A stretch of 64,000 nucleotides of DNA, from NCBI GenBank assembly GCA_018822805.1, contig JAHJJU010000051.1, forward strand, positions 1 through 64,000, written 5' to 3'. This document shows, piece by piece, positions 1-64,000 of the stretch. The position numbers and the translations under genes were made by a program. Positions within the stretch are counted from its first letter, which is position 1. Each line of letters opens with the position of its first letter. The notes beneath the pieces were generated by a model. The model was given only the letters and a program-made list of their open reading frames with translations, ran no database searches and was not told the DNA's origin. Source of the DNA: a bacterium (GTDB lineage Bacteria > Campylobacterota > Campylobacteria > Campylobacterales > Sulfurovaceae).

Positions 1-32
1 ATTAAAAAAATATTCTATATTAAGGAATAAAT

Positions 33-3000
33 ATGTTTTTAATAAAAATACTTTTATTTGTTATATTGCTCTTTAGTTTTGCTTTTTCTAAAGGTGAAGT
101 TTCAAAAATTTATGCCCACCATGAAGATGCTTCAAAAACAGACTATTACGCTAATGGAAAAAAACATAAATGGGGTGAAGGGAACAATCTTATTATTGAT
201 GGATTTGAATATAACGGTCATCGATACAACTACATAAGCGATTCACCTATTGTTAAAATCCGAAGAGTAGATAATACATCTGCTTCCGGTGAACCTTGTG
301 GTCTCTTTGCTGAAAAAAAGAATAATGACTACAAACTCTCTCCTTCTTTTCCACAAACCGATGGCAAATGCGATATGGCAAAAGTAATGGCCGGTCGTAC
401 CATTAATGTTGGAGCATTAGACCTTTTTAGAAATGTAGGATATACGGCTAAAAATGTTGAAAGAGTCGATTTTATTAGTCCAAATGGTATTAATGCACCA
501 TCAAAAAACAGTGACCTTCCCAAAGCCGGACACGTTGTTACTGAAAAAAGTGGAAACAACTATTTACAAATTGCTGCCATACTATCGATTGATGAAAATA
601 ATAACCCTACTTCATTTGGTCCATTAGTAATGGTTCATAAAAGCTATGATTCGGATTCAAATGTACGCTATGGCATGAGCAAAATCTATTTGCCTGATGA
701 CTCATACATCTATGAGCAAAGCTTAGGCTTTTATGTGGACAATACTTCAGGAGATCAAGGAGAACCTTGGTACATTGAAAGTACTAATGAAGCATTGGGC
801 ATGGCATTTGTAAGCCTTCAAGATTTAGGTGTAAGTGCCGGTCAGAAGTATTATGGATTTGCCTATTTTGGACGTGATGTTACAACACAAAATGATACAT
901 TAACCGATGTAACAACTTTCCCAAGAGATACAGGAGGAGACACTGCTGACCCATATGGAGGTGTGGCTTCGTATTTTGCCGATGAAGAGGTGGTTATACC
1001 ACCATCGAATGTAGCCACCTGTTATGCTCTACCCGATGACAACTCTAAATTGTATAAAGTAACCATGTTACCTAACGGTACCCCCCTACCTACCCCTACG
1101 ACCATAAACCTATCAACCACTTTTAATGGAGAAGGTACTGCTTTTAGGGCCAGTAACAACACACTCTATGCCTTTAAAGAGGGAAGCAACACCGATTTGT
1201 ATGCCATAAATTTAACCACCAATTCCATTAATAAAGCTAAAGATAATCTATTAAATGATGAAGTCGAAGGTGCTGAATTTTACTATGATCCCATAGCAAA
1301 ACAAGAGATACTTTATATTATCGGATCAGAGTCCAACTCTAAACTTTATGCTTATTATGCCGATACATGGGCTGCTCTACCCGGTTACCCAAAAAGTATT
1401 TATGGAGCTACCACCAGCATAGACAGTTTGGCGATTAACCCCTTAAATGGAGAAGCTTTTGGTGCTGATGACTACAATTATAACCATCAATCTCCTAAAC
1501 TTTATCACATTGATTTAAAAACAGGGAAGAGTACCTTTAAAGTTCAAACCAGTGATATCGTTGATGCAGAGGGATTAGCCTTTGCCAGTGATGGAAATTT
1601 ATACATCGAAGATGAAAGATACTTAAATGGTCGTAAAATTTATCAACTCAACTTAGAAACAGGTGCATTAACTCCTGCAGCAGAACTTGGAGGTTCTGAC
1701 GATGTTGAAGGGCTTTCATGTAATGGTACACAGATAGCCATTGACAAACCTACGATAAGAATCGATGACCAGACCATCACAGAGGGTGATAATGGTACTC
1801 AAAACTTAGTATTCAATATTACCCTTAGTAAAGCACCGACAGAAGCCGTAACTTTTGATTATGCCGTTTTTGATGGAAACAACAGTGATACTGAATTAAA
1901 TGCACAGGCACCCGGTGATTATAGCTCTACAGCAACCAAAACTAAAATTAGTGATGAGCAATACACCATTAGCGTTCCCGTTAATGGAGATGATCTTTTT
2001 GAAAATAATGAAACCTTAATTGTTAAACTTAGCAATATAGCAGGTGCTATTATAGAAAAAGATGTTGCTGTAGGTACGATTATAAACGATGATGAAAAGA
2101 ACAATGGTTGTCAAGAGAAAAGCTTCTCTATAATTAACTGGGATTTTGAAAGTGGAAGCTACCCTAATGTACCTGATGGATGGACAAGCCAAACTCGTTC
2201 AGCAGGACCAGGTTTTCACTATCGTGGTGATCAAATTGCTGATGATGAAGGAATCTTAATTTTAGGTGCCGATGCTGAAACATGGCAAGATATCGATGTC
2301 TCTAGTCGTGGAGGTGGGGAATATCTTCTCTCTTATTATGAGTCACGTCACGACTACGCCAATGTTGAAGGCTCTGTACGTATGAAGTTTCTTGATGGCA
2401 GTAAGCGTATTATTGGAGAGAGTAGCCATAGCCCTATTACAAGCAAATACAACAGCAATGTCAAAAAACTTGAAGGTCCAAAAGAGATTACAACTACAGC
2501 TCCCAATGGTACCCAATACATACGTATCTTCTTTGAGGGAAAAGGATCATTTGCTACCGGTTTTGCAAAAATAGATAAAGTGAAGCTTGATTACAAGTGT
2601 GATAATCCAACACCCATTACCCCCATAGCCGAATACCGTTTCGATGAGTGTTTTTGGAATGGAACAACAGGTGAAGTTAACGATAGCAGTGGAAACGATC
2701 TTCACGGTACAGCTAAAAATGGGCTAAATACAACTCCTGACGGTAAAATAGAACGTAGTGGTTTATTTGATGGAACTGATGATTATATTGATTTAGGAAA
2801 CAATTTTAACCCTGAAAATAGTGATACATGGAGTGTCTCTGTGTGGTTTAAATCAAAAACCACCAATGGTACGCAGATTATCTATAATAAAGAGAATTTA
2901 TATGAAGCTGCTGTAATGAATGGTTACTTCATGTATGCTTTTAAACCATACTGGGCGTGGGGAAATTCATTTCCTGTAGTACCCGATACTTGGTATCATG

Positions 3001-6000
3001 CAGTAATTACTTATGATGGTGTTCAACAAAAAGTTTATAAAGATGGTGTTGAAGTCTACAGTAGAAACCAAACTGGTAATATAGGTTCAAATACTAACAA
3101 ACTTCTTATAGGTGCTCGTGGCTCCAACACACCTCATAGCTTTTTCAATGGTAATATTGATGAGTTCAAAATATATAATAATACACTCTCAGCATCTCAA
3201 ATTAAAAAGATGTATGACAATGAAAAAAATGCTACAAACTGGGATGAAACCTCTAGAGATCCCGTCTCTTGTATGCAACCAATCAACTGTCTGCCAACAG
3301 CACTCATGTTCCAAAACAAACCAACCGACATCAATGTACTTGATTTAATGACAGGAAAGATGAATGAACTTAAAGCTGATGTTCTTGAAAACAATATTAA
3401 CGGTGTAGGTTATAATAAAAAAGATGGTTATTTTTGGGGATCGGATCATACCCTTAAAAACGGTACAGTAGTGCAAATAGGACAAGATGCTTCAGGAGAT
3501 ACCGTCGCTAAAAGCTACCAAATTGAAAACTATACAGGAAGCTCCTATGTAGGAGATATTGATGCCCATGGTCACCTCTATTTAAAAAGTGGAAAAGTTG
3601 TTGATGTTATTGATTTAGACCCCAACTCAAACAACTATCTAAAACATATTCATACCTTTAACTTAACATCAAATTTGAGTTTTACTGACTGGGCATTTAA
3701 TCCTAATGATGATTTTTTATATGCAATTAATAATGGAAACAGCACCAAATACCTTTATAAAATCGACCCAAGTGATGGAACGATTTTAAGTCAAACAGAT
3801 ACAAAAATTACAGGTAATAGAACCTTTGGAGCCAACTTTTTTGATGCCGATGGTTTTCTTTACAGCTATGACAACAACACAGGACAAATTTTTAGAACCG
3901 ATGTTAAAAACAATGCCCATACCGATCCTTTATCTGACAAAGGAAGCCCGGTATCGTTAAACGATGGAGCTATGTGTACGGACATAACATTTAAATTTGA
4001 TTTTGGTGACTTACCCGACAGTTATGGAACCACATTAGCTCAAGATGGAGCACGACACAGCCTTCCCTCTTCTAGCCATGCCAGCATCTATATGGGAAGT
4101 ACGGTAACGCATGAAAATGAAGGACGACCTTCGGACGATGCACACTTAGATAGTGCCGATGACGGTGTTGATTTTAATAACAGCTCCCTACAAGGTGCCA
4201 CACTTTATGCTGGTCAAAATGCAACATTTAATGTAACCGTAGCAGGTAACGGATACCTTAACGCATGGATAGACTGGAATGCTGACGGAGACTTTAACGA
4301 TACCAATGAACAGATTGCAACGAATATTTCAAACACAGGAAACGTTATTAACTTTACCATCACTGCACCAAACAATAAAACACGAACAACCTATGCACGG
4401 TTTAGATACAGTTCCGAATACGACCTCAATGCTACAGGTTATGCGATTAATGGTGAAGTGGAAGATTATCAAATCGATATCAAGGGAAATTTACAGCCGT
4501 TTACCTGTTCCGAAGACTCCTATATGTTTGCAGGAGACTCAAAAACAACCCCTGTTGATGCTTATCAAATAGACTTAAAAACAGGAGACTATAATAAAAC
4601 TGCAGATAACTTCTATGCTACCAACATCAATGCCATTGGATACAACGTAATTGATAATATGATTTGGGGATATGACCGAGGCACCAAAAAAATTGCACAA
4701 GTTGATAGCCAATTTACTGTTGCAGAGTACGCTGTTTCTACCCTTATTGATGGTGATTGGTTTATGGGAGATGTCTCTTTAGACGGTATTCTATATATGT
4801 ATAGTAGAAACAATCAATATATGTATAAAGTTGATGTCAATAAAAACTCAGCAACTTATTTAACAGAGTTGCCTAAATTAAGACTCACTAATAAAAATTT
4901 AGACTCAGGTGATTTTTCATTTCACCCGATAGATAAGATGATTTATATGCCAAATGAACAAGATGGTAATCTTTATAAAATTAATCCATCAACAGGAGAA
5001 GTGACGAACTTGGATTCTATGAATCTTACCGATACCTCTATGAGTTTCAATGTCACATTTTTTGATAAAAATGGAAACTTCTATATTCAAAATGATAAAG
5101 TAGGAAAAGTTTATCAAATTGACCTTAGTGACACGGAAAATCCTAATCCAACAGCCAGTTTTTTTTCAAATCTTCCAGGAATGAATTATAGTGATGGAGC
5201 AAGATGTCCAAATGCCGATTTAGAACAACCTTCAAGACTTCGTATTAAAAACAATATTAGTAAACCCGAAGGAGACAGTGGAATTACAGAATTTACCTTT
5301 ACCCTACTCTTTGATAAACCTACCAACAATGCAGGTTTTTCATTTATTATTAGAGATGGTACGGATGCCCGATCCCCCATTGTTCCTGCTCAACAGGCTT
5401 CACCTGAAAATGATTACCTATCTCAATCAGGGTATATTGCTGTTCCTTTAGGTGCACAAGAACTCAACATCACCGTTCAAGTCGTTGGTGATCAAAAAAT
5501 GGAATTCAATGAAGAGTTTTATCTAGATCTGTATGACCCTAAAAATATTTTGCTACAAGACAGTCGAGGTGTGGGAACCATTATAAACGATGATATGGTA
5601 CTCTTTAATATTGAGCGAACCAACAGTGACACCGTAGACAATGCTACACAAAAACAAAAAGAGTCGCTCTATACACAAATAACAGGGCGTGACTTTAACT
5701 ATGCCGTTGTGGTTTATGATGAAAATCAAACCATTAATGCCCAAGCCAATGTAGAGGGCATTACGCTAAAAGTAGAGCTTTTTGATTACAACAGTTCTGT
5801 AACCGATAATCTGCTTTACAGCTCCTATCTCTATTTCCCAGAATCTGAATTGAAATCGAGACTTAAAGTAATCGATAAAGAGGATCTAAAAATAGCACAA
5901 GCTACACGTGATGCCGGCTTTAAAATCTCTTATTTAGTCGATCAAAACGACTCGATTGTTTACGGTCAATACAACAATGAAACAGCGTACAATACCAATA

Positions 6001-7754
6001 AGAAAAGCCATCGTGAAGAGACGGTTAATGCTAGAGATAATTTTGCCATTCGTCCGGCTTCATATCGTGTAAGTATAGATGAAAACGGTACTCAACTATT
6101 GCAAAACAACAAAGAAAATTCAATTAATCTTGCTGCAGAACATGACTATAACCTATTGGCTTACGCAACACGGTATCAATCAGAAGATATTGCCCTAAAC
6201 TATACAATAACAGACAGTCAAGAGTTGAATGTAAGTATGATTTTTAAAAACAAAGAGAAACTAATCTGTGATAATGAAGAGGATAAAAATCAAAATAACG
6301 CAGAAAGTATGAAATATCTCTTTAATGACGGAGTTCTAACGGGTAGCAATACCTTGACACACGATAATGTTGGAACCTATACCTTACATATTCAAGATAT
6401 CAATTGGACAAAAGTTGACCAAAACAGTAACAGTGATTTAGCAGGGTGTATAGCCAACAGTGCCATTGTATCAGAGAGTGGTGATGAAAAATCCGGTTGT
6501 AATGTTGTCTCAAACTTAAATGACGCGATGAAGGACTACAGTCCAAAACACTACAACATGGATGTTACTTTTAAACCATATGCCTTTGATTTAAATAATA
6601 TGTCCCTCATTAATTTACCAAAAACAGCACACAACTATGTCTATATGAATGATTTGCATGATAACACCGGTATGGGTGTACATATCAACGGAGATGTGAT
6701 TGCAAAAGGAGAAAAAGGAAGTACTTTAACCAACTTTAGTACAGGCTGTGTTGCTGAAGATGTTGAAATTTCTATTGATTACAATGTAACCACAACGGAA
6801 GGTACCTTCTCTAAAACTGTTTCGGATAATACAGACTCTAAAAGTAATAAAGACGATGATGACGATGATGATAAAAGTTACACAAATCCTTTTGATTTTC
6901 TAAAAAAATTCTTTTCTTTAGATGATTTTGATATAAAAACAACTCGAAACAGTAAAGTACAATCCAGTTTAATTATTGGACACAATGGAACAGAAAACAA
7001 TGCAACATACCAAGAGTTACATGAACCAATTACACTTAATAAAGCGTACTTTTTAAACGAAAATAATGGAAGCTGTAATCTTGAGATACTTTACAATATT
7101 GAAAAAGACTACAAAGAGACCATTAACCCTGTAAAAATAGACTTTATATCACTAGAAGCTAATGCTACAACATCAAATTCAACAGTTAATAATCAAGAGT
7201 GGTTCCCTACAGGTAAACAAAATTTAAATCAAACACGATACTTTTATTTTACCCGTCTTGCTCCGGATCTTGAAAACTACAATACTATTTATGATAGAAC
7301 CCTAGCAACGCCTGTTACCATAGAGATCTATTGTGAACATAATCGTTCATGGTGTACAGAAATGATAGGCAGTAATGGACTCAACAGTGCCAATACCCAA
7401 GTAGGTTGGTATACAGCTCAGCATCATGACGTTCTAACCGATGGAACAATTAACGTATTTGAAATAGATGAAGACAATGTTACCGTAACCGATATCAGTA
7501 ACTCATTTTATAACGATGGTCGCTTTAATCAAATAAAAACCAACTACAGTGGTGATAAAAAAACAGTAGTAACGAAAATTGATATTTATGCAACCAGTTG
7601 GCTTAACTATCATCCAAATGCTGTAAACGGTATACCATTTTGGAAAATTAAATTTAAAAAAATGGCACCGGCTGACCCTAGTGGAATTGGTCAAACAGGG
7701 CACAAACTAGAACTCAATAGAAATGCCGTACCTGCAAATCGATTGGGTTGGTAA
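33..7754 (+). CDS. Giant secreted multidomain surface protein (2573 aa), MshQ-like: signal peptide, beta-propeller-like units, two Calx-beta-like domains, LamG-like domain, GEVED-type domain
   Basis: SD aaggaa before ATG; N-terminal MFLIKILLFVILLFSFAFSKG signal peptide; Calx-beta-like endings GTIINDDEK and GTIINDDMV; LamG-like FDGTDDYIDLGNNF...NIDEFKIYNNTLSASQI; WIDWNADGDFND...NGEVEDYQI; located directly upstream of prepilin-like genes. Confidence 0.8.
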   Translation: MFLIKILLFVILLFSFAFSKGEVSKIYAHHEDASKTDYYANGKKHKWGEGNNLIIDGFEYNGHRYNYISDSPIVKIRRVDNTSASGEPCGLFAEKKNNDYKLSPSFPQTDGKCDMAKVMAGRTINVGALDLFRNVGYTAKNVERVDFISPNGINAPSKNSDLPKAGHVVTEKSGNNYLQIAAILSIDENNNPTSFGPLVMVHKSYDSDSNVRYGMSKIYLPDDSYIYEQSLGFYVDNTSGDQGEPWYIESTNEALGMAFVSLQDLGVSAGQKYYGFAYFGRDVTTQNDTLTDVTTFPRDTGGDTADPYGGVASYFADEEVVIPPSNVATCYALPDDNSKLYKVTMLPNGTPLPTPTTINLSTTFNGEGTAFRASNNTLYAFKEGSNTDLYAINLTTNSINKAKDNLLNDEVEGAEFYYDPIAKQEILYIIGSESNSKLYAYYADTWAALPGYPKSIYGATTSIDSLAINPLNGEAFGADDYNYNHQSPKLYHIDLKTGKSTFKVQTSDIVDAEGLAFASDGNLYIEDERYLNGRKIYQLNLETGALTPAAELGGSDDVEGLSCNGTQIAIDKPTIRIDDQTITEGDNGTQNLVFNITLSKAPTEAVTFDYAVFDGNNSDTELNAQAPGDYSSTATKTKISDEQYTISVPVNGDDLFENNETLIVKLSNIAGAIIEKDVAVGTIINDDEKNNGCQEKSFSIINWDFESGSYPNVPDGWTSQTRSAGPGFHYRGDQIADDEGILILGADAETWQDIDVSSRGGGEYLLSYYESRHDYANVEGSVRMKFLDGSKRIIGESSHSPITSKYNSNVKKLEGPKEITTTAPNGTQYIRIFFEGKGSFATGFAKIDKVKLDYKCDNPTPITPIAEYRFDECFWNGTTGEVNDSSGNDLHGTAKNGLNTTPDGKIERSGLFDGTDDYIDLGNNFNPENSDTWSVSVWFKSKTTNGTQIIYNKENLYEAAVMNGYFMYAFKPYWAWGNSFPVVPDTWYHAVITYDGVQQKVYKDGVEVYSRNQTGNIGSNTNKLLIGARGSNTPHSFFNGNIDEFKIYNNTLSASQIKKMYDNEKNATNWDETSRDPVSCMQPINCLPTALMFQNKPTDINVLDLMTGKMNELKADVLENNINGVGYNKKDGYFWGSDHTLKNGTVVQIGQDASGDTVAKSYQIENYTGSSYVGDIDAHGHLYLKSGKVVDVIDLDPNSNNYLKHIHTFNLTSNLSFTDWAFNPNDDFLYAINNGNSTKYLYKIDPSDGTILSQTDTKITGNRTFGANFFDADGFLYSYDNNTGQIFRTDVKNNAHTDPLSDKGSPVSLNDGAMCTDITFKFDFGDLPDSYGTTLAQDGARHSLPSSSHASIYMGSTVTHENEGRPSDDAHLDSADDGVDFNNSSLQGATLYAGQNATFNVTVAGNGYLNAWIDWNADGDFNDTNEQIATNISNTGNVINFTITAPNNKTRTTYARFRYSSEYDLNATGYAINGEVEDYQIDIKGNLQPFTCSEDSYMFAGDSKTTPVDAYQIDLKTGDYNKTADNFYATNINAIGYNVIDNMIWGYDRGTKKIAQVDSQFTVAEYAVSTLIDGDWFMGDVSLDGILYMYSRNNQYMYKVDVNKNSATYLTELPKLRLTNKNLDSGDFSFHPIDKMIYMPNEQDGNLYKINPSTGEVTNLDSMNLTDTSMSFNVTFFDKNGNFYIQNDKVGKVYQIDLSDTENPNPTASFFSNLPGMNYSDGARCPNADLEQPSRLRIKNNISKPEGDSGITEFTFTLLFDKPTNNAGFSFIIRDGTDARSPIVPAQQASPENDYLSQSGYIAVPLGAQELNITVQVVGDQKMEFNEEFYLDLYDPKNILLQDSRGVGTIINDDMVLFNIERTNSDTVDNATQKQKESLYTQITGRDFNYAVVVYDENQTINAQANVEGITLKVELFDYNSSVTDNLLYSSYLYFPESELKSRLKVIDKEDLKIAQATRDAGFKISYLVDQNDSIVYGQYNNETAYNTNKKSHREETVNARDNFAIRPASYRVSIDENGTQLLQNNKENSINLAAEHDYNLLAYATRYQSEDIALNYTITDSQELNVSMIFKNKEKLICDNEEDKNQNNAESMKYLFNDGVLTGSNTLTHDNVGTYTLHIQDINWTKVDQNSNSDLAGCIANSAIVSESGDEKSGCNVVSNLNDAMKDYSPKHYNMDVTFKPYAFDLNNMSLINLPKTAHNYVYMNDLHDNTGMGVHINGDVIAKGEKGSTLTNFSTGCVAEDVEISIDYNVTTTEGTFSKTVSDNTDSKSNKDDDDDDDKSYTNPFDFLKKFFSLDDFDIKTTRNSKVQSSLIIGHNGTENNATYQELHEPITLNKAYFLNENNGSCNLEILYNIEKDYKETINPVKIDFISLEANATTSNSTVNNQEWFPTGKQNLNQTRYFYFTRLAPDLENYNTIYDRTLATPVTIEIYCEHNRSWCTEMIGSNGLNSANTQVGWYTAQHHDVLTDGTINVFEIDEDNVTVTDISNSFYNDGRFNQIKTNYSGDKKTVVTKIDIYATSWLNYHPNAVNGIPFWKIKFKKMAPADPSGIGQTGHKLELNRNAVPANRLGW

Positions 7755-7766
7755 AGGAGAAATCAA

Positions 7767-8507
7767 ATGAGAAAACAATTTAGACAGGGTATTGCCATGA
7801 TTGAACTAATCTTTGCATTGGTTATTATTGGTATTACCCTACTTTCAGCACCCATGTTGATTCAACAATCCATTGCAAGTTCCAATGTTGGGTTACAACA
7901 AGAAGCCATAGCAGCTATTGCTTCACATACCGGAATTATCTTAAGTTCTCATTGGGATGAAGCTGATGCCAATATAAGTAATTCAACAGCTTCCATACTG
8001 AGCATTACTCGGACTCCTCCATTAGCTCCGGGTGTAACTGATCCTTTTACTTTTGATATAAGCAATACAAGAGCCGGTATGAAAAACATATTTGCACGTA
8101 CCACCTTGGTTGGGGGTGAACTTGCTCCTCCTTCTCTTACCTTTGGTTTTGATACCAATGACTCCAACTATACGGATGATGTTGATGATTACCATGGTGC
8201 AATAGTCAGTTTAACTGTTTATAATAATGAAGATACCACCGTAAGTACCGGTGACTATGTCGATAAAGATTTAAACTTAACCACTATTGTAACCTATGCC
8301 GATGATATTACCACGCTGCAAGTGAATACTACAGCCAATGATATTTTTAATAATCGTAACATTACAGGACAAAGCAACATCAAATTTATTACAACACGAT
8401 TGACCACCAACAACACAGCAGATGAGTTAGAAAAAGACATCACTTTACATGCATTCTCTTGTAACATTGGTACATTTTTACCCAAAGGGGAGGAAGAGTT
8501 CAAATGA
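7767..8507 (+). CDS. Prepilin-like protein (MshD-like minor pilin)
   Basis: Type IV prepilin N-terminus GIAMIELIFALVIIGITLLSAPMLIQQ; 12 nt after the giant ORF. Confidence 0.75.
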   Translation: MRKQFRQGIAMIELIFALVIIGITLLSAPMLIQQSIASSNVGLQQEAIAAIASHTGIILSSHWDEADANISNSTASILSITRTPPLAPGVTDPFTFDISNTRAGMKNIFARTTLVGGELAPPSLTFGFDTNDSNYTDDVDDYHGAIVSLTVYNNEDTTVSTGDYVDKDLNLTTIVTYADDITTLQVNTTANDIFNNRNITGQSNIKFITTRLTTNNTADELEKDITLHAFSCNIGTFLPKGEEEFK

Positions 8508-9484
8508 AAAAACATAAAGGATTTAGTTTAATAGAAGTTATTTTTGTATTGGTTATTTTAGGTATTGTTGCCTCTATTGGTTCTTCTATTTTGGTACAGG
8601 TTTATGAAAACTACGTCATGCAAAGAGCCGTTTATAATGTTAGCAGTAAAACTGAACTCGCAGCCACACAAATGGTAAACCGTCTAAGCCACCGTATACA
8701 AGGGACAGCCATTTCAAAAGACCATGACAAATATTTGGATTATTATAATAATGGAGTTGCTATTGAAAGTAATGACTCTATTGCCCTTGATGACATTCCT
8801 GTAGGTGGTAGCAAATACACCACCATTGAGTGGATTGGGTACGACAACGACAGTTATGATGCCAATGCCACACCATATTGGAGTGGTGTCGCGAACTATA
8901 CATCCGGGGGTGGAGCATCAATCAATGGGTTTACTACACCGGGATCCGATTTGAATCATGCTGCTACCATTATAAATACTCTCTCTAATGGCAAAGTAGA
9001 TTTAACAACAAATCATCCGGCAGCTGTACTTTTTTATCAAGAAAACAATTATTATAAAACGGGTGAAGAATACGATTACAACTGTACGGGACTCTTACCT
9101 TCACATTTAGGTGGAACAACCAACTGTATTTTCCCTGTAGCACAAAATGGTTCAGAAGGATTAGCATTTACTACGACCACTGCACATCCGGTTCTTCAAC
9201 CTAAAATCATTACAGAACGTTATAAACTGGCATGGAGTGCTTATGCATTGGCTCCAGAGATGAACAGTAAAGGTCAATATGATTTGCTACTTTACTCCAA
9301 TTATCAACCATGGAATGGAGAGAACTATATTGATCACGGTACAAAAAAAACCATTATGAGAAACATTACGGTTTTCAAATTTTCAGAAACTGCCGGAGTG
9401 ATACAGTTTAAACTCTGTGCAACTGAAGCCATATCAAAAGATATGAATGTAAGTAACTGTAAAGAGAAGGTGGTCATACGATGA
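8504..9484 (+). CDS. Type IV prepilin / pseudopilin (MshO-like)
   Basis: MKKHKGFSLIEVIFVLVILGIVASIGSSI is a canonical G|FSLIEV prepilin cleavage site; ATG overlaps the upstream stop. Confidence 0.85.
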   Translation: MKKHKGFSLIEVIFVLVILGIVASIGSSILVQVYENYVMQRAVYNVSSKTELAATQMVNRLSHRIQGTAISKDHDKYLDYYNNGVAIESNDSIALDDIPVGGSKYTTIEWIGYDNDSYDANATPYWSGVANYTSGGGASINGFTTPGSDLNHAATIINTLSNGKVDLTTNHPAAVLFYQENNYYKTGEEYDYNCTGLLPSHLGGTTNCIFPVAQNGSEGLAFTTTTAHPVLQPKIITERYKLAWSAYALAPEMNSKGQYDLLLYSNYQPWNGENYIDHGTKKTIMRNITVFKFSETAGVIQFKLCATEAISKDMNVSNCKEKVVIR

Positions 9485-9969
9485 TTAAAATGCAACAAAT
9501 GCAACTTAAAAAATCTAAAAAAGCATTTTCTATGGTAACTGCCATCGTGACCATTGTGATTATGGCAACACTGACTTCACTCATTATGAGTGTAACAGGA
9601 AAAACCATGAAAGCAACCACACAACAGTACCAAAAAGAGCAAGCTGCTCTTTTAGCACGATCGTATACCGAGTTGGCACTGCTTTATGTATCAGGTTATG
9701 ACCGAACAGGTGGTGACTGTATAGAAACCATTACGGCACACTTTGGTCCGGCACATCCTTATGGATACGACATCACAACCAACATTCAATACATTGGTAA
9801 AGAGGCTGCATTGGTAGGATGTGGTCCGGCACTTTCCCGACTTAATGGAGGAAGCAGTTTTGATGAAACCATGTCCATTATTGTCGATATCTATATTAAA
9901 TATAGAAATTTAGATGATCCTTTAAATAGAGACATTACCTTTCACCGTAGAAGCTTACAAAAACTGTAG
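9481..9969 (+). CDS. Pseudopilin-like protein (MshP/PilX-like)
   Basis: KKAFSMVTAIVTIVIMATLTSLIMSVTGK hydrophobic N-helix; overlaps upstream stop by 4 nt. Confidence 0.65.
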   Translation: MIKMQQMQLKKSKKAFSMVTAIVTIVIMATLTSLIMSVTGKTMKATTQQYQKEQAALLARSYTELALLYVSGYDRTGGDCIETITAHFGPAHPYGYDITTNIQYIGKEAALVGCGPALSRLNGGSSFDETMSIIVDIYIKYRNLDDPLNRDITFHRRSLQKL

Positions 9970-9998
9970 TACTATTTACTATCTATTTACCTATTCTC

Positions 9999-10012
9999 GG
10001 TATAATATATTT
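9999..10012 (+). promoter_or_regulatory. Putative sigma70 -10 element (TATAAT at 10001-10006) for hpf
   Basis: cggTATAATatatttac about 60 nt upstream of the hpf start. Confidence 0.5.
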
Positions 10013-10066
10013 ACATAAACACTGACTACAAAAGGTGTTTTGTACAAAAACGTAAAAGGATAAATT

Positions 10067-10597
10067 ATGAGTAAAAATATAGTGGGAAGACGTTTTGACC
10101 TATCAGACTCTATTAGAGAACACATCTCTACAAGTATTGATGGCTTGAATATGTACAATTTAGAAATCATTTCAAGTAACACCATCGTAACAGCCGATAA
10201 CAAATCTAAAGAAGGGGTATCTGTAGAACTTGTTATCAACTTAAAAGATAAAAACACCATTGTTATTACTCAAAGTGACAAAGATGTTTATGTAGCAACA
10301 GACACGGCTATTGAAAGAGCAAAGAAAGCTCTAAGAAGACATGCTGATAAAATCAAAAATCATAAAGTTATGTCATTTAGAGATTTAGGTGCCGATGCAG
10401 AAGCAGTACTTGACCTAGAGCCGGAAGAAGTAGAATTGGTTCCAATGGATTTAGAGTTACACAAACCACTAGATTTTGACGAAGCTATCGAAGCATTAAA
10501 AGCTGAGAAGAAACGACAATTTATCGTATTTAATGACCATGACGGTTTAATGCGTGTTATGTATAAAAGAGCCGATGGGAAATTCGGTCTTTATTAA
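10067..10597 (+). CDS. hpf: Long-form ribosome hibernation promoting factor
   Basis: HPF/S30AE N-terminal domain plus conserved C-terminal FDEAIEALKAEKKRQFIVFNDHDGLMRVMYKRADGKFGLY. Confidence 0.9.
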   Translation: MSKNIVGRRFDLSDSIREHISTSIDGLNMYNLEIISSNTIVTADNKSKEGVSVELVINLKDKNTIVITQSDKDVYVATDTAIERAKKALRRHADKIKNHKVMSFRDLGADAEAVLDLEPEEVELVPMDLELHKPLDFDEAIEALKAEKKRQFIVFNDHDGLMRVMYKRADGKFGLY

Positions 10598-10622
10598 TAA
10601 CCTTTTTTTATTTTGAATAATC

Positions 10623-10646
10623 GGTGCGTTGCAAAACGCACCCTAC
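10623..10646 (-). repeat. REP-like hairpin with GTAG head (GTAGGGTGCGTTTTGCAACGCACC on the minus strand)
   Basis: 8-bp stem ggtgcgtt/aacgcacc; head overlaps the TAG stop of the 10643 CDS. Confidence 0.75.
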
Positions 10647-11059
10647 TTCCAAAATTTAAAACTACTCAATAACAAAGCCAAAGCTAAAGCCATATCAACA
10701 ACTCCGACAGCAAGTAAAAACCAATAATTTCCATGAGCCAAACTTGAAAGATACGCTCCTAAACCAATCATACTAACTAAAAAAATAAAAAATCTTACTC
10801 TATAAAATTGCCAAACTTTAGGCTCTTTTAGTTCAGCGATACGTTTTAGATTCTTTTGACAACTTTTTATAAAAATATATTTTGTTTTGAGTAAAGCTAA
10901 AAAAAGACCAAAAAAAAGCATCATCGTTAATACAAAAACATTATTGTCTAAAGAGTAAGCTTCTGAAAAGAGTTTATAGGACTTTAATGACAAAGCAATA
11001 AACCCACCGTACCAGACTATGGCTGCTAAAATTTTTAATGTACTTTTATTAACTTTCAA
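10643..11059 (-). CDS. Hypothetical membrane protein (138 aa)
   Basis: Four hydrophobic segments; no recognised family. Confidence 0.6.
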   Translation of the reverse strand: MKVNKSTLKILAAIVWYGGFIALSLKSYKLFSEAYSLDNNVFVLTMMLFFGLFLALLKTKYIFIKSCQKNLKRIAELKEPKVWQFYRVRFFIFLVSMIGLGAYLSSLAHGNYWFLLAVGVVDMALALALLLSSFKFWK

Positions 11060-11069
11060 ATATTATCCC

Positions 11070-11095
11070 GTAGGTCGGACTGCCCTCTGCCCGAC
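11070..11095 (+). repeat. REP-like hairpin, GTAGGTCGGACTGCCCTCTGCCCGAC
   Basis: Inverted counterpart of the copy at 11176-11201. Confidence 0.75.
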
Positions 11096-11175
11096 ATAAA
11101 TATGCATAAAATAAAGTCTAAAATATTGATAGAAGTTTGGATAAAATCAAAAACATATAAGATGTTTACGTATAC

Positions 11176-11201
11176 GTCGGGCAGAGGGCAGCCCGACCTA
11201 C
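11176..11201 (-). repeat. REP-like hairpin, GTAGGTCGGGCTGCCCTCTGCCCGAC on the minus strand
   Basis: 7-bp stem GTCGGGC/GCCCGAC; head contains the recG TAG stop (11198-11200). Confidence 0.8.
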
Positions 11202-12982
11202 AAATTTTGAACTCTCTCTTTTGCTACTTTGACGATCTGCTCGTCATCTGCTAAATTTAACCATCTGAACTGTAATCCACTCTGGACAGTACCGTCTAAA
11301 ATATCACCAGAGTTTCTAAACTTCAAATCCAACTTCGCAATTTCAAAACCACTCATCGTTTGTGTAAAGGATCTTAAGCGTTCATTTTTCTTATTGTTGG
11401 TAAAAAGATAACACCAACTTTTTAAACCCAAACGCCCCACTCTTCCTCGTAATTGATGCAGTGTTGCTAAACCTAAACGTTCAGCTCCAACAATCACTAT
11501 AAGCGTTAAACAGGGTAAAGAGATGCCCACTTCTACAACGGTGGTTGCTAAAAGTATCTCACCATTGTCTCGAAATTTTCTTAAAACTTCCTCTTTATTT
11601 TTATCTTTTCCATGGGTTACGTAGACATTCTGAAACTTTTTTTCCCAAAATCCTCGACCCTCTTCAATTGATTGGTAAGGTATCTGTGTACTCTCTTCTA
11701 CCAAAGGATAGATAATAAGTACTTGATGATTTTGGGCGATTTGCTCTTTAATATCTTCTAAGAGTTCAGGAAAATCCTCTTTACCGATAATCCGTGTCGT
11801 AATATCTTTTTCAAAAGGAGTGGTGGTAATTAAACTGACATCAATCAATTCAGACTCCATCATGGCTTGTGTTCTTGGAATGGGCGTTGCTGAAAATTGT
11901 AAATAATGAGGTTTCTCCTCTTTGGAACTCATCAGCTGCTCCAGTATGGCACGTTGTTTGGTTCCAAAACGATGTTGTTCATCGACCATTACCAAAGAGG
12001 CTTTAGGTAAATCTTCTTTATAGAGTAAGGCATGGGTTCCCACAACAAAATCTGCTGTTAGGTAATCGCCTTCTGTTTTTCCTTGTTTAACTAAAGCAAT
12101 ACTCATGGATTGGGGTAAAAATTTAACAGCCTCGTCATAGATCTGCACAGCAAGCAATGAAGTTGGTGCCATTAAGATGCTTTTTTTAGGATACGCCATA
12201 ACAGCAGCAGCTAAAATCACCACTGTTTTACCTGAACCAACATCTCCAATAATCAAACGTTTTGCTGCTTTTTCTTTTGATTTTAAATCTTGTTGAACTT
12301 CATAAATGACTTTTTGTTGTTCTTTGGTTAACTGAAAAGGAAGGCTTTTAACAAAAGGAATAAGTTCTCCGTTTAAAACATCTAAAGCAGGAAAATCTTC
12401 TCGTTTTCCTCTAAGCTTTTTGATGTGATTGAACGCTTCTACAAATTTTAAAACATCCCTATCATAGGTCTGTGTTTGTTGAATCGTTTGTGGATAATGT
12501 AGTCCAAGTAGTGTTGCAACCTCCAGGCTGTCTAAACCTTCAGCATAAAGATTTTGCTCAGATATATAATACTCGATAAGGGAACGCATACTGCTCTCTT
12601 TTACCTCGGTACTGTATTTAGGAATAATCTCACCCACTTTTTTGAGTGATTTTGCTTGATTCATTTGTAAAAAACCTCGATACTCCTCTACCCTACCTTG
12701 TATGTAATGTTGTGACCCTAGTGTATAAAGTTGGCGATGATAAGGAGTTACTTTAAAGAGCATGGAGCTTATACGCCTATTGAATTGTAGTAGATAAAAA
12801 CCTATACGCAACCTTCCATTAATATTTGAAACCTCATCCACCTTGGCTTCAAAAGTTTGTACTTCACCAATCTTAATACTTTGGGCTAAGGTGGTGTTGT
12901 TGTATGAAGAAGGAATATGCAATGCCAGATCCAATAAAGAGGTAATTTTTAATTTTTGAAACAAAGCTTTAGCTTCTTGCAT
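11198..12982 (-). CDS. recG: ATP-dependent DNA helicase RecG
   Basis: GDVGSGKTVV Walker A, VDEQHRFGTKQR, SATPIPRT, QLRGRVGR motifs. Confidence 0.95.
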   Translation of the reverse strand: MQEAKALFQKLKITSLLDLALHIPSSYNNTTLAQSIKIGEVQTFEAKVDEVSNINGRLRIGFYLLQFNRRISSMLFKVTPYHRQLYTLGSQHYIQGRVEEYRGFLQMNQAKSLKKVGEIIPKYSTEVKESSMRSLIEYYISEQNLYAEGLDSLEVATLLGLHYPQTIQQTQTYDRDVLKFVEAFNHIKKLRGKREDFPALDVLNGELIPFVKSLPFQLTKEQQKVIYEVQQDLKSKEKAAKRLIIGDVGSGKTVVILAAAVMAYPKKSILMAPTSLLAVQIYDEAVKFLPQSMSIALVKQGKTEGDYLTADFVVGTHALLYKEDLPKASLVMVDEQHRFGTKQRAILEQLMSSKEEKPHYLQFSATPIPRTQAMMESELIDVSLITTTPFEKDITTRIIGKEDFPELLEDIKEQIAQNHQVLIIYPLVEESTQIPYQSIEEGRGFWEKKFQNVYVTHGKDKNKEEVLRKFRDNGEILLATTVVEVGISLPCLTLIVIVGAERLGLATLHQLRGRVGRLGLKSWCYLFTNNKKNERLRSFTQTMSGFEIAKLDLKFRNSGDILDGTVQSGLQFRWLNLADDEQIVKVAKERVQNL

Positions 12983-13124
12983 ACGTTTCCTTTATGAAAT
13001 TTATACACATTATACAAAAAAAATAAACAGAGTAGCCATTTTATGTCATATTGTCATATGGTTACAAGCACTTAAATAATCATATTATTTAACAATTGTG
13101 CTTACATTCTTCACATTTATAAAG

Positions 13125-13130
13125 TATAAT
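13125..13130 (+). promoter_or_regulatory. Putative -10 element TATAAT upstream of the REC-PAS-EAL gene
   Basis: aaagTATAATctataaataaaataatt. Confidence 0.4.
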
Positions 13131-13147
13131 CTATAAATAAAATAATT

Positions 13148-15115
13148 ATGGATAATTTAATGAATCTTGATCACAATACATTAAAACTTTTATATGTCGA
13201 AGATAATGAACAAGCACGTAAGTCTACCCAAATTATTTTACAAGAATATTTTAATCATATTCTTGTAGCTGTCGATGGAGAAGATGGTTTCAATAAATTT
13301 AAAAATAATGCTGTTGATCTCATCATTACCGACATTAATATGCCAAAACTTAATGGTATTGAAATGATTCAAAAAATTCGATCTATTAATAAAGAAGTTC
13401 CTATTTTAGTTATTTCAGCATACAGTGACACACACTACTTTACCGACAGTATCAAACATGGGGTTCAAGGTTATATTTTAAAACCTTTAAATATCCATCA
13501 GCTAGAAGAGGCTATTAATACAATTAAAGTGAAGATTGTTAAAAATCATCAGCGAAAAAACAGTACGCGTTTACTGAGACAGTATCAAGAGATAGCTGAT
13601 AAAAGTACCATTATTTCCAAAACAGATCTCAATGGTATGATTACCTATGTCAATGATGAGTTTTGTAGAACTTCAGGCTATACACGTGAAGAACTTATTG
13701 GTCAATCTCATAATATTGTTCGTTCTCCTGATGAACCGGCTATTATTTTTAAAAAATTATGGGAGACAATTAAAGAGAAAAAAGAGACATGGCACGGAGT
13801 TATTAAGAACCAATCAAAAAACGGTGACATCTATTATGTAAAAACCACCATAAAACCCATACTCGATTATAAGGATGATATTGAAGAGTTTATCGCTTTA
13901 AGAACGCTCATCACCGATATTATACATCCTAAAAAACAACTCATGGATCTTTTAGCCTCCTTAGATGAATCCATCGTGGTCCTTATTAAAATAGAAGACT
14001 TTAACTATATTGAGACTCCTTTAGAGAAAGAGGAAAGCAATAAACTTCAAAAAGAGTTTGCAAAAAAAATCTTTACATGGATACCTAAAAAGTGTCGATT
14101 TTCTAAAGTCTATCTTTTAGAAGAAGGCGAATTTGTTTTTGCAAAAAAATATGTACATACCCTTCAAGTTAATGAATTAATAAAAGATATACAATATTTT
14201 CAACAACAAATCAACGCTACAAAAATCAATATTTCACCTATAGATTATGATCTTTCTATTATAATTAGTTTGGGCTACGGTAAAAATGCTTTTGAAAATG
14301 CACAAATAGGTTTAACCGATTTATTAGAAACCAAACAAGATTTCATTATTGCCAATGAGCTTTTAAACACTAAAAAAAGTGAAGCGTTAGAAACCATTGA
14401 GACATTCAAAATGGTTAAAAAAGCAATCGACTCCTATAATATCGTCTCCTATTTTCAGCCCATTGTCAACAACAAAACACAACAAATAGAAAAATACGAA
14501 TCACTGGTTCGTCTTATAGATGAAGAGAAAAACATTATCTCTCCCCATTTTTTTTTAAATACGGCAAAAGAGGGTAAATACTACAAACAAATTACCTCTA
14601 TGGTATTAAAAAACTCATTTAATGCCTTGGTGAAAACCAATATGAATATTTCGATTAACCTCTCTGCTCTTGATATTGAAAAAATAGAGACCAAAGAGAT
14701 CTTCTTTAACTTATTGGAACAGCATAAAGAACAAGCTCATAAACTCACTTTAGAGCTTCTTGAAGATGAAGCCATTAAAAATGTAAACACCATTAAAGAG
14801 TTTATTAAACAAGTTCGATCCTATGGGGTAAGCATTGCCATTGATGATTTTGGTACAGGTTACTCAAACTTTACAAGACTCCTTGAGTACCAACCCGACT
14901 ATATAAAAATAGATGGCAGTTTAATTCTTAATATTGAACACGATAATTTTTCAAAAAACATGGTTGAGACCATTGTTGCTTTTGCAAAAAAACAAGGCAT
15001 TAAAACCATTGCCGAGTATGTAGAGAGTGAGGGTATTTTTAATATTCTTTGTGAGTTGGGCGTTGACGCTTCTCAAGGTTACTATTTTGGTAAACCTACT
15101 CAATTAGAATCATGA
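13148..15115 (+). CDS. Response regulator with REC, PAS, degenerate GGDEF and EAL domains; start may be the second ATG at 13160
   Basis: REC (LYVEDNEQARK...DLIITDINMPKLNG); PAS (TYVNDEFCRTSGYTREELIGQSHNIVRSPDEP); EAL region (YESLVRL, IDDFGTGYSNFTRLLEYQPDYIKIDGSLI). Confidence 0.9.
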   Translation: MDNLMNLDHNTLKLLYVEDNEQARKSTQIILQEYFNHILVAVDGEDGFNKFKNNAVDLIITDINMPKLNGIEMIQKIRSINKEVPILVISAYSDTHYFTDSIKHGVQGYILKPLNIHQLEEAINTIKVKIVKNHQRKNSTRLLRQYQEIADKSTIISKTDLNGMITYVNDEFCRTSGYTREELIGQSHNIVRSPDEPAIIFKKLWETIKEKKETWHGVIKNQSKNGDIYYVKTTIKPILDYKDDIEEFIALRTLITDIIHPKKQLMDLLASLDESIVVLIKIEDFNYIETPLEKEESNKLQKEFAKKIFTWIPKKCRFSKVYLLEEGEFVFAKKYVHTLQVNELIKDIQYFQQQINATKINISPIDYDLSIIISLGYGKNAFENAQIGLTDLLETKQDFIIANELLNTKKSEALETIETFKMVKKAIDSYNIVSYFQPIVNNKTQQIEKYESLVRLIDEEKNIISPHFFLNTAKEGKYYKQITSMVLKNSFNALVKTNMNISINLSALDIEKIETKEIFFNLLEQHKEQAHKLTLELLEDEAIKNVNTIKEFIKQVRSYGVSIAIDDFGTGYSNFTRLLEYQPDYIKIDGSLILNIEHDNFSKNMVETIVAFAKKQGIKTIAEYVESEGIFNILCELGVDASQGYYFGKPTQLES

Positions 15116-16110
15116 AAAATTTTATTTTTATATTTTTAATTTTCACCGGTCTATTTTCCAATGAATTTGATACGCAACTCAATAAAATTCAAACCCATAC
15201 CATAGAGATACAAGAAAATAAAGATCATGCCATACTTCAACAACTTAGCATTACATTTAGCATTATTTTACTTGGTATTTTCTTATGGATTTTACAACTA
15301 AAAAAGCATAATAAAAAACTCCAAAAAATCAAAAATGAACTTCGTAATTTAAACCAAACTCTCGAAGAGAGGGTTCAAATTGAAGTAGAAAAAAATAAAA
15401 AACATCAACTTATTATGTTACATCAATCACGCTTAGCTCGAATGGGTCAAACCATTAATATGATTGCCCATCAATGGCGACAACCATTAAACAACTTAGC
15501 ACTTATAAATCAAGTTTTGGTTCTACGCTACAATAAATATGGACTCGATGATAATGCCATCAATGAATTTAAACATGACTCAACCATACAAATAGAAGAG
15601 ATGTCCAATACCATTAATGATTTTAAAGATTTCTTCAAACCCGATAGAGAAAAAGTTGAATTTGATCCTAAAGCAGTCATTAAACACTCCATTAGATTAA
15701 TGAAGCCAAGCTTAATAAGTAAACACATACAGATTTTCATAGAATACAGAGACACCGTTAAGCTCATCGGTTATCCCAATGAATTTGGACAAAGTATTAT
15801 GAACATCCTAAGCAATGCCAAAGATGCCTTAGTCGAAAACAATCACGATAAAAAACGTGAAATCTATCTTAATTTATATACCGAACACGATCAAGCAGTC
15901 ATTACCATTACTGATAATGCCGGAGGAATAGCCTCCGAGGTTATCAATAATATCTTCGATCCCTATTTCTCCACTAAAACCACCAAAGCAGGTACAGGTC
16001 TTGGTCTCTATATGTCCAAAATGATTATAGAAGAGCATATGCATGGTCAGCTTAGCGTTTCCAATAATAAAAACGGTACATGCTTTACTATTCGTCTAAA
16101 AATAGGTTAA
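15112..16110 (+). CDS. Membrane-anchored sensor histidine kinase
   Basis: MIAHQWRQPLNNLALINQVL H-box; DNAGGIASEVINNIFDPYFSTK...GTGLGLYMSKMIIEEHM; overlaps upstream CDS by 4 nt. Confidence 0.9.
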   Translation: MKNFIFIFLIFTGLFSNEFDTQLNKIQTHTIEIQENKDHAILQQLSITFSIILLGIFLWILQLKKHNKKLQKIKNELRNLNQTLEERVQIEVEKNKKHQLIMLHQSRLARMGQTINMIAHQWRQPLNNLALINQVLVLRYNKYGLDDNAINEFKHDSTIQIEEMSNTINDFKDFFKPDREKVEFDPKAVIKHSIRLMKPSLISKHIQIFIEYRDTVKLIGYPNEFGQSIMNILSNAKDALVENNHDKKREIYLNLYTEHDQAVITITDNAGGIASEVINNIFDPYFSTKTTKAGTGLGLYMSKMIIEEHMHGQLSVSNNKNGTCFTIRLKIG

Positions 16111-16113
16111 ACT

Positions 16114-17403
16114 CTATTCTTTTTCTCCGGTAACCACAGAAAATGAGATATCAGCGATCTCTTTATGCTTTTTAATAAAGGCATTCAATTCATCCAATGT
16201 CATTGCTTCAATTTTCTTCAAATTCTCAACCGATTCACCTAGAGGACGATTGCTATAATATTCTTGGAAAGCACGACCTAAACGTTGAGATAAGGTTTCA
16301 TTTCTAAGAGGTTCAGAGCCTAAAAGAAACTGCTGTGCTGAAGTCAACTCCTCTTTTGTGACTCCTTTATCTAAAAAGGTTTGAACCACCTCTTTAACAC
16401 TTTTTACTGCCTCATCACCACTCTTTATTTTTGTTTGTAAATAACCTGAAAAATATGAATGTGTTTTATTAACATTAAAATGACTGTAAACGGAATAGAC
16501 CAAACCTTTTTTAACCCGTATCTCTTCCATAAGACGAGAACCAAATCCTGAACTTCCTAAAATAAATGATGCTACGTCAGAAAGATGTCTCTCTTTAGAA
16601 TCATAAGCCATATCCAAAGGTGCTCCAAAATAGACATAAGCTTGTTCACTTTTTACCAAAGTTTCTTTAATTTGTTGCTTTGCAATCGCTTTCATGGTCT
16701 GAATCTCAACGCTTTTAATACTCGAAAGTCCACTCAATACCTCTTTAGCAAAAGATGAAGCTTCACGCTCATTTAAATCACCACCCATCACAACAATGGC
16801 ATTTTCTAATCCCAAATGAGTGTTAATATAGGCTTTGATATCCTTTATCGTAATACTCTCTACACTCTTCACCGTTCCCAATGATGCTTTGGCTAAGGCA
16901 GTGTCTTTAAAAAGCATCTTTTTCATCTTTAATGAAGAGATATAATCAAAATCACTCTCTTTTCGTTTTAAGCTTCCTATCGTTTGTGTCTTAATATGGT
17001 TTAGCGTCTCTTCACTGTAGTTTGGATTTTCTAAAAGTTCTTTAAGCAGTTCAACGCCATAAGCAAACTCACTTTTTAAAGAACCAAGTTCAATAACAAA
17101 TGTTTCTGCACCTGCATCTGCTGATAGTGAAATGGCTCTATTTTCCAATTTGGTTGCGAACTCCACACTGCCATCTTTTTTAGTCCCTTCATTCAGAAGT
17201 TTTGAACTCAACTTTACTAAGCCGTCTTTACTGTCTGTTAATGAACCCGAATTTTTAAATATCAATTGCATCGAAACAATTGGTAAGTTTTTATCTTCTT
17301 CAAATATGAAAGGGATTTCATTATTTTTTATTGTAATTGGGCTTAATGTAGCACTCATTAATATTCCTTGTATCATTGTCATTAAAATTATTATTTTTTT
17401 CAT
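16114..17403 (-). CDS. M16-family peptidase-like protein (processing-protease type)
   Basis: GTKKDGSVEFATKLENRAISLSADAG, GFGSRLMEEIRVKKGLVYSVYSHF and C-terminal M16 fold; no HxxEH zinc motif seen in the N-terminal part, so possibly the non-catalytic type. Confidence 0.8.
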   Translation of the reverse strand: MKKIIILMTMIQGILMSATLSPITIKNNEIPFIFEEDKNLPIVSMQLIFKNSGSLTDSKDGLVKLSSKLLNEGTKKDGSVEFATKLENRAISLSADAGAETFVIELGSLKSEFAYGVELLKELLENPNYSEETLNHIKTQTIGSLKRKESDFDYISSLKMKKMLFKDTALAKASLGTVKSVESITIKDIKAYINTHLGLENAIVVMGGDLNEREASSFAKEVLSGLSSIKSVEIQTMKAIAKQQIKETLVKSEQAYVYFGAPLDMAYDSKERHLSDVASFILGSSGFGSRLMEEIRVKKGLVYSVYSHFNVNKTHSYFSGYLQTKIKSGDEAVKSVKEVVQTFLDKGVTKEELTSAQQFLLGSEPLRNETLSQRLGRAFQEYYSNRPLGESVENLKKIEAMTLDELNAFIKKHKEIADISFSVVTGEKE

Positions 17404-17407
17404 TAAG

Positions 17408-18469
17408 CTAAAATCTCTCTAAAATCTCATACGCAGTATTACGTTTTGCAGGATGTTCACCTATATCACGAATAAGATGAATCATCTCATCTTGATTCAT
17501 CGAGTTTGCAGCTCCTGCAGCTGAAACCACATTCTCTTCCATCATGGTTGAGCCCAAATCATTCGCTCCAAATTGCAAGGCCATCTGACCAATGTAGCTG
17601 CCTTGAGTCACCCATGAACTTTGAATATTGGGTACATTGTCTAAAAAGAGCCTCGCCACTGCCAAATAACGTAAATACTGATTTGAAGAGGTCTTCTCTA
17701 TGGTCGGCAACTCTCGTTTAAGTTCTGTATGATCGCTTTGATACGACCACATTATAAAAGCTCTAAATCCACCTGTCTCATCTTGCAATTGCCGTACCAA
17801 ATCAAAATGTTCTACTATCTCTTTAGTGGTCTCAACAGTTCCATACATCATCGTAGCTGTTGATTTAATACCAAGTTTATGTGCCTCTCTATGTACTTCT
17901 AACCATCTGTCTTTATCCAGCTTTTTAGGAGCGATAATATCACGAACCCTATCACTTAATATCTCAGCACCTGCACCAGGTATAGAACTGAGTCCTTTAG
18001 CTTTAAGCCGTGCCAATACTGCTGAAATGGAGATATTTGAACGTCGTGCTATATAATCAATCTCAATTGCTGAGAAACCATGAATGGTTACCTGTGGGTA
18101 TTTTTGATGAATATGCTCCACCAAATCCTCATACCACTCTATTTCAAGTTTTGGATGCACCCCACCTTGAAAAAGAATCTGTGTCCCACCAATAGCCAAT
18201 AACTCTTCTATCTTTTGATCAATCTCATCAAAGGTTAAAATATAAGCATCTTCTTTTTTCTCATGGGTATAAAAAGCACAAAATTTACAATCAACCCAAC
18301 AAATATTGGTATAGTTAATGTTTCTGTCCACCACAAAGGTAGTGACCCCTTTAGGGTGTAACTCTTTTTTACGGGCTCTTGCCATTTTTCCTAAGGTCTT
18401 CAAATCAGCTTTTTCGATGAGCTCTACAGCTTCATCTATCGTCATTCTTCTGTCTTTTAAGGCACTCAT
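17408..18469 (-). CDS. mqnC: Cyclic dehypoxanthinyl futalosine synthase, radical SAM
   Basis: INYTNICWVDCKFCAFYTHEKKEDAY radical-SAM CxxxCxxC; start moved from 18646 to MSALKDRR at 18469 (SD aaggat upstream). Confidence 0.88.
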   Translation of the reverse strand: MSALKDRRMTIDEAVELIEKADLKTLGKMARARKKELHPKGVTTFVVDRNINYTNICWVDCKFCAFYTHEKKEDAYILTFDEIDQKIEELLAIGGTQILFQGGVHPKLEIEWYEDLVEHIHQKYPQVTIHGFSAIEIDYIARRSNISISAVLARLKAKGLSSIPGAGAEILSDRVRDIIAPKKLDKDRWLEVHREAHKLGIKSTATMMYGTVETTKEIVEHFDLVRQLQDETGGFRAFIMWSYQSDHTELKRELPTIEKTSSNQYLRYLAVARLFLDNVPNIQSSWVTQGSYIGQMALQFGANDLGSTMMEENVVSAAGAANSMNQDEMIHLIRDIGEHPAKRNTAYEILERF

Positions 18470-18500
18470 TTTTATCCTTAGTTTAATATTTCTAAATCTA

Positions 18501-18953
18501 TTATTCCGGCTTCTCTTTCGGTACATTTGTCTCTGCAGGTATTTCAATACCTGCAGACGACTCTTTTCCAACTGCATCAAGTACAGCATTAATAAATTTT
18601 GGTGATTTATCGTCAGCCAAAGCTTTAGCCAACTCAATTGCTTCATTAATAATAATACGTTTATCCGTACCGGCTATAAGAATCTCATACGTTGCTAAAC
18701 GTAAAATAGATTTTTCTACTTTCCCGATAGAGTGATAATCCCAATCTTTTAAATGTTTTTTAACTTCCATATCAATCACAGCAAGATTATCAATGGTTCC
18801 CTGAAAAAGAGCTTTTGAAAATTCTTTTTGTTTGTTACGAATTTTATCTTCTTCGAAAATTTCGTCTGAAAAAGCAGCGATGTTATCGTTACCTAAATCG
18901 TATGCGTAGAGTAGTCCTACCACTGCTGTTCGTGCTTGATGTCGTGTTGCCAT
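18501..18953 (-). CDS. nusB: Transcription antitermination factor NusB
   Basis: MATRHQARTAVVGLLYAYDLG...DKRIIINEAIELAKALADDKSPKFINAVLDAV; start moved from 19076 to 18953 (SD aaggtaa). Confidence 0.9.
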   Translation of the reverse strand: MATRHQARTAVVGLLYAYDLGNDNIAAFSDEIFEEDKIRNKQKEFSKALFQGTIDNLAVIDMEVKKHLKDWDYHSIGKVEKSILRLATYEILIAGTDKRIIINEAIELAKALADDKSPKFINAVLDAVGKESSAGIEIPAETNVPKEKPE

Positions 18954-19041
18954 AGTTATTACCTTTTTACTTTCATTCTCAATCGAATGCATATCAAAAC
19001 TCAATGAATGAATTTTGATATACATTTTTCTGTTTTGAAAT

Positions 19042-19063
19042 GGTGTATTGAAATACACCCTAC
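19042..19063 (-). repeat. REP-like hairpin, ggtgtatt/aatacacc, GTAG head on the minus strand
   Basis: Direct reading; inverted relative to 19094-19115. Confidence 0.7.
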
Positions 19064-19093
19064 ACGTCCAAATCATTATAAAATTTCAAAACT

Positions 19094-19115
19094 GTAGGGT
19101 GCAATTTATTGCACC
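19094..19115 (+). repeat. REP-like hairpin GTAGGGTGCAATTTATTGCACC
   Basis: Direct reading; pairs with 19042-19063 as an inverted couple. Confidence 0.75.
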
Positions 19116-19126
19116 ATTAATCAGAA

Positions 19127-19597
19127 TTATTCTTCTAACGCACTATAAAGGTTCATCATCTCAATCAATCCTGCCATTGCTTCCCCACCTTTATTTCCTG
19201 CTTTGGTACCTGCACGCTCTATTGCTTGTTCAATGCTATTCACGGTCAAGACACCATACGTCACCGGTTTTCCATGTTTCATGGTGGCACTTGCTACACC
19301 TTTGGTTGCCTCTGCCGATACATAATCAAAATGAGGTGTTGCACCACGAATAACAGCTCCTAAACAACAGACAGCATCATATTTTCCGGATGCCAATGCC
19401 TTGTCTAGAGCAAATGGGATTTCAAATGCACCCGGAACCAAGATTAAATCCAAATCGTCTACATTTCCACCATGTCTTGCGTACACATCTTGTGCACCTT
19501 CTACCAATCTATCGGTAATAAAATGGTTGAATCGTGCATTAATAATCGCTACTTTTTTACTCTTATCTACGCTTAAGTTACCTTCTACTGTTGTCAT
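19127..19597 (-). CDS. ribH: 6,7-dimethyl-8-ribityllumazine synthase
   Basis: [17 protein letters not shown]...[15 protein letters not shown]...[17 protein letters not shown]...[26 protein letters not shown]. Confidence 0.95.
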
Positions 19598-19653
19598 CTA
19601 CTTCCTTCGTTACTTAATAATTTGAAATAATTATAACAAATTAAACTTTTTTT

Positions 19654-19676
19654 GGTGCAATAAATTGACACCCTAC
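19654..19676 (-). repeat. REP-like hairpin GTAGGGTGTCAATTTATTGCACC (minus strand)
   Basis: Head contains the kdsA TAG stop (19673-19675); identical to the copies at 20489 and 20542. Confidence 0.8.
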
Positions 19677-20473
19677 TCTACAATGCTTCTAATTGCATCT
19701 ATTTGTTTAACCAAGGCTTCTAACTTTTTCAACTCTATCATGTTTGGTCCATCACTCAGTGCAATGCTTGGGTCAAAATGTGTTTCAAAAAAGAATCCAT
19801 CCACACCCACAGCTGCTGCAGCACGTGACAAATACGGCACCATCGAACTGTCACCACCAGAGGTTGCTCCACCTGATGCCGGTGATTGTACCGAATGTGT
19901 GGCATCAAAAATCACCGGTGCAAACTCTCGCATAATTTTAAGTCCACGCATATCCACCACCAAATTTCCATAACCAAAACTAGACCCCCGTTCAGTCAAC
20001 CAAATACCATATTTTTCAGCACTTTCATGGCTTATTTTACCATCAAATCCTCGGGTTTTAAGCACTTTAGCTACCGAATGTTCCATCGCTTCTGGGGCTA
20101 AAAACTGTCCTTTTTTAATGTTGACCACAGCTGATGTTTTAGCACAAGCCACCAACAAATCGGTCTGACGACATAAAAAAGCAGGAATCTGTAAAACATC
20201 CACCACTTCTGCTGCTGCTTGTGGTTGCGTGTAGTCATGAACGTCGGTTAAAAGTTTATATCCAAATTGTTCTTTAACCTCTTGGAGAAGCTTTAATCCC
20301 TCATCAAGCCCTGGACCTCTAAATGAGTCCAATGATGTTCGATTGGCTTTATCAAAACTTGCTTTAAAGTAAAAATCTTTTGTGCAATCTTCATGGTATT
20401 TATTAAGTGATTCTGCAATTTTCATTACATTGTCACGGCTTTCAAGTACACAAGGTCCGGCAATTAGTATCAT
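19673..20473 (-). CDS. kdsA: 3-deoxy-8-phosphooctulonate synthase
   Basis: [15 protein letters not shown]...[19 protein letters not shown]...DATHSVQSP; start corrected from GTG at 20506 (inside a repeat) to ATG at 20473 with SD aagga. Confidence 0.93.
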
Positions 20474-20488
20474 GTTTTTCCTTAAGGT

Positions 20489-20511
20489 GGTGCAATAAAT
20501 TGACACCCTAC
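20489..20511 (-). repeat. REP-like hairpin, identical to 19654-19676
   Basis: ggtgcaataaattgacaccctac. Confidence 0.8.
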
Positions 20512-20541
20512 TCTTCTTACATTCCAGTAGGGTGCATTCCT

Positions 20542-20564
20542 GTAGGGTGTCAATTTATTGCACC
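20542..20564 (+). repeat. REP-like hairpin, inverted identical copy; preceded by a partial copy gtagggtgcattcc (20527-20540)
   Basis: gtagggtgtcaatttattgcacc. Confidence 0.8.
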
Positions 20565-20575
20565 ATTCTATAATT

Positions 20576-21505
20576 TTATTTCTCTTTACTCAAAGCCACC
20601 AATAGCCCCGAAGTTATGACCAAAAGTATACCCAAAAATGTCCAAATATTCGGTATAGGGTCACCCAACATCACCCCAATAATCACAGCAAATACAATAT
20701 TAGAGTAGCTTATGGTTCCAACAATTCCTGCCTTGGTTAACTCATAAGCTTTGGTCATTAAAACTTGTGAAAGGGTAGCAGAAAGCCCCATCATTAAAAC
20801 ATACAACCAAATAATCCCTTTAGGCATCACAAACTCGGCAAACATAAAATCCAAACTTTGAGGTGGATTAACATAAGGCGTGACCAACATTAAAAGTAAA
20901 GGAGCTAAGGTACCCACTCCCATAAAGCTCATGACAATGGCTCGTGTATCGTAATATTGTCGAAGTTCACGAATAGAGGTGTACGCCAATGCTGCACCTA
21001 TACCTGAAAAAATTCCCAATATGTCATACTTATCAAAGGTACCACCCACAGGCTGAGCAATAAAAACAATACCTGCAAACCCTATCCCAATAGCCAAAAT
21101 TGCCCACCTACTTAATTTTTCATTTAAAAACAGATAAGCAAATATCGCTACAAATATGGGTGATGTCTTATTATACGTAACGGCTTCACCTAGAGGAATG
21201 TAAGCAATAATATAGAAGTACGCCAACAGAGCTACAAAACCCATCGCCCCACGAAAAAAAAGCAATAAGGGTTTTCCTCCTATCTGTTTAAGAGGTGACT
21301 TATAGATGGCAAATCCTATCAATGCTACCCCAAAAATATTTCTAAAAAATGTCACTTCTACAGGGGGTAAAACTTCAGAAACCACCTTTGCAAACCCACC
21401 CATCACAGCAAACGAGAGTGAAGCCAACAGCATAAATAAAATCCCTCTGTCCATGCCCAATATATATTTTTTCAACCATAACCTTTTTTCGTGCAAGTTT
21501 AACAT
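20576..21505 (-). CDS. EamA/DMT-family transporter (start possibly MDRGILF at 21454)
   Basis: About ten TM helices; two EamA-like halves (FLNEKLSRWAILAIGIGFAGIVFIAQP; IIGVMLGDPIPNIWTFLGILLVITSGLLV). Confidence 0.85.
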   Translation of the reverse strand: MLNLHEKRLWLKKYILGMDRGILFMLLASLSFAVMGGFAKVVSEVLPPVEVTFFRNIFGVALIGFAIYKSPLKQIGGKPLLLFFRGAMGFVALLAYFYIIAYIPLGEAVTYNKTSPIFVAIFAYLFLNEKLSRWAILAIGIGFAGIVFIAQPVGGTFDKYDILGIFSGIGAALAYTSIRELRQYYDTRAIVMSFMGVGTLAPLLLMLVTPYVNPPQSLDFMFAEFVMPKGIIWLYVLMMGLSATLSQVLMTKAYELTKAGIVGTISYSNIVFAVIIGVMLGDPIPNIWTFLGILLVITSGLLVALSKEK

Positions 21506-21614
21506 ATTTGGTTAGAATTCATCTTATACAAAAGTTATTGATTTTGTTCTCAATACAACGTATAAGTAAGAATATTTCAGTTAAAATAATCAAAATTTTT
21601 AAAAAAGAGACTGT

Positions 21615-22802
21615 ATGCCCATAAAATCACTGTTTTTGTTAATCTCCATGCTCTTTTTAGCAGAAAATCTTGCTGCCAAAGAGTACCAATGGAGTAATAA
21701 ATTAACCTTTTTAGGTTTCCTTAAACAACACAATATCCCCCAAAAAACTTACTACAACATGGATCAAGATGATAAAGAGCTTATTCAAGAGATACGATCG
21801 GGTCAAAGTTATACCATTGAGAAGAAAAACAACAAAATAACCACCATTAAAATACCGGTTTCCGACGAACTGATGCTTCAACTTAACAACACAAAAAATG
21901 GTTATGTTGCAAAATACCTCCCTATTCCTTATGAAATTATTGAAAAAACCATCTCAATTCAAATTAAAAATTCTCTAAAAAAAGATCTCTACAATGCAAC
22001 AAAAAGTTGGTACTACGGTAAAGAACTAGAAGAGGTCTACTCCAATGCACTTCCTCTTCAAAAAATGAAAAAAGGCGATAAAGTTATCATTTTTTATACC
22101 CAACGCTATAGAAATGGGAAAGTCTTTTCAAGTCCACAAATCGAAGCCTGTCTTATCGAGATCAATAAAAAACCTTTTTATGGCTTTTTAATGGAAGATG
22201 AAAAGTATTATGACTCTTTAGGTACAAAATATAAACGTACCTACCATACAAAATTTATTCGTCCTGTACAAAACTTTAAACGCATATCCAGTGGCTTTAC
22301 TCACCGACGTTTTCATCCTATTTTAAAACGCTATAAAGCCCATTTAGGTATTGACTATGCTGCACGAACGGGGCGTGCTATTGTTGCCAGTTCAGCCGGG
22401 AAAATAGTGCATAAAGGATGGAAAGGTGGATATGGTAGAACCGTTATTATTCAACACTCTAATGGATTAAAAACGCTTTATGCACACATGAGAGGGTATG
22501 CAAAAAACATTCATAGAGGACAAAACATACCTCAAGGTAAAGTCATTGGTTATGTAGGAACATCAGGAAGAAGCACCGGTCCTCACCTACATTTTGGACT
22601 CTATAAAAACGGTAAACCTGTTAACCCTGCTCGTTATGTGGCAAAACAAAGCAGTAAAATTATAAAACTAAAAGGTAAAAAGTACAATAAACTACGAAAA
22701 ATGGTTCTAAAATATAGACCCCAATTTAAAGAATCTAAGAGCCGTACCATTATCAAAGAAGAGAGTAAAGAGTGCTTGAACTGTTTAAAGAAAGGTGCTT
22801 GA
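21615..22802 (+). CDS. M23-family peptidoglycan endopeptidase, possibly the Csd3/HdpA cell-shape type
   Basis: HPILKRYKAHLGIDYAARTGRAIVASSAGKIVHKGWKGGYGRTVIIQHSNGLKTLYAHM...GPHLHFGLYKNGKPVNP (HxxxD and HxH zinc motifs); long N-terminal region. Confidence 0.88.
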   Translation: MPIKSLFLLISMLFLAENLAAKEYQWSNKLTFLGFLKQHNIPQKTYYNMDQDDKELIQEIRSGQSYTIEKKNNKITTIKIPVSDELMLQLNNTKNGYVAKYLPIPYEIIEKTISIQIKNSLKKDLYNATKSWYYGKELEEVYSNALPLQKMKKGDKVIIFYTQRYRNGKVFSSPQIEACLIEINKKPFYGFLMEDEKYYDSLGTKYKRTYHTKFIRPVQNFKRISSGFTHRRFHPILKRYKAHLGIDYAARTGRAIVASSAGKIVHKGWKGGYGRTVIIQHSNGLKTLYAHMRGYAKNIHRGQNIPQGKVIGYVGTSGRSTGPHLHFGLYKNGKPVNPARYVAKQSSKIIKLKGKKYNKLRKMVLKYRPQFKESKSRTIIKEESKECLNCLKKGA

Positions 22803-22885
22803 TTTAACCGAGTACCCTTCCGGATTTGACTTCATATGCAATATCTAATTAGAGATATTACATAACTTGTTTCGAACTCAGGTTT

Positions 22886-23629
22886 CTATATTTTTTTTGC
22901 CCGTATATCCCCAAAAAAGATCACATCTTTTAGAACGGCTTTTTGCGTTACCCCATTTTTATCGATGCTTAACAACAACTCACCCTTGTCACTTGAAAAA
23001 ATATCTTGATGAATAATTGCTCGTGCATACCAGTTATCTTTTTGTTCACCTAATGCCTCTTTAAATTCATCTAACTCCGTATTTTTAGGAATAACAACAT
23101 CAACGGATCCACTCTGTTTTTCAGCACCTACAGCTTCAAAAGTATAGTTATTACTTTTTACTTTATCCATAATCTTTTTATCTAAATTAAAATAGAGTGT
23201 TAAGAGATCATCTTTTGAATAAAAGTCGATAGTAGAGTTCTCATCCATTGTTATTTTTTGATTTTTCCAACGTTTATGCTCTTTGTATACCGTTTTTGTT
23301 TTATGATCGATTCTATAGACCTTATTGGATGTTTTAGAACCATGTGATTTAATAATTTGATAAATATCAGAAACCATAATACCATTTTCAATGTGTCCTC
23401 TTGAGACATGATGCTCTTGTTGATTTCCTGAAAGAGTTTTTGCTATTCCCGTAGCTTTTAACTCTACATCAATCTGATAATTTTTGTTATCTCTAACCAG
23501 TGTTGCTTGGGCAATGCCAATCTCACCAATAATGCCAAACTCTACTTTGTACTCAGCTCTGATTGTCTCTGCTTGTACCATTGATGATAAACATAACAGA
23601 GAACCAAATACCATTAGCAATTTTTTCAT
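22886..23629 (-). CDS. DUF3108-like periplasmic protein
   Basis: Signal peptide MKKLLMVFGSLLCLSSMVQAE; ETIRAEYKVEFGIIGEIGIAQATL...LLLSIDKNGVTQKAVLKDVIFFGDIRAKKI. Confidence 0.65.
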   Translation of the reverse strand: MKKLLMVFGSLLCLSSMVQAETIRAEYKVEFGIIGEIGIAQATLVRDNKNYQIDVELKATGIAKTLSGNQQEHHVSRGHIENGIMVSDIYQIIKSHGSKTSNKVYRIDHKTKTVYKEHKRWKNQKITMDENSTIDFYSKDDLLTLYFNLDKKIMDKVKSNNYTFEAVGAEKQSGSVDVVIPKNTELDEFKEALGEQKDNWYARAIIHQDIFSSDKGELLLSIDKNGVTQKAVLKDVIFFGDIRAKKI

Positions 23630-23764
23630 AATAATCCTTTATTATTTTAATACGTTGATTTAATCATATTTATGTGTGTGAACTGTGACAATATGATGTA
23701 ATATCATAGTTTTTTTAGATAAAATACAAGTTAATAACTCTAATCCTATTAAAAGAAATAGCCA

Positions 23765-24937
23765 ATGCATGACAATAATACAACTCAAACCCACGAAATC
23801 ATTGAACAATTGGACATTAATTTTTTTCCACAAATACAAACCTTACTCAATGAGCTTTACAAAAGTCAATATGAGAGCTTTTGGAGTCAACTTATTTTTA
23901 ATATTCCTCTTGCCAATATTTTAACTGCTTTTTTTTCACTCTGCTTTTTTCTGATGCTACGAAAACTTTTTGCCACATTAACCATAAAAGTACTTCAGCC
24001 CCTTGCACAAAGAACTAAAACCTATTATGATGATCGAATACTCTCAGCACTTAAAGGACCAATCTCTTTTATTTTTGTTACTATTGGTGTTCGGCTCTTT
24101 TTTGCCCTACTCTTTTTAGAGACACCCTTTATTAACAAACTTATTGACAGTATGATTATTTTTAATATATTTTGGGCACTTTATGCACTTATTCATGCTT
24201 TAAGAGGTGCCATTTACCATTTCACAGAACAATTCAACCCTGAACTTTCTCATGAAGTAGGAAACTTTTTACTCAATATTATTCGTGGTATTCTCATCGC
24301 TATTGGCTTAGGTACTGTCTTACAAACGTGGGGTATTAATGTAACAGGACTTGTCGCCGGACTGGGTATTGGTGGTTTAGCATTTGCTTTGGCTGCCAAA
24401 GATACAGCAGCCAATCTCTTTGGCTCCATAGCTCTACTACTTGATAAATCTATTCGTATCGGAGAGTGGATTAAAATAGACAATGTTGAAGGAACTGTTG
24501 AAGATATCGGTATGCGTACCACTAAAATTCGTTCTTTCCAAAAATCATTAATTACCCTTCCTAACCAAATGATTGCAAACAGTCCTATTGAAAACTTTTC
24601 AAGGCGAGGTATTCGACGTATTAAAATGACCATAGGGTTAACGTATGATGCTAAAAGTGAACAGATAGAAAAGATCATTCTTGATATTAAAACTATGTTA
24701 AGAAATCATGAAGGCATTGCCCAAAATGAAACCATGCTGGTAAATTTCACCACTTTTGATGACAGCTCACTGGGAATTTTAATCTATACCTTTTCAAAAA
24801 CATCCAATTGGGAAAAATATCTCTCCATTCAAGAAGATATCAATCTTAAAATCATGAAAATAATAGAAGAGAACAATGCCACATTTGCTTTCCCTTCTCA
24901 GTCACTTTATATTGAAAATTTACCTAAATCAATATAA
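23765..24937 (+). CDS. MscS-family mechanosensitive channel
   Basis: GLVAGLGIGGLAFALAAKDTAANLFGSIALLLDKSIRIGEWI...VEDIGMRTTKIRSFQKSLITLPN. Confidence 0.93.
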   Translation: MHDNNTTQTHEIIEQLDINFFPQIQTLLNELYKSQYESFWSQLIFNIPLANILTAFFSLCFFLMLRKLFATLTIKVLQPLAQRTKTYYDDRILSALKGPISFIFVTIGVRLFFALLFLETPFINKLIDSMIIFNIFWALYALIHALRGAIYHFTEQFNPELSHEVGNFLLNIIRGILIAIGLGTVLQTWGINVTGLVAGLGIGGLAFALAAKDTAANLFGSIALLLDKSIRIGEWIKIDNVEGTVEDIGMRTTKIRSFQKSLITLPNQMIANSPIENFSRRGIRRIKMTIGLTYDAKSEQIEKIILDIKTMLRNHEGIAQNETMLVNFTTFDDSSLGILIYTFSKTSNWEKYLSIQEDINLKIMKIIEENNATFAFPSQSLYIENLPKSI

Positions 24938-24948
24938 TAATAAAATCT

Positions 24949-24956
24949 GCTATAAT
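24949..24956 (+). promoter_or_regulatory. Putative extended -10 (gcTATAAT) for der
   Basis: ctgcTATAATtccaataat, about 30 nt upstream of the ATG. Confidence 0.45.
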
Positions 24957-24984
24957 TCCAATAATATTTAATAGAAAGAGACCA

Positions 24985-26394
24985 ATGACTCAACTTAAAA
25001 AAGTAGCCATCTTAGGACGCCCTAATGTAGGGAAAAGTTCTCTATTTAACCGTTTAGCACGTGAACGAGATGCCATCACTTCAGATGTGGTAGGAACGAC
25101 AAGAGATATAAAGAAACGTGTTGTTACCATCTCCGGTAACCGTGATTTTGAAGTCATTGATACCGGTGGTATTGATGACAGTACAGAGATGTTCTCCATT
25201 GTAAAAAAGCTCTCATTGCGTGCTGCTAATGAAGCTGATATTATTATTTATGTTGTTGATGGGAAAAACCTTCCTGATGCAGAAGATAAAGAGCTTTTTT
25301 ATGGTCTTCAACAACTGAACAAACCTATTGCCTTGGTTGTTAATAAGATAGACAACGATAAAGATGAAAACCTACGTTACTGGGACTTTTTAGAGTTTGG
25401 AGCAGACCGAACTTTTCCTATGTCGGTCAGTCACAACCGTTACATGAATGACTTTTATGCATGGCTAGAAGCGTACATTCCACAACGAGAAGAAGCCAAT
25501 GAGGGCTTACAACTTACAGAAGATGAAGAGCTAAGTTTTGAAGAGATTGTTGAGATGGTTCAAATTGAGGAAGAAGAAGAGGAAGATAATGAAATTAAAG
25601 TAGCCATTATCGGTCGTGTCAATACAGGAAAAAGCTCTCTTCTCAATGCTTTACTGCACGAAGAACGTTCAGTTGTCTCAAATGTTGCTGGAACAACCAT
25701 TGATCCCGTTGATGCAGAGCTCGAATATAAAGATCATAAGATTACATTTGTCGATACAGCAGGTATTCGACAACGTGGAAAAATACTTGGTATTGAAAAA
25801 TTTGCATTTGAACGAACAGAAAGTATGTTACAAGATGCTGATATTGCTTTACTGATGATTGATGCAACTGTAGGTGTGGTTGAACTCGATGAACGGATAG
25901 CCAACCTCGTAGAAAAACATAAACTCGGATGTTTAATTGTACTCAATAAATGGGACATCCATAAAGAAGATGAAGAGACTTACCGAAAAGCAGTTGAAAA
26001 CATTCGTGATGAACTTAAGTTTTTACATTATGCACCACTGATAACCATCTCAGCAAAAACAGGTCTTCGAGTACATAAAATTTTAGATGAGATTGTTAAT
26101 ATTTACGGACGTTACAAACAACGTATTCCAACAGCTGAGCTTAATGAAGTATTAAAATATGCCATAAGTAGACACCATCCACCAAGTCTAAACGGTGCAA
26201 CTATAAGAATTAAATTTGCAACACAATATGAGACAAAACCACCTAAAATTGCAATTATTATGAATAGACCTGATGGATTGCATTTTTCATACAAACGTTA
26301 TTTATCAAATGTCTTTAGAGAAAAATTTGACTTTGAGGGTGTACCATTGGATCTGGGAGGGAGAAAACGTGGACAGAGGGTAGATGACGATTAA
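24985..26394 (+). CDS. der: Ribosome biogenesis GTPase Der (EngA)
   Basis: Two G domains: GRPNVGKSSLFNRL...NKID and GRVNTGKSSLLNALL...NKWD. Confidence 0.95.
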   Translation: MTQLKKVAILGRPNVGKSSLFNRLARERDAITSDVVGTTRDIKKRVVTISGNRDFEVIDTGGIDDSTEMFSIVKKLSLRAANEADIIIYVVDGKNLPDAEDKELFYGLQQLNKPIALVVNKIDNDKDENLRYWDFLEFGADRTFPMSVSHNRYMNDFYAWLEAYIPQREEANEGLQLTEDEELSFEEIVEMVQIEEEEEEDNEIKVAIIGRVNTGKSSLLNALLHEERSVVSNVAGTTIDPVDAELEYKDHKITFVDTAGIRQRGKILGIEKFAFERTESMLQDADIALLMIDATVGVVELDERIANLVEKHKLGCLIVLNKWDIHKEDEETYRKAVENIRDELKFLHYAPLITISAKTGLRVHKILDEIVNIYGRYKQRIPTAELNEVLKYAISRHHPPSLNGATIRIKFATQYETKPPKIAIIMNRPDGLHFSYKRYLSNVFREKFDFEGVPLDLGGRKRGQRVDDD

Positions 26395-26420
26395 TATTTA
26401 AAAGATCAGTTTAACTGATT

Positions 26421-28310
26421 TTATAGATGTTCTTTGTCCAACTCTGCATAGGGTTTTGCTTTAGAGAAGTAGAACCCTTGTCCATACTGCACTCCAAAAC
26501 TTTTCAAAATATCAACAATATCCTGATTATCAATAAACTCAGCAATCACTTCAATGTCATTTTGTCTACAAAAAAGTGCAAATGTTTTTACAATACTGTA
26601 AGCACGCCTATCATGATGAATCTCCTTAATAATACTTCCATCAATTTTCAAATAATCAACCGATAAATTCAAAAGATGATTCAAGTTTGAATACCCTGTA
26701 CCAAAATCATCAATACATATCTTATAACCAAAAAGTTTAAGTTTTTGAATAGAGAGTTCTACTTTTTTGTAGTCAATACTTTTATTCTCTAAAATTTCAA
26801 TAAACATCCGTTCTGATAAATCAGCATTTTGTGCTAAAAGTGATAAAATTGTATCATTCACCAAATCATCTGCACTCAAATTAACACTAATTCTCATCTT
26901 TGGGTCAAATCTTAATGTTTTAATGTTGTATTCAAGAACACGTTTTGTTAAAAAACTGTAAAGATGACTGTCTTCTAAATCAGGTAAAATTTTATCCGGA
27001 AAAATTATATTTTCACCATCTTCTATACGTAAAAGTGCTTCATAGTGATGCAATTTTCTAGTAGTTAAATTTCGAATAGGTTGATAATAACAAACCAATT
27101 TATCGGACTCTATCAACTCTTTTAATTTTTCACGATACACCCTTTTAGTTTGTGTCATATCAAAATAACAAATGGTATTACGACCATTATGTTTACACTC
27201 ATAAAGTGCTGTATCGGCTTTATGAATACAATCTTGAAGTGATTTTTCTAACTCAGTATTCATTAAAGCCCCAATCGAAATGGTTAAAGAGAATCGTTCA
27301 TCTGCAATATTAAAATTAAGACGCTCTATTAAAATACGAATGTCCTCTAAAAGATGTTGAAACATACGTTCATTCATTTTATCTTTAGAGATGAGTAAAA
27401 GAAACTCTTCTCCACTGTATTGAATGAGCATATCCTCTTTTCGTAATTGAGAAGCAATACTCTGTATAATAGAGATAATTACCTTATCCCCGTTGGCTTG
27501 TCCGTAAAGATTATTAACCCGTTTAAAAAAGTCTAAGTCTGCTAAAGCAACATAATAGTGTTTAAAATCAATCTTATCAACATTATCTATTAAATAGACT
27601 TTGTTCAATGTATTGGTTTTAGGATTACGGTAAATTTTATATTTGACATAATTGCTGTACCAAAAATAAATGATATACGCCGATAAAAGAAACATCAATA
27701 CAAATATAAAAACAACTAAAACTTCTACTATGGTATCTATATGAGCAGATAAAGAAGACAAATGCTTCTGAGTATAATCTACAACAAGGTAACCAACTGT
27801 TTGATTATTTTGAATAATTGGCTTGATTAATGTAAAACCTAAATGTCCCAATTCTTTTTGTATAAATGTTCTTTTTTTCTTATCTTTATAAACTTCCTCA
27901 AAATATGCTTCATTTTCAGGAATAAATACCTCACCTATTTCTCCTCGATCTACAGCTCCTGTATCTAAAAGAAAGAAAAGTTTATTTTGTGCAACAAAGA
28001 GCATGTAAAGGGCTGTAATGTCATCATTAACTAAAACAGACAACTTTTTTTCATTCTTAAGTCGTACTTCACTGTCCTGCAAATTAGAATGAACAAAATT
28101 AGGATCTTTTATGAGCATTCTATCTATAATTTTGGTTGAAGTCGTATCAATCATATCAATTGATTGATTTAAAAGTAAATCTTTTAACTTCATTTCAAAA
28201 CTTTCAATATTATGCAATAAGTAAGTAACTGCAACTATAAGAGCCACATAAGCTGTAAGCATATAATAAACTCTTTTATAATTATTAAAAAATAAAAATT
28301 GATTATACAA
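26421..28310 (-). CDS. Membrane GGDEF-EAL protein (GGDEF motif is SGEEF)
   Basis: YSGEEFLLLI; YEALLRIEDGENIIFP; CIDDFGTGYSNLNHLLNLSVDYLKIDGSII. Confidence 0.9.
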   Translation of the reverse strand: MYNQFLFFNNYKRVYYMLTAYVALIVAVTYLLHNIESFEMKLKDLLLNQSIDMIDTTSTKIIDRMLIKDPNFVHSNLQDSEVRLKNEKKLSVLVNDDITALYMLFVAQNKLFFLLDTGAVDRGEIGEVFIPENEAYFEEVYKDKKKRTFIQKELGHLGFTLIKPIIQNNQTVGYLVVDYTQKHLSSLSAHIDTIVEVLVVFIFVLMFLLSAYIIYFWYSNYVKYKIYRNPKTNTLNKVYLIDNVDKIDFKHYYVALADLDFFKRVNNLYGQANGDKVIISIIQSIASQLRKEDMLIQYSGEEFLLLISKDKMNERMFQHLLEDIRILIERLNFNIADERFSLTISIGALMNTELEKSLQDCIHKADTALYECKHNGRNTICYFDMTQTKRVYREKLKELIESDKLVCYYQPIRNLTTRKLHHYEALLRIEDGENIIFPDKILPDLEDSHLYSFLTKRVLEYNIKTLRFDPKMRISVNLSADDLVNDTILSLLAQNADLSERMFIEILENKSIDYKKVELSIQKLKLFGYKICIDDFGTGYSNLNHLLNLSVDYLKIDGSIIKEIHHDRRAYSIVKTFALFCRQNDIEVIAEFIDNQDIVDILKSFGVQYGQGFYFSKAKPYAELDKEHL

Positions 28311-28412
28311 AGTTACTCCCTCAAGTTATTTTTCATTATTCTAACATAAAAAAGTGCTGAATTGTGAATACTAAAAGAAATAACTAATTTCTAAACCCAT
28401 TTTAAAGAGATT

Positions 28413-28832
28413 TTAAAGAAGGGTCAATAAACAAACCAAATTAAGCTGGCACTCTGTAATTACATATTTTTGAAATACTACCGGTAGTGATAATCCATTG
28501 TTTTTTAGACGTTCATCAACAAAAATAATCTGTGTACGACCCTTTTTTAGATAGACAGCACCAATACTATTTTTATTCATACGCAGTTCTTGATAAGAAC
28601 CGACAATTAACATTTTTTTATTATCATTTTTTTCAGGAAAAATAACAATATTTGCCTCTTCTAACGATGTAAAGTTTAACTTTTTCGTTATATTTATATT
28701 TTTATTACTACTGTAATATTTTAAGGATGAAGAAGATTTAATACTTAAAAGTGCATTATTTACTTTCACCATATCAAACCCGGACATCGCCAACACAGGA
28801 AGAATCAAGAAAATATAAATTATTTTTTTCAT
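28413..28832 (-). CDS. Hypothetical secreted protein (139 aa)
   Basis: Signal peptide-like N-terminus; no recognised domain. Confidence 0.5.
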   Translation of the reverse strand: MKKIIYIFLILPVLAMSGFDMVKVNNALLSIKSSSSLKYYSSNKNINITKKLNFTSLEEANIVIFPEKNDNKKMLIVGSYQELRMNKNSIGAVYLKKGRTQIIFVDERLKNNGLSLPVVFQKYVITECQLNLVCLLTLL

Positions 28833-28980
28833 AACATTGTCCTTATTAATCTAAATCATACAATAAAACATCATAAAACATTATTAAATAATTATAGTAA
28901 TATTTTATCAAAAGAATAAATAAATAAAATATGACGCATTTGTAAAGATCTATTCTCTCTAATTTCTATCATTTTTTTGC

Positions 28981-28986
28981 TATACT
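28981..28986 (+). promoter_or_regulatory. Putative -10 element TATACT for trpS
   Basis: tttttttgcTATACTtacggc; T-rich upstream region. Confidence 0.4.
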
Positions 28987-29022
28987 TACGGCATTAAAAG
29001 GTATTTATATTTAAGGATAACC

Positions 29023-29988
29023 ATGCGTGTACTAACAGGAATTCAAGCTTCAGGTAAACTCCATATTGGAAACTACTTTGGTGCAATGAAACCCATGATA
29101 GAGCTTCAAGAGAGTGAAGAACTTTTTACTTTTATTGCCAACTATCACTCACTTACCACGTCAAAAGATGCAAAACTGTTACATCAACTTACATTTGATG
29201 CTGCAGTTGACTATTTATCATTGGGGATTGATCCTCATAAAACAACATTTTGGGTACAAAGTGATGTTCCACAAGTATTAGAGCTTTATTGGATTCTCTC
29301 TAAATTTACATCCATGGGACTACTTGAAAGAGCCCACTCTTATAAAGACAAAATTGCCAAAGGTATTGCAGCCAATCATGCTCTTTTCTCTTATCCTGTG
29401 TTGATGGCTGCTGATATTTTACTGCTCGATACACAAAAAGTTCCTGTAGGAAAAGACCAAATTCAACATGTTGAAATGACAAGAGACATTGCCACGAAGT
29501 TTAACAATGAATACGGTGAAATTTTCACCCTACCAGAACATGTGGTCGAAGAGCATGTTGCAACCATCCCAGGAATTGATGGACAAAAAATGTCGAAAAG
29601 TTATGACAATGCCATCGATATTTTTATGGAGACGGAAAAGAAACTACAAAAACGTTGTAATAAGATTATTAGCTCATCAACCCCAATGGGTGAACCTCTT
29701 GAGTATGAAGGCTGCAACATCTATAACATTGCTTCTCTCTTCTTGGATGAGAATAAAAAAGTAGAACTTCAGAAACGTTATAAAACAGGGGAAGAGGGTT
29801 ACGGTCACTTTAAAAAATACCTCAAAGAGCTTATTTGGGAAGAGTTTGCCGAGGCTAGAGAGAAACGTGCTTACTATCTTGAACACCCTGATATGGTCAA
29901 AGATATATTAAGTGATGGAGCTCAAAAAATGCAAAAAATTGCCAATGCTAAAATGGCGATTGTTCGTAAGGCTGTAGGGTTGTATTAA
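29023..29988 (+). CDS. trpS: Tryptophanyl-tRNA synthetase
   Basis: GIQASGKLHIGNYFGA (HIGH-type) and GQKMSKSYDNAI (KMSKS). Confidence 0.96.
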   Translation: MRVLTGIQASGKLHIGNYFGAMKPMIELQESEELFTFIANYHSLTTSKDAKLLHQLTFDAAVDYLSLGIDPHKTTFWVQSDVPQVLELYWILSKFTSMGLLERAHSYKDKIAKGIAANHALFSYPVLMAADILLLDTQKVPVGKDQIQHVEMTRDIATKFNNEYGEIFTLPEHVVEEHVATIPGIDGQKMSKSYDNAIDIFMETEKKLQKRCNKIISSSTPMGEPLEYEGCNIYNIASLFLDENKKVELQKRYKTGEEGYGHFKKYLKELIWEEFAEAREKRAYYLEHPDMVKDILSDGAQKMQKIANAKMAIVRKAVGLY

Positions 29989-30010
29989 TCCTGTACATCA
30001 ATTCTATAAA

Positions 30011-30036
30011 GGGTAGAGACATGGCTCTACCCCTAC
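30011..30036 (-). repeat. GTAG-headed hairpin GTAGGGGTAGAGCCATGTCTCTACCC (minus strand)
   Basis: 8-bp stem gggtagag/ctctaccc; head contains the murI TAG stop (30033-30035). Confidence 0.7.
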
Positions 30037-30770
30037 AGCCATCTATCAGCAATATTTCTCAATCCTGCCACATTATCCGAAGCAAATATTTTCAAGCTTG
30101 TTTCTTTCTCTTGAGGTACCAAATCATAACGGGCTTCTAAATACTCAACAATCGCTTCTCCTGAATGAATTAAGAGTGGTTTTCCATCAAAATAATTTTG
30201 TAATGCATCAGCAATCAAAGGAAAATGCGTGCATCCTAAAATAATCGCTTTAGGTATCTCTATTTCAGAAAAATAGTGTTTCATCGTCGCTTGAATAATC
30301 TCACCGTCAAAAATACCCTCTTCAACCAAAGGAACAAAAAGTCCTGTCTGTAAAGCTGTAATATTACTATGACCCAATTTCCCTAAAGCATCTTGATAAC
30401 GTTTAGAAGCAATGGTGGCTCGTGTAGCAATAATTAAAATAGCATCATCTTTAGCCAATTGACTGTTTTCAAGTGCCATTACCCCCGGTTCAATAACCCC
30501 TAAAACAGGGTACTTACTCTGAGCATTCATCTCGGGAAGGGCATAAGCAGAAACCGTGTTACATGCTGTAATTAACAAATCAATATCAAAGTTATTAAAA
30601 AATTCTAAAGCTTCAAGAGAGTAGCGAATAATGGTATTTTTATCTTTAGGACCATAAGGAACACGAGCTGTGTCCCCATAATAAATGACTTCATCAAAAA
30701 GGTTATGATGTAGCAAACTTTTAACAACGCTTAAACCTCCGGCACCGGAGTCAAACACGCCTATTTTCAT
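30033..30770 (-). CDS. murI: Glutamate racemase
   Basis: MKIGVFDSGAGGLSVVKSLL; ITACNTVSAYA; AIILGCTHFPLI. Confidence 0.95.
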   Translation of the reverse strand: MKIGVFDSGAGGLSVVKSLLHHNLFDEVIYYGDTARVPYGPKDKNTIIRYSLEALEFFNNFDIDLLITACNTVSAYALPEMNAQSKYPVLGVIEPGVMALENSQLAKDDAILIIATRATIASKRYQDALGKLGHSNITALQTGLFVPLVEEGIFDGEIIQATMKHYFSEIEIPKAIILGCTHFPLIADALQNYFDGKPLLIHSGEAIVEYLEARYDLVPQEKETSLKIFASDNVAGLRNIADRWL

Positions 30771-30822
30771 AATACTTTTCTCACTAAATCTTCACCTATC
30801 GGTTCAGTATTGCTCATATTTT

Positions 30823-32145
30823 TTATGCATCGTTCATCATGGCTAAGAACTCTTCATTACTTTTGGTTTTTGTCATTTTAGAGAACAAAAACTTAAGTCC
30901 CTCAACATCTTCCATATTTTGCATGGCATTTCTAATTGCCCATACTTTTTGAAGGGTTTCAGGGTCAATCATCAGCTCTTCTTTTCTGGTTCCTGATTTG
31001 GTCACATCAATCGCAGGGTATATTCTTCGCTCCGATACATAACGGTTCAACACCACTTCCGAGTTACCTGTACCTTTAAACTCTTCAAAAATAACCTCAT
31101 CCATACGGCTACCCGTATCAATCAATGCTGTTGCAATAATGGTTAAAGAACCACCCTCTTCTATATTTCTAGCAGCACCAAAAAATCGTTTTGGTTTATG
31201 CAAAGCATTGGCATCAACCCCACCTGAAAGTACTTTACCCGAACTTGGCGTTACCGTGTTATAAGCACGAGCCAATCTTGTAATGGAATCGAGTAAAATA
31301 ACCACATCTTTACCACTCTCAACCCGTCTTTTTGCTTTTTCTATGACCATTTCTGCTGTACGAACATGATTTTGTGCTGGCAAGTCAAACGTTGAGCTGT
31401 AGACTTCACCTTTAACCGAACGTTGCATATCGGTTACCTCTTCCGGTCGTTCATCAACCAAAAGAACCATCAGTGAAACATCCGGAGTATTATGGGTAAT
31501 ACCATGTGCCAACTCTTTAAGAAGCTCTGTTTTACCCGTTCTAGGAGGAGCAACAATTAAGGCTCTTTGTCCTTTACCTATAGGGGTAAACAGATCAAGT
31601 ACACGACCTGTTAATTTTAATGGGTTGTATTCAAGTTTCAGCTGTTCCGTAGCATAAAGAGGCGTCAGGTTATCAAAAAGAGGTCGTTTTTTAGACTCTT
31701 CCGGTGGCAGGTAATTAATGGCTTCTATTTTTAATAAAGCATAATATTTTTCTTGATCTTTAGGTTGTCGTACTTGACCCGTTACAATGTCACCATTTCT
31801 AAGAGCAAAACGTTTAATTTGGGTTCCACTGACATAGGTATCGTTACTTGAGTTCGCAAAGTTGCCATCTTCTGAACGTAAGAAACCATACCCATCGTTC
31901 ATCACTTCTAAAATACCTGTAAAGAGAATAAATCCTCCTTGAGATACTTGTGACTTTAAAATTTCAAAAATAAGATCTTTTCTTTTATATTCATTTGGAT
32001 TTTCAACGTTAACTTTATTCGCTATTTGAACAAGTTCTTCTAGGGGTTTAGATTGTAGTTCTTCAACTTTATACCCTTCAACGGGTACGTGGGTACGATT
32101 ATTTTTCTTATTGGTGTTCTGTTTTTTTTGTTGTTGTTCGCTCAT
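30823..32145 (-). CDS. rho: Transcription termination factor Rho
   Basis: [58 protein letters not shown]. Confidence 0.96.
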
Positions 32146-32232
32146 AGGTCCTCTTGAAAGCTAAATGGGGATTTTGTAGTATTCATATAGTAGTTGCATA
32201 ATTATAGCAATATTTTGTTAATTTTTCTTTTT

Positions 32233-32625
32233 TTATGGGAATATCGCCATAAAGAGAAGGGGTACGTACAAAAAAACACCCAAAAACCCCATCCATGGTG
32301 CCATTTTCAGTGTTAATATTTTTTCCAACTCTTTGTCCATATTTTGATGGATATAACGTTGTTTTATCAACTCTATTTTAAAAAAGATATCAAATAATTT
32401 AATCAATAAAATGCTAATGATATAAAAATCTAGAACATTTAAATAGAGACTTACAAACAGCACAAAATAAAATGTTGGATGCACCATAAAGAAAAGAAAG
32501 ATACTCTTTTTATAGTAGATATACAATTTTTCAATTACGGCACCCAAGGTATTAGCTTTTTGAAGACGGGCTTCAAAGAGTTCCAAAATAATCATAATAA
32601 TTATAAATTGAGTGAGTATATCCAT
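32233..32625 (-). CDS. Hypothetical membrane protein (start trimmed to MDILTQF; ORF runs to 32712)
   Basis: Hydrophobic segments; the longer ORF would overlap the divergent HAD gene. Confidence 0.5.
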   Translation of the reverse strand: MDILTQFIIIMIILELFEARLQKANTLGAVIEKLYIYYKKSIFLFFMVHPTFYFVLFVSLYLNVLDFYIISILLIKLFDIFFKIELIKQRYIHQNMDKELEKILTLKMAPWMGFLGVFLYVPLLFMAIFP

Positions 32626-32679
32626 ACAAAAGATATTAGCAAATTTTAAGCTATAATTCTTCAAAAAAAAGAAAATTAA

Positions 32680-33513
32680 ATGAAAAAACTTTACATTACT
32701 GATTTGGATCATACTTTTTTACACAGTACACAACGTGTGAGCCATTTTTCTAAAAAAATTTGGAATGAAAAAGAACCTTACGCTGAACTCTCTGTAGCCA
32801 CTGCTAGAAGTTTTTCTAAAACCCATGAATTTTTAGAGGGATTAACCCTCAACACACCTCTCATTTTACTAGATGGTGCCATGGTTGCCACTACGGGGAA
32901 AAAACTTATAGACATTAAAACTTTAGGTAAAGAGATTGGTGATGCCATTATTCATGAGGGAATTGCTTTTGGTATCTATCCCTTTGTCATCTCACTCAAT
33001 GACCATAACTCTTTAGATGAAACGTTTGCCATTCCTCCTCTACTTAATGATTTTCAAGAGCATCTTATTGGGCACAACTATGCACAAGATAAACGTTTGG
33101 TCTTTAAGCAAAAAATCAATGGAGTAAATGATACCCTTAAAATTGTTTATATGGGAGATGAGAAAATTTTACGCCCCTTAACCAAGCATCTTCAAAAAGT
33201 TTTTGGTCATGAAGTTGAACTTAAATTGGCTCCTGAAAAGTATATGGATTGTTATTTCTTAACCATTCTCCATCCCTTAGGCGACAAAGCCCATGCCTTA
33301 GAAAAGGTTCACGAGTATCTTAATGTCTCGGCAAAAGAGACCACCGTTTTTGGAGACAGTTTAAATGATTTGGGTATGTTTAAATTGGCAGGCACTGCCG
33401 TAGCCGTAGGAAATGCACTGGACGTTGTAAAAAAAGAAGCAGATATTGTTTTAGAAGAAAGCAACGATGAAGATGCCGTTGCCAAATATCTTCAAAAAAA
33501 CATTAAGGCTTAA
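32680..33513 (+). CDS. HAD-IIB (Cof-type) hydrolase
   Basis: MKKLYITDLDHTFLHST (DxDxT); TTVFGDSLNDLGMFKLAGTAVAVGNALD. Confidence 0.88.
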   Translation: MKKLYITDLDHTFLHSTQRVSHFSKKIWNEKEPYAELSVATARSFSKTHEFLEGLTLNTPLILLDGAMVATTGKKLIDIKTLGKEIGDAIIHEGIAFGIYPFVISLNDHNSLDETFAIPPLLNDFQEHLIGHNYAQDKRLVFKQKINGVNDTLKIVYMGDEKILRPLTKHLQKVFGHEVELKLAPEKYMDCYFLTILHPLGDKAHALEKVHEYLNVSAKETTVFGDSLNDLGMFKLAGTAVAVGNALDVVKKEADIVLEESNDEDAVAKYLQKNIKA

Positions 33514-34187
33514 AAGTTAATTTTGTATCCTACTCCATATTGATTTTTAATTAAATCTTTAGGAATTTTTTTACGTAAATTTTTCACCAAGGTACGAATC
33601 GATGCATTGGTGATGGTTTTGTCAAATTCATCACCCCAAACATAAAAAAAGATCTCATCATCACAACAAGCTGCACCGTTTTTTTCTACCAAAAGTTCAC
33701 AAAGTTTTGTCTCACGTTTGGTTAAGAGCACCGATTGATCATTCCAAAAAAGTGTTTTACTTTTATCATCCCACATACAACCATAAGGCAGATGAATATT
33801 GTGCCCTTTGTCAATCTTTTTCGAAACTTTTAAAAGTGCTTTCATTAAGTCACCACGACCTACGGGCTTGATTAAATACGATGAAAAGTTTAAATCTACA
33901 ATATCTAAAAGAATCTCTCTGTCTGAATAGGCTGTTAACGCAATTAACTGAACTTCATCATCTGCCTCCCTAATCTTTTTTGCCAATCCCATACCATTAA
34001 GTTTTGGAATCTGTAAGTCCATAATAATCAATTGAGGTTTATATTTTTTATAGATCTCATAAGCTTCCTCTCCATCGCGAGCAAGATACAATGTGTTGCA
34101 ACACTCTTCTAAAAAATAAGCATACTTTTCTATAATTGTCTCTTCATCTTCTACATAAAGTATTGTTAAGTTTTTTAATGTTTTCAA
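33510..34187 (-). CDS. OmpR-type response regulator
   Basis: LYVEDEETIIEKY...LIIMDLQIPKLNG; C-terminal winged helix LTKRETKLCELLVEKNG...SIRTLVKNLRKKIPKDLIKNQYGVGYKI. Confidence 0.92.
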   Translation of the reverse strand: MKTLKNLTILYVEDEETIIEKYAYFLEECCNTLYLARDGEEAYEIYKKYKPQLIIMDLQIPKLNGMGLAKKIREADDEVQLIALTAYSDREILLDIVDLNFSSYLIKPVGRGDLMKALLKVSKKIDKGHNIHLPYGCMWDDKSKTLFWNDQSVLLTKRETKLCELLVEKNGAACCDDEIFFYVWGDEFDKTITNASIRTLVKNLRKKIPKDLIKNQYGVGYKINF

Positions 34188-34253
34188 ATTTTTTCCATAT
34201 TGTTAAATTAGTCTTTTTATAATGACATAATAAAGTGAGATAATAGTGATTTT

Positions 34254-34913
34254 TTAAAGATATACATTAGACATTAACCGACTATTCAACGCTTCTAAAC
34301 GCTCAGGTGTTCCTATATCGTGCCATTCACCGGCATAATGTTCTGTAGTTAACTTATTTTCATCTATGGCTTTAAAGAGTAATGGAGCCAATGCTTGTTT
34401 GCCGTATTTTAAATTGGAAAACATCTCTTTTGAATAATAACCGATACCTGAAAAAGTGTACTTCTCTTCAGTCCCGGTTAAAAAGAAATCTCCTTTTAAA
34501 TTATGTTCCGGATTATCAATCAAAATTAAATGAGCCAATTGCTCACGAGAGAGTTTAAAATTCTTATCATAAGGAAAGTCCGTCCAAACATCACCGTTAA
34601 CGACTAAAAAAGTATCACTTAAAAGAGCTAAAGCTTTTACTATTCCCCCGGCTGTCTCCAACGCACCTTCATCTTGCTCATCCGAGAAGTAAAGGTTTAC
34701 ACCGTATTGAGAGCCATCACCCAAATAGTCCATAATTTTTTCTCCCAAGTAGGCAACATTAATCACAATATCTTTAAAACCTGCATCTTTTAAATTTTCA
34801 ATATGCCAAACGATAAGGGGTTTTCCTCCTACTTTAAGCAGTGGTTTTGGGGTACTGTCGGTAAGAGGTCGCATTCGTGTTCCCAATCCGGCTGCTAAAA
34901 TCATGGCTGTCAT
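34254..34913 (-). CDS. murU: Sugar-1-phosphate nucleotidyltransferase, likely MurNAc-1-P uridylyltransferase
   Basis: MTAMILAAGLGTRMRPLTDSTPKPLLKVGGKPLI; VVNGDVWTD; HDIGTPERL; neighbours amgK and anmK. Confidence 0.78.
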   Translation of the reverse strand: MTAMILAAGLGTRMRPLTDSTPKPLLKVGGKPLIVWHIENLKDAGFKDIVINVAYLGEKIMDYLGDGSQYGVNLYFSDEQDEGALETAGGIVKALALLSDTFLVVNGDVWTDFPYDKNFKLSREQLAHLILIDNPEHNLKGDFFLTGTEEKYTFSGIGYYSKEMFSNLKYGKQALAPLLFKAIDENKLTTEHYAGEWHDIGTPERLEALNSRLMSNVYL

Positions 34914-34961
34914 TACTATTCCTCAACAATTAATTATTAATTGTATTTTATCATAATTAAT

Positions 34962-36854
34962 TTAGTTCATCTTCAATTTTTTAGGAATGATTATTTTACA
35001 AACAGCTCCCTCTTTTCCATTAAACAACGCTACACTTCCATACATACTTTGCTCTATAATAATTTTTAAGATATACAGCCCCAAACCCCTTCCCTTTCTA
35101 TCAAACTTTGTTGTAAAATAAGGCATAAAAAGATCATCTAACATCTCCTTATCAATACCTCTTCCATTATCTTTTATGGTGATTTCAACCCTACTTTCTA
35201 TTTCCGTTGCGTGAATCAAAACTTGAGCTTTTTTATTCTGTTTTAATGCAGCTTCAATAGCATTATTAATCACTATCAGTAATGCTTGAATCAGTTCAGA
35301 TTTGTATCCAAACATCTTTATATCATTCTCCATACCATACTTTAACAATACTGCCTCTTTCACAGAGATTAATACCAACTTTTGACTTTGTTCAAATACT
35401 GTAGAAAGATAAAAAGACTCCAATGTTTTCTTATTATTAAAAAAATTCATAAAATCATGAATGGTTCCGGAAAGATAGGCTGTTACTTCTTCTATATTGT
35501 TTAAATGTTCCTCCAATCTCTCTTCCGTCAATCTTGATTCTTTATAATCCACATCCACATCGAGTACAATCCCATTAATCACAGTAAGAGGTTCTCTCCA
35601 CTGATGGGCAATAGTGGATATCATTTCTCCCATGCTTGCTAATTTATTCTGTTGCACCAATAACTTCTGTTGTGCTAAGGTCTCTTTCTCAATCTCTTTA
35701 ATTTTATACGCCAAGATAAATGAGAAACATAAGACCTCAAAAAGTATCACAAATTGAAAAATGTAATCAATCGGAAAATCCAATTCAAGCAGATTCAAAT
35801 AGACAATAGGCAATAAAAGTCCGAAAAAAGCAACCAACGTCCAGATTAAGGCATATACCTTAGCAATGGGGTCTTCTTTATAAACTGCCAAATAATAGGT
35901 TGAAATAATAATAAAAACAACATAAACAGGAACCATAAGCAAAAAGAAATCAAAAATCACTTGTGCATGGGAAAAAATTTCAGCTTCCAAACAAACCACA
36001 TAGGATGCTGTTAATAGAAAAAAGATACCCATAAAGATGTTTAAACTTTTATGCACTTTGGGAAGTTGCTCTTTTAAATTCAAAATCGTCTGAATAAAAA
36101 GTGTCATGGCTATAAAAAAAGAACCCGAACTCATCTGAAACATCAACATATAATCAGGAAAGTAACGCTCCATAAATCCAAAAAAGCCTACAAAATAAAC
36201 CGTTACCCAAAAGGTATACAACACATAATAGAGATAAACCCGAAATTTTAAAAGAAAATAGAGAAAAAGATTATAAAGAAAGAGCAGTAACATTCCTCCA
36301 AAGAATATTCCTTCTACGATGTTGTACGTTTGATAAAAATCTAATAAATACTCTTTGGTAACCAACGTAAAATCAATATCTATTTTATTATAATTTAAAA
36401 TTTTAAAATAGACTTCTACCTCTTCAGAAGGTTTGAGGATTACGGGGAATATCATATGATTGGTATTAAACATACGCTCTTTTTTTTTAGCAATGACTCC
36501 ATCTTCTCGATAATTCACAATCTCACCGTTTCTAAGCATAAAAAACTCAATATGGTAGGTAAATTGATTCTCTGACTGAAGGTAATAGACTTTAGATTCT
36601 TTTGTGGTATTTTCTAATTTTAATTTAGCCCAATAGGCTTTGTCCAGATTTTCAATAGTGTTAAAGGCACTTTTATCCTCTTTCCATACGCTCTTACTTA
36701 AACTTGTCGGTGTTTCATTCAAATCATTTGCTAAGGTATAACGTATATACATTTTGGTTTTATACGCATTCTCTGTTCCTATTTTTAGTGCCGTTTCGGC
36801 ATAAAGTAAATTTAAAAAAAGTACTAATGTATAAAAGATTATCTTAACAATCAT
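34962..36854 (-). CDS. 7TMR-DISM sensor histidine kinase (copy 1)
   Basis: Periplasmic DISMED2-like domain, 7 TM, ISTIAHQWREPL, DNGRGI, GRGLGLYI. Confidence 0.9.
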   Translation of the reverse strand: MIVKIIFYTLVLFLNLLYAETALKIGTENAYKTKMYIRYTLANDLNETPTSLSKSVWKEDKSAFNTIENLDKAYWAKLKLENTTKESKVYYLQSENQFTYHIEFFMLRNGEIVNYREDGVIAKKKERMFNTNHMIFPVILKPSEEVEVYFKILNYNKIDIDFTLVTKEYLLDFYQTYNIVEGIFFGGMLLLFLYNLFLYFLLKFRVYLYYVLYTFWVTVYFVGFFGFMERYFPDYMLMFQMSSGSFFIAMTLFIQTILNLKEQLPKVHKSLNIFMGIFFLLTASYVVCLEAEIFSHAQVIFDFFLLMVPVYVVFIIISTYYLAVYKEDPIAKVYALIWTLVAFFGLLLPIVYLNLLELDFPIDYIFQFVILFEVLCFSFILAYKIKEIEKETLAQQKLLVQQNKLASMGEMISTIAHQWREPLTVINGIVLDVDVDYKESRLTEERLEEHLNNIEEVTAYLSGTIHDFMNFFNNKKTLESFYLSTVFEQSQKLVLISVKEAVLLKYGMENDIKMFGYKSELIQALLIVINNAIEAALKQNKKAQVLIHATEIESRVEITIKDNGRGIDKEMLDDLFMPYFTTKFDRKGRGLGLYILKIIIEQSMYGSVALFNGKEGAVCKIIIPKKLKMN

Positions 36855-38744
36855 CTACCTTATTATCCTATTCAGATTTTTAGGAATCGACATTTTACAA
36901 ATAGCCCCGTCATTGCCATTGACTATCTCAACACGCCCCTGCATACTCTGTTCAATAATCATTTTTAAAATATACAAGCCCAATCCCGTTCCTTTAGACT
37001 CATGTTTGGTTGTAAAATAAGGCGTATAAATATCATCCAATATCTCTTCAGAGATACCTCCTCCATTATCTTCTATGACAATGTTTAGATGATCATCTAC
37101 AACCGAAGCAGTAAGCACTATTTTTGCTTGAATCTGCCCTTTACTGCAGGCATCTACAGCATTGTTAATGACAATGAGCAGTGCTTGAATGAGTTCTGAC
37201 TTATAACCAATCATCTGTACATTTTCACTGATATTATAAAACAGTATGGTGTCTCCGACTGACATAAATGCCAACTTTCGACTTTGATGCAATACATCAG
37301 TGAGATAAAAAGGTTCTATGGATTTATTATGATTAAAAAAATTCATAAAATCATAAATGGTTTTAGAGAGATAGGCCGTGACCTCTTCTATCTCATTTAA
37401 GTGACTCTCCAATCTCTGTTGAGTTAACCTCTTTTTTCGATAATCTATATCCACATCCAATACAATCCCATTAATCTCACTTAAGGGTTGTCGCCATTGA
37501 TGGGCGATGGTCGATATCATCTCACCCATGCTGGCCAGTTTGCTTTGTTGCACCAACAACTTCTGTTGTGCTAACTTCTCTTTCTCCACCTCTTTAATTT
37601 TATACGCTAAAATAAACGAAAAACAAAGAACCTCAAAAAGCATTATAAATTGCAAAATATAGTCAGCAGGAATATCTATTGCTGTTAAATGCAAATAGAT
37701 AGCAGGAAGTATCATACTAGAGAAGCCAACCAAAGTCCAAACCAAGGCATATACCTTAGCGATCTTATCCTCTTTATAAACAGCCAGATAATACGTTGAT
37801 GCTATAATAAAAAATCCATATATCGGTACCATTATAAAAAAGAGATTAAAAAGTAACTGAGCATAAAAGAATGCTTGAATTTCAAGGAAAAAGATATTGA
37901 CAAAGGTTGTTAGCATAAAGTAGCCTATAAAAATATTTAAAATCGTGTGTATACGGGGTAACTGATTTTTCAAATTCAAAATAGATTGAACAAAAAGAGT
38001 CATTGCTATAAAAAAAGATCCTGAACTCAAATAGAACATCCATGTATAGTCGGGGAAATAACGTTGTGAAAATCCAAAAAACCCTACAAAATAGACCGTT
38101 AACCAAAAAGTATACAAGACATAGTAGAGATAAGCCCGAAATCTTAAAAGAAAATAGAGAAAAAGATTGTACAAAAGCATAATCAACATCCCCCCAAAAA
38201 AGAGACCTTCAACAATATTATAGGTCTGATAAAAATCCAAAAGATAAGCTTTGGTCACCAATGCAAAATCAATATCTATTTTATTGTAATTTTGGATTTT
38301 AAAGTAGACTTCCAACGCTTCAGAAGGTGCTATGGTTAAAGGAAAAATCATGTGACTGGTATTGAAAGTTCGAGATGGATTTTTAGAGACAACACCATCT
38401 TCTTGATAATCCACTGTTTGACCATTTTTAACTAAAAAAAACTCAATATGATAGGTGAATTTATTTTCAGATAGAAGATAATACTCTTTAGACTCCGTAG
38501 TATTATTTTGAAGAAACACTCTAGCCCAATAGGCTTTGTCTGAATTTTTAAATGTATTAAATGACGCTTTATGGTTCTCCCAAACTCTTTGGGTTAACAC
38601 TTCAGGTCTTTCATTAACATCCTCTGCCAGCGTATATTCTATATATTCTTTGGTCTTATAAGAGGATTCCGTACCTATTTTTAGTGTTTCAGAATGAAGA
38701 AAACTTAGTAAAAATATAACCATATATAACACTATTTTTTTCAT
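36855..38744 (-). CDS. 7TMR-DISM sensor histidine kinase (copy 2, tandem paralogue)
   Basis: Same architecture and near-equal length (629 aa); ISTIAHQWRQPL, DNGGGI, GTGLGLYI. Confidence 0.9.
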   Translation of the reverse strand: MKKIVLYMVIFLLSFLHSETLKIGTESSYKTKEYIEYTLAEDVNERPEVLTQRVWENHKASFNTFKNSDKAYWARVFLQNNTTESKEYYLLSENKFTYHIEFFLVKNGQTVDYQEDGVVSKNPSRTFNTSHMIFPLTIAPSEALEVYFKIQNYNKIDIDFALVTKAYLLDFYQTYNIVEGLFFGGMLIMLLYNLFLYFLLRFRAYLYYVLYTFWLTVYFVGFFGFSQRYFPDYTWMFYLSSGSFFIAMTLFVQSILNLKNQLPRIHTILNIFIGYFMLTTFVNIFFLEIQAFFYAQLLFNLFFIMVPIYGFFIIASTYYLAVYKEDKIAKVYALVWTLVGFSSMILPAIYLHLTAIDIPADYILQFIMLFEVLCFSFILAYKIKEVEKEKLAQQKLLVQQSKLASMGEMISTIAHQWRQPLSEINGIVLDVDIDYRKKRLTQQRLESHLNEIEEVTAYLSKTIYDFMNFFNHNKSIEPFYLTDVLHQSRKLAFMSVGDTILFYNISENVQMIGYKSELIQALLIVINNAVDACSKGQIQAKIVLTASVVDDHLNIVIEDNGGGISEEILDDIYTPYFTTKHESKGTGLGLYILKMIIEQSMQGRVEIVNGNDGAICKMSIPKNLNRIIR

Positions 38745-38788
38745 TTTATGTACGTAAATGTCCCATACTTTTTAATAAGAGCATTATA

Positions 38789-39718
38789 TTATGTTTTTAG
38801 TAATTCTCCTAGTGGTTTTAATTCATCGTACTTAGAACAGACTGTTTTGACGTATTTTAACGTTAAAGGAATATCTTTTAGATAAGCACTTTTATTATCA
38901 CGAATATTCAAACGTGCAAAAATTCCCAAAATCTTAAGGTGTCGTTGTAACCCTGTAAAGTCAAACCATCGTATAAACATTTCATCTGAAACCTCTACAC
39001 CTTTTAATGTTTTAAACTCTAATGCCAACGATTCCATCTGCTGTGCATCAAACTCAACATAAACATCTTTAAGCAAAGAGACCAAATCATAGGTTAAAGC
39101 ACCACAACGAGCATCTTGATAATCAATCAATGCCAACTTTCCATTTTCGAGCATGATGTTTCTAGAGTGAAAATCACGATGCACAAAAATGTTTTGAGGT
39201 TGTGAAAGTACCACGCTGGCAATGAGTTCTAAACTGTTGTCTAAAACAGACTGTTGAATGTCACTCAAGCCAACTTGTAGATGTTGCTTCAAATACCACT
39301 CTTGCATTAAGTTCATCTCAAAGAGAAGAAACTCTCTATTATAGAGATCCAAACCGGTTGTATCAATGGTTTGAATCTTCACTATCTCAGAAATTGCTTT
39401 CATATAAAGCAACTCTACACTCATAGGGCTTAACATGTCTGCTAAATGTCTACTTCCTAAATCGGTCAATAAAAGATAACCCTCTTGCAAATTTTGAGAC
39501 ACAATACGAGGTACTTCCACCTTAGCTTTAAGAAGACGTACGGAGATGTCTATAAACGGATAGACACTCTCCTTATCAGCCGAAGCGTCCATAATTACAA
39601 AACTTTCTTCACCCACCTTCAAACGATAATATTTTCTAAAACCGGCATCAGCCGTAATGACCGATAATTCATAATTTTTATATCCTAACTTCTTTATCCA
39701 TGCTTCAATTTGTTGCAA
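38789..39718 (-). CDS. amgK: Aminoglycoside-phosphotransferase-fold sugar kinase, likely MurNAc/GlcNAc anomeric kinase
   Basis: IFVHRDFHSRNIMLENGKLALIDYQDARCGALTYDLVSLLKD; overlaps anmK, near murU. Confidence 0.8.
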   Translation of the reverse strand: MQQIEAWIKKLGYKNYELSVITADAGFRKYYRLKVGEESFVIMDASADKESVYPFIDISVRLLKAKVEVPRIVSQNLQEGYLLLTDLGSRHLADMLSPMSVELLYMKAISEIVKIQTIDTTGLDLYNREFLLFEMNLMQEWYLKQHLQVGLSDIQQSVLDNSLELIASVVLSQPQNIFVHRDFHSRNIMLENGKLALIDYQDARCGALTYDLVSLLKDVYVEFDAQQMESLALEFKTLKGVEVSDEMFIRWFDFTGLQRHLKILGIFARLNIRDNKSAYLKDIPLTLKYVKTVCSKYDELKPLGELLKT

Positions 39719-40793
39719 AAACTCCCCCTAAAATTGTACTTTTTTTTGCACCCGTCACACGCGCTAGTGCTATGGGTTTCTCTGTTAAACGCATCTGTGC
39801 AAACCATGCAAATATCATTGCTTCCATATTGTCACTGCTTACAGCATAAGCATCGGTTGTTGTTACTCTAACGGTTGGTAATGCTTCTTGTAGGGAATAC
39901 ATCAAAAAAAGATTTCGTGCACCACCACCACAAACCAGTAACTCTTTAATATCAAACTTTTTAATTTCATTACAAATTGAGTGTACCGTCAATGCCAACA
40001 ACGTGGCTTGAACATCAACATCTATTATTTTACCCAATGGTTCTAAATATTTTATTAAAAATTTCTTATTAAAATATTCTCGTCCTGTACTTTTAGGATA
40101 ATTTAAGTTAAAATAGTCATCTTTTAACATAGTATCTAATAATTGTCTGTTTACGCTTCCTGATTTTGCCCATGCCCCATCACGGTCATAAGAGCGTTGT
40201 TTTTTCTCTTGAATCCACATATCCATTAAGACATTTCCACACCCAGTATCGTAACCTATCAGTTCAGGCTCTAATACAGTAATATTAGCCATCCCCCCAA
40301 TGTTCACTACAGCACACTTTTTGATGTTTGAAAAAAGAAATTGATGAAAAGCAGGTGCAAAAGGAGCTCCTTGTCCACCCATAGCAACATCTTTAGCTCT
40401 AAAATCAGCCACCACATCAATACCTGTTTTAACAGCTATAAGTGAAGGATCTCCCAGTTGCATCGAAAAAGGGTAGTCACCATTGGGCTCATGCCAAAGT
40501 GTCTGACCATGAGAACCAATGGCTCTAATATCCTCCGGACTTAAATGTTCATTTTTTAATAAACAGCTCACAGCTTCAGAAAAAAAGAGAGCCAACTTAT
40601 GATCTATCTGACCTACTTGTTGAAGTGTTGTTGTCTCGGCAATCATCAAAAGAATTTCATCTTTAAAATCTTTAGAAAAAGGCATAAAAAATGACGCTTC
40701 TAACACACAAGCATCTTCAGATATTTGACAGAGTGCGACATCTACACCATCTAAACTTGTTCCTGACATTATGCCAATATATCGTTCTTTCAT
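39705..40793 (-). CDS. anmK: Anhydro-N-acetylmuramic acid kinase
   Basis: MKERYIGIMSGTSLDGVDVAL; GGMANIT; DTGCGNVLMD; LLVCGGGARN. Confidence 0.93.
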   Translation of the reverse strand: MKERYIGIMSGTSLDGVDVALCQISEDACVLEASFFMPFSKDFKDEILLMIAETTTLQQVGQIDHKLALFFSEAVSCLLKNEHLSPEDIRAIGSHGQTLWHEPNGDYPFSMQLGDPSLIAVKTGIDVVADFRAKDVAMGGQGAPFAPAFHQFLFSNIKKCAVVNIGGMANITVLEPELIGYDTGCGNVLMDMWIQEKKQRSYDRDGAWAKSGSVNRQLLDTMLKDDYFNLNYPKSTGREYFNKKFLIKYLEPLGKIIDVDVQATLLALTVHSICNEIKKFDIKELLVCGGGARNLFLMYSLQEALPTVRVTTTDAYAVSSDNMEAMIFAWFAQMRLTEKPIALARVTGAKKSTILGGVFATN

Positions 40794-40800
40794 GCCTGCC

Positions 40801-43278
40801 TTATTTTTTAAACGGTTTAAACAGTACCAAAAGTTTTGGTAAAAGTACCATATCAGCCAGCAGTGCTGTTCCCATCACCAACATGGTAAGCAATCCAAAA
40901 TAAATGGTCGGAATCAAATTTGAAAGTACCAATATGGAAAACCCCAACATAATGGTAACCGAGGTATACTGCATGGCATGTCCTATGGAGTTGTCACTAA
41001 GTTCAACAGATTTCATGTACTCCTCCTCATGAGCATACTCTTTTTTAAATCGATGAATGTAATGAATGGTATCATCTACCCCTATTCCCACGGCAATGGC
41101 TGCAATGGTAATGGTCATAATGTCCAAAGGAATGTTAAACCAGCCCATAAATCCAAAAATAATCCCAATAGGAATGATGTTCACCGTAATGGCAATAAGA
41201 GCAATGCTTAGCGACCTAAAAAGCAACAGAAACATAATGGTAATAATAATAAGCACAAATCCTAAAGTAGCGATTTGTGAGTCAAAGAGTGACTGCAACA
41301 TATTGTTATAAAGCACCATTAAATTAGAGAGTTTAAATTCAGCTATTTTAGGATCAATCATGCTGTTTAAATCCTGCTGAATCTCTTTTAAAAGTATATC
41401 TCGTCTTAATGCTTCATTTGAATCTATAATTCTTGTAGAAAATCGTACTTGATTGTGTTCAATGCTGATGTAGGGTGAGAGAATTATTTTTTTATATTTT
41501 TCGGGAAGATTATTGTAAAGCAACGCCAAGTTAAATCCATCCAACGCTTTGTCCTGATTTAAAATTTTTCCTATTTTTAAAATACCGGCTAGAGATTGAA
41601 CATTTCCTATTTCACTGATATTTTCTAAGTAATTGTGTATCTCTAAAATTTTATCCATTTTCTCTTTGGTAAACCAATACTGCTCTTCATTTTCACTCTC
41701 TGCAAATTCTTCTTCAAAACCATCAGACTCATCACTGCTTGTTGTTTCTGTTTGAGGCATCTCTTTAAAAGTTAAAACAATATCAAGGGGTGTGGTTCCT
41801 CCTAAATCTTCATCGATTACTTTCATTCCTTTGTAGATTTCTGTATTTTGTTTAAAGTAGTTAATGAAACTGTTTTCAACAATAAGCATAGAAGCACCGG
41901 AAAGACTAAAGAGAATAATGAATCCTGTGGTGATTAAAATGGCTTTTTTATCATTTTTGACAATGTTTGCCATGCTTTGTGTAAAAGAAAACTTTTGAAG
42001 CATTGTGAGAGTTTTACTGCTCTGTTTGTTGATTTTTATTTTCAATTTAGGCAATTTAACCATTACAGTCGGGAAAACAATAAACGCAATGATCAAAGAC
42101 AAAGCAATACCGGCACTCATCATCCACCCAAGGTTGATAACGGGTTTAATGTTTGAGATAATCAATGAAGAAAAACCGGCAATGGTCGTAATAATTGCAA
42201 AAAAAGTAGGGGTAGCTTTACTCAAAACAGTTAAAAGTATAATCCGATGATTAGAGGCTTTAGGATAGAGACGTAACAGCTCGTTATAACGTACAATGAG
42301 ATGCAACACAATAGAGAGTGTAATAATAAGCTGTAAAGCAATAAAATTAGAAGAGATAACCGTAATCTCCCAGCCAAAAAAACCTAAACTACTCGTAATG
42401 GCAATAATCGAAAGGGTTGAAATAAGTATAGGTAAAACAATCCATACCATACATCTAAAAACAACCCATAAGATGAAAATTAAAATGAGTACCAAAGTGG
42501 AACCATAAATAACCAAGTCATTTTTAACAAATCCTACAATGTCATTGGCAATCATATTGACTCCCCCTAAAAAAAGAGAGGCTTTACTTTGGTAATTTTT
42601 CATGATATTACGAATCTCTTCGATATTCTCATGTTCAATTGCTCTACGTTTATCACGATGTTTCTTAAAAGCTTCAATGGTTGTTTTTAGTTCATTTTCT
42701 TCCAAAGAGCTTCTATTTTTTAGTTTCTGTAAACTATTTTTCTTATTAAGCAGTTCATAATACTTACTGTCTTTATATAAATTCACCACAATTGCCGAAG
42801 TTTTAAAATCTTTACTAACAATATTTCCCTTGTAAAGAGGATTGCTAAGAAACTCATTTTGAACCAAAGCTTTATCAGGTGTACTGTTTTCTAACGTTTT
42901 AACATCATCCACCAACTCTTTAATCTCTTTAGGAGGAGAGAGAAGAAGAGGAACCGTTAAGATAGAATCTATCGACTTGACCAAAGGTAATTTTTCTAAC
43001 TCTCTACGGATATTTTCTATCGTACTTAAACTCTCCTCTGATAACATTGGAACTGTGGGACGATAGGTAATCACCAAAAAATTTTCAGTTTTAAAACGTT
43101 CATTCATGGCTCTTGAAAAATTTAAATCGGGGTCATTTTCCAAAAGTAAGGTTTCGGATGAAGCATCAATTTCCAATTTGGTGGTATAGTAGCCAAAAGC
43201 CAAAATACCAATAATCAATAAAGAGAACACAGCCATAGGGTACTTTAAAATAACCTGTTGATAAAGTTTCTTGAGCAT
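40801..43278 (-). CDS. MMPL/HAE3-type RND lipid transporter
   Basis: Two MMPL halves with two large periplasmic loops; IAAIAVGIGVDDTIHYIHRFKKE. Confidence 0.88.
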   Translation of the reverse strand: MLKKLYQQVILKYPMAVFSLLIIGILAFGYYTTKLEIDASSETLLLENDPDLNFSRAMNERFKTENFLVITYRPTVPMLSEESLSTIENIRRELEKLPLVKSIDSILTVPLLLSPPKEIKELVDDVKTLENSTPDKALVQNEFLSNPLYKGNIVSKDFKTSAIVVNLYKDSKYYELLNKKNSLQKLKNRSSLEENELKTTIEAFKKHRDKRRAIEHENIEEIRNIMKNYQSKASLFLGGVNMIANDIVGFVKNDLVIYGSTLVLILIFILWVVFRCMVWIVLPILISTLSIIAITSSLGFFGWEITVISSNFIALQLIITLSIVLHLIVRYNELLRLYPKASNHRIILLTVLSKATPTFFAIITTIAGFSSLIISNIKPVINLGWMMSAGIALSLIIAFIVFPTVMVKLPKLKIKINKQSSKTLTMLQKFSFTQSMANIVKNDKKAILITTGFIILFSLSGASMLIVENSFINYFKQNTEIYKGMKVIDEDLGGTTPLDIVLTFKEMPQTETTSSDESDGFEEEFAESENEEQYWFTKEKMDKILEIHNYLENISEIGNVQSLAGILKIGKILNQDKALDGFNLALLYNNLPEKYKKIILSPYISIEHNQVRFSTRIIDSNEALRRDILLKEIQQDLNSMIDPKIAEFKLSNLMVLYNNMLQSLFDSQIATLGFVLIIITIMFLLLFRSLSIALIAITVNIIPIGIIFGFMGWFNIPLDIMTITIAAIAVGIGVDDTIHYIHRFKKEYAHEEEYMKSVELSDNSIGHAMQYTSVTIMLGFSILVLSNLIPTIYFGLLTMLVMGTALLADMVLLPKLLVLFKPFKK

Positions 43279-43293
43279 GAGTCTCCTAACTGT

Positions 43294-43857
43294 TTATAAG
43301 CTTGCTAACAATTCATCAAATGATTTGGTTTTTAAAAACTCAGCAAACTGTTTTCGATACGTTTGAATAATACTCACTCCTGTAATCTCTACATCATAAA
43401 TAAGCCAATCGCTACTGTTGTTAACTTTAAAAAATTTATAAATTACCTCATAAGTCTCTTCTACCCCTATAATATCACTGTGGAGTTGAATTCGTGTTGC
43501 TTTTACTTTCTCTAGCTCTTTAACACGTACTTTCTGATCGGTATAAAGTTCCAGTTTTTCAAAGTAAGAAGCTTTTAGTTTTCCTTCAAAAGCAGTCATA
43601 AATCTATTTTTTTCATCATCACTTAAGGTTTTCCATTTTTTTCCCAAACTAATTTGGGACATGGTTTTATAATCAAAAACACCATCAATATTTGAGTAAA
43701 TCTTCTCTTTTTTACTTTCAACAGGAAGCATTTTATCTTGTAGTACGGTCGTAATCTCATCTATTTTAATTGTCATCTCTGTTTTAATATTTGACTCAGA
43801 AATACCCAAAAGCGTACTCATGGTTAATAGGGTTAGCAGCACTGTTTTTTTTAACAT
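43294..43857 (-). CDS. MlaC/Ttg2D-family periplasmic lipid-binding protein
   Basis: Signal peptide; FDYKTMSQISLGKKWKTLSDDEKNRFMTAFEGKLKASYFEKLELY; YDVEITGVSIIQTYRKQFAEFL. Confidence 0.9.
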   Translation of the reverse strand: MLKKTVLLTLLTMSTLLGISESNIKTEMTIKIDEITTVLQDKMLPVESKKEKIYSNIDGVFDYKTMSQISLGKKWKTLSDDEKNRFMTAFEGKLKASYFEKLELYTDQKVRVKELEKVKATRIQLHSDIIGVEETYEVIYKFFKVNNSSDWLIYDVEITGVSIIQTYRKQFAEFLKTKSFDELLASL

Positions 43858-43871
43858 TATTCAATCCTTTC

Positions 43872-44645
43872 TTATTGTTCTATCTCTTTAGCTCTTTGTT
43901 GTTCATAGGTATCTCTAAAAAAGAGATACAGATCAAGAGCATCTTTTTTTAAGTTTTCATATTCTCCGGGATGTAAAGAGTTTTTATTGACATAATAAGC
44001 TGTGGCAATGCCCAACGATTCGGTTGTATTTTCAACAGCTTGATACTCTAATGAACCTGAAGTAATTGGATCCATCCATGTATCAACCCCAAAACCTAAA
44101 GTATCTCGTAAATTCGAAGGTCCTAAAAATGGCAAAACAACATGAAAACCCGAACCCACACCATAGTGCCCCAAGGTCTGTCCGAAATCTTCTTCTTGAG
44201 GTTCAATTCCTTCCATTTTAGCCACATCAACAAAACCCAATACCCCTACCGTAGAATTGATCATAAATCGTCCAAGCTCTTTCATAGAAGCATCAAATTT
44301 CAACTGTAATAGATTGTTTGAAAAACGTATGGGAAACTTTAGATTATGAAAAAAATTTGAAAGTCCAATTCGTGCTGTTTTAGGAACAACCGTTGCATAC
44401 CCTTCTGAAACAGGATTAAATAGATGAATATATATCTTATCATTGGTATTGGTCATCCATCGATTATACCCTTTTAAAGGGTCAAAAACTTCTCTGTTTT
44501 CATCTTCAAATTCATCATCAAACTCATCCACGTCACTCTCTTGAATAAGCGTACTTTTATTGCTCTCCTGTGGCAAAACATCTAATTTTTGAGAACATCC
44601 TGTAAATGTAAATACGATGAAAAATATAAATATAAAATATTTCAT
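43872..44645 (-). CDS. mlaA: MlaA/VacJ-family outer-membrane lipoprotein
   Basis: Lipobox FTGCS; FDPLKGYNRWMTNTNDKIYIHLFNPVSEGY; EEDFGQTLGHYGVGSGFHVVLPFLGPSNLRDTLG. Confidence 0.92.
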   Translation of the reverse strand: MKYFIFIFFIVFTFTGCSQKLDVLPQESNKSTLIQESDVDEFDDEFEDENREVFDPLKGYNRWMTNTNDKIYIHLFNPVSEGYATVVPKTARIGLSNFFHNLKFPIRFSNNLLQLKFDASMKELGRFMINSTVGVLGFVDVAKMEGIEPQEEDFGQTLGHYGVGSGFHVVLPFLGPSNLRDTLGFGVDTWMDPITSGSLEYQAVENTTESLGIATAYYVNKNSLHPGEYENLKKDALDLYLFFRDTYEQQRAKEIEQ

Positions 44646-44736
44646 TAACCACTCCTTGTTTTATTGAATATACATTTATTGATTTTATCAATATTTTTGT
44701 TAAGTAATCGTTGAAAAACTGTAATATAATTAAATA

Positions 44737-46254
44737 TTACAGATTAAAGACTTTTTCTCTACCAAACATCATAATAGTAAAAGAGACAAAGGTTCCCACA
44801 ATCATCATAACAGCAAAATCCACTTTTACATCAATGAAGTTCCCAATAACATAAGGTTGTAAAACAAGTACCGTTAAGAACCCACCTATTAATGCCCATA
44901 AAACCGTCTGTTCATTACCTCTGTTGGTAAATATGGCAGCCCCATAAACCCCTAAAAGTGCAGCATAAGCAAATGCCATGACACCCAATGCAAAATTGAG
45001 CAGAGGCAGTTCTGTGTACTGCTGCCAATAAAAGCTTATCATTGCCATTCCACAAAGTAGTAGAGCAAAAGTAAGAACCATCACACGACTCGCTTTTAAA
45101 AAGTGTGCTTCATCTCTACCCTCTTTTGCCAACCAAGGTCGGTAAATATCCTCTACAGCTACAGACGCCATGGCAGAAAGCACCGAATTGGTAGAAGAGA
45201 GTGCTGCAGCAATGGCTCCAACGGTTACCAAACCTCGTAACCCTTCGGGCATTTCATTCAAAATATAAAGCATAAATATGGTCACACTCTGACCATCGAC
45301 ATTTTGGTCAACGCAAGCTGCTGTAATACCTGAAATTTCAGGATGCTGATAGAAAATGTACAACAAAAGACCAATCACTAAAAAAAGAAATGCTACAGGT
45401 AGCGTAAAAAGAATGGAGTAAATAAGCGATTTTCGTCCCTCTTTTTCATTTTTACACGTCAAAACCCTTTGTGTCATATCTTGGTCAAGACCATAGGCTG
45501 CGATATTTAATAAAAACCACCCTGTCAAGAGTGTCCAAATGGTGAAACCACCTGAGAAAGAAAAATCAACCAATTTAAGTTTATTATTCTCACTCAATGT
45601 ACTCATTAACGTCGAAAAGTCTGTATTCATACTGTAGTAAAGATACACCAATACAGCCACACCTGCTCCTATATAAGTAACGGCTTGAATAACATCGGAT
45701 AAAATAACCGATTTCACTCCTCCAAAATAGGTATATGCCAAGGCTCCCAACATCAAAATAGCAATAGATATTGCCACATGAGAAGCGATAATATCGGAAA
45801 ACAGAATCATAGAGATAGCCAATGCACCGATGTAAAGTCTGGCTCCACTGGCAAAAAGTCGTCCTACCAAAAACATTATTCCTGCATACCGTTTAGAGGT
45901 CTCTGTGTAACGATGTTCTAAGTACTCATAAACTGTAATGGCATTAATCTCATAAAATCTAGGAACCAATACTTTAGAGACAAAAATCACAGCTAAAAAT
46001 GCTGAGGCATAAAAACCTAAAAAAGTTAAATCATTTTTGTAAGCGTACTCCGGTCCTCCTAAAAAAGTAGCAGCCGATTGAGAAGTTGCCAGTACAGAAA
46101 TGGCAACTGCCAACATGGGCATGGTATTTCCCCCTGTAAAATAGTCACGTGAAGTTTTTACTTTATTCTGACTCAAAATCACCGAAGTAAGAATAAGCAT
46201 TAAAAAATATGAAGCGAATATCATCCAGTCTAGGGTACTGAAGTTTGATTGCAT
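44737..46254 (-). CDS. Sodium:solute symporter family protein
   Basis: SSS-family helices; TGGNTMPMLAVAISVLATSQSAATFLGGPEYAY; GLDQDMTQRVLTCKNEKEGRKS. Confidence 0.88.
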   Translation of the reverse strand: MQSNFSTLDWMIFASYFLMLILTSVILSQNKVKTSRDYFTGGNTMPMLAVAISVLATSQSAATFLGGPEYAYKNDLTFLGFYASAFLAVIFVSKVLVPRFYEINAITVYEYLEHRYTETSKRYAGIMFLVGRLFASGARLYIGALAISMILFSDIIASHVAISIAILMLGALAYTYFGGVKSVILSDVIQAVTYIGAGVAVLVYLYYSMNTDFSTLMSTLSENNKLKLVDFSFSGGFTIWTLLTGWFLLNIAAYGLDQDMTQRVLTCKNEKEGRKSLIYSILFTLPVAFLFLVIGLLLYIFYQHPEISGITAACVDQNVDGQSVTIFMLYILNEMPEGLRGLVTVGAIAAALSSTNSVLSAMASVAVEDIYRPWLAKEGRDEAHFLKASRVMVLTFALLLCGMAMISFYWQQYTELPLLNFALGVMAFAYAALLGVYGAAIFTNRGNEQTVLWALIGGFLTVLVLQPYVIGNFIDVKVDFAVMMIVGTFVSFTIMMFGREKVFNL

Positions 46255-46516
46255 GTGCTACCTTTAAAAAATTTTAATGATTATAACAAAAGTAGAAAGA
46301 ATAACAAAAAGAAAAAGATCAAAATATAAGTTAAACACGCCAAATTATTATATTTTCAACAATACTAAATATTGTTATTTCGGTATTTCTAGGCTGTTAC
46401 AAGAGTCAACAAACACTTATAGTTTAATAACTTTTCCTAATAAATTATAAGAACATAATGACTTTATAGCTAAGATACTATTGAATATTTAGTAATAAAA
46501 TTTTCTAAGGATATAA

Positions 46517-47974
46517 ATGAGGTTTCTGCTCATTACATTTTTTTTCTCTTTTTCTTTTTTACAAGCTCAAACAGATGAACCCGTTATCAAACACAAACTC
46601 AATTGTAATATGACCATACAATATATAAAAAAACCTAAAAAAGTACAAAGTATTAAAGATCTTCTTTCAGAAGGAATATTCTATGGAAGAATTCGATTCA
46701 ACAACTTTCTATTTGACAAAGGCGTTGTAGGTGAGAATTACTATATCGCCGGACTCGGTGGTAGTTTAATCTATAAAAGTGCTTATTTAAATGGGTTTTC
46801 TGCAACAACAGGAGCCTATACTTCTCAAAATATCGGTCATATGGACAGCAGTTTGGTTGATGATTATCGTGCAGGAAAAGATGTACTCAATCGTTATAAC
46901 GTTGCTACTTCCAATGAGTATGGCTTAAACTCACTGGCACTGGCGTATGGAGAATATAAAACACGTAAAGAGCAAATTAAAATAGGTCGTTTTCCTTTAG
47001 AAACCCTTCTTCTAAAAACAAATGATACTAAAATGATTCCCAATACCTTTGAAGGGATCTATTTTAGAACACGCTCCTTTCCAAAAACAACCATTCAATC
47101 TGCCTACATCACCAAACAGAAACTTAGAGATCATAATCAATTTCATCATGTTCTAGCCTACGGTGATGATAGCAGTGACCCCTATAGCAAGTGGACACAA
47201 AATGATGATGCAGGAATGCATCGAGGTTTAACCATTAGTAAACTTGCCGATAGAAACATTAAAGACAGACTTTTTGTACTCGACGCAATAAACAGCAGTA
47301 TGGATGACATTACATTCAAAGCAAGCTATATAATGGCTCCTGATTTACTCTCTTCTCTTATACTTGAAAGTCGCTATATGGTTGAATTTGATGAGCTAAG
47401 AGTCATGCCTTCAATCCGTTATATGCAACAATTTGACAATGGTGCCGGTTCTATTGGAGGAGCCAATTTAAAAAACAACACCATTGCCTATAAAGATCCG
47501 GAAAGTTTAAATGCAGCACTCATAGCCGGTCGTATCGACTTTCTTAAAGGAGCTTCTACCCTACGTTTAGGGTATTCAAAAGTAGAGAACCAAGGGGATA
47601 TTGTTGCTCCTTGGCGTGGTTTTCCCACAGCCGGATACAGCAGAGCTATTGGACAAACCAACTGGTATGCCAATACTCAAACGTATATGCTTCGTGCCGA
47701 TTATGATTTTTCTAAAGCTGAAATACTTAAGGGATTAAGAGGCGTGGTACGTTATGCTGTTAACGACTTTGATGACAACAAACCGGGAGTACAAGCTGAT
47801 TCAAATGTCTTAAGTTTTGACATTGTAAAACGTTATGAATCCATGCCAACACTGCATACAAAAATTCGTACAGCCTTTATTAACGGCGATAATCAGACTA
47901 TTGCAGAAGACAATTCAAAAAAAACAGACCCTTCCTATAATGAGATACGATTAGAGATAAACTACCTCTTTTAA
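46517..47974 (+). CDS. OprD-like outer-membrane porin
   Basis: Signal peptide; alternating beta-strand pattern; C-terminal YNEIRLEINYLF. Confidence 0.7.
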   Translation: MRFLLITFFFSFSFLQAQTDEPVIKHKLNCNMTIQYIKKPKKVQSIKDLLSEGIFYGRIRFNNFLFDKGVVGENYYIAGLGGSLIYKSAYLNGFSATTGAYTSQNIGHMDSSLVDDYRAGKDVLNRYNVATSNEYGLNSLALAYGEYKTRKEQIKIGRFPLETLLLKTNDTKMIPNTFEGIYFRTRSFPKTTIQSAYITKQKLRDHNQFHHVLAYGDDSSDPYSKWTQNDDAGMHRGLTISKLADRNIKDRLFVLDAINSSMDDITFKASYIMAPDLLSSLILESRYMVEFDELRVMPSIRYMQQFDNGAGSIGGANLKNNTIAYKDPESLNAALIAGRIDFLKGASTLRLGYSKVENQGDIVAPWRGFPTAGYSRAIGQTNWYANTQTYMLRADYDFSKAEILKGLRGVVRYAVNDFDDNKPGVQADSNVLSFDIVKRYESMPTLHTKIRTAFINGDNQTIAEDNSKKTDPSYNEIRLEINYLF

Positions 47975-47986
47975 AAATGTTTTTTA

Positions 47987-47995
47987 TGCTATAAT
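47987..47995 (+). promoter_or_regulatory. Extended -10 promoter tgcTATAAT for rnpB
   Basis: ttttttaTGCTATAATaccgg immediately upstream of the RNase P RNA. Confidence 0.6.
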
Positions 47996-48000
47996 ACCGG

Positions 48001-48393
48001 CAGGTGTGGCAGGTAGTTGCTGGTGACTTAGGTCACGAGAGGAAAGTCCGGGCTACAGGTGAGATAGAACTCCATCTAACGGATGGCCAGAGTAATCTGA
48101 GGGCAAGTGCAACAGAGAGTAGACGGCCATCTGCCTATTTGAAGAGAACGCTTCTCTTCTTTCCCCCCCCTATTTCTAAATAGGCAGATGGTCACGGTGA
48201 AAGGGTGAGGTAAGAGCTCACCAGTGCTTATGGTAACATAGGTAGCTAGGTAAACCCTGTTCGTAGCAAGAAGTACATGGTAAAAATCTCACAAAGTCAT
48301 TAAATTGACAATGGTGCTTCGCTTGAGCGTATTGGCAACACTACGCCTAGATAAATAACTACCCACGACAAAACCCGGCTTATCGTCACACCT
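48001..48393 (+). ncRNA. rnpB: RNase P RNA, bacterial type A
   Basis: gagaggaaagtccgggct; gcaacagagag; ggtgaaagggtgaggtaagagctcacc; cacgacaaaacccggcttatcg; P1 pairing aggtgtg/cacacct. Confidence 0.95.
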
Positions 48394-48482
48394 CATTCAT
48401 TAATTTTGAATTTTTAATCATGAATATTGAATTATCATAATCAATTAATGCTATCTTGTTATAATCGGAAAAAAGATTATAC

Positions 48483-49274
48483 ATGAAAATTTTATTTTTA
48501 CTTCTAACGCCCTTGTTTCTCTTTTCTAAAGTTCACTATGCAAAAGTAGAACCTTTTGAAAACATCATGCTTAAAGCTGCTGTCTCAGCACAAGTTACAA
48601 AAACCCAATTAGCCTTAGAAGGTACCAAGGTACAATCGGCAACCATTATTCAACTCGATAACAGACTCGATAAAATAAAATTGGACTCTAGTCAAGCTTC
48701 ACTAAAACTGGTAGACAGTATGTTGAAAACCAATCAAAACATTCTTTTAGCCCTAGGTTCATCGTTAAAGCGACAAAAAGAGTACTACAATCGTATTTCA
48801 AATATTTCATCAGCTTCTAAAACACAAAAAGACAATGCGTTTTATGGCTTTACCAATGCGAAAACACAATACTTCTCAACCAAAGAAAAAATAGACTCGC
48901 TCAAAAAGCAACGTCTTGATTTAAACTATGAGATTGCACGACTTGAAGACTCTATTACAAAAAAAAGTATTAAAGTGAAGAATAAATTTGTTTATAAACT
49001 GTTGGTCAATGAAGGTGACTTTGTCAATATGGGAACTCCTTTGGCAGAGGTAAAAGATTTGTCTTCTGCCAAATTGGTGCTCTTTTTAGAAATAACTGAA
49101 CTTCAAAACATTAAAAACAAAACCATTTATATCAATGATAAAGCAAGTGATTATAAAATTTCTAAAATATGGGAAGTAGCTGATGAGAAGTTCATCTCCT
49201 CTTACCGAACTGAAATTGTCATTAAAAATCCAAAAGAAAGTTTCTCCGAACTGCTAAAGGTTGAATTTAAATGA
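48483..49274 (+). CDS. HlyD/periplasmic-adaptor-like protein
   Basis: Signal peptide; long coiled-coil; KNKFVYKLLVNEGDFVNMGTPLAEVKDLSSAKLVLFLE barrel-like segment. Confidence 0.6.
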   Translation: MKILFLLLTPLFLFSKVHYAKVEPFENIMLKAAVSAQVTKTQLALEGTKVQSATIIQLDNRLDKIKLDSSQASLKLVDSMLKTNQNILLALGSSLKRQKEYYNRISNISSASKTQKDNAFYGFTNAKTQYFSTKEKIDSLKKQRLDLNYEIARLEDSITKKSIKVKNKFVYKLLVNEGDFVNMGTPLAEVKDLSSAKLVLFLEITELQNIKNKTIYINDKASDYKISKIWEVADEKFISSYRTEIVIKNPKESFSELLKVEFK

Positions 49275-51058
49275 GTGAAATAAAAACAACTTGTGGACTT
49301 GACTGTCCTGATGCCTGTGGAATTGTAAGCAGCAATGGAAATATAAAAGCCGATACAAACCACCCCACTTCAAACGGTGCCTTATGTGCCTTGCTGAACA
49401 AATATCTGCCAAAAGAGCCACGTATTACCTCTGCAAGAGTGGCTGGAAAAGAGGTAAGTTTAGAAGAAGCAATGAACGCTACAAAAGAAGCACTAGATAC
49501 CTATGCCAAACTGCTTTGGAGAGGTTCCGGAAACTTTGGAGTGATGCAAGAAATCACCAACCTACTTTTTGAAAAAATAGAAGGAACCACCACCAAAGGA
49601 ACCCTTTGTGATGGTGCAGGTGATGCAGGAATTCTCGAGGGAAGAGAAGTAAACCGAGTTTTACCACCGGAGCAGATAGCTAAAGCAGAAGTTGTCGTTG
49701 TTTGGGGTAAAAACATTACGGTAACGGCATCTCATCTTATGCCTTATCTGGAAGGAAAAGAGATTATTGTTATTGATCCTATTAAAACAGCCATGGCTAA
49801 AAAAGCCGATATTTTTTGTCAAATTGCTCCACGTTCGGACTTTTTTATGGCGATTATGTTGGCACGTTTTGCACACATGGGTGACTTTGAAGATCAAGAG
49901 TATTTAGAAGAACATGCACCCGACCATGAAGACTTCTATGCATTTACACAGGAATTTAGAGTTCGTCCTATCTTAGACTACATCGGTACCGACCTCAATG
50001 AAATGGGTCAAATTCTTGAGATGATTCATGGGAAAAAAACAGTATTTTTAGTTGGAAACGGGGTACAAAAGTACTCCACAGGTCACCATGTTCTACAAGC
50101 CATCGATGCCTTAGCCGTTACACTTGGTAAATTTGGTAAAGAGGGTTGTGGTGTCGGTTTTTTAGCCAATTCTAAACTCAATTTTAAAAACCCTTTTACT
50201 GTAAAAACAACAAAAGTACAAAAAGTAGACACTCCTTTTGGTGACTTTGGAACGGTGCTCATTCAAGGAGGTAACCCTGTAGCTTCCATGCCAAATTCAA
50301 ACCGTGTTATTGAAGAGCTTAAAAAAACAAACACCATTATCTATTATGGTCTCTATGAAAATGAAACCTCTGCCATGGCAGACATTGTCATTCCTGCTAA
50401 AAACTTTTTTGAAAAAGAGGATGTACGCTTAAGCTATGCCCATCAATACGTAGCACCAATGAGAAAAATAGAAGCGTGCGATTACGGTATTAGCGAATAT
50501 GACTTTACCGATATTCTTCTTCAAAAATTTGGTTTTGAGTCACTTCAAAGTGAAGAATACTACATTAACTTATGGTTAGACCAATGTGAAAAGCATGGCG
50601 ACTACTATCTCTCTCCTGCATTTCAAGCCATTCCTTACAAAGACGGTTTTGGAAACGATGGCGATGAAGAGTTTGTTTTCCCCGATGAGTTTGGCGATGA
50701 CTTTATTAAAACCAAGCAGTTTACACGAGCAAGAAAAAAAAGTAAAAAAGAGATCATTATAGAAGATTATTGGCTCATCTCTCCAAAAGCCAACAAAGCA
50801 CTAAATACACAGTTTCAACGCGACAATAAAATTACGTTGCATCCAAGTTTAGGTTTTGAAAACGGAGAAACCATTAACGTCTACTCCGAATGGGGAGAGC
50901 ATCACTTTGAAATAAAAAATTCTGAAGATATGAGAGCAGACGCTGTACTCATTACAGCCAACACCATCGGCGTAAACTTTTTAACCCCAAGCATTATCAG
51001 TGAAGAAGGTGACTCTGCTTGTTATCAAGAGGTTAAGGTGAAGTTAAAACGTATTTAA
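49271..51058 (+). CDS. Molybdopterin-dependent oxidoreductase with N-terminal 4Fe-4S motif
   Basis: TTCGLDCPDACGIV...GALCALLNKY; VVVWGKNITVTASHLMPYL; IQGGNPVASMPN; molybdopterin dinucleotide-binding-like C-terminus. Confidence 0.85.
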   Translation: MSEIKTTCGLDCPDACGIVSSNGNIKADTNHPTSNGALCALLNKYLPKEPRITSARVAGKEVSLEEAMNATKEALDTYAKLLWRGSGNFGVMQEITNLLFEKIEGTTTKGTLCDGAGDAGILEGREVNRVLPPEQIAKAEVVVVWGKNITVTASHLMPYLEGKEIIVIDPIKTAMAKKADIFCQIAPRSDFFMAIMLARFAHMGDFEDQEYLEEHAPDHEDFYAFTQEFRVRPILDYIGTDLNEMGQILEMIHGKKTVFLVGNGVQKYSTGHHVLQAIDALAVTLGKFGKEGCGVGFLANSKLNFKNPFTVKTTKVQKVDTPFGDFGTVLIQGGNPVASMPNSNRVIEELKKTNTIIYYGLYENETSAMADIVIPAKNFFEKEDVRLSYAHQYVAPMRKIEACDYGISEYDFTDILLQKFGFESLQSEEYYINLWLDQCEKHGDYYLSPAFQAIPYKDGFGNDGDEEFVFPDEFGDDFIKTKQFTRARKKSKKEIIIEDYWLISPKANKALNTQFQRDNKITLHPSLGFENGETINVYSEWGEHHFEIKNSEDMRADAVLITANTIGVNFLTPSIISEEGDSACYQEVKVKLKRI

Positions 51059-51066
51059 AATTTTTA

Positions 51067-51089
51067 GTGCGTTAGGAAACGCACCCTAC
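51067..51089 (-). repeat. REP-like hairpin GTAGGGTGCGTTTCCTAACGCAC (minus strand)
   Basis: gtgcgtt/aacgcac stem; head contains the TAG stop of the rhodanese gene. Confidence 0.75.
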
Positions 51090-51484
51090 TCTACAGGAAA
51101 CTTCTCAGCACGCCAATCTAAAATACCACCACTCATATTAATGGCTGTAAATCCATTGCTCTCTAAAATCCTAGAAGCCGAAACCGAACGATTTCCACTA
51201 CGACAATAGACCAATACTTTTTTAGATCTATCCAACATCTCTAAGTTGTGGGACAACTGATCCAGGGGAATGAGTTTCGCTCCTGCAAGTTTGCCATCCT
51301 TTTTAAACTCTTCAATACTTCGTACATCCAACAGCGTTACGTTGTCATCATTTTGAAGCATCTCGAACGCCACTTTAGGAGAAACCGATTCAAAATTAGC
51401 ACCAATCATTCCTTTTTGATAGAGCAAATACACGCCCATCAAAACTAAAACTACCCAAAAAAGTTTATCACTTATATTTTTCAT
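51086..51484 (-). CDS. Rhodanese-domain protein, membrane-anchored
   Basis: VLVYCRSGNRSVSASRILESNGFTAINMSGGILDW. Confidence 0.92.
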   Translation of the reverse strand: MKNISDKLFWVVLVLMGVYLLYQKGMIGANFESVSPKVAFEMLQNDDNVTLLDVRSIEEFKKDGKLAGAKLIPLDQLSHNLEMLDRSKKVLVYCRSGNRSVSASRILESNGFTAINMSGGILDWRAEKFPVE

Positions 51485-52741
51485 CTATATTTTTTCCTTA
51501 TTTAAACAAAGCACTTCCAGCTTTGTTTCTGTATCTGTAATCATAAATTTATCATTTTTATTTATACTGCTTAACGCTATCCGTTTTCCATTAAAAACGA
51601 CTTCAGCCCATCCCTCTTTTTGTTTGAGTTTTGGGTCATAAAGTTTCATTTTTTGCTCTATTGCAGCTAGACTTTGTATTTTAATTTGTAATGCATACTC
51701 TAAATTCGCTTTAAGTTGCAGAGGTAAAGGAGAAATTTTTGCTTCGTATTGAGAAAGCTTATAGTTCATCACCCGTTGAAACTCCTCTTCCATATTTTTA
51801 AAATCTTTCTCCACCATCGCTATTTTACGAGAAACGGAATGGCGTTGTAACTCTTGAAAAAGTGCTATTAACGTGGTTTGCTTATTAGCAATAATCTGTT
51901 TCATCGTCCTAACATAACGATCTTGCATCTCAGAAAGTGTATAGAGTACTTCATTTTGGTCAGGCAGTATCATCTCCATGGCTGCACTTGGTGTAGGAGC
52001 TCGTAGATCAGCAATAAAATCACTGATTTGTACATCCACTTCATGCCCAACAGCAGAGACCACAAAGGTCTTAAGATTATAAATTGCATCAGCCACCACC
52101 TCTTCGTTAAACGCCCATAAGTCCTCTTTGCTTCCACCACCACGACCAACAACAATGGCATCCACCCCTAAAGTATCTGCATACGCCAAAGCTTCAGCTA
52201 TTTGTGGGGCTGACTTATCCCCTTGAACTAAGGTATCTATCACCGTTACTTCAAGCAGTCGCCACCGTTTGTCGATGATTTTGAGCATGTCTTGCAAGGC
52301 TGCACTTTTACTTGCTGTCACCAGTGCAATTTTTTTAATGTATTTAGGTTGTGGCTTTTTTCGACTTGGGTCAAAATACCCTTTTTGTTGTAACTTCTCT
52401 TTGAGTTGCTCATACGCCAAAGCCAAAGCACCTTGCCCAAACGGCTCAACAAAAACCGTCATAAGCTGATACTCTCCACGAGGTGTATAGACCGAAATCG
52501 ACCCATTTACTACCACATGTTGCCCACGCTCTAACTGAAACTTTAATCGATTGGCATTAGAGCGAAACATCACACATTTGATACTCGACTCTTTATCTTT
52601 TATCGAAAAATAGACATGACCAGAGTTATGGTAGGTAACCGATGAGATTTCACCCTCTACTAAAATGTGCATGAAAGTAGTTTCTAGTAGGGATTTTATT
52701 TTGGTGTTTAATGAACTAACCGTCATAGCTGTTTGGGACAT
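51485..52741 (-). CDS. xseA: Exodeoxyribonuclease VII large subunit
   Basis: VEGEISSVTYHNSGHVYFSIKDKESSIKCVMFR; VVGRGGGSKEDLWAFNEE; VSAVGHEVDVQISDFIADLRAPTPSAAMEM. Confidence 0.96.
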   Translation of the reverse strand: MSQTAMTVSSLNTKIKSLLETTFMHILVEGEISSVTYHNSGHVYFSIKDKESSIKCVMFRSNANRLKFQLERGQHVVVNGSISVYTPRGEYQLMTVFVEPFGQGALALAYEQLKEKLQQKGYFDPSRKKPQPKYIKKIALVTASKSAALQDMLKIIDKRWRLLEVTVIDTLVQGDKSAPQIAEALAYADTLGVDAIVVGRGGGSKEDLWAFNEEVVADAIYNLKTFVVSAVGHEVDVQISDFIADLRAPTPSAAMEMILPDQNEVLYTLSEMQDRYVRTMKQIIANKQTTLIALFQELQRHSVSRKIAMVEKDFKNMEEEFQRVMNYKLSQYEAKISPLPLQLKANLEYALQIKIQSLAAIEQKMKLYDPKLKQKEGWAEVVFNGKRIALSSINKNDKFMITDTETKLEVLCLNKEKI

Positions 52742-52796
52742 CTGTTTCCTTATGACTTATTTGAAAGTATTATAGCTTTTTTAATTTTATGCCTCT

Positions 52797-53102
52797 TTAT
52801 TTACGAAATAGCCAAACCATAAAAGCTACTCCCAATCCAATATTTATCCAACTGACTTCACCAGTAAAAAGCTTTTGAGTTGACCATTCTAATAAATTTC
52901 CTATATTTTCACTTGATGCTGTTTGAGCCAATTCAACTACCCAATGGTTTATCTCAACACTATAAAAATAACTCATAATCTCAGGTACAAAAAAAACCAA
53001 GATCACACCCAGCACACCCAAAATGCTTCTGCTGGGTTTCATCTGTTGAAGCTTATCTTGGAACTCGGGATTGTTTTTTAGGTTGTTTAATTTTTGTTTC
53101 AT
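52797..53102 (-). CDS. Hypothetical small membrane protein
   Basis: 101 aa, two hydrophobic segments, same strand as neighbours. Confidence 0.5.
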   Translation of the reverse strand: MKQKLNNLKNNPEFQDKLQQMKPSRSILGVLGVILVFFVPEIMSYFYSVEINHWVVELAQTASSENIGNLLEWSTQKLFTGEVSWINIGLGVAFMVWLFRK

Positions 53103-53112
53103 CTATTATGAA

Positions 53113-53847
53113 TTATAAAGGCTTCTGAGCAATCAACAACGTCGAAATTCCCATAGAGAAAGACTTCGTATATTTCATCTCAAATCCTACACTCTCCAAC
53201 TCTTTTTCCAACATCTCTGTGGTTAAGAACTCCTCAATCGAATCAGGTAGATATTTGTACGCAGCGTAATTTTTAGAAATCAATCCACCTACAGCAGGTA
53301 GAATCTTTTTCATTCCAAAATCCACTACCTTAGCAATAATCCCACTTTTGTCTTGTTTGGTAAACTCTAAAATTACCACAATTCCACCCGGTTTTAAGGC
53401 ACGGTAAAACTCATGTAGTGCTTCTACTCTATCAACCACATTGCGAATACCATACGAAATAGAGATAATCTCTGTTCCTTCATTACAAACAGGAAGTTCT
53501 TGTGCTTTTCCCTCTAAAAATTCTGCAAAATTAACTTTTTTACGAGCCACTTCAAGCATCCCTACCGATGGGTCAATACCTACATAGTTTTTAACATTCA
53601 CATTATGTTTTTGGGCATACTCTTTCCAAAAAAGTAAAAGGTCACCTGTTCCACACGCCACGTCAGTAATTTGGTCTATCTCTTTTTTCCCAAGTATCTC
53701 ATAGGCTTTATCGCAACCTTTTCTACGCCACTGTTTGTCGATACCCATACTTAGTACTCTGTTTGCCAAATCATAAGTTGATGCTATCTCATCAAACATC
53801 CCTACAATTTTGTCTTGCTTCTCTGTTTTGTTTACTTGATTTTCCAA
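53113..53847 (-). CDS. ubiE: Demethylmenaquinone methyltransferase (UbiE/MenG family)
   Basis: MFDEIASTYDLANRVLSMGIDKQWRRKG; DVACGTGDLL; SISYGIRNVVDRVEALHEFYRALKPGG. Confidence 0.93.
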   Translation of the reverse strand: MENQVNKTEKQDKIVGMFDEIASTYDLANRVLSMGIDKQWRRKGCDKAYEILGKKEIDQITDVACGTGDLLLFWKEYAQKHNVNVKNYVGIDPSVGMLEVARKKVNFAEFLEGKAQELPVCNEGTEIISISYGIRNVVDRVEALHEFYRALKPGGIVVILEFTKQDKSGIIAKVVDFGMKKILPAVGGLISKNYAAYKYLPDSIEEFLTTEMLEKELESVGFEMKYTKSFSMGISTLLIAQKPL

Positions 53848-53919
53848 AGGTTTCTGCTCCGTATTTTATCTGTCTTTTTTAATTGCTGTTATTATAGCAA
53901 AGATTGTTTAATCACGTTT

Positions 53920-55269
53920 CTACTTACGTCCTCGCCCACTCTTTTTATTTTTTCCACTATCTTGTTTTTGTTTAGACGCATCAAATGTCTTATATCCATC
54001 ACGTTTGGTTACCTTACGCTTCTTCTTTGTTTCACTTGTTGAACTCTTTTTCTTACCAAAAGCACCATCAGTTTTCTTCTTGGTTTCTGCTGTGTTTCGA
54101 GCTCCACGCTGAGCTTTTTCAACTTTAGGAACATACCCTTCAATAAATTCTCGCTCTATGGCTTTTCCCATGAGTCGCTCTACATCGTGCATGGCAACTT
54201 CTTCTTTCGGTGAAAGTAATGTAATGGCTAAACCTTCTCTTCCGGCTCTTCCTGTTCGTCCTATTCGATGAATAAAATCCCCTGTTACATGAGGTATATC
54301 GTAGTTTATAACCACTTCAAGATTGGGTATATCAATACCTCTTGCAGCGATATCGGTTGCAACCAATACTCTTGTTTTTCTCTCTTTAAAGGCTTCTAAT
54401 GCTCTAGCCCGTACACCTGAACTTTTATCTCCATGAATGACAAATGTTTTTAAACCACTTAAGTTTAACTCTTTTGCCACCTCATCAGCCTCTTGTTTTT
54501 TACGCACAAAGACCAAAACTTGTTGATAATTTTTAGAACCAATGAGAAAAGAGAGAAGCTCTGTCTTAAGCTCTCGACTAACAGGGTGAATCACTTGACG
54601 AACATTTTTTGCTGAGGTTCCCATGCTGTCAACTTCTATAAGTTTTGGTCGATGCAGTATCTGTTCTGCCAATCGTTTTACAGAACCTGATAAGGTTGCA
54701 GAGATTAAAATATTTTGTCGTTTGGCAGGTAACATACTCAATATTTGTGTCACTTCATGCACAAATCCCATATCTAAAATGGTATCAGCTTCATCGAGTA
54801 CCAAATGTTGTACCCCATCTAAGACAACATTTTTTTGTCCCACATGCTCTAAAAGTCGCCCTGATGTTGTTACCACAATATCGACTCCGGCTTTAAGCTT
54901 ATTGGCTTGAGCCGTCATATTTGAGCCACCATAAAGCACCGTACTTTTTAAAGGTAAATACTTCCCATAAGCTTCTACACTTTCATGTACCTGTCGTGCC
55001 AACTCACGTGTGGGTACAATAATAACAGCTTTAACGTAATGTTTGCCCTCTTGAAAATCACGAGCAAGTTCTTGAAGTATTGGCAGTGCAAATCCAGCTG
55101 TTTTTCCTGTACCTGTTTGAGCTCCTGCTAAAACATCACGACCTCCAAACAATACAGGTATCAGTTCTTTTTGTATGGGGGTTGCATGTTCATACCCTTT
55201 GTCTTTAAGGGCATGTAGAAGTTCAGGAGACAATCCTAGTGTAGCAAGTGACAGGGATGAAATGGACAT
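53920..55269 (-). CDS. DEAD-box RNA helicase, RhlE-like
   Basis: AGAQTGTGKTAGFALPILQ; LVLDEADTILDMGF; SATLS; HRIGRTGRAGREG; basic C-terminal tail. Confidence 0.93.
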   Translation of the reverse strand: MSISSLSLATLGLSPELLHALKDKGYEHATPIQKELIPVLFGGRDVLAGAQTGTGKTAGFALPILQELARDFQEGKHYVKAVIIVPTRELARQVHESVEAYGKYLPLKSTVLYGGSNMTAQANKLKAGVDIVVTTSGRLLEHVGQKNVVLDGVQHLVLDEADTILDMGFVHEVTQILSMLPAKRQNILISATLSGSVKRLAEQILHRPKLIEVDSMGTSAKNVRQVIHPVSRELKTELLSFLIGSKNYQQVLVFVRKKQEADEVAKELNLSGLKTFVIHGDKSSGVRARALEAFKERKTRVLVATDIAARGIDIPNLEVVINYDIPHVTGDFIHRIGRTGRAGREGLAITLLSPKEEVAMHDVERLMGKAIEREFIEGYVPKVEKAQRGARNTAETKKKTDGAFGKKKSSTSETKKKRKVTKRDGYKTFDASKQKQDSGKNKKSGRGRK

Positions 55270-55292
55270 GGTTACTCTTTATTTTTCTGCCA

Positions 55293-55922
55293 TTATAGCG
55301 TAAGTACCCTATCCAACGCCTCTTTACTAAGCTCTGTAATCTCATCAAATCTCTTCTCTCTAATAAGTTTTGATGGAACAATCCAACTTCCACCCACACA
55401 GAGAACATTAGGCAAGGCTAGAAACTCATTAAGATTCTCCAAATTTACTCCACCTGTAGGACAAAAACGCATCGAAGCAAAAGGTCCGTAAAATGCTTTA
55501 AGTATCTCTACGCCACCTGCTAGGGTAGCAGGAAAGAGTTTACAATATTCAAAACCATTGTTTTTAGCCAACATCACCTCTGATGCTGTTGCCACACCTG
55601 CTATAAGGGCAATATTTAACGCTTTTGAAGTCTGCATCAACTCTTCACTAATCCCGGGACTAAAGACAAATTTGGCTCCATGATTGACTGCATTTTTAAA
55701 ATCAGTTGCATTAAGGACCGTTCCGGCACCCACGTTCATTTGGGGTAGTGCTTTTGAAATCATCTCAATGGATTTTAACCCTGCTTCGGTTCGTAAGGTA
55801 ATCTCCATGATAGTAATGCCACCTGCCAATAACGCTTCTGCCAAAGGCAAAGCATCTTCAACCGATTCTAATGCGGTTACAGGAACAATCGGTGAAAGTT
55901 CCATTACTTCTTTGGCTGTCAT
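55293..55922 (-). CDS. eda: KDPG aldolase (2-keto-3-deoxy-6-phosphogluconate aldolase)
   Basis: GGITIMEITLRTEAGLKSI; NVGAGTVLNATDFKNAVNHGAKFVFSPG; KLFPA; FCPTGGV; start corrected from 56054 to 55922 (SD gaagga). Confidence 0.94.
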   Translation of the reverse strand: MTAKEVMELSPIVPVTALESVEDALPLAEALLAGGITIMEITLRTEAGLKSIEMISKALPQMNVGAGTVLNATDFKNAVNHGAKFVFSPGISEELMQTSKALNIALIAGVATASEVMLAKNNGFEYCKLFPATLAGGVEILKAFYGPFASMRFCPTGGVNLENLNEFLALPNVLCVGGSWIVPSKLIREKRFDEITELSKEALDRVLTL

Positions 55923-55941
55923 TATACACGTTCCTTCATTA

Positions 55942-57774
55942 TTATGCACGTTCGGCTCCTGCAAGGTCAAACACACTTGCACCCTCTTCGGCAATCCCGA
56001 TACTTTGACGAATTGACCCAAAGAGTTCTCGACCAAAACCATGTTGATTGGCACTTAAATTAGGGGTTTCTACCACACGGTTTGATAATGTTTCAGCATC
56101 AACCAAAAGCAGTATTTCACCACTTTTAGCATCAAAACGAATCCTATCGCCTGTTTGCACTTTTGCCAACATACCACCATCAAGTGCTTCAGGTGAGAGA
56201 TGAATAGCCGAAGGAACTTTACCCGATGCTCCCGACATTCGTCCATCGGTTATAATGGCAACTTTAAACCCTTTGTCTTGGAGCACACCCAACGCTGGCA
56301 TCAGTCCATGAAGTTCAGGCATACCATTGGCTTTAGGCCCTTGGTAACGTACCACGGCTATAAAATCTTTCTCTAACGTACCCTTTTTAAACGCTGTTTG
56401 TAAAGACTCCTGTGACTCAAAAACGATTGCTTCGGCTTCAATCAAAAATTGTTCAGGTTTGAGTGCTGAAGTTTTAATCACACTGCGTCCAAGATTTCCA
56501 CGAAGTAACTTCAATCCACCCTCAACACTAAATGGTTTTTCAATACTTGATACAACGGTTTCATCACGTGAAATTTTCGCTCCTACTTCAAAACTTAAAA
56601 CACCTTCACTGCTTAGTTTTGGTTCGGCAATATATCTCTCTAATCCTCTACCCACAACGGTTTCAACATCGTTATGCACAAGTCCTGCTTTGAGTAATTG
56701 GGCGATTACCACACTCATACCCCCTGCGTCTCTAAAGTGATTTACATCGGCTTGACCATTGGGGTACATTTTGCAAAGCAGTGGCGTTACTTTTGAAATG
56801 GCATCAAAATCACTCCAGTTAATCACAATCCCACACGCTCTTGCCATGGCGATAATGTGCAAGGTATGGTTGGTAGAACCTCCCGTTGCCATTAAACCTA
56901 CAATGGCATTAACAAAACTCTTCTCATCAACAATCTCGGCTACAGGTTTATAATTTCCTTGTAGATTGGTCATGGTTAAAATGGTTTTGGCAGCCTCGGC
57001 TGTTAAGGCTTCTCGTAGTGGGGTATTGGTGTTCACAAATGAGCTGTTTGGAAGTTGTAATCCCATCATCTCTAACAACATCTGATTGGAGTTGGCTGTA
57101 CCATAAAAAGTACAGGTTCCACTGCTATGGTAAGAAGCTGACTCTACTTTTAACAAGGCATCTTCACTCACTTTTCCTTGGGCAAACTCTTGACGTACTT
57201 TTGCCTTTTGGGCATTGCTAATTCCTGAAGGCATAGGACCGGCAGGTACAAACATGGCAGGTAAATGACCAAATGCCAACGCACCCATCACCAATCCCGG
57301 AACTATCTTATCACAGACACCCAAATACAACGCCCCGTCATAAACATTGTGTGAAAGGGCTATGGCTGTTCCCATGGCAATGTTGTCACGGCTAAAAAGA
57401 CTCAACTCCATTCCAGGTTGTGACTGCGTTACCCCGTCACACATGGCAGGAACACCACCTGCTACTTGGGCTGTTGCTCCTAAATCCATCAAGGTACGTT
57501 TAATCAGTGTAGGATAGAGTTTATACGGCTCGTGAGCTGAAAGCATATCGTTATATGCCGTCACTATACCAATATTGGGGCTTTGCATCTGGGCAATAGA
57601 ATCTTTTTCACCCTCATTCATGGGTGCCATGGCATGAGCAATGTTACTACAGCCCAATGTGTTTCGGTTCACCCCATGCCCTTTGGCTAAAGCGATACGC
57701 TCCAAATAGACTTTTCGGCTCTTAGCTGAACGCCCTTGTATATTCTTGGTAACTTCTAAAATGGTTTCATTCAT
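55942..57774 (-). CDS. edd: 6-phosphogluconate dehydratase
   Basis: Full-length IlvD/Edd family: [78 protein letters not shown]. Confidence 0.95.
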
Positions 57775-58466
57775 CGGTAATAAACCTCTATATCTTTGTG
57801 CTCTTGATTTAAAATGGAACGAATAGGCATGGTAAATCTATCCTCTCCACGTATCGCCTCTTTATAAACAGCTTGTTTCTCTTCACCTTCAAAATGCAAG
57901 TAGAGATGAGATGCACTTAAAATCGCTTTGAGTGTTAAACTCATACGCGTATGAGGTGCTGTACTTGGTTCAATGGCGATGCATAATTCATCACTGTTCA
58001 TAGCATATGCCTCTTCCAATCGTTCATTATTAGGAAAAAGTGATGCTGTATGGGCATCACTACCCATCCCTAAAACAAGCACATCAAAAGGAAAGAGTGA
58101 TGCTTTCATCTGCTTGGAACATATTTTTTCTGCCTCTTGTGCATCTACACCTTCTTGATACATGCCTACAACAGTAGCTTGACTTGCTTCTTCTTGTAAC
58201 AATGTTGTTTTTATAAACGCTTCATTACTGTCTTGGTGTGTAGACGATACCCATCGTTCATCACAAAGACCAACGGTTATTTTTTCCCATTCTAAAGCAA
58301 CTTTTCTAAGCTTTTCAAACAAAGGTTTAGGGGTACTTCCTCCTGAAACCAGTAAGGAAGCTTTTCCATTTTCTTTAATCGCCTCTTGAAGATTGGTCAC
58401 AATACTTTGAGTTAACGCTTCTATTAAATCCTCTTGTTCTCTAAAGGCATGTTCAATTCTACTCAT
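57771..58466 (-). CDS. pgl: 6-phosphogluconolactonase
   Basis: LLVSGGSTPKPLFEKL; LCDERWVSSTHQDSNEAF; VLGMGSDAHTASLFP; overlaps zwf and edd. Confidence 0.93.
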   Translation of the reverse strand: MSRIEHAFREQEDLIEALTQSIVTNLQEAIKENGKASLLVSGGSTPKPLFEKLRKVALEWEKITVGLCDERWVSSTHQDSNEAFIKTTLLQEEASQATVVGMYQEGVDAQEAEKICSKQMKASLFPFDVLVLGMGSDAHTASLFPNNERLEEAYAMNSDELCIAIEPSTAPHTRMSLTLKAILSASHLYLHFEGEEKQAVYKEAIRGEDRFTMPIRSILNQEHKDIEVYYR

Positions 58467-59922
58467 CGTGCCAACTCCTACCGTCTCGTGCGATTAACTG
58501 TATTCCTGCCGTTGGACCGTCCGTTCCTGCACTGTAACTTTTCATAGGTACTTGGTTTTCTGCCCAAGCATCCAAAATAACATCTGCCCATTTCCAAGCA
58601 GCTTCCACCTCATCAAGACGCATAAAGAGCGTTGGATTGGCACGAATAACATCTAAAAAGAGACGTTCATACGCTGTAGGTTTATGTGACATATTTAAAG
58701 GGGTATTCAGTTCAAGCTCCACCTGTTGCAGTCTCATCTCCTCACTCAATCCAGGAATTTTATTCATCAATTTTAACTGAATACTCTCTTTAGGTTGTAG
58801 TGAAATCACCAATTTATTCTCAGAAATACATCGACCCTCATTAGCAAAAATAGAGTGAGGTATGGTTTTAAACTGAATCACAATTTCTGAATTTCTCGTA
58901 CGCATACGTTTACCACTTCTTAAATAAAAAGGTACCCCATTCCAACGCCAATTATTAATATCAACACGCAATGCTGCAAAGGTCTCAGTGGTACTCTCTT
59001 CTACCCCGACTCCTTCACGATAACCGGGAACCGGTTTCCCATCAATAGAACCTTGTGAGTATTGAGCACGTACAGTTTTTTGCTGAATATCAGCTGGAGT
59101 CATCATTTTAAGTGAACGAAGTACTTTTACTTTTTCATCACGGACACTGTCTGCCTCAAGTGAACAAGGTGGCTCCATCGCAACCAAACAAAGCAGTTGC
59201 ATGAGGTGATTTTGTATCATGTCTCTCATGGCACCATAATCGTCATAATAACCCCAACGTCCTTCAACACCTACACTCTCGGCCACTGTAATCTGAACAT
59301 GGTCAATGTTATTTGCATCCCATAGTGGCATAAAAAAACGATTTGAAAAACGCAGTGCCATAATGTTCTGCACGGTATCTTTACCCAAATAATGGTCAAT
59401 ACGATAAATCTGTGACTCTTCAAAATACTTTAACACTTCAACATTAATCACCCGTGAAGAGTCCAAATCACGACCAATAGGTTTTTCAAGTACCACACGA
59501 CTTTTAGGGCTTATTAGCTCCCATTTACTTAGTGATTGACAAATGCTACCAAAAAAGTCCGGTGCTGTTGAAAGATAATTTATTCTATCCCTCTGTGGGT
59601 AGTTTCCTAAAAGTGTAGAAAGACCTTTATAACTCTGATTATCACCAAAATCTATAATGACCACATGAAGTTGTTCTTTAAAATAATTAAATTTTTCTTC
59701 ATCAAAAGCACCCTCTTCTAAAAATTCTTCTAACTTGACTTTCACCAAATCACAATGTGCTTCATTACTCATCGATACTCTTGTCGCTGTAATAATTCGG
59801 CTCTCTTTATTTAAATATCCATTATTACTTAAGTGATACAGTGCCGGCATTAACTTTCTAAATGCTAAATCACCATGCCCTCCAAAAATAACAATATCAC
59901 ATAAACTTTCTACTTCAGCCAT
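58459..59922 (-). CDS. zwf: Glucose-6-phosphate 1-dehydrogenase
   Basis: GGHGDLAFRKLMPALYHL; RIDHYLGKDTVQNIMALRF; FYLRSGKRM. Confidence 0.95.
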   Translation of the reverse strand: MAEVESLCDIVIFGGHGDLAFRKLMPALYHLSNNGYLNKESRIITATRVSMSNEAHCDLVKVKLEEFLEEGAFDEEKFNYFKEQLHVVIIDFGDNQSYKGLSTLLGNYPQRDRINYLSTAPDFFGSICQSLSKWELISPKSRVVLEKPIGRDLDSSRVINVEVLKYFEESQIYRIDHYLGKDTVQNIMALRFSNRFFMPLWDANNIDHVQITVAESVGVEGRWGYYDDYGAMRDMIQNHLMQLLCLVAMEPPCSLEADSVRDEKVKVLRSLKMMTPADIQQKTVRAQYSQGSIDGKPVPGYREGVGVEESTTETFAALRVDINNWRWNGVPFYLRSGKRMRTRNSEIVIQFKTIPHSIFANEGRCISENKLVISLQPKESIQLKLMNKIPGLSEEMRLQQVELELNTPLNMSHKPTAYERLFLDVIRANPTLFMRLDEVEAAWKWADVILDAWAENQVPMKSYSAGTDGPTAGIQLIARDGRSWHDE

Positions 59923-60009
59923 AGCTTACCTTTACTTTCTATAATTTTTCTGTAAGTATAACCTAACCCAAAGAAAAACCTATAATACTTTTGGTTATTT
60001 TTTATTCAA

Positions 60010-60996
60010 TTATAAAAGTTTATCTTTTGCAAAGTGTACAGCTCCTATTAAAGCTGTTTCTTGATTTAAAGAGACTTTCACTTCCATACCTCGTAACATC
60101 TCTTCAAAACGCCCTTTTCCTGTAAACCCCCTCATAAAATGGTTGTTGGTAATAATGGGTAAAATTTTAGGAGCAATCCCCCCACCAATGTAAACTCCAC
60201 CTAATGACATGCTCTTTAAAGCAAGATTTCCGGCTTCAGCACCATAGATTTCAGCAAAAAGACGCAATGCCTCTAAACATAAAGGGTCACCTGCTTTTAA
60301 AGCACATTCACTTACCATCGCACTACGGTCTTTTCCCTCTTCAATCTGTAACATCGAATGAGGCTCGGGTGCAAAACCACTCTGTGCTAAAAACTCATAA
60401 AGTGTGTAGATACCTGGTCCTGATAAAATTCTTTCATAACTGACATGTCCGGGATAACGGTTACGCATCCATCGTAAAAGTTCATCTTGTTGTGCTGTCA
60501 CGGGTGCAAAATCACAGTGCCCACCTTCAGAAGCAATAGGATGATAATCTCTACCATCATAATACAACATCGCCTCTCCAAGTCCTGTTCCGGCTGCAAT
60601 GACTGCTCTGTTTGCATTTGTCGCTCGTCCGGTTGGATTGAGCGTTACAAACTCATCGTCTGCAAGATACAACATACCATAGGCTGTTGACTCTAAATCA
60701 TTCAAAAGACGGACTTGAGTACTCTTTAGATGCTTTTGTAAATCAGCTGTAGTAATGTCCCATGGTAAATTGGTCGTACGACAACGCCCCTCTATAACAG
60801 GTCCTGCAATCCCAAAACAAGCAGCATCAATCTGAGGCATATCCGTTTTTTCTTCAAAAGCAATAATCACATCGGTCAATGAAGAAAAATCTCGACTGGG
60901 AAACTGATGTTGTACCTGCATTTCTAATTGCCCTTTGACCACGGCATAAAGTGCCAAATTTGTTTTGGTTCCTCCTATGTCCCCTGCGAGTATCAT
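60010..60996 (-). CDS. glk: Glucokinase
   Basis: MILAGDIGGTKTNLALY; IAAGTGLGEAMLYYDGRDYHPIASEGGHCDFAP; start corrected from 61035 to 60996 (SD aaggag). Confidence 0.92.
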   Translation of the reverse strand: MILAGDIGGTKTNLALYAVVKGQLEMQVQHQFPSRDFSSLTDVIIAFEEKTDMPQIDAACFGIAGPVIEGRCRTTNLPWDITTADLQKHLKSTQVRLLNDLESTAYGMLYLADDEFVTLNPTGRATNANRAVIAAGTGLGEAMLYYDGRDYHPIASEGGHCDFAPVTAQQDELLRWMRNRYPGHVSYERILSGPGIYTLYEFLAQSGFAPEPHSMLQIEEGKDRSAMVSECALKAGDPLCLEALRLFAEIYGAEAGNLALKSMSLGGVYIGGGIAPKILPIITNNHFMRGFTGKGRFEEMLRGMEVKVSLNQETALIGAVHFAKDKLL

Positions 60997-61006
60997 CTTC
61001 TTCTCC

Positions 61007-64000
61007 TTACTCATTTTCTGACTCTTTGGGAGCAATCAACTCCATCAATGCACCTATAAATGCTTCATCCGTCTCTTTTGGAGAAAGCTTATAAAATGCT
61101 TCCCATGCTGCTGATCGGTGGTCATTATAATTATCAAAATTGGTACTTTTTTCCCATTTAAAACGTACAGCATGACCAATTAAAATATCTAAAACCAAAT
61201 CGTTCTCAACATAAAAATTCGGGTTCTCTTTAAAAACCCGTGACATACTTTCTAAAGCTTCAATGTTGAGCTGACGATAATCAGGAGCATGAATTCTTTG
61301 TAACAAGGTATCTACAATTAACGCAAAACTGTGTTCACCTGCTGTTGAATCCAACGTCAACGCTGATCCCATACGATTTTGTGCATCATATTTATTACCA
61401 ATCACCAAGCCTTGACATTGTCGTAACAAATACCAAATGTCTTTATAGAATTTTTCAGAACGCAAGCCTAACATTCCTCTCTCTTCACGCCATTGTGCCC
61501 AGTTTTCAATGCTGCTCAATTCACTTGTCAATGATGTTGGTGAAAGAGACTCCAACGACAAGACCCCGGATGATTGTAAATTTTCTTGATTACGAAAATA
61601 GGTCACCTCTTCTGTAAACTCTTTTAAAATTAATCGAAGTCGATTATAAATCGAATGAGGAGCCAACCCTAAGAGCACTTCATAAGCAGCACTCATCGGT
61701 ATATTGGCTTTTCGACCAATATTCCCTATTAGAAGTTGAATAAAATACCATGTACGTAAAGTTAACATCGTCTCAAAAAGTTCCGGTTCCGTTCGTATTA
61801 ACTGTCCAAGATGTAAAATAATTTCTTGAGTCAATACGTTCTCGGCAACATTGTCACCACAAAATGCTGCGATGGTTTCTATAATAACACTGCTGCTATG
61901 TGAAGTTGAGAATGTTGCTCTTCCATCATACGCACGTCCTACACCCAAACGCTTTTGATGGATAGTAATATCCAATAAAACATCTTCTAAACGATCATCA
62001 TATTTCCCTGTTAACTCTGCTATACGACGTACAGCAACCCACTCATCACAAACGGTTGCCGACTCATAAAGTTTTTCAGCAATTGATGCGAGCGTAACCG
62101 TCCCCTCTTGGGTTAGAACTTCAAACTCTTTTCCTTGACGCTCCCACAACAACTCCAGTGCATGTGTCTTAACCAAATGATTACTGTTTCCTAATAAGGT
62201 ATAGACCAAAGAGTCATCAACATAGGTATCAAGTTCATGTATATTCTCAACTATTTGAGGTTGAGTGATATCATCAACACAAAGAGAAATACTTAACTCT
62301 TTATGTGACAACTGAGCATTTTCAAAAGCAAACCCTTTTAAGCAATCAATACGTTCTACCGACGCCTTACTTAAAAGTTCTTCTAAAGACCCTGTCTCTA
62401 TCTCTACAGTTTCACTTTCACCTTTTTTGATATCGGATAAAAGTTCAAGCAGTGCTACCCTATTAATATCCGTAAGCATCGATTCTCGTACCAACATCGG
62501 GATAATTGGCTGTTTAACGCCATCCCACTGCTTAGAAAGAAACTGCAATGACGCACGGAAATGTTCAACCAAAAGTTTGTTATCGTTACTAAAGTAAAAA
62601 CCTTCAGGGTTAAAATAATAGGGAAGAAATATCGTCTCTTTTCCCTCAAGAAGATGTAAACGTGCTGTGGTCATGGTTCGTGAAACCATTAGTGGTCTAC
62701 CCGTCAAAGAGAGTTTTTCATTTTTTCCTAAAAGCGTATGCAGTTTAGAGAGCTGACTTGCATGAGCAATCCTGATAGATTTCAACTCTTCAACCGTTTC
62801 ACTGTTAAATCCAAGCACATGAAGATGCTGTTTTACAAATTCATTCTCAGCCAAAATAGGTACCAAAGGCGTTGGATTTGATGTATACCCTATACGTTGA
62901 CGACGATTTAAAGGATCAAGATCTTCCGGAGCTAAAAGACCATCCAGCATCATATCCGATAACATGTAGAGACTCTGTGCCCACACCAAAGGTACATTTT
63001 CATTTGCCACACGTATTTGACTACCAGGAGTTTCTTTCTCTGCTTCAACCAACGCTTTAGGAACAATATAAAGCTCAGGTAAAAGCTGTTCTCCATCTTG
63101 TTCAACAAAAAGAGGTTTTAGTTTTTCATGCCAATGTTTAACTTCATCTTCATCCTCACGCATCAAAGCATCCAAAAGCAGATAGGTAAAGAAGAGAGGC
63201 CATTCCGACTCAATATCTTTAAATTCTGCCAATTCCGATGGCTCATAATGTAAACGACTTGAATCTTCTATACTGCTCTGATGTCCATCAAGTAAAAAAC
63301 GTTTACAGCCATAATTTCCAGCCAGTTTTTTAATGATTTTGTCACGGGTACGCTTAAGTAATTTTTTATCTTCTACAGCATAAGCAGGATAACCGACAAT
63401 ACTCAACAGTGCAGCATCCGTCTCTTTAGAAATAGACTCTCTTGGAAGTAAGCCTTGCAAAGTAAAACGTGAACGAGCCACATCACTAGAGATAACATGA
63501 ATTATCCCTTCCTCACTTTCAACTTCTCCAAATAGATTAAAACCATCCATTACTTCTAGTGCAGCCTTTGCCATACCTACGGAACTACCGTTAATCTCAG
63601 TTGTCCCATGATTAATCTTATTTCCTCTCTCCCAAATTCCATAGTCGGCTGTACAGTAGGTATGACTGATATAGTGCACCAAGTTTTGAACAAAATCCAC
63701 TTCATCCATGGTGTAAACAATACGCAGTCCCGAAGCCGTCATTTGTGCCATCATCAATAAAAAGAGTGAGGTTGCATCCAATTGCAGGTGCCCCCACTCG
63801 TCATCACCCACAACTGCTAGACCTGTTTTGGTTCCATATTTGGCATGTAAAGCATCCGTAGGATTGTGTGTCACTTTAAAAGTCTCAATTCTATCAGACT
63901 GTCGCATCATCGCCATCAAAAGACCCCTCATTAACTTTACGACACTTTGACTTAAGAAATAACTACGATAATGCTTCTCATCATGTTTACGATAGGCCAG
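61007..64000 (-). CDS. GH15 / phosphorylase-kinase-alpha-like protein, 5' end beyond the window
   Basis: Frame stays open past the M at 63931 to the window edge (LAYRKHDEKHYRSYFLSQSVVKLMRGLLMAMM...); alpha/alpha-barrel pattern DEWGHLQLDATSLFLLMMAQM, GIWERGNKINHGTTEINGSSVGMAKAAL. Confidence 0.82.
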   Translation of the reverse strand: MAYRKHDEKHYRSYFLSQSVVKLMRGLLMAMMRQSDRIETFKVTHNPTDALHAKYGTKTGLAVVGDDEWGHLQLDATSLFLLMMAQMTASGLRIVYTMDEVDFVQNLVHYISHTYCTADYGIWERGNKINHGTTEINGSSVGMAKAALEVMDGFNLFGEVESEEGIIHVISSDVARSRFTLQGLLPRESISKETDAALLSIVGYPAYAVEDKKLLKRTRDKIIKKLAGNYGCKRFLLDGHQSSIEDSSRLHYEPSELAEFKDIESEWPLFFTYLLLDALMREDEDEVKHWHEKLKPLFVEQDGEQLLPELYIVPKALVEAEKETPGSQIRVANENVPLVWAQSLYMLSDMMLDGLLAPEDLDPLNRRQRIGYTSNPTPLVPILAENEFVKQHLHVLGFNSETVEELKSIRIAHASQLSKLHTLLGKNEKLSLTGRPLMVSRTMTTARLHLLEGKETIFLPYYFNPEGFYFSNDNKLLVEHFRASLQFLSKQWDGVKQPIIPMLVRESMLTDINRVALLELLSDIKKGESETVEIETGSLEELLSKASVERIDCLKGFAFENAQLSHKELSISLCVDDITQPQIVENIHELDTYVDDSLVYTLLGNSNHLVKTHALELLWERQGKEFEVLTQEGTVTLASIAEKLYESATVCDEWVAVRRIAELTGKYDDRLEDVLLDITIHQKRLGVGRAYDGRATFSTSHSSSVIIETIAAFCGDNVAENVLTQEIILHLGQLIRTEPELFETMLTLRTWYFIQLLIGNIGRKANIPMSAAYEVLLGLAPHSIYNRLRLILKEFTEEVTYFRNQENLQSSGVLSLESLSPTSLTSELSSIENWAQWREERGMLGLRSEKFYKDIWYLLRQCQGLVIGNKYDAQNRMGSALTLDSTAGEHSFALIVDTLLQRIHAPDYRQLNIEALESMSRVFKENPNFYVENDLVLDILIGHAVRFKWEKSTNFDNYNDHRSAAWEAFYKLSPKETDEAFIGALMELIAPKESENE

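Follow-up and report, generated by a model that had tools for sequence, protein, structure and literature searches.

Five genes in the 64,000 nt stretch of DNA that was analysed (the window) end at a TAG stop codon that is part of the GTAG heading a hairpin, and on the evidence of their sequences these hairpins are REP elements of the RAYT-dispersed kind. The coincidence of REPs with stop codons is real, lies far above random placement and is specific to GTAG. We put the probability at roughly 70 % that the whole is explained by RAYT-dispersed REPs for which GTAG is mainly the landing site.

GTAG-headed hairpins in the window and in the host genome

All five hairpins read, on the minus strand, as G-TAG followed by a stem-loop, with the TAG as the in-frame stop, exactly as the first-pass annotation had described at 10643, 11198, 19673, 30033 and 51086. 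These are five of the ten heads in the window. The other five (11070, 19094 and 20542 on the plus strand, 19060 and 20508 on the minus strand) are not stops. The elements and the stops they supply are as follows.

10623-10646, minus strand: REP of the GGTGCGTT family; head GTAG at 10643-10646, stop at 10643-10645 of a 138 aa membrane-protein ORF
11070-11201, both strands: inverted REP pair, a REPIN-like unit of the GTCGG family, 132 bp; plus-strand head at 11070, minus-strand head at 11198-11201
11198-11200, minus strand: recG stop (RecG, 594 aa), from the minus-strand head (11198-11201) of the GTCGG-family unit
19042-19063, minus strand: REP (GTAGGGTGTATTTCAATACACC), not a stop; head faces the REP at 19094
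19094-19115, plus strand: REP (GTAGGGTGCAATTTATTGCACC), not a stop
19654-19676, minus strand: kdsA REP, bulged GGTGTCAATTTATTGCACC; head gives the kdsA stop at 19673-19675
20489-20511, minus strand: REP immediately 5′ of the likely kdsA ribosome-binding site
20542-20564, plus strand: REP between kdsA and an EamA transporter gene; head faces the REP at 20489-20511
29983-30036, minus strand: murI REP of the GGGTAGAG family, inner segment about 28 nt; head at 30033-30036, murI stop at 30033-30035
51066-51089, minus strand: rhodanese REP of the GGTGCGTT family, first pair mismatched; head at 51086-51089 supplies the rhodanese stop

The ORF stopped at 19673 belongs to the DAHP-synthase family and is KdsA. 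As listed, it starts with a GTG at 20506 that lies within a REP, but translation probably begins instead at an ATG near position 20474, some 15 nt past the REP. The sole match in an Rfam scan of the window was RNase P RNA (bacterial class A, 48001-48398), upstream of the gene at 48483.

In the order of the five stops, the stems are GGTGCGTT, GTCGGGC, GGTG(T)CAA, GGGTAGAG and GTGCGTT. The earlier statement that the stems all differ holds in part, as they fall into three or four families. However, the hairpins at 10643 and 51086 belong to one family, the latter having a mismatched first pair (GGTGCGTT..AACGCACT). Folded as RNA, the five give energies between -6.1 and -18.9 kcal/mol, and the fold of the kdsA hairpin is weak and bulged (z -1.3). 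Stem-loops immediately 3′ of genes are common in bacteria, which is in favour of reading these hairpins as intrinsic terminators or chance structures at TAG stops. This reading is nonetheless extremely improbable, given the strict linkage to GTAG and the high-copy families. The T tract sought 3′ of all five hairpins was absent in 5/5, as had been noted before, and its absence argues against an intrinsic terminator.

The host is a Sulfurovum-like MAG (G000; 2.79 Mb, 121 contigs), in which GTAG is the commonest tetranucleotide 5′ of hairpins (23 times the mean rate). Genome-wide, there were 94 matches to the pattern GTAGGGTG..CACC and 26 to GTAGGTCGG..CCGAC, against 0-1 for reversed-pattern controls, and these numbers exclude non-dispersed repeats. 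The GTAG-headed REPs number about 120 and form several stem families, with the GTAG adjoining the palindrome and outside the stem. Many are single and many copies occur as inverted pairs, both head-out and head-facing, at recurring spacings (93 bp units, units of about 132-149 bp and shorter units). Seven Y1_Tnp matches were found in the genome. All six of the Y1_Tnp proteins that were scanned matched NF047646 (REP_Tyr_transpos), two of them above the curated cut-off. The RAYT genes on contigs C13, C25, C86 and C88 are adjoined by REPs, the family of which varies between RAYT genes (GTCGG on C25), and the earlier assignment to RAYT-type REPs is thereby upheld.

Fully palindromic minimal elements with the structure GTAG-stem-CTAC, and hence a head at either end, were also seen in G000 (C2:38472-38499, C35:2557-2582 and C64:7832-7861). 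Past the lysA REP, at about 12000 in C118 of G000, there is a second palindrome, CGTTCCCACGGAGACCGTGGGAACG, which possibly represents a further repeat family.

REP occupancy of stop codons and nearby GTAGs

Counts were made in 697 kb of genome stretches, with 655 genes called on codon usage. As 40 of the 60 stretches were chosen around REPs, absolute occupancies are inflated; a blind subset, chosen regardless of REPs, consists of the window and the first 20 contigs. A hairpin directly abuts 34 of the 70 G-TAG stops in the 697 kb but just 5 of the 558 other stops, namely TAA, TGA and TAG without a preceding G (p=2.5e-31), and it is this difference that makes the coincidence both real and GTAG-specific. 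The blind subset gave 7/20 and 3/264, respectively (p=3e-7). The comparison of heads and stops with chance, which the first-pass annotation had named as a check for the full genome, places the coincidence in these 697 kb far above random placement.

Its suggestion that insertion is biased to stop codons is not supported in that form. REPs occupy 28 of the 70 GTAGs at stops (40 %) and 17 of the 46 that lie 1-20 nt downstream (37 %; p=0.85), and occupancy is 27 % at 21-60 nt, about 10 % beyond that and 0.4 % within genes. As the stop and near-downstream values are equal, what REPs follow is GTAG close to the 3′ ends of genes and not stop codons as such. The 111 heads in the 697 kb comprise 28 in-frame stops, 67 in intergenic positions and 16 within called genes; REPs are almost confined to intergenic DNA and cluster no more than 20 nt from the 3′ ends of genes.

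This concentration would suit a selected 3′-end device, a stop plus hairpin taken up to stabilise the mRNA or to control translation, with the REPs at stops retained for that function. So would the lower translation attributed to E. coli REPs ≤15 nt from a stop in PMC12306157, which cites earlier work. However, such a device is unlikely, because REP occupancy at stops is not above that at nearby downstream GTAGs, and most orthologues of REP-stopped genes have no hairpin. The TAA, TGA and non-G TAG stops also lack (5/558) the abutting hairpins that a general stop-plus-hairpin device would predict, although the earlier suggestion that the head was co-opted as a stop and 3′ hairpin keeps a small probability.

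GTAG as landing site or as imported head

An in-frame GTAG terminates the gene with its TAG, and since a REP always starts with GTAG, the TAG of a REP at a gene end is the stop codon. If GTAG serves mainly as a landing site, a RAYT would insert the palindromic unit 3′ of a GTAG that is already there, and a gene ending in NNG-TAG would tolerate the insertion because its protein is unchanged. Such stops would collect REPs, sometimes repeatedly across species, and insertions within genes would be purged. The far end of the unit would bear a CTAC of its own, which could give a convergent gene a new stop. We consider it an even bet that REP units insert site-specifically 3′ of a pre-existing GTAG, with NNG-TAG stops as safe sites that are used again and again and where the target is still the stop of the gene. 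Enrichment at gene ends and use as stops would then follow from site choice and purifying selection, with no dedicated function. By analogy with E. coli, a hairpin directly at the stop codon could delay the release of ribosomes or shield the 3′ end of the mRNA.

Alternatively, the REP may bring the GTAG with it. Insertions at or near gene ends would survive if the GTAG is in frame, the head replacing the old stop, and REPs would generate new stop codons and change the C-termini of proteins. Importation is a serious possibility, although we rate it below an even chance. Published models put the GTAG within the REP, and the biochemistry set out in PMC8266576 takes GTAG as a transposase-bound part of the REP that aids the choice of cleavage site, which speaks against a landing site.

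The positions of the heads argue against importation. Among the 45 REP heads at a stop or up to 20 nt past it, 28 are exactly at the stop (28 : 17), and REP-free GTAGs show the same peak (42 : 29). REPs are read through by only 8 reading frames, whereas random gene-end insertion predicts about twice as many such frames as in-frame stops. Nor are G-TAG stops in surplus in this REP-rich genome, as G precedes 20 of the 61 TAG stops here and 61 of 159 in REP-poor relatives. If the occupied G-TAGs had been imported, the remainder would be low (11/52, against 55/153 in the relatives; p=0.06). In the G000 stretches and the loci of the relatives, G precedes the stop in 36-42 % of genes ending in TAG and in 11-20 % of those ending in TAA or TGA, in REP-poor relatives too.

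Same-position orthologues have G-TAG in 12 of 48 cases for REP-stopped genes and in 12 of 37 for REP-free G-TAG control genes (p=0.48), and the former exceeds the genus rate of 61/519 (p=0.02). When only REP-free same-position orthologues are counted, the values are 7/43 and 10/35 (p=0.27), a comparison that is underpowered. The first-pass annotation held that orthologues with the same TAG and no hairpin would refute its interpretation. Such orthologues exist, with an identically placed G-TAG and no REP, for lysA (L198), kdsA (L217), yajQ (L214), polA (L232) and murI (L215 and L130), and the end of lysA in REP-free L198 is identical (CAA-TCG-TAG). For four genes, another species has a different REP at this G-TAG, namely recG (L203), queC (L225), the C25_8811 gene (L271) and murI (L125); murG (L230) also has a different REP, shifted by one codon. 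However, REP-free G-TAG orthologues could be sites from which a REP has been lost. A seeming REP at the orthologue of an empty control (L312) had been classified in error, and on reading, the control L117/L273 contains a degenerate REP end.

C-termini are unchanged in many REP genes, a further point against importation. The C-terminal stop position is shared by 37 of 60 orthologue pairs for REP genes and by 32 of 37 for the TAA control, which is a small set, and the REP-free G-TAG controls are intermediate (37/49). In L204 (relative G004), recG ends in a REP that is out of frame, so that the stem of the REP, not its head, gives the TAA stop, as importation would allow. The polA, valS and fabH gene pairs are stopped at both ends of a REP unit, and by our reading, removal of the element does not leave clean empty sites in such pairs.

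At murI, a 50 nt element (29983-30032) sits exactly at the stop and gives the convergent trpS a new TAA stop (29986-29988). Interlocked murI and trpS stops are seen in eight REP-free relatives, murI ending in NTA-TAA or NTA-TAG, and TrpS ends in AVGIL* in the relatives and in AVGLY* in the window. A pre-insertion NTG-TAG would break the interlocked trpS stop, and here it may therefore be the element that brought the G. Given the interlocked stops, murI was withdrawn as a clean empty-site proof. Comparison of E. coli strains yielded one informative locus, pgi-yjbE, where two strains have neither the BIME nor a GTAG and the indel exceeds the BIME in size; this locus does not support GTAG as the target.

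The murI/trpS arrangement, the gene pairs stopped at both ends, the weaker C-terminal conservation of REP genes and the single E. coli site fit importation equally well or better. Retention of the target has about even odds overall, somewhat ahead of importation, and both may occur, each at a different end of the unit. As to the GTAG itself, we infer that it is mainly a landing site, favoured over importation at about 60 : 40.

Comparison with known systems

The overlap of REP heads with stops is already published. According to the available text of Di Nocera et al. 2013 (PMC3733652), GTAG REP ends often provide TAG stops, and NBC37-1 carries GTAG repeats. The elements described here share with that GTAG-tagged REP superfamily, as presented there, a GTAG outside the stem, a 5-13 bp stem, inverted dimers, sites downstream of genes and association with RAYTs. 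The same text contains no count relative to available GTAGs, no empty-site comparison and no landing-site proposal, whereas the present analysis has all three.

REP-flanked Y1 HUH transposases are shared with REPtrons/RAYTs, in which the enzyme requires the GTAG head (Nunvar 2010, PMC2817692, and NAR 2021, PMC8266576). In the 2021 TnpA-REP study, GTAG is taken as a sequence for recognition and guidance, and CT or CA as the site of cleavage; the portion available describes recognition and in vitro cleavage and does not report insertion targets. Here, in contrast, the sequence pattern suggests that GTAG may mark the target as well.

Inverted REP pairs with recurring spacing, such as 11070-11201 and several 93 bp units, are shared with REPINs (Bertels and Rainey 2011, PMC3116915). 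However, many REPs here are single, and the pairs include both head-out and head-facing ones. The E. coli REPs near stops that are discussed in PMC12306157 likewise place a hairpin ≤15 nt from the stop, whereas here the stop codon is supplied by the head, at distance zero. With IS200/IS605 only the proposed logic is shared, that is, insertion beside a short target left outside the element. Unlike in IS200/IS605, there is no transposase inside these units, and targeting is only inferred. At empty sites, the G-TAG frequency (12/48, against the 61/519 baseline) bears on a target of this type, and the murI/trpS and E. coli pgi sites are not in its favour. Relative to these systems, the occupancy count, the empty-site comparison and the proposal of G-TAG gene ends as landing sites are possibly new.
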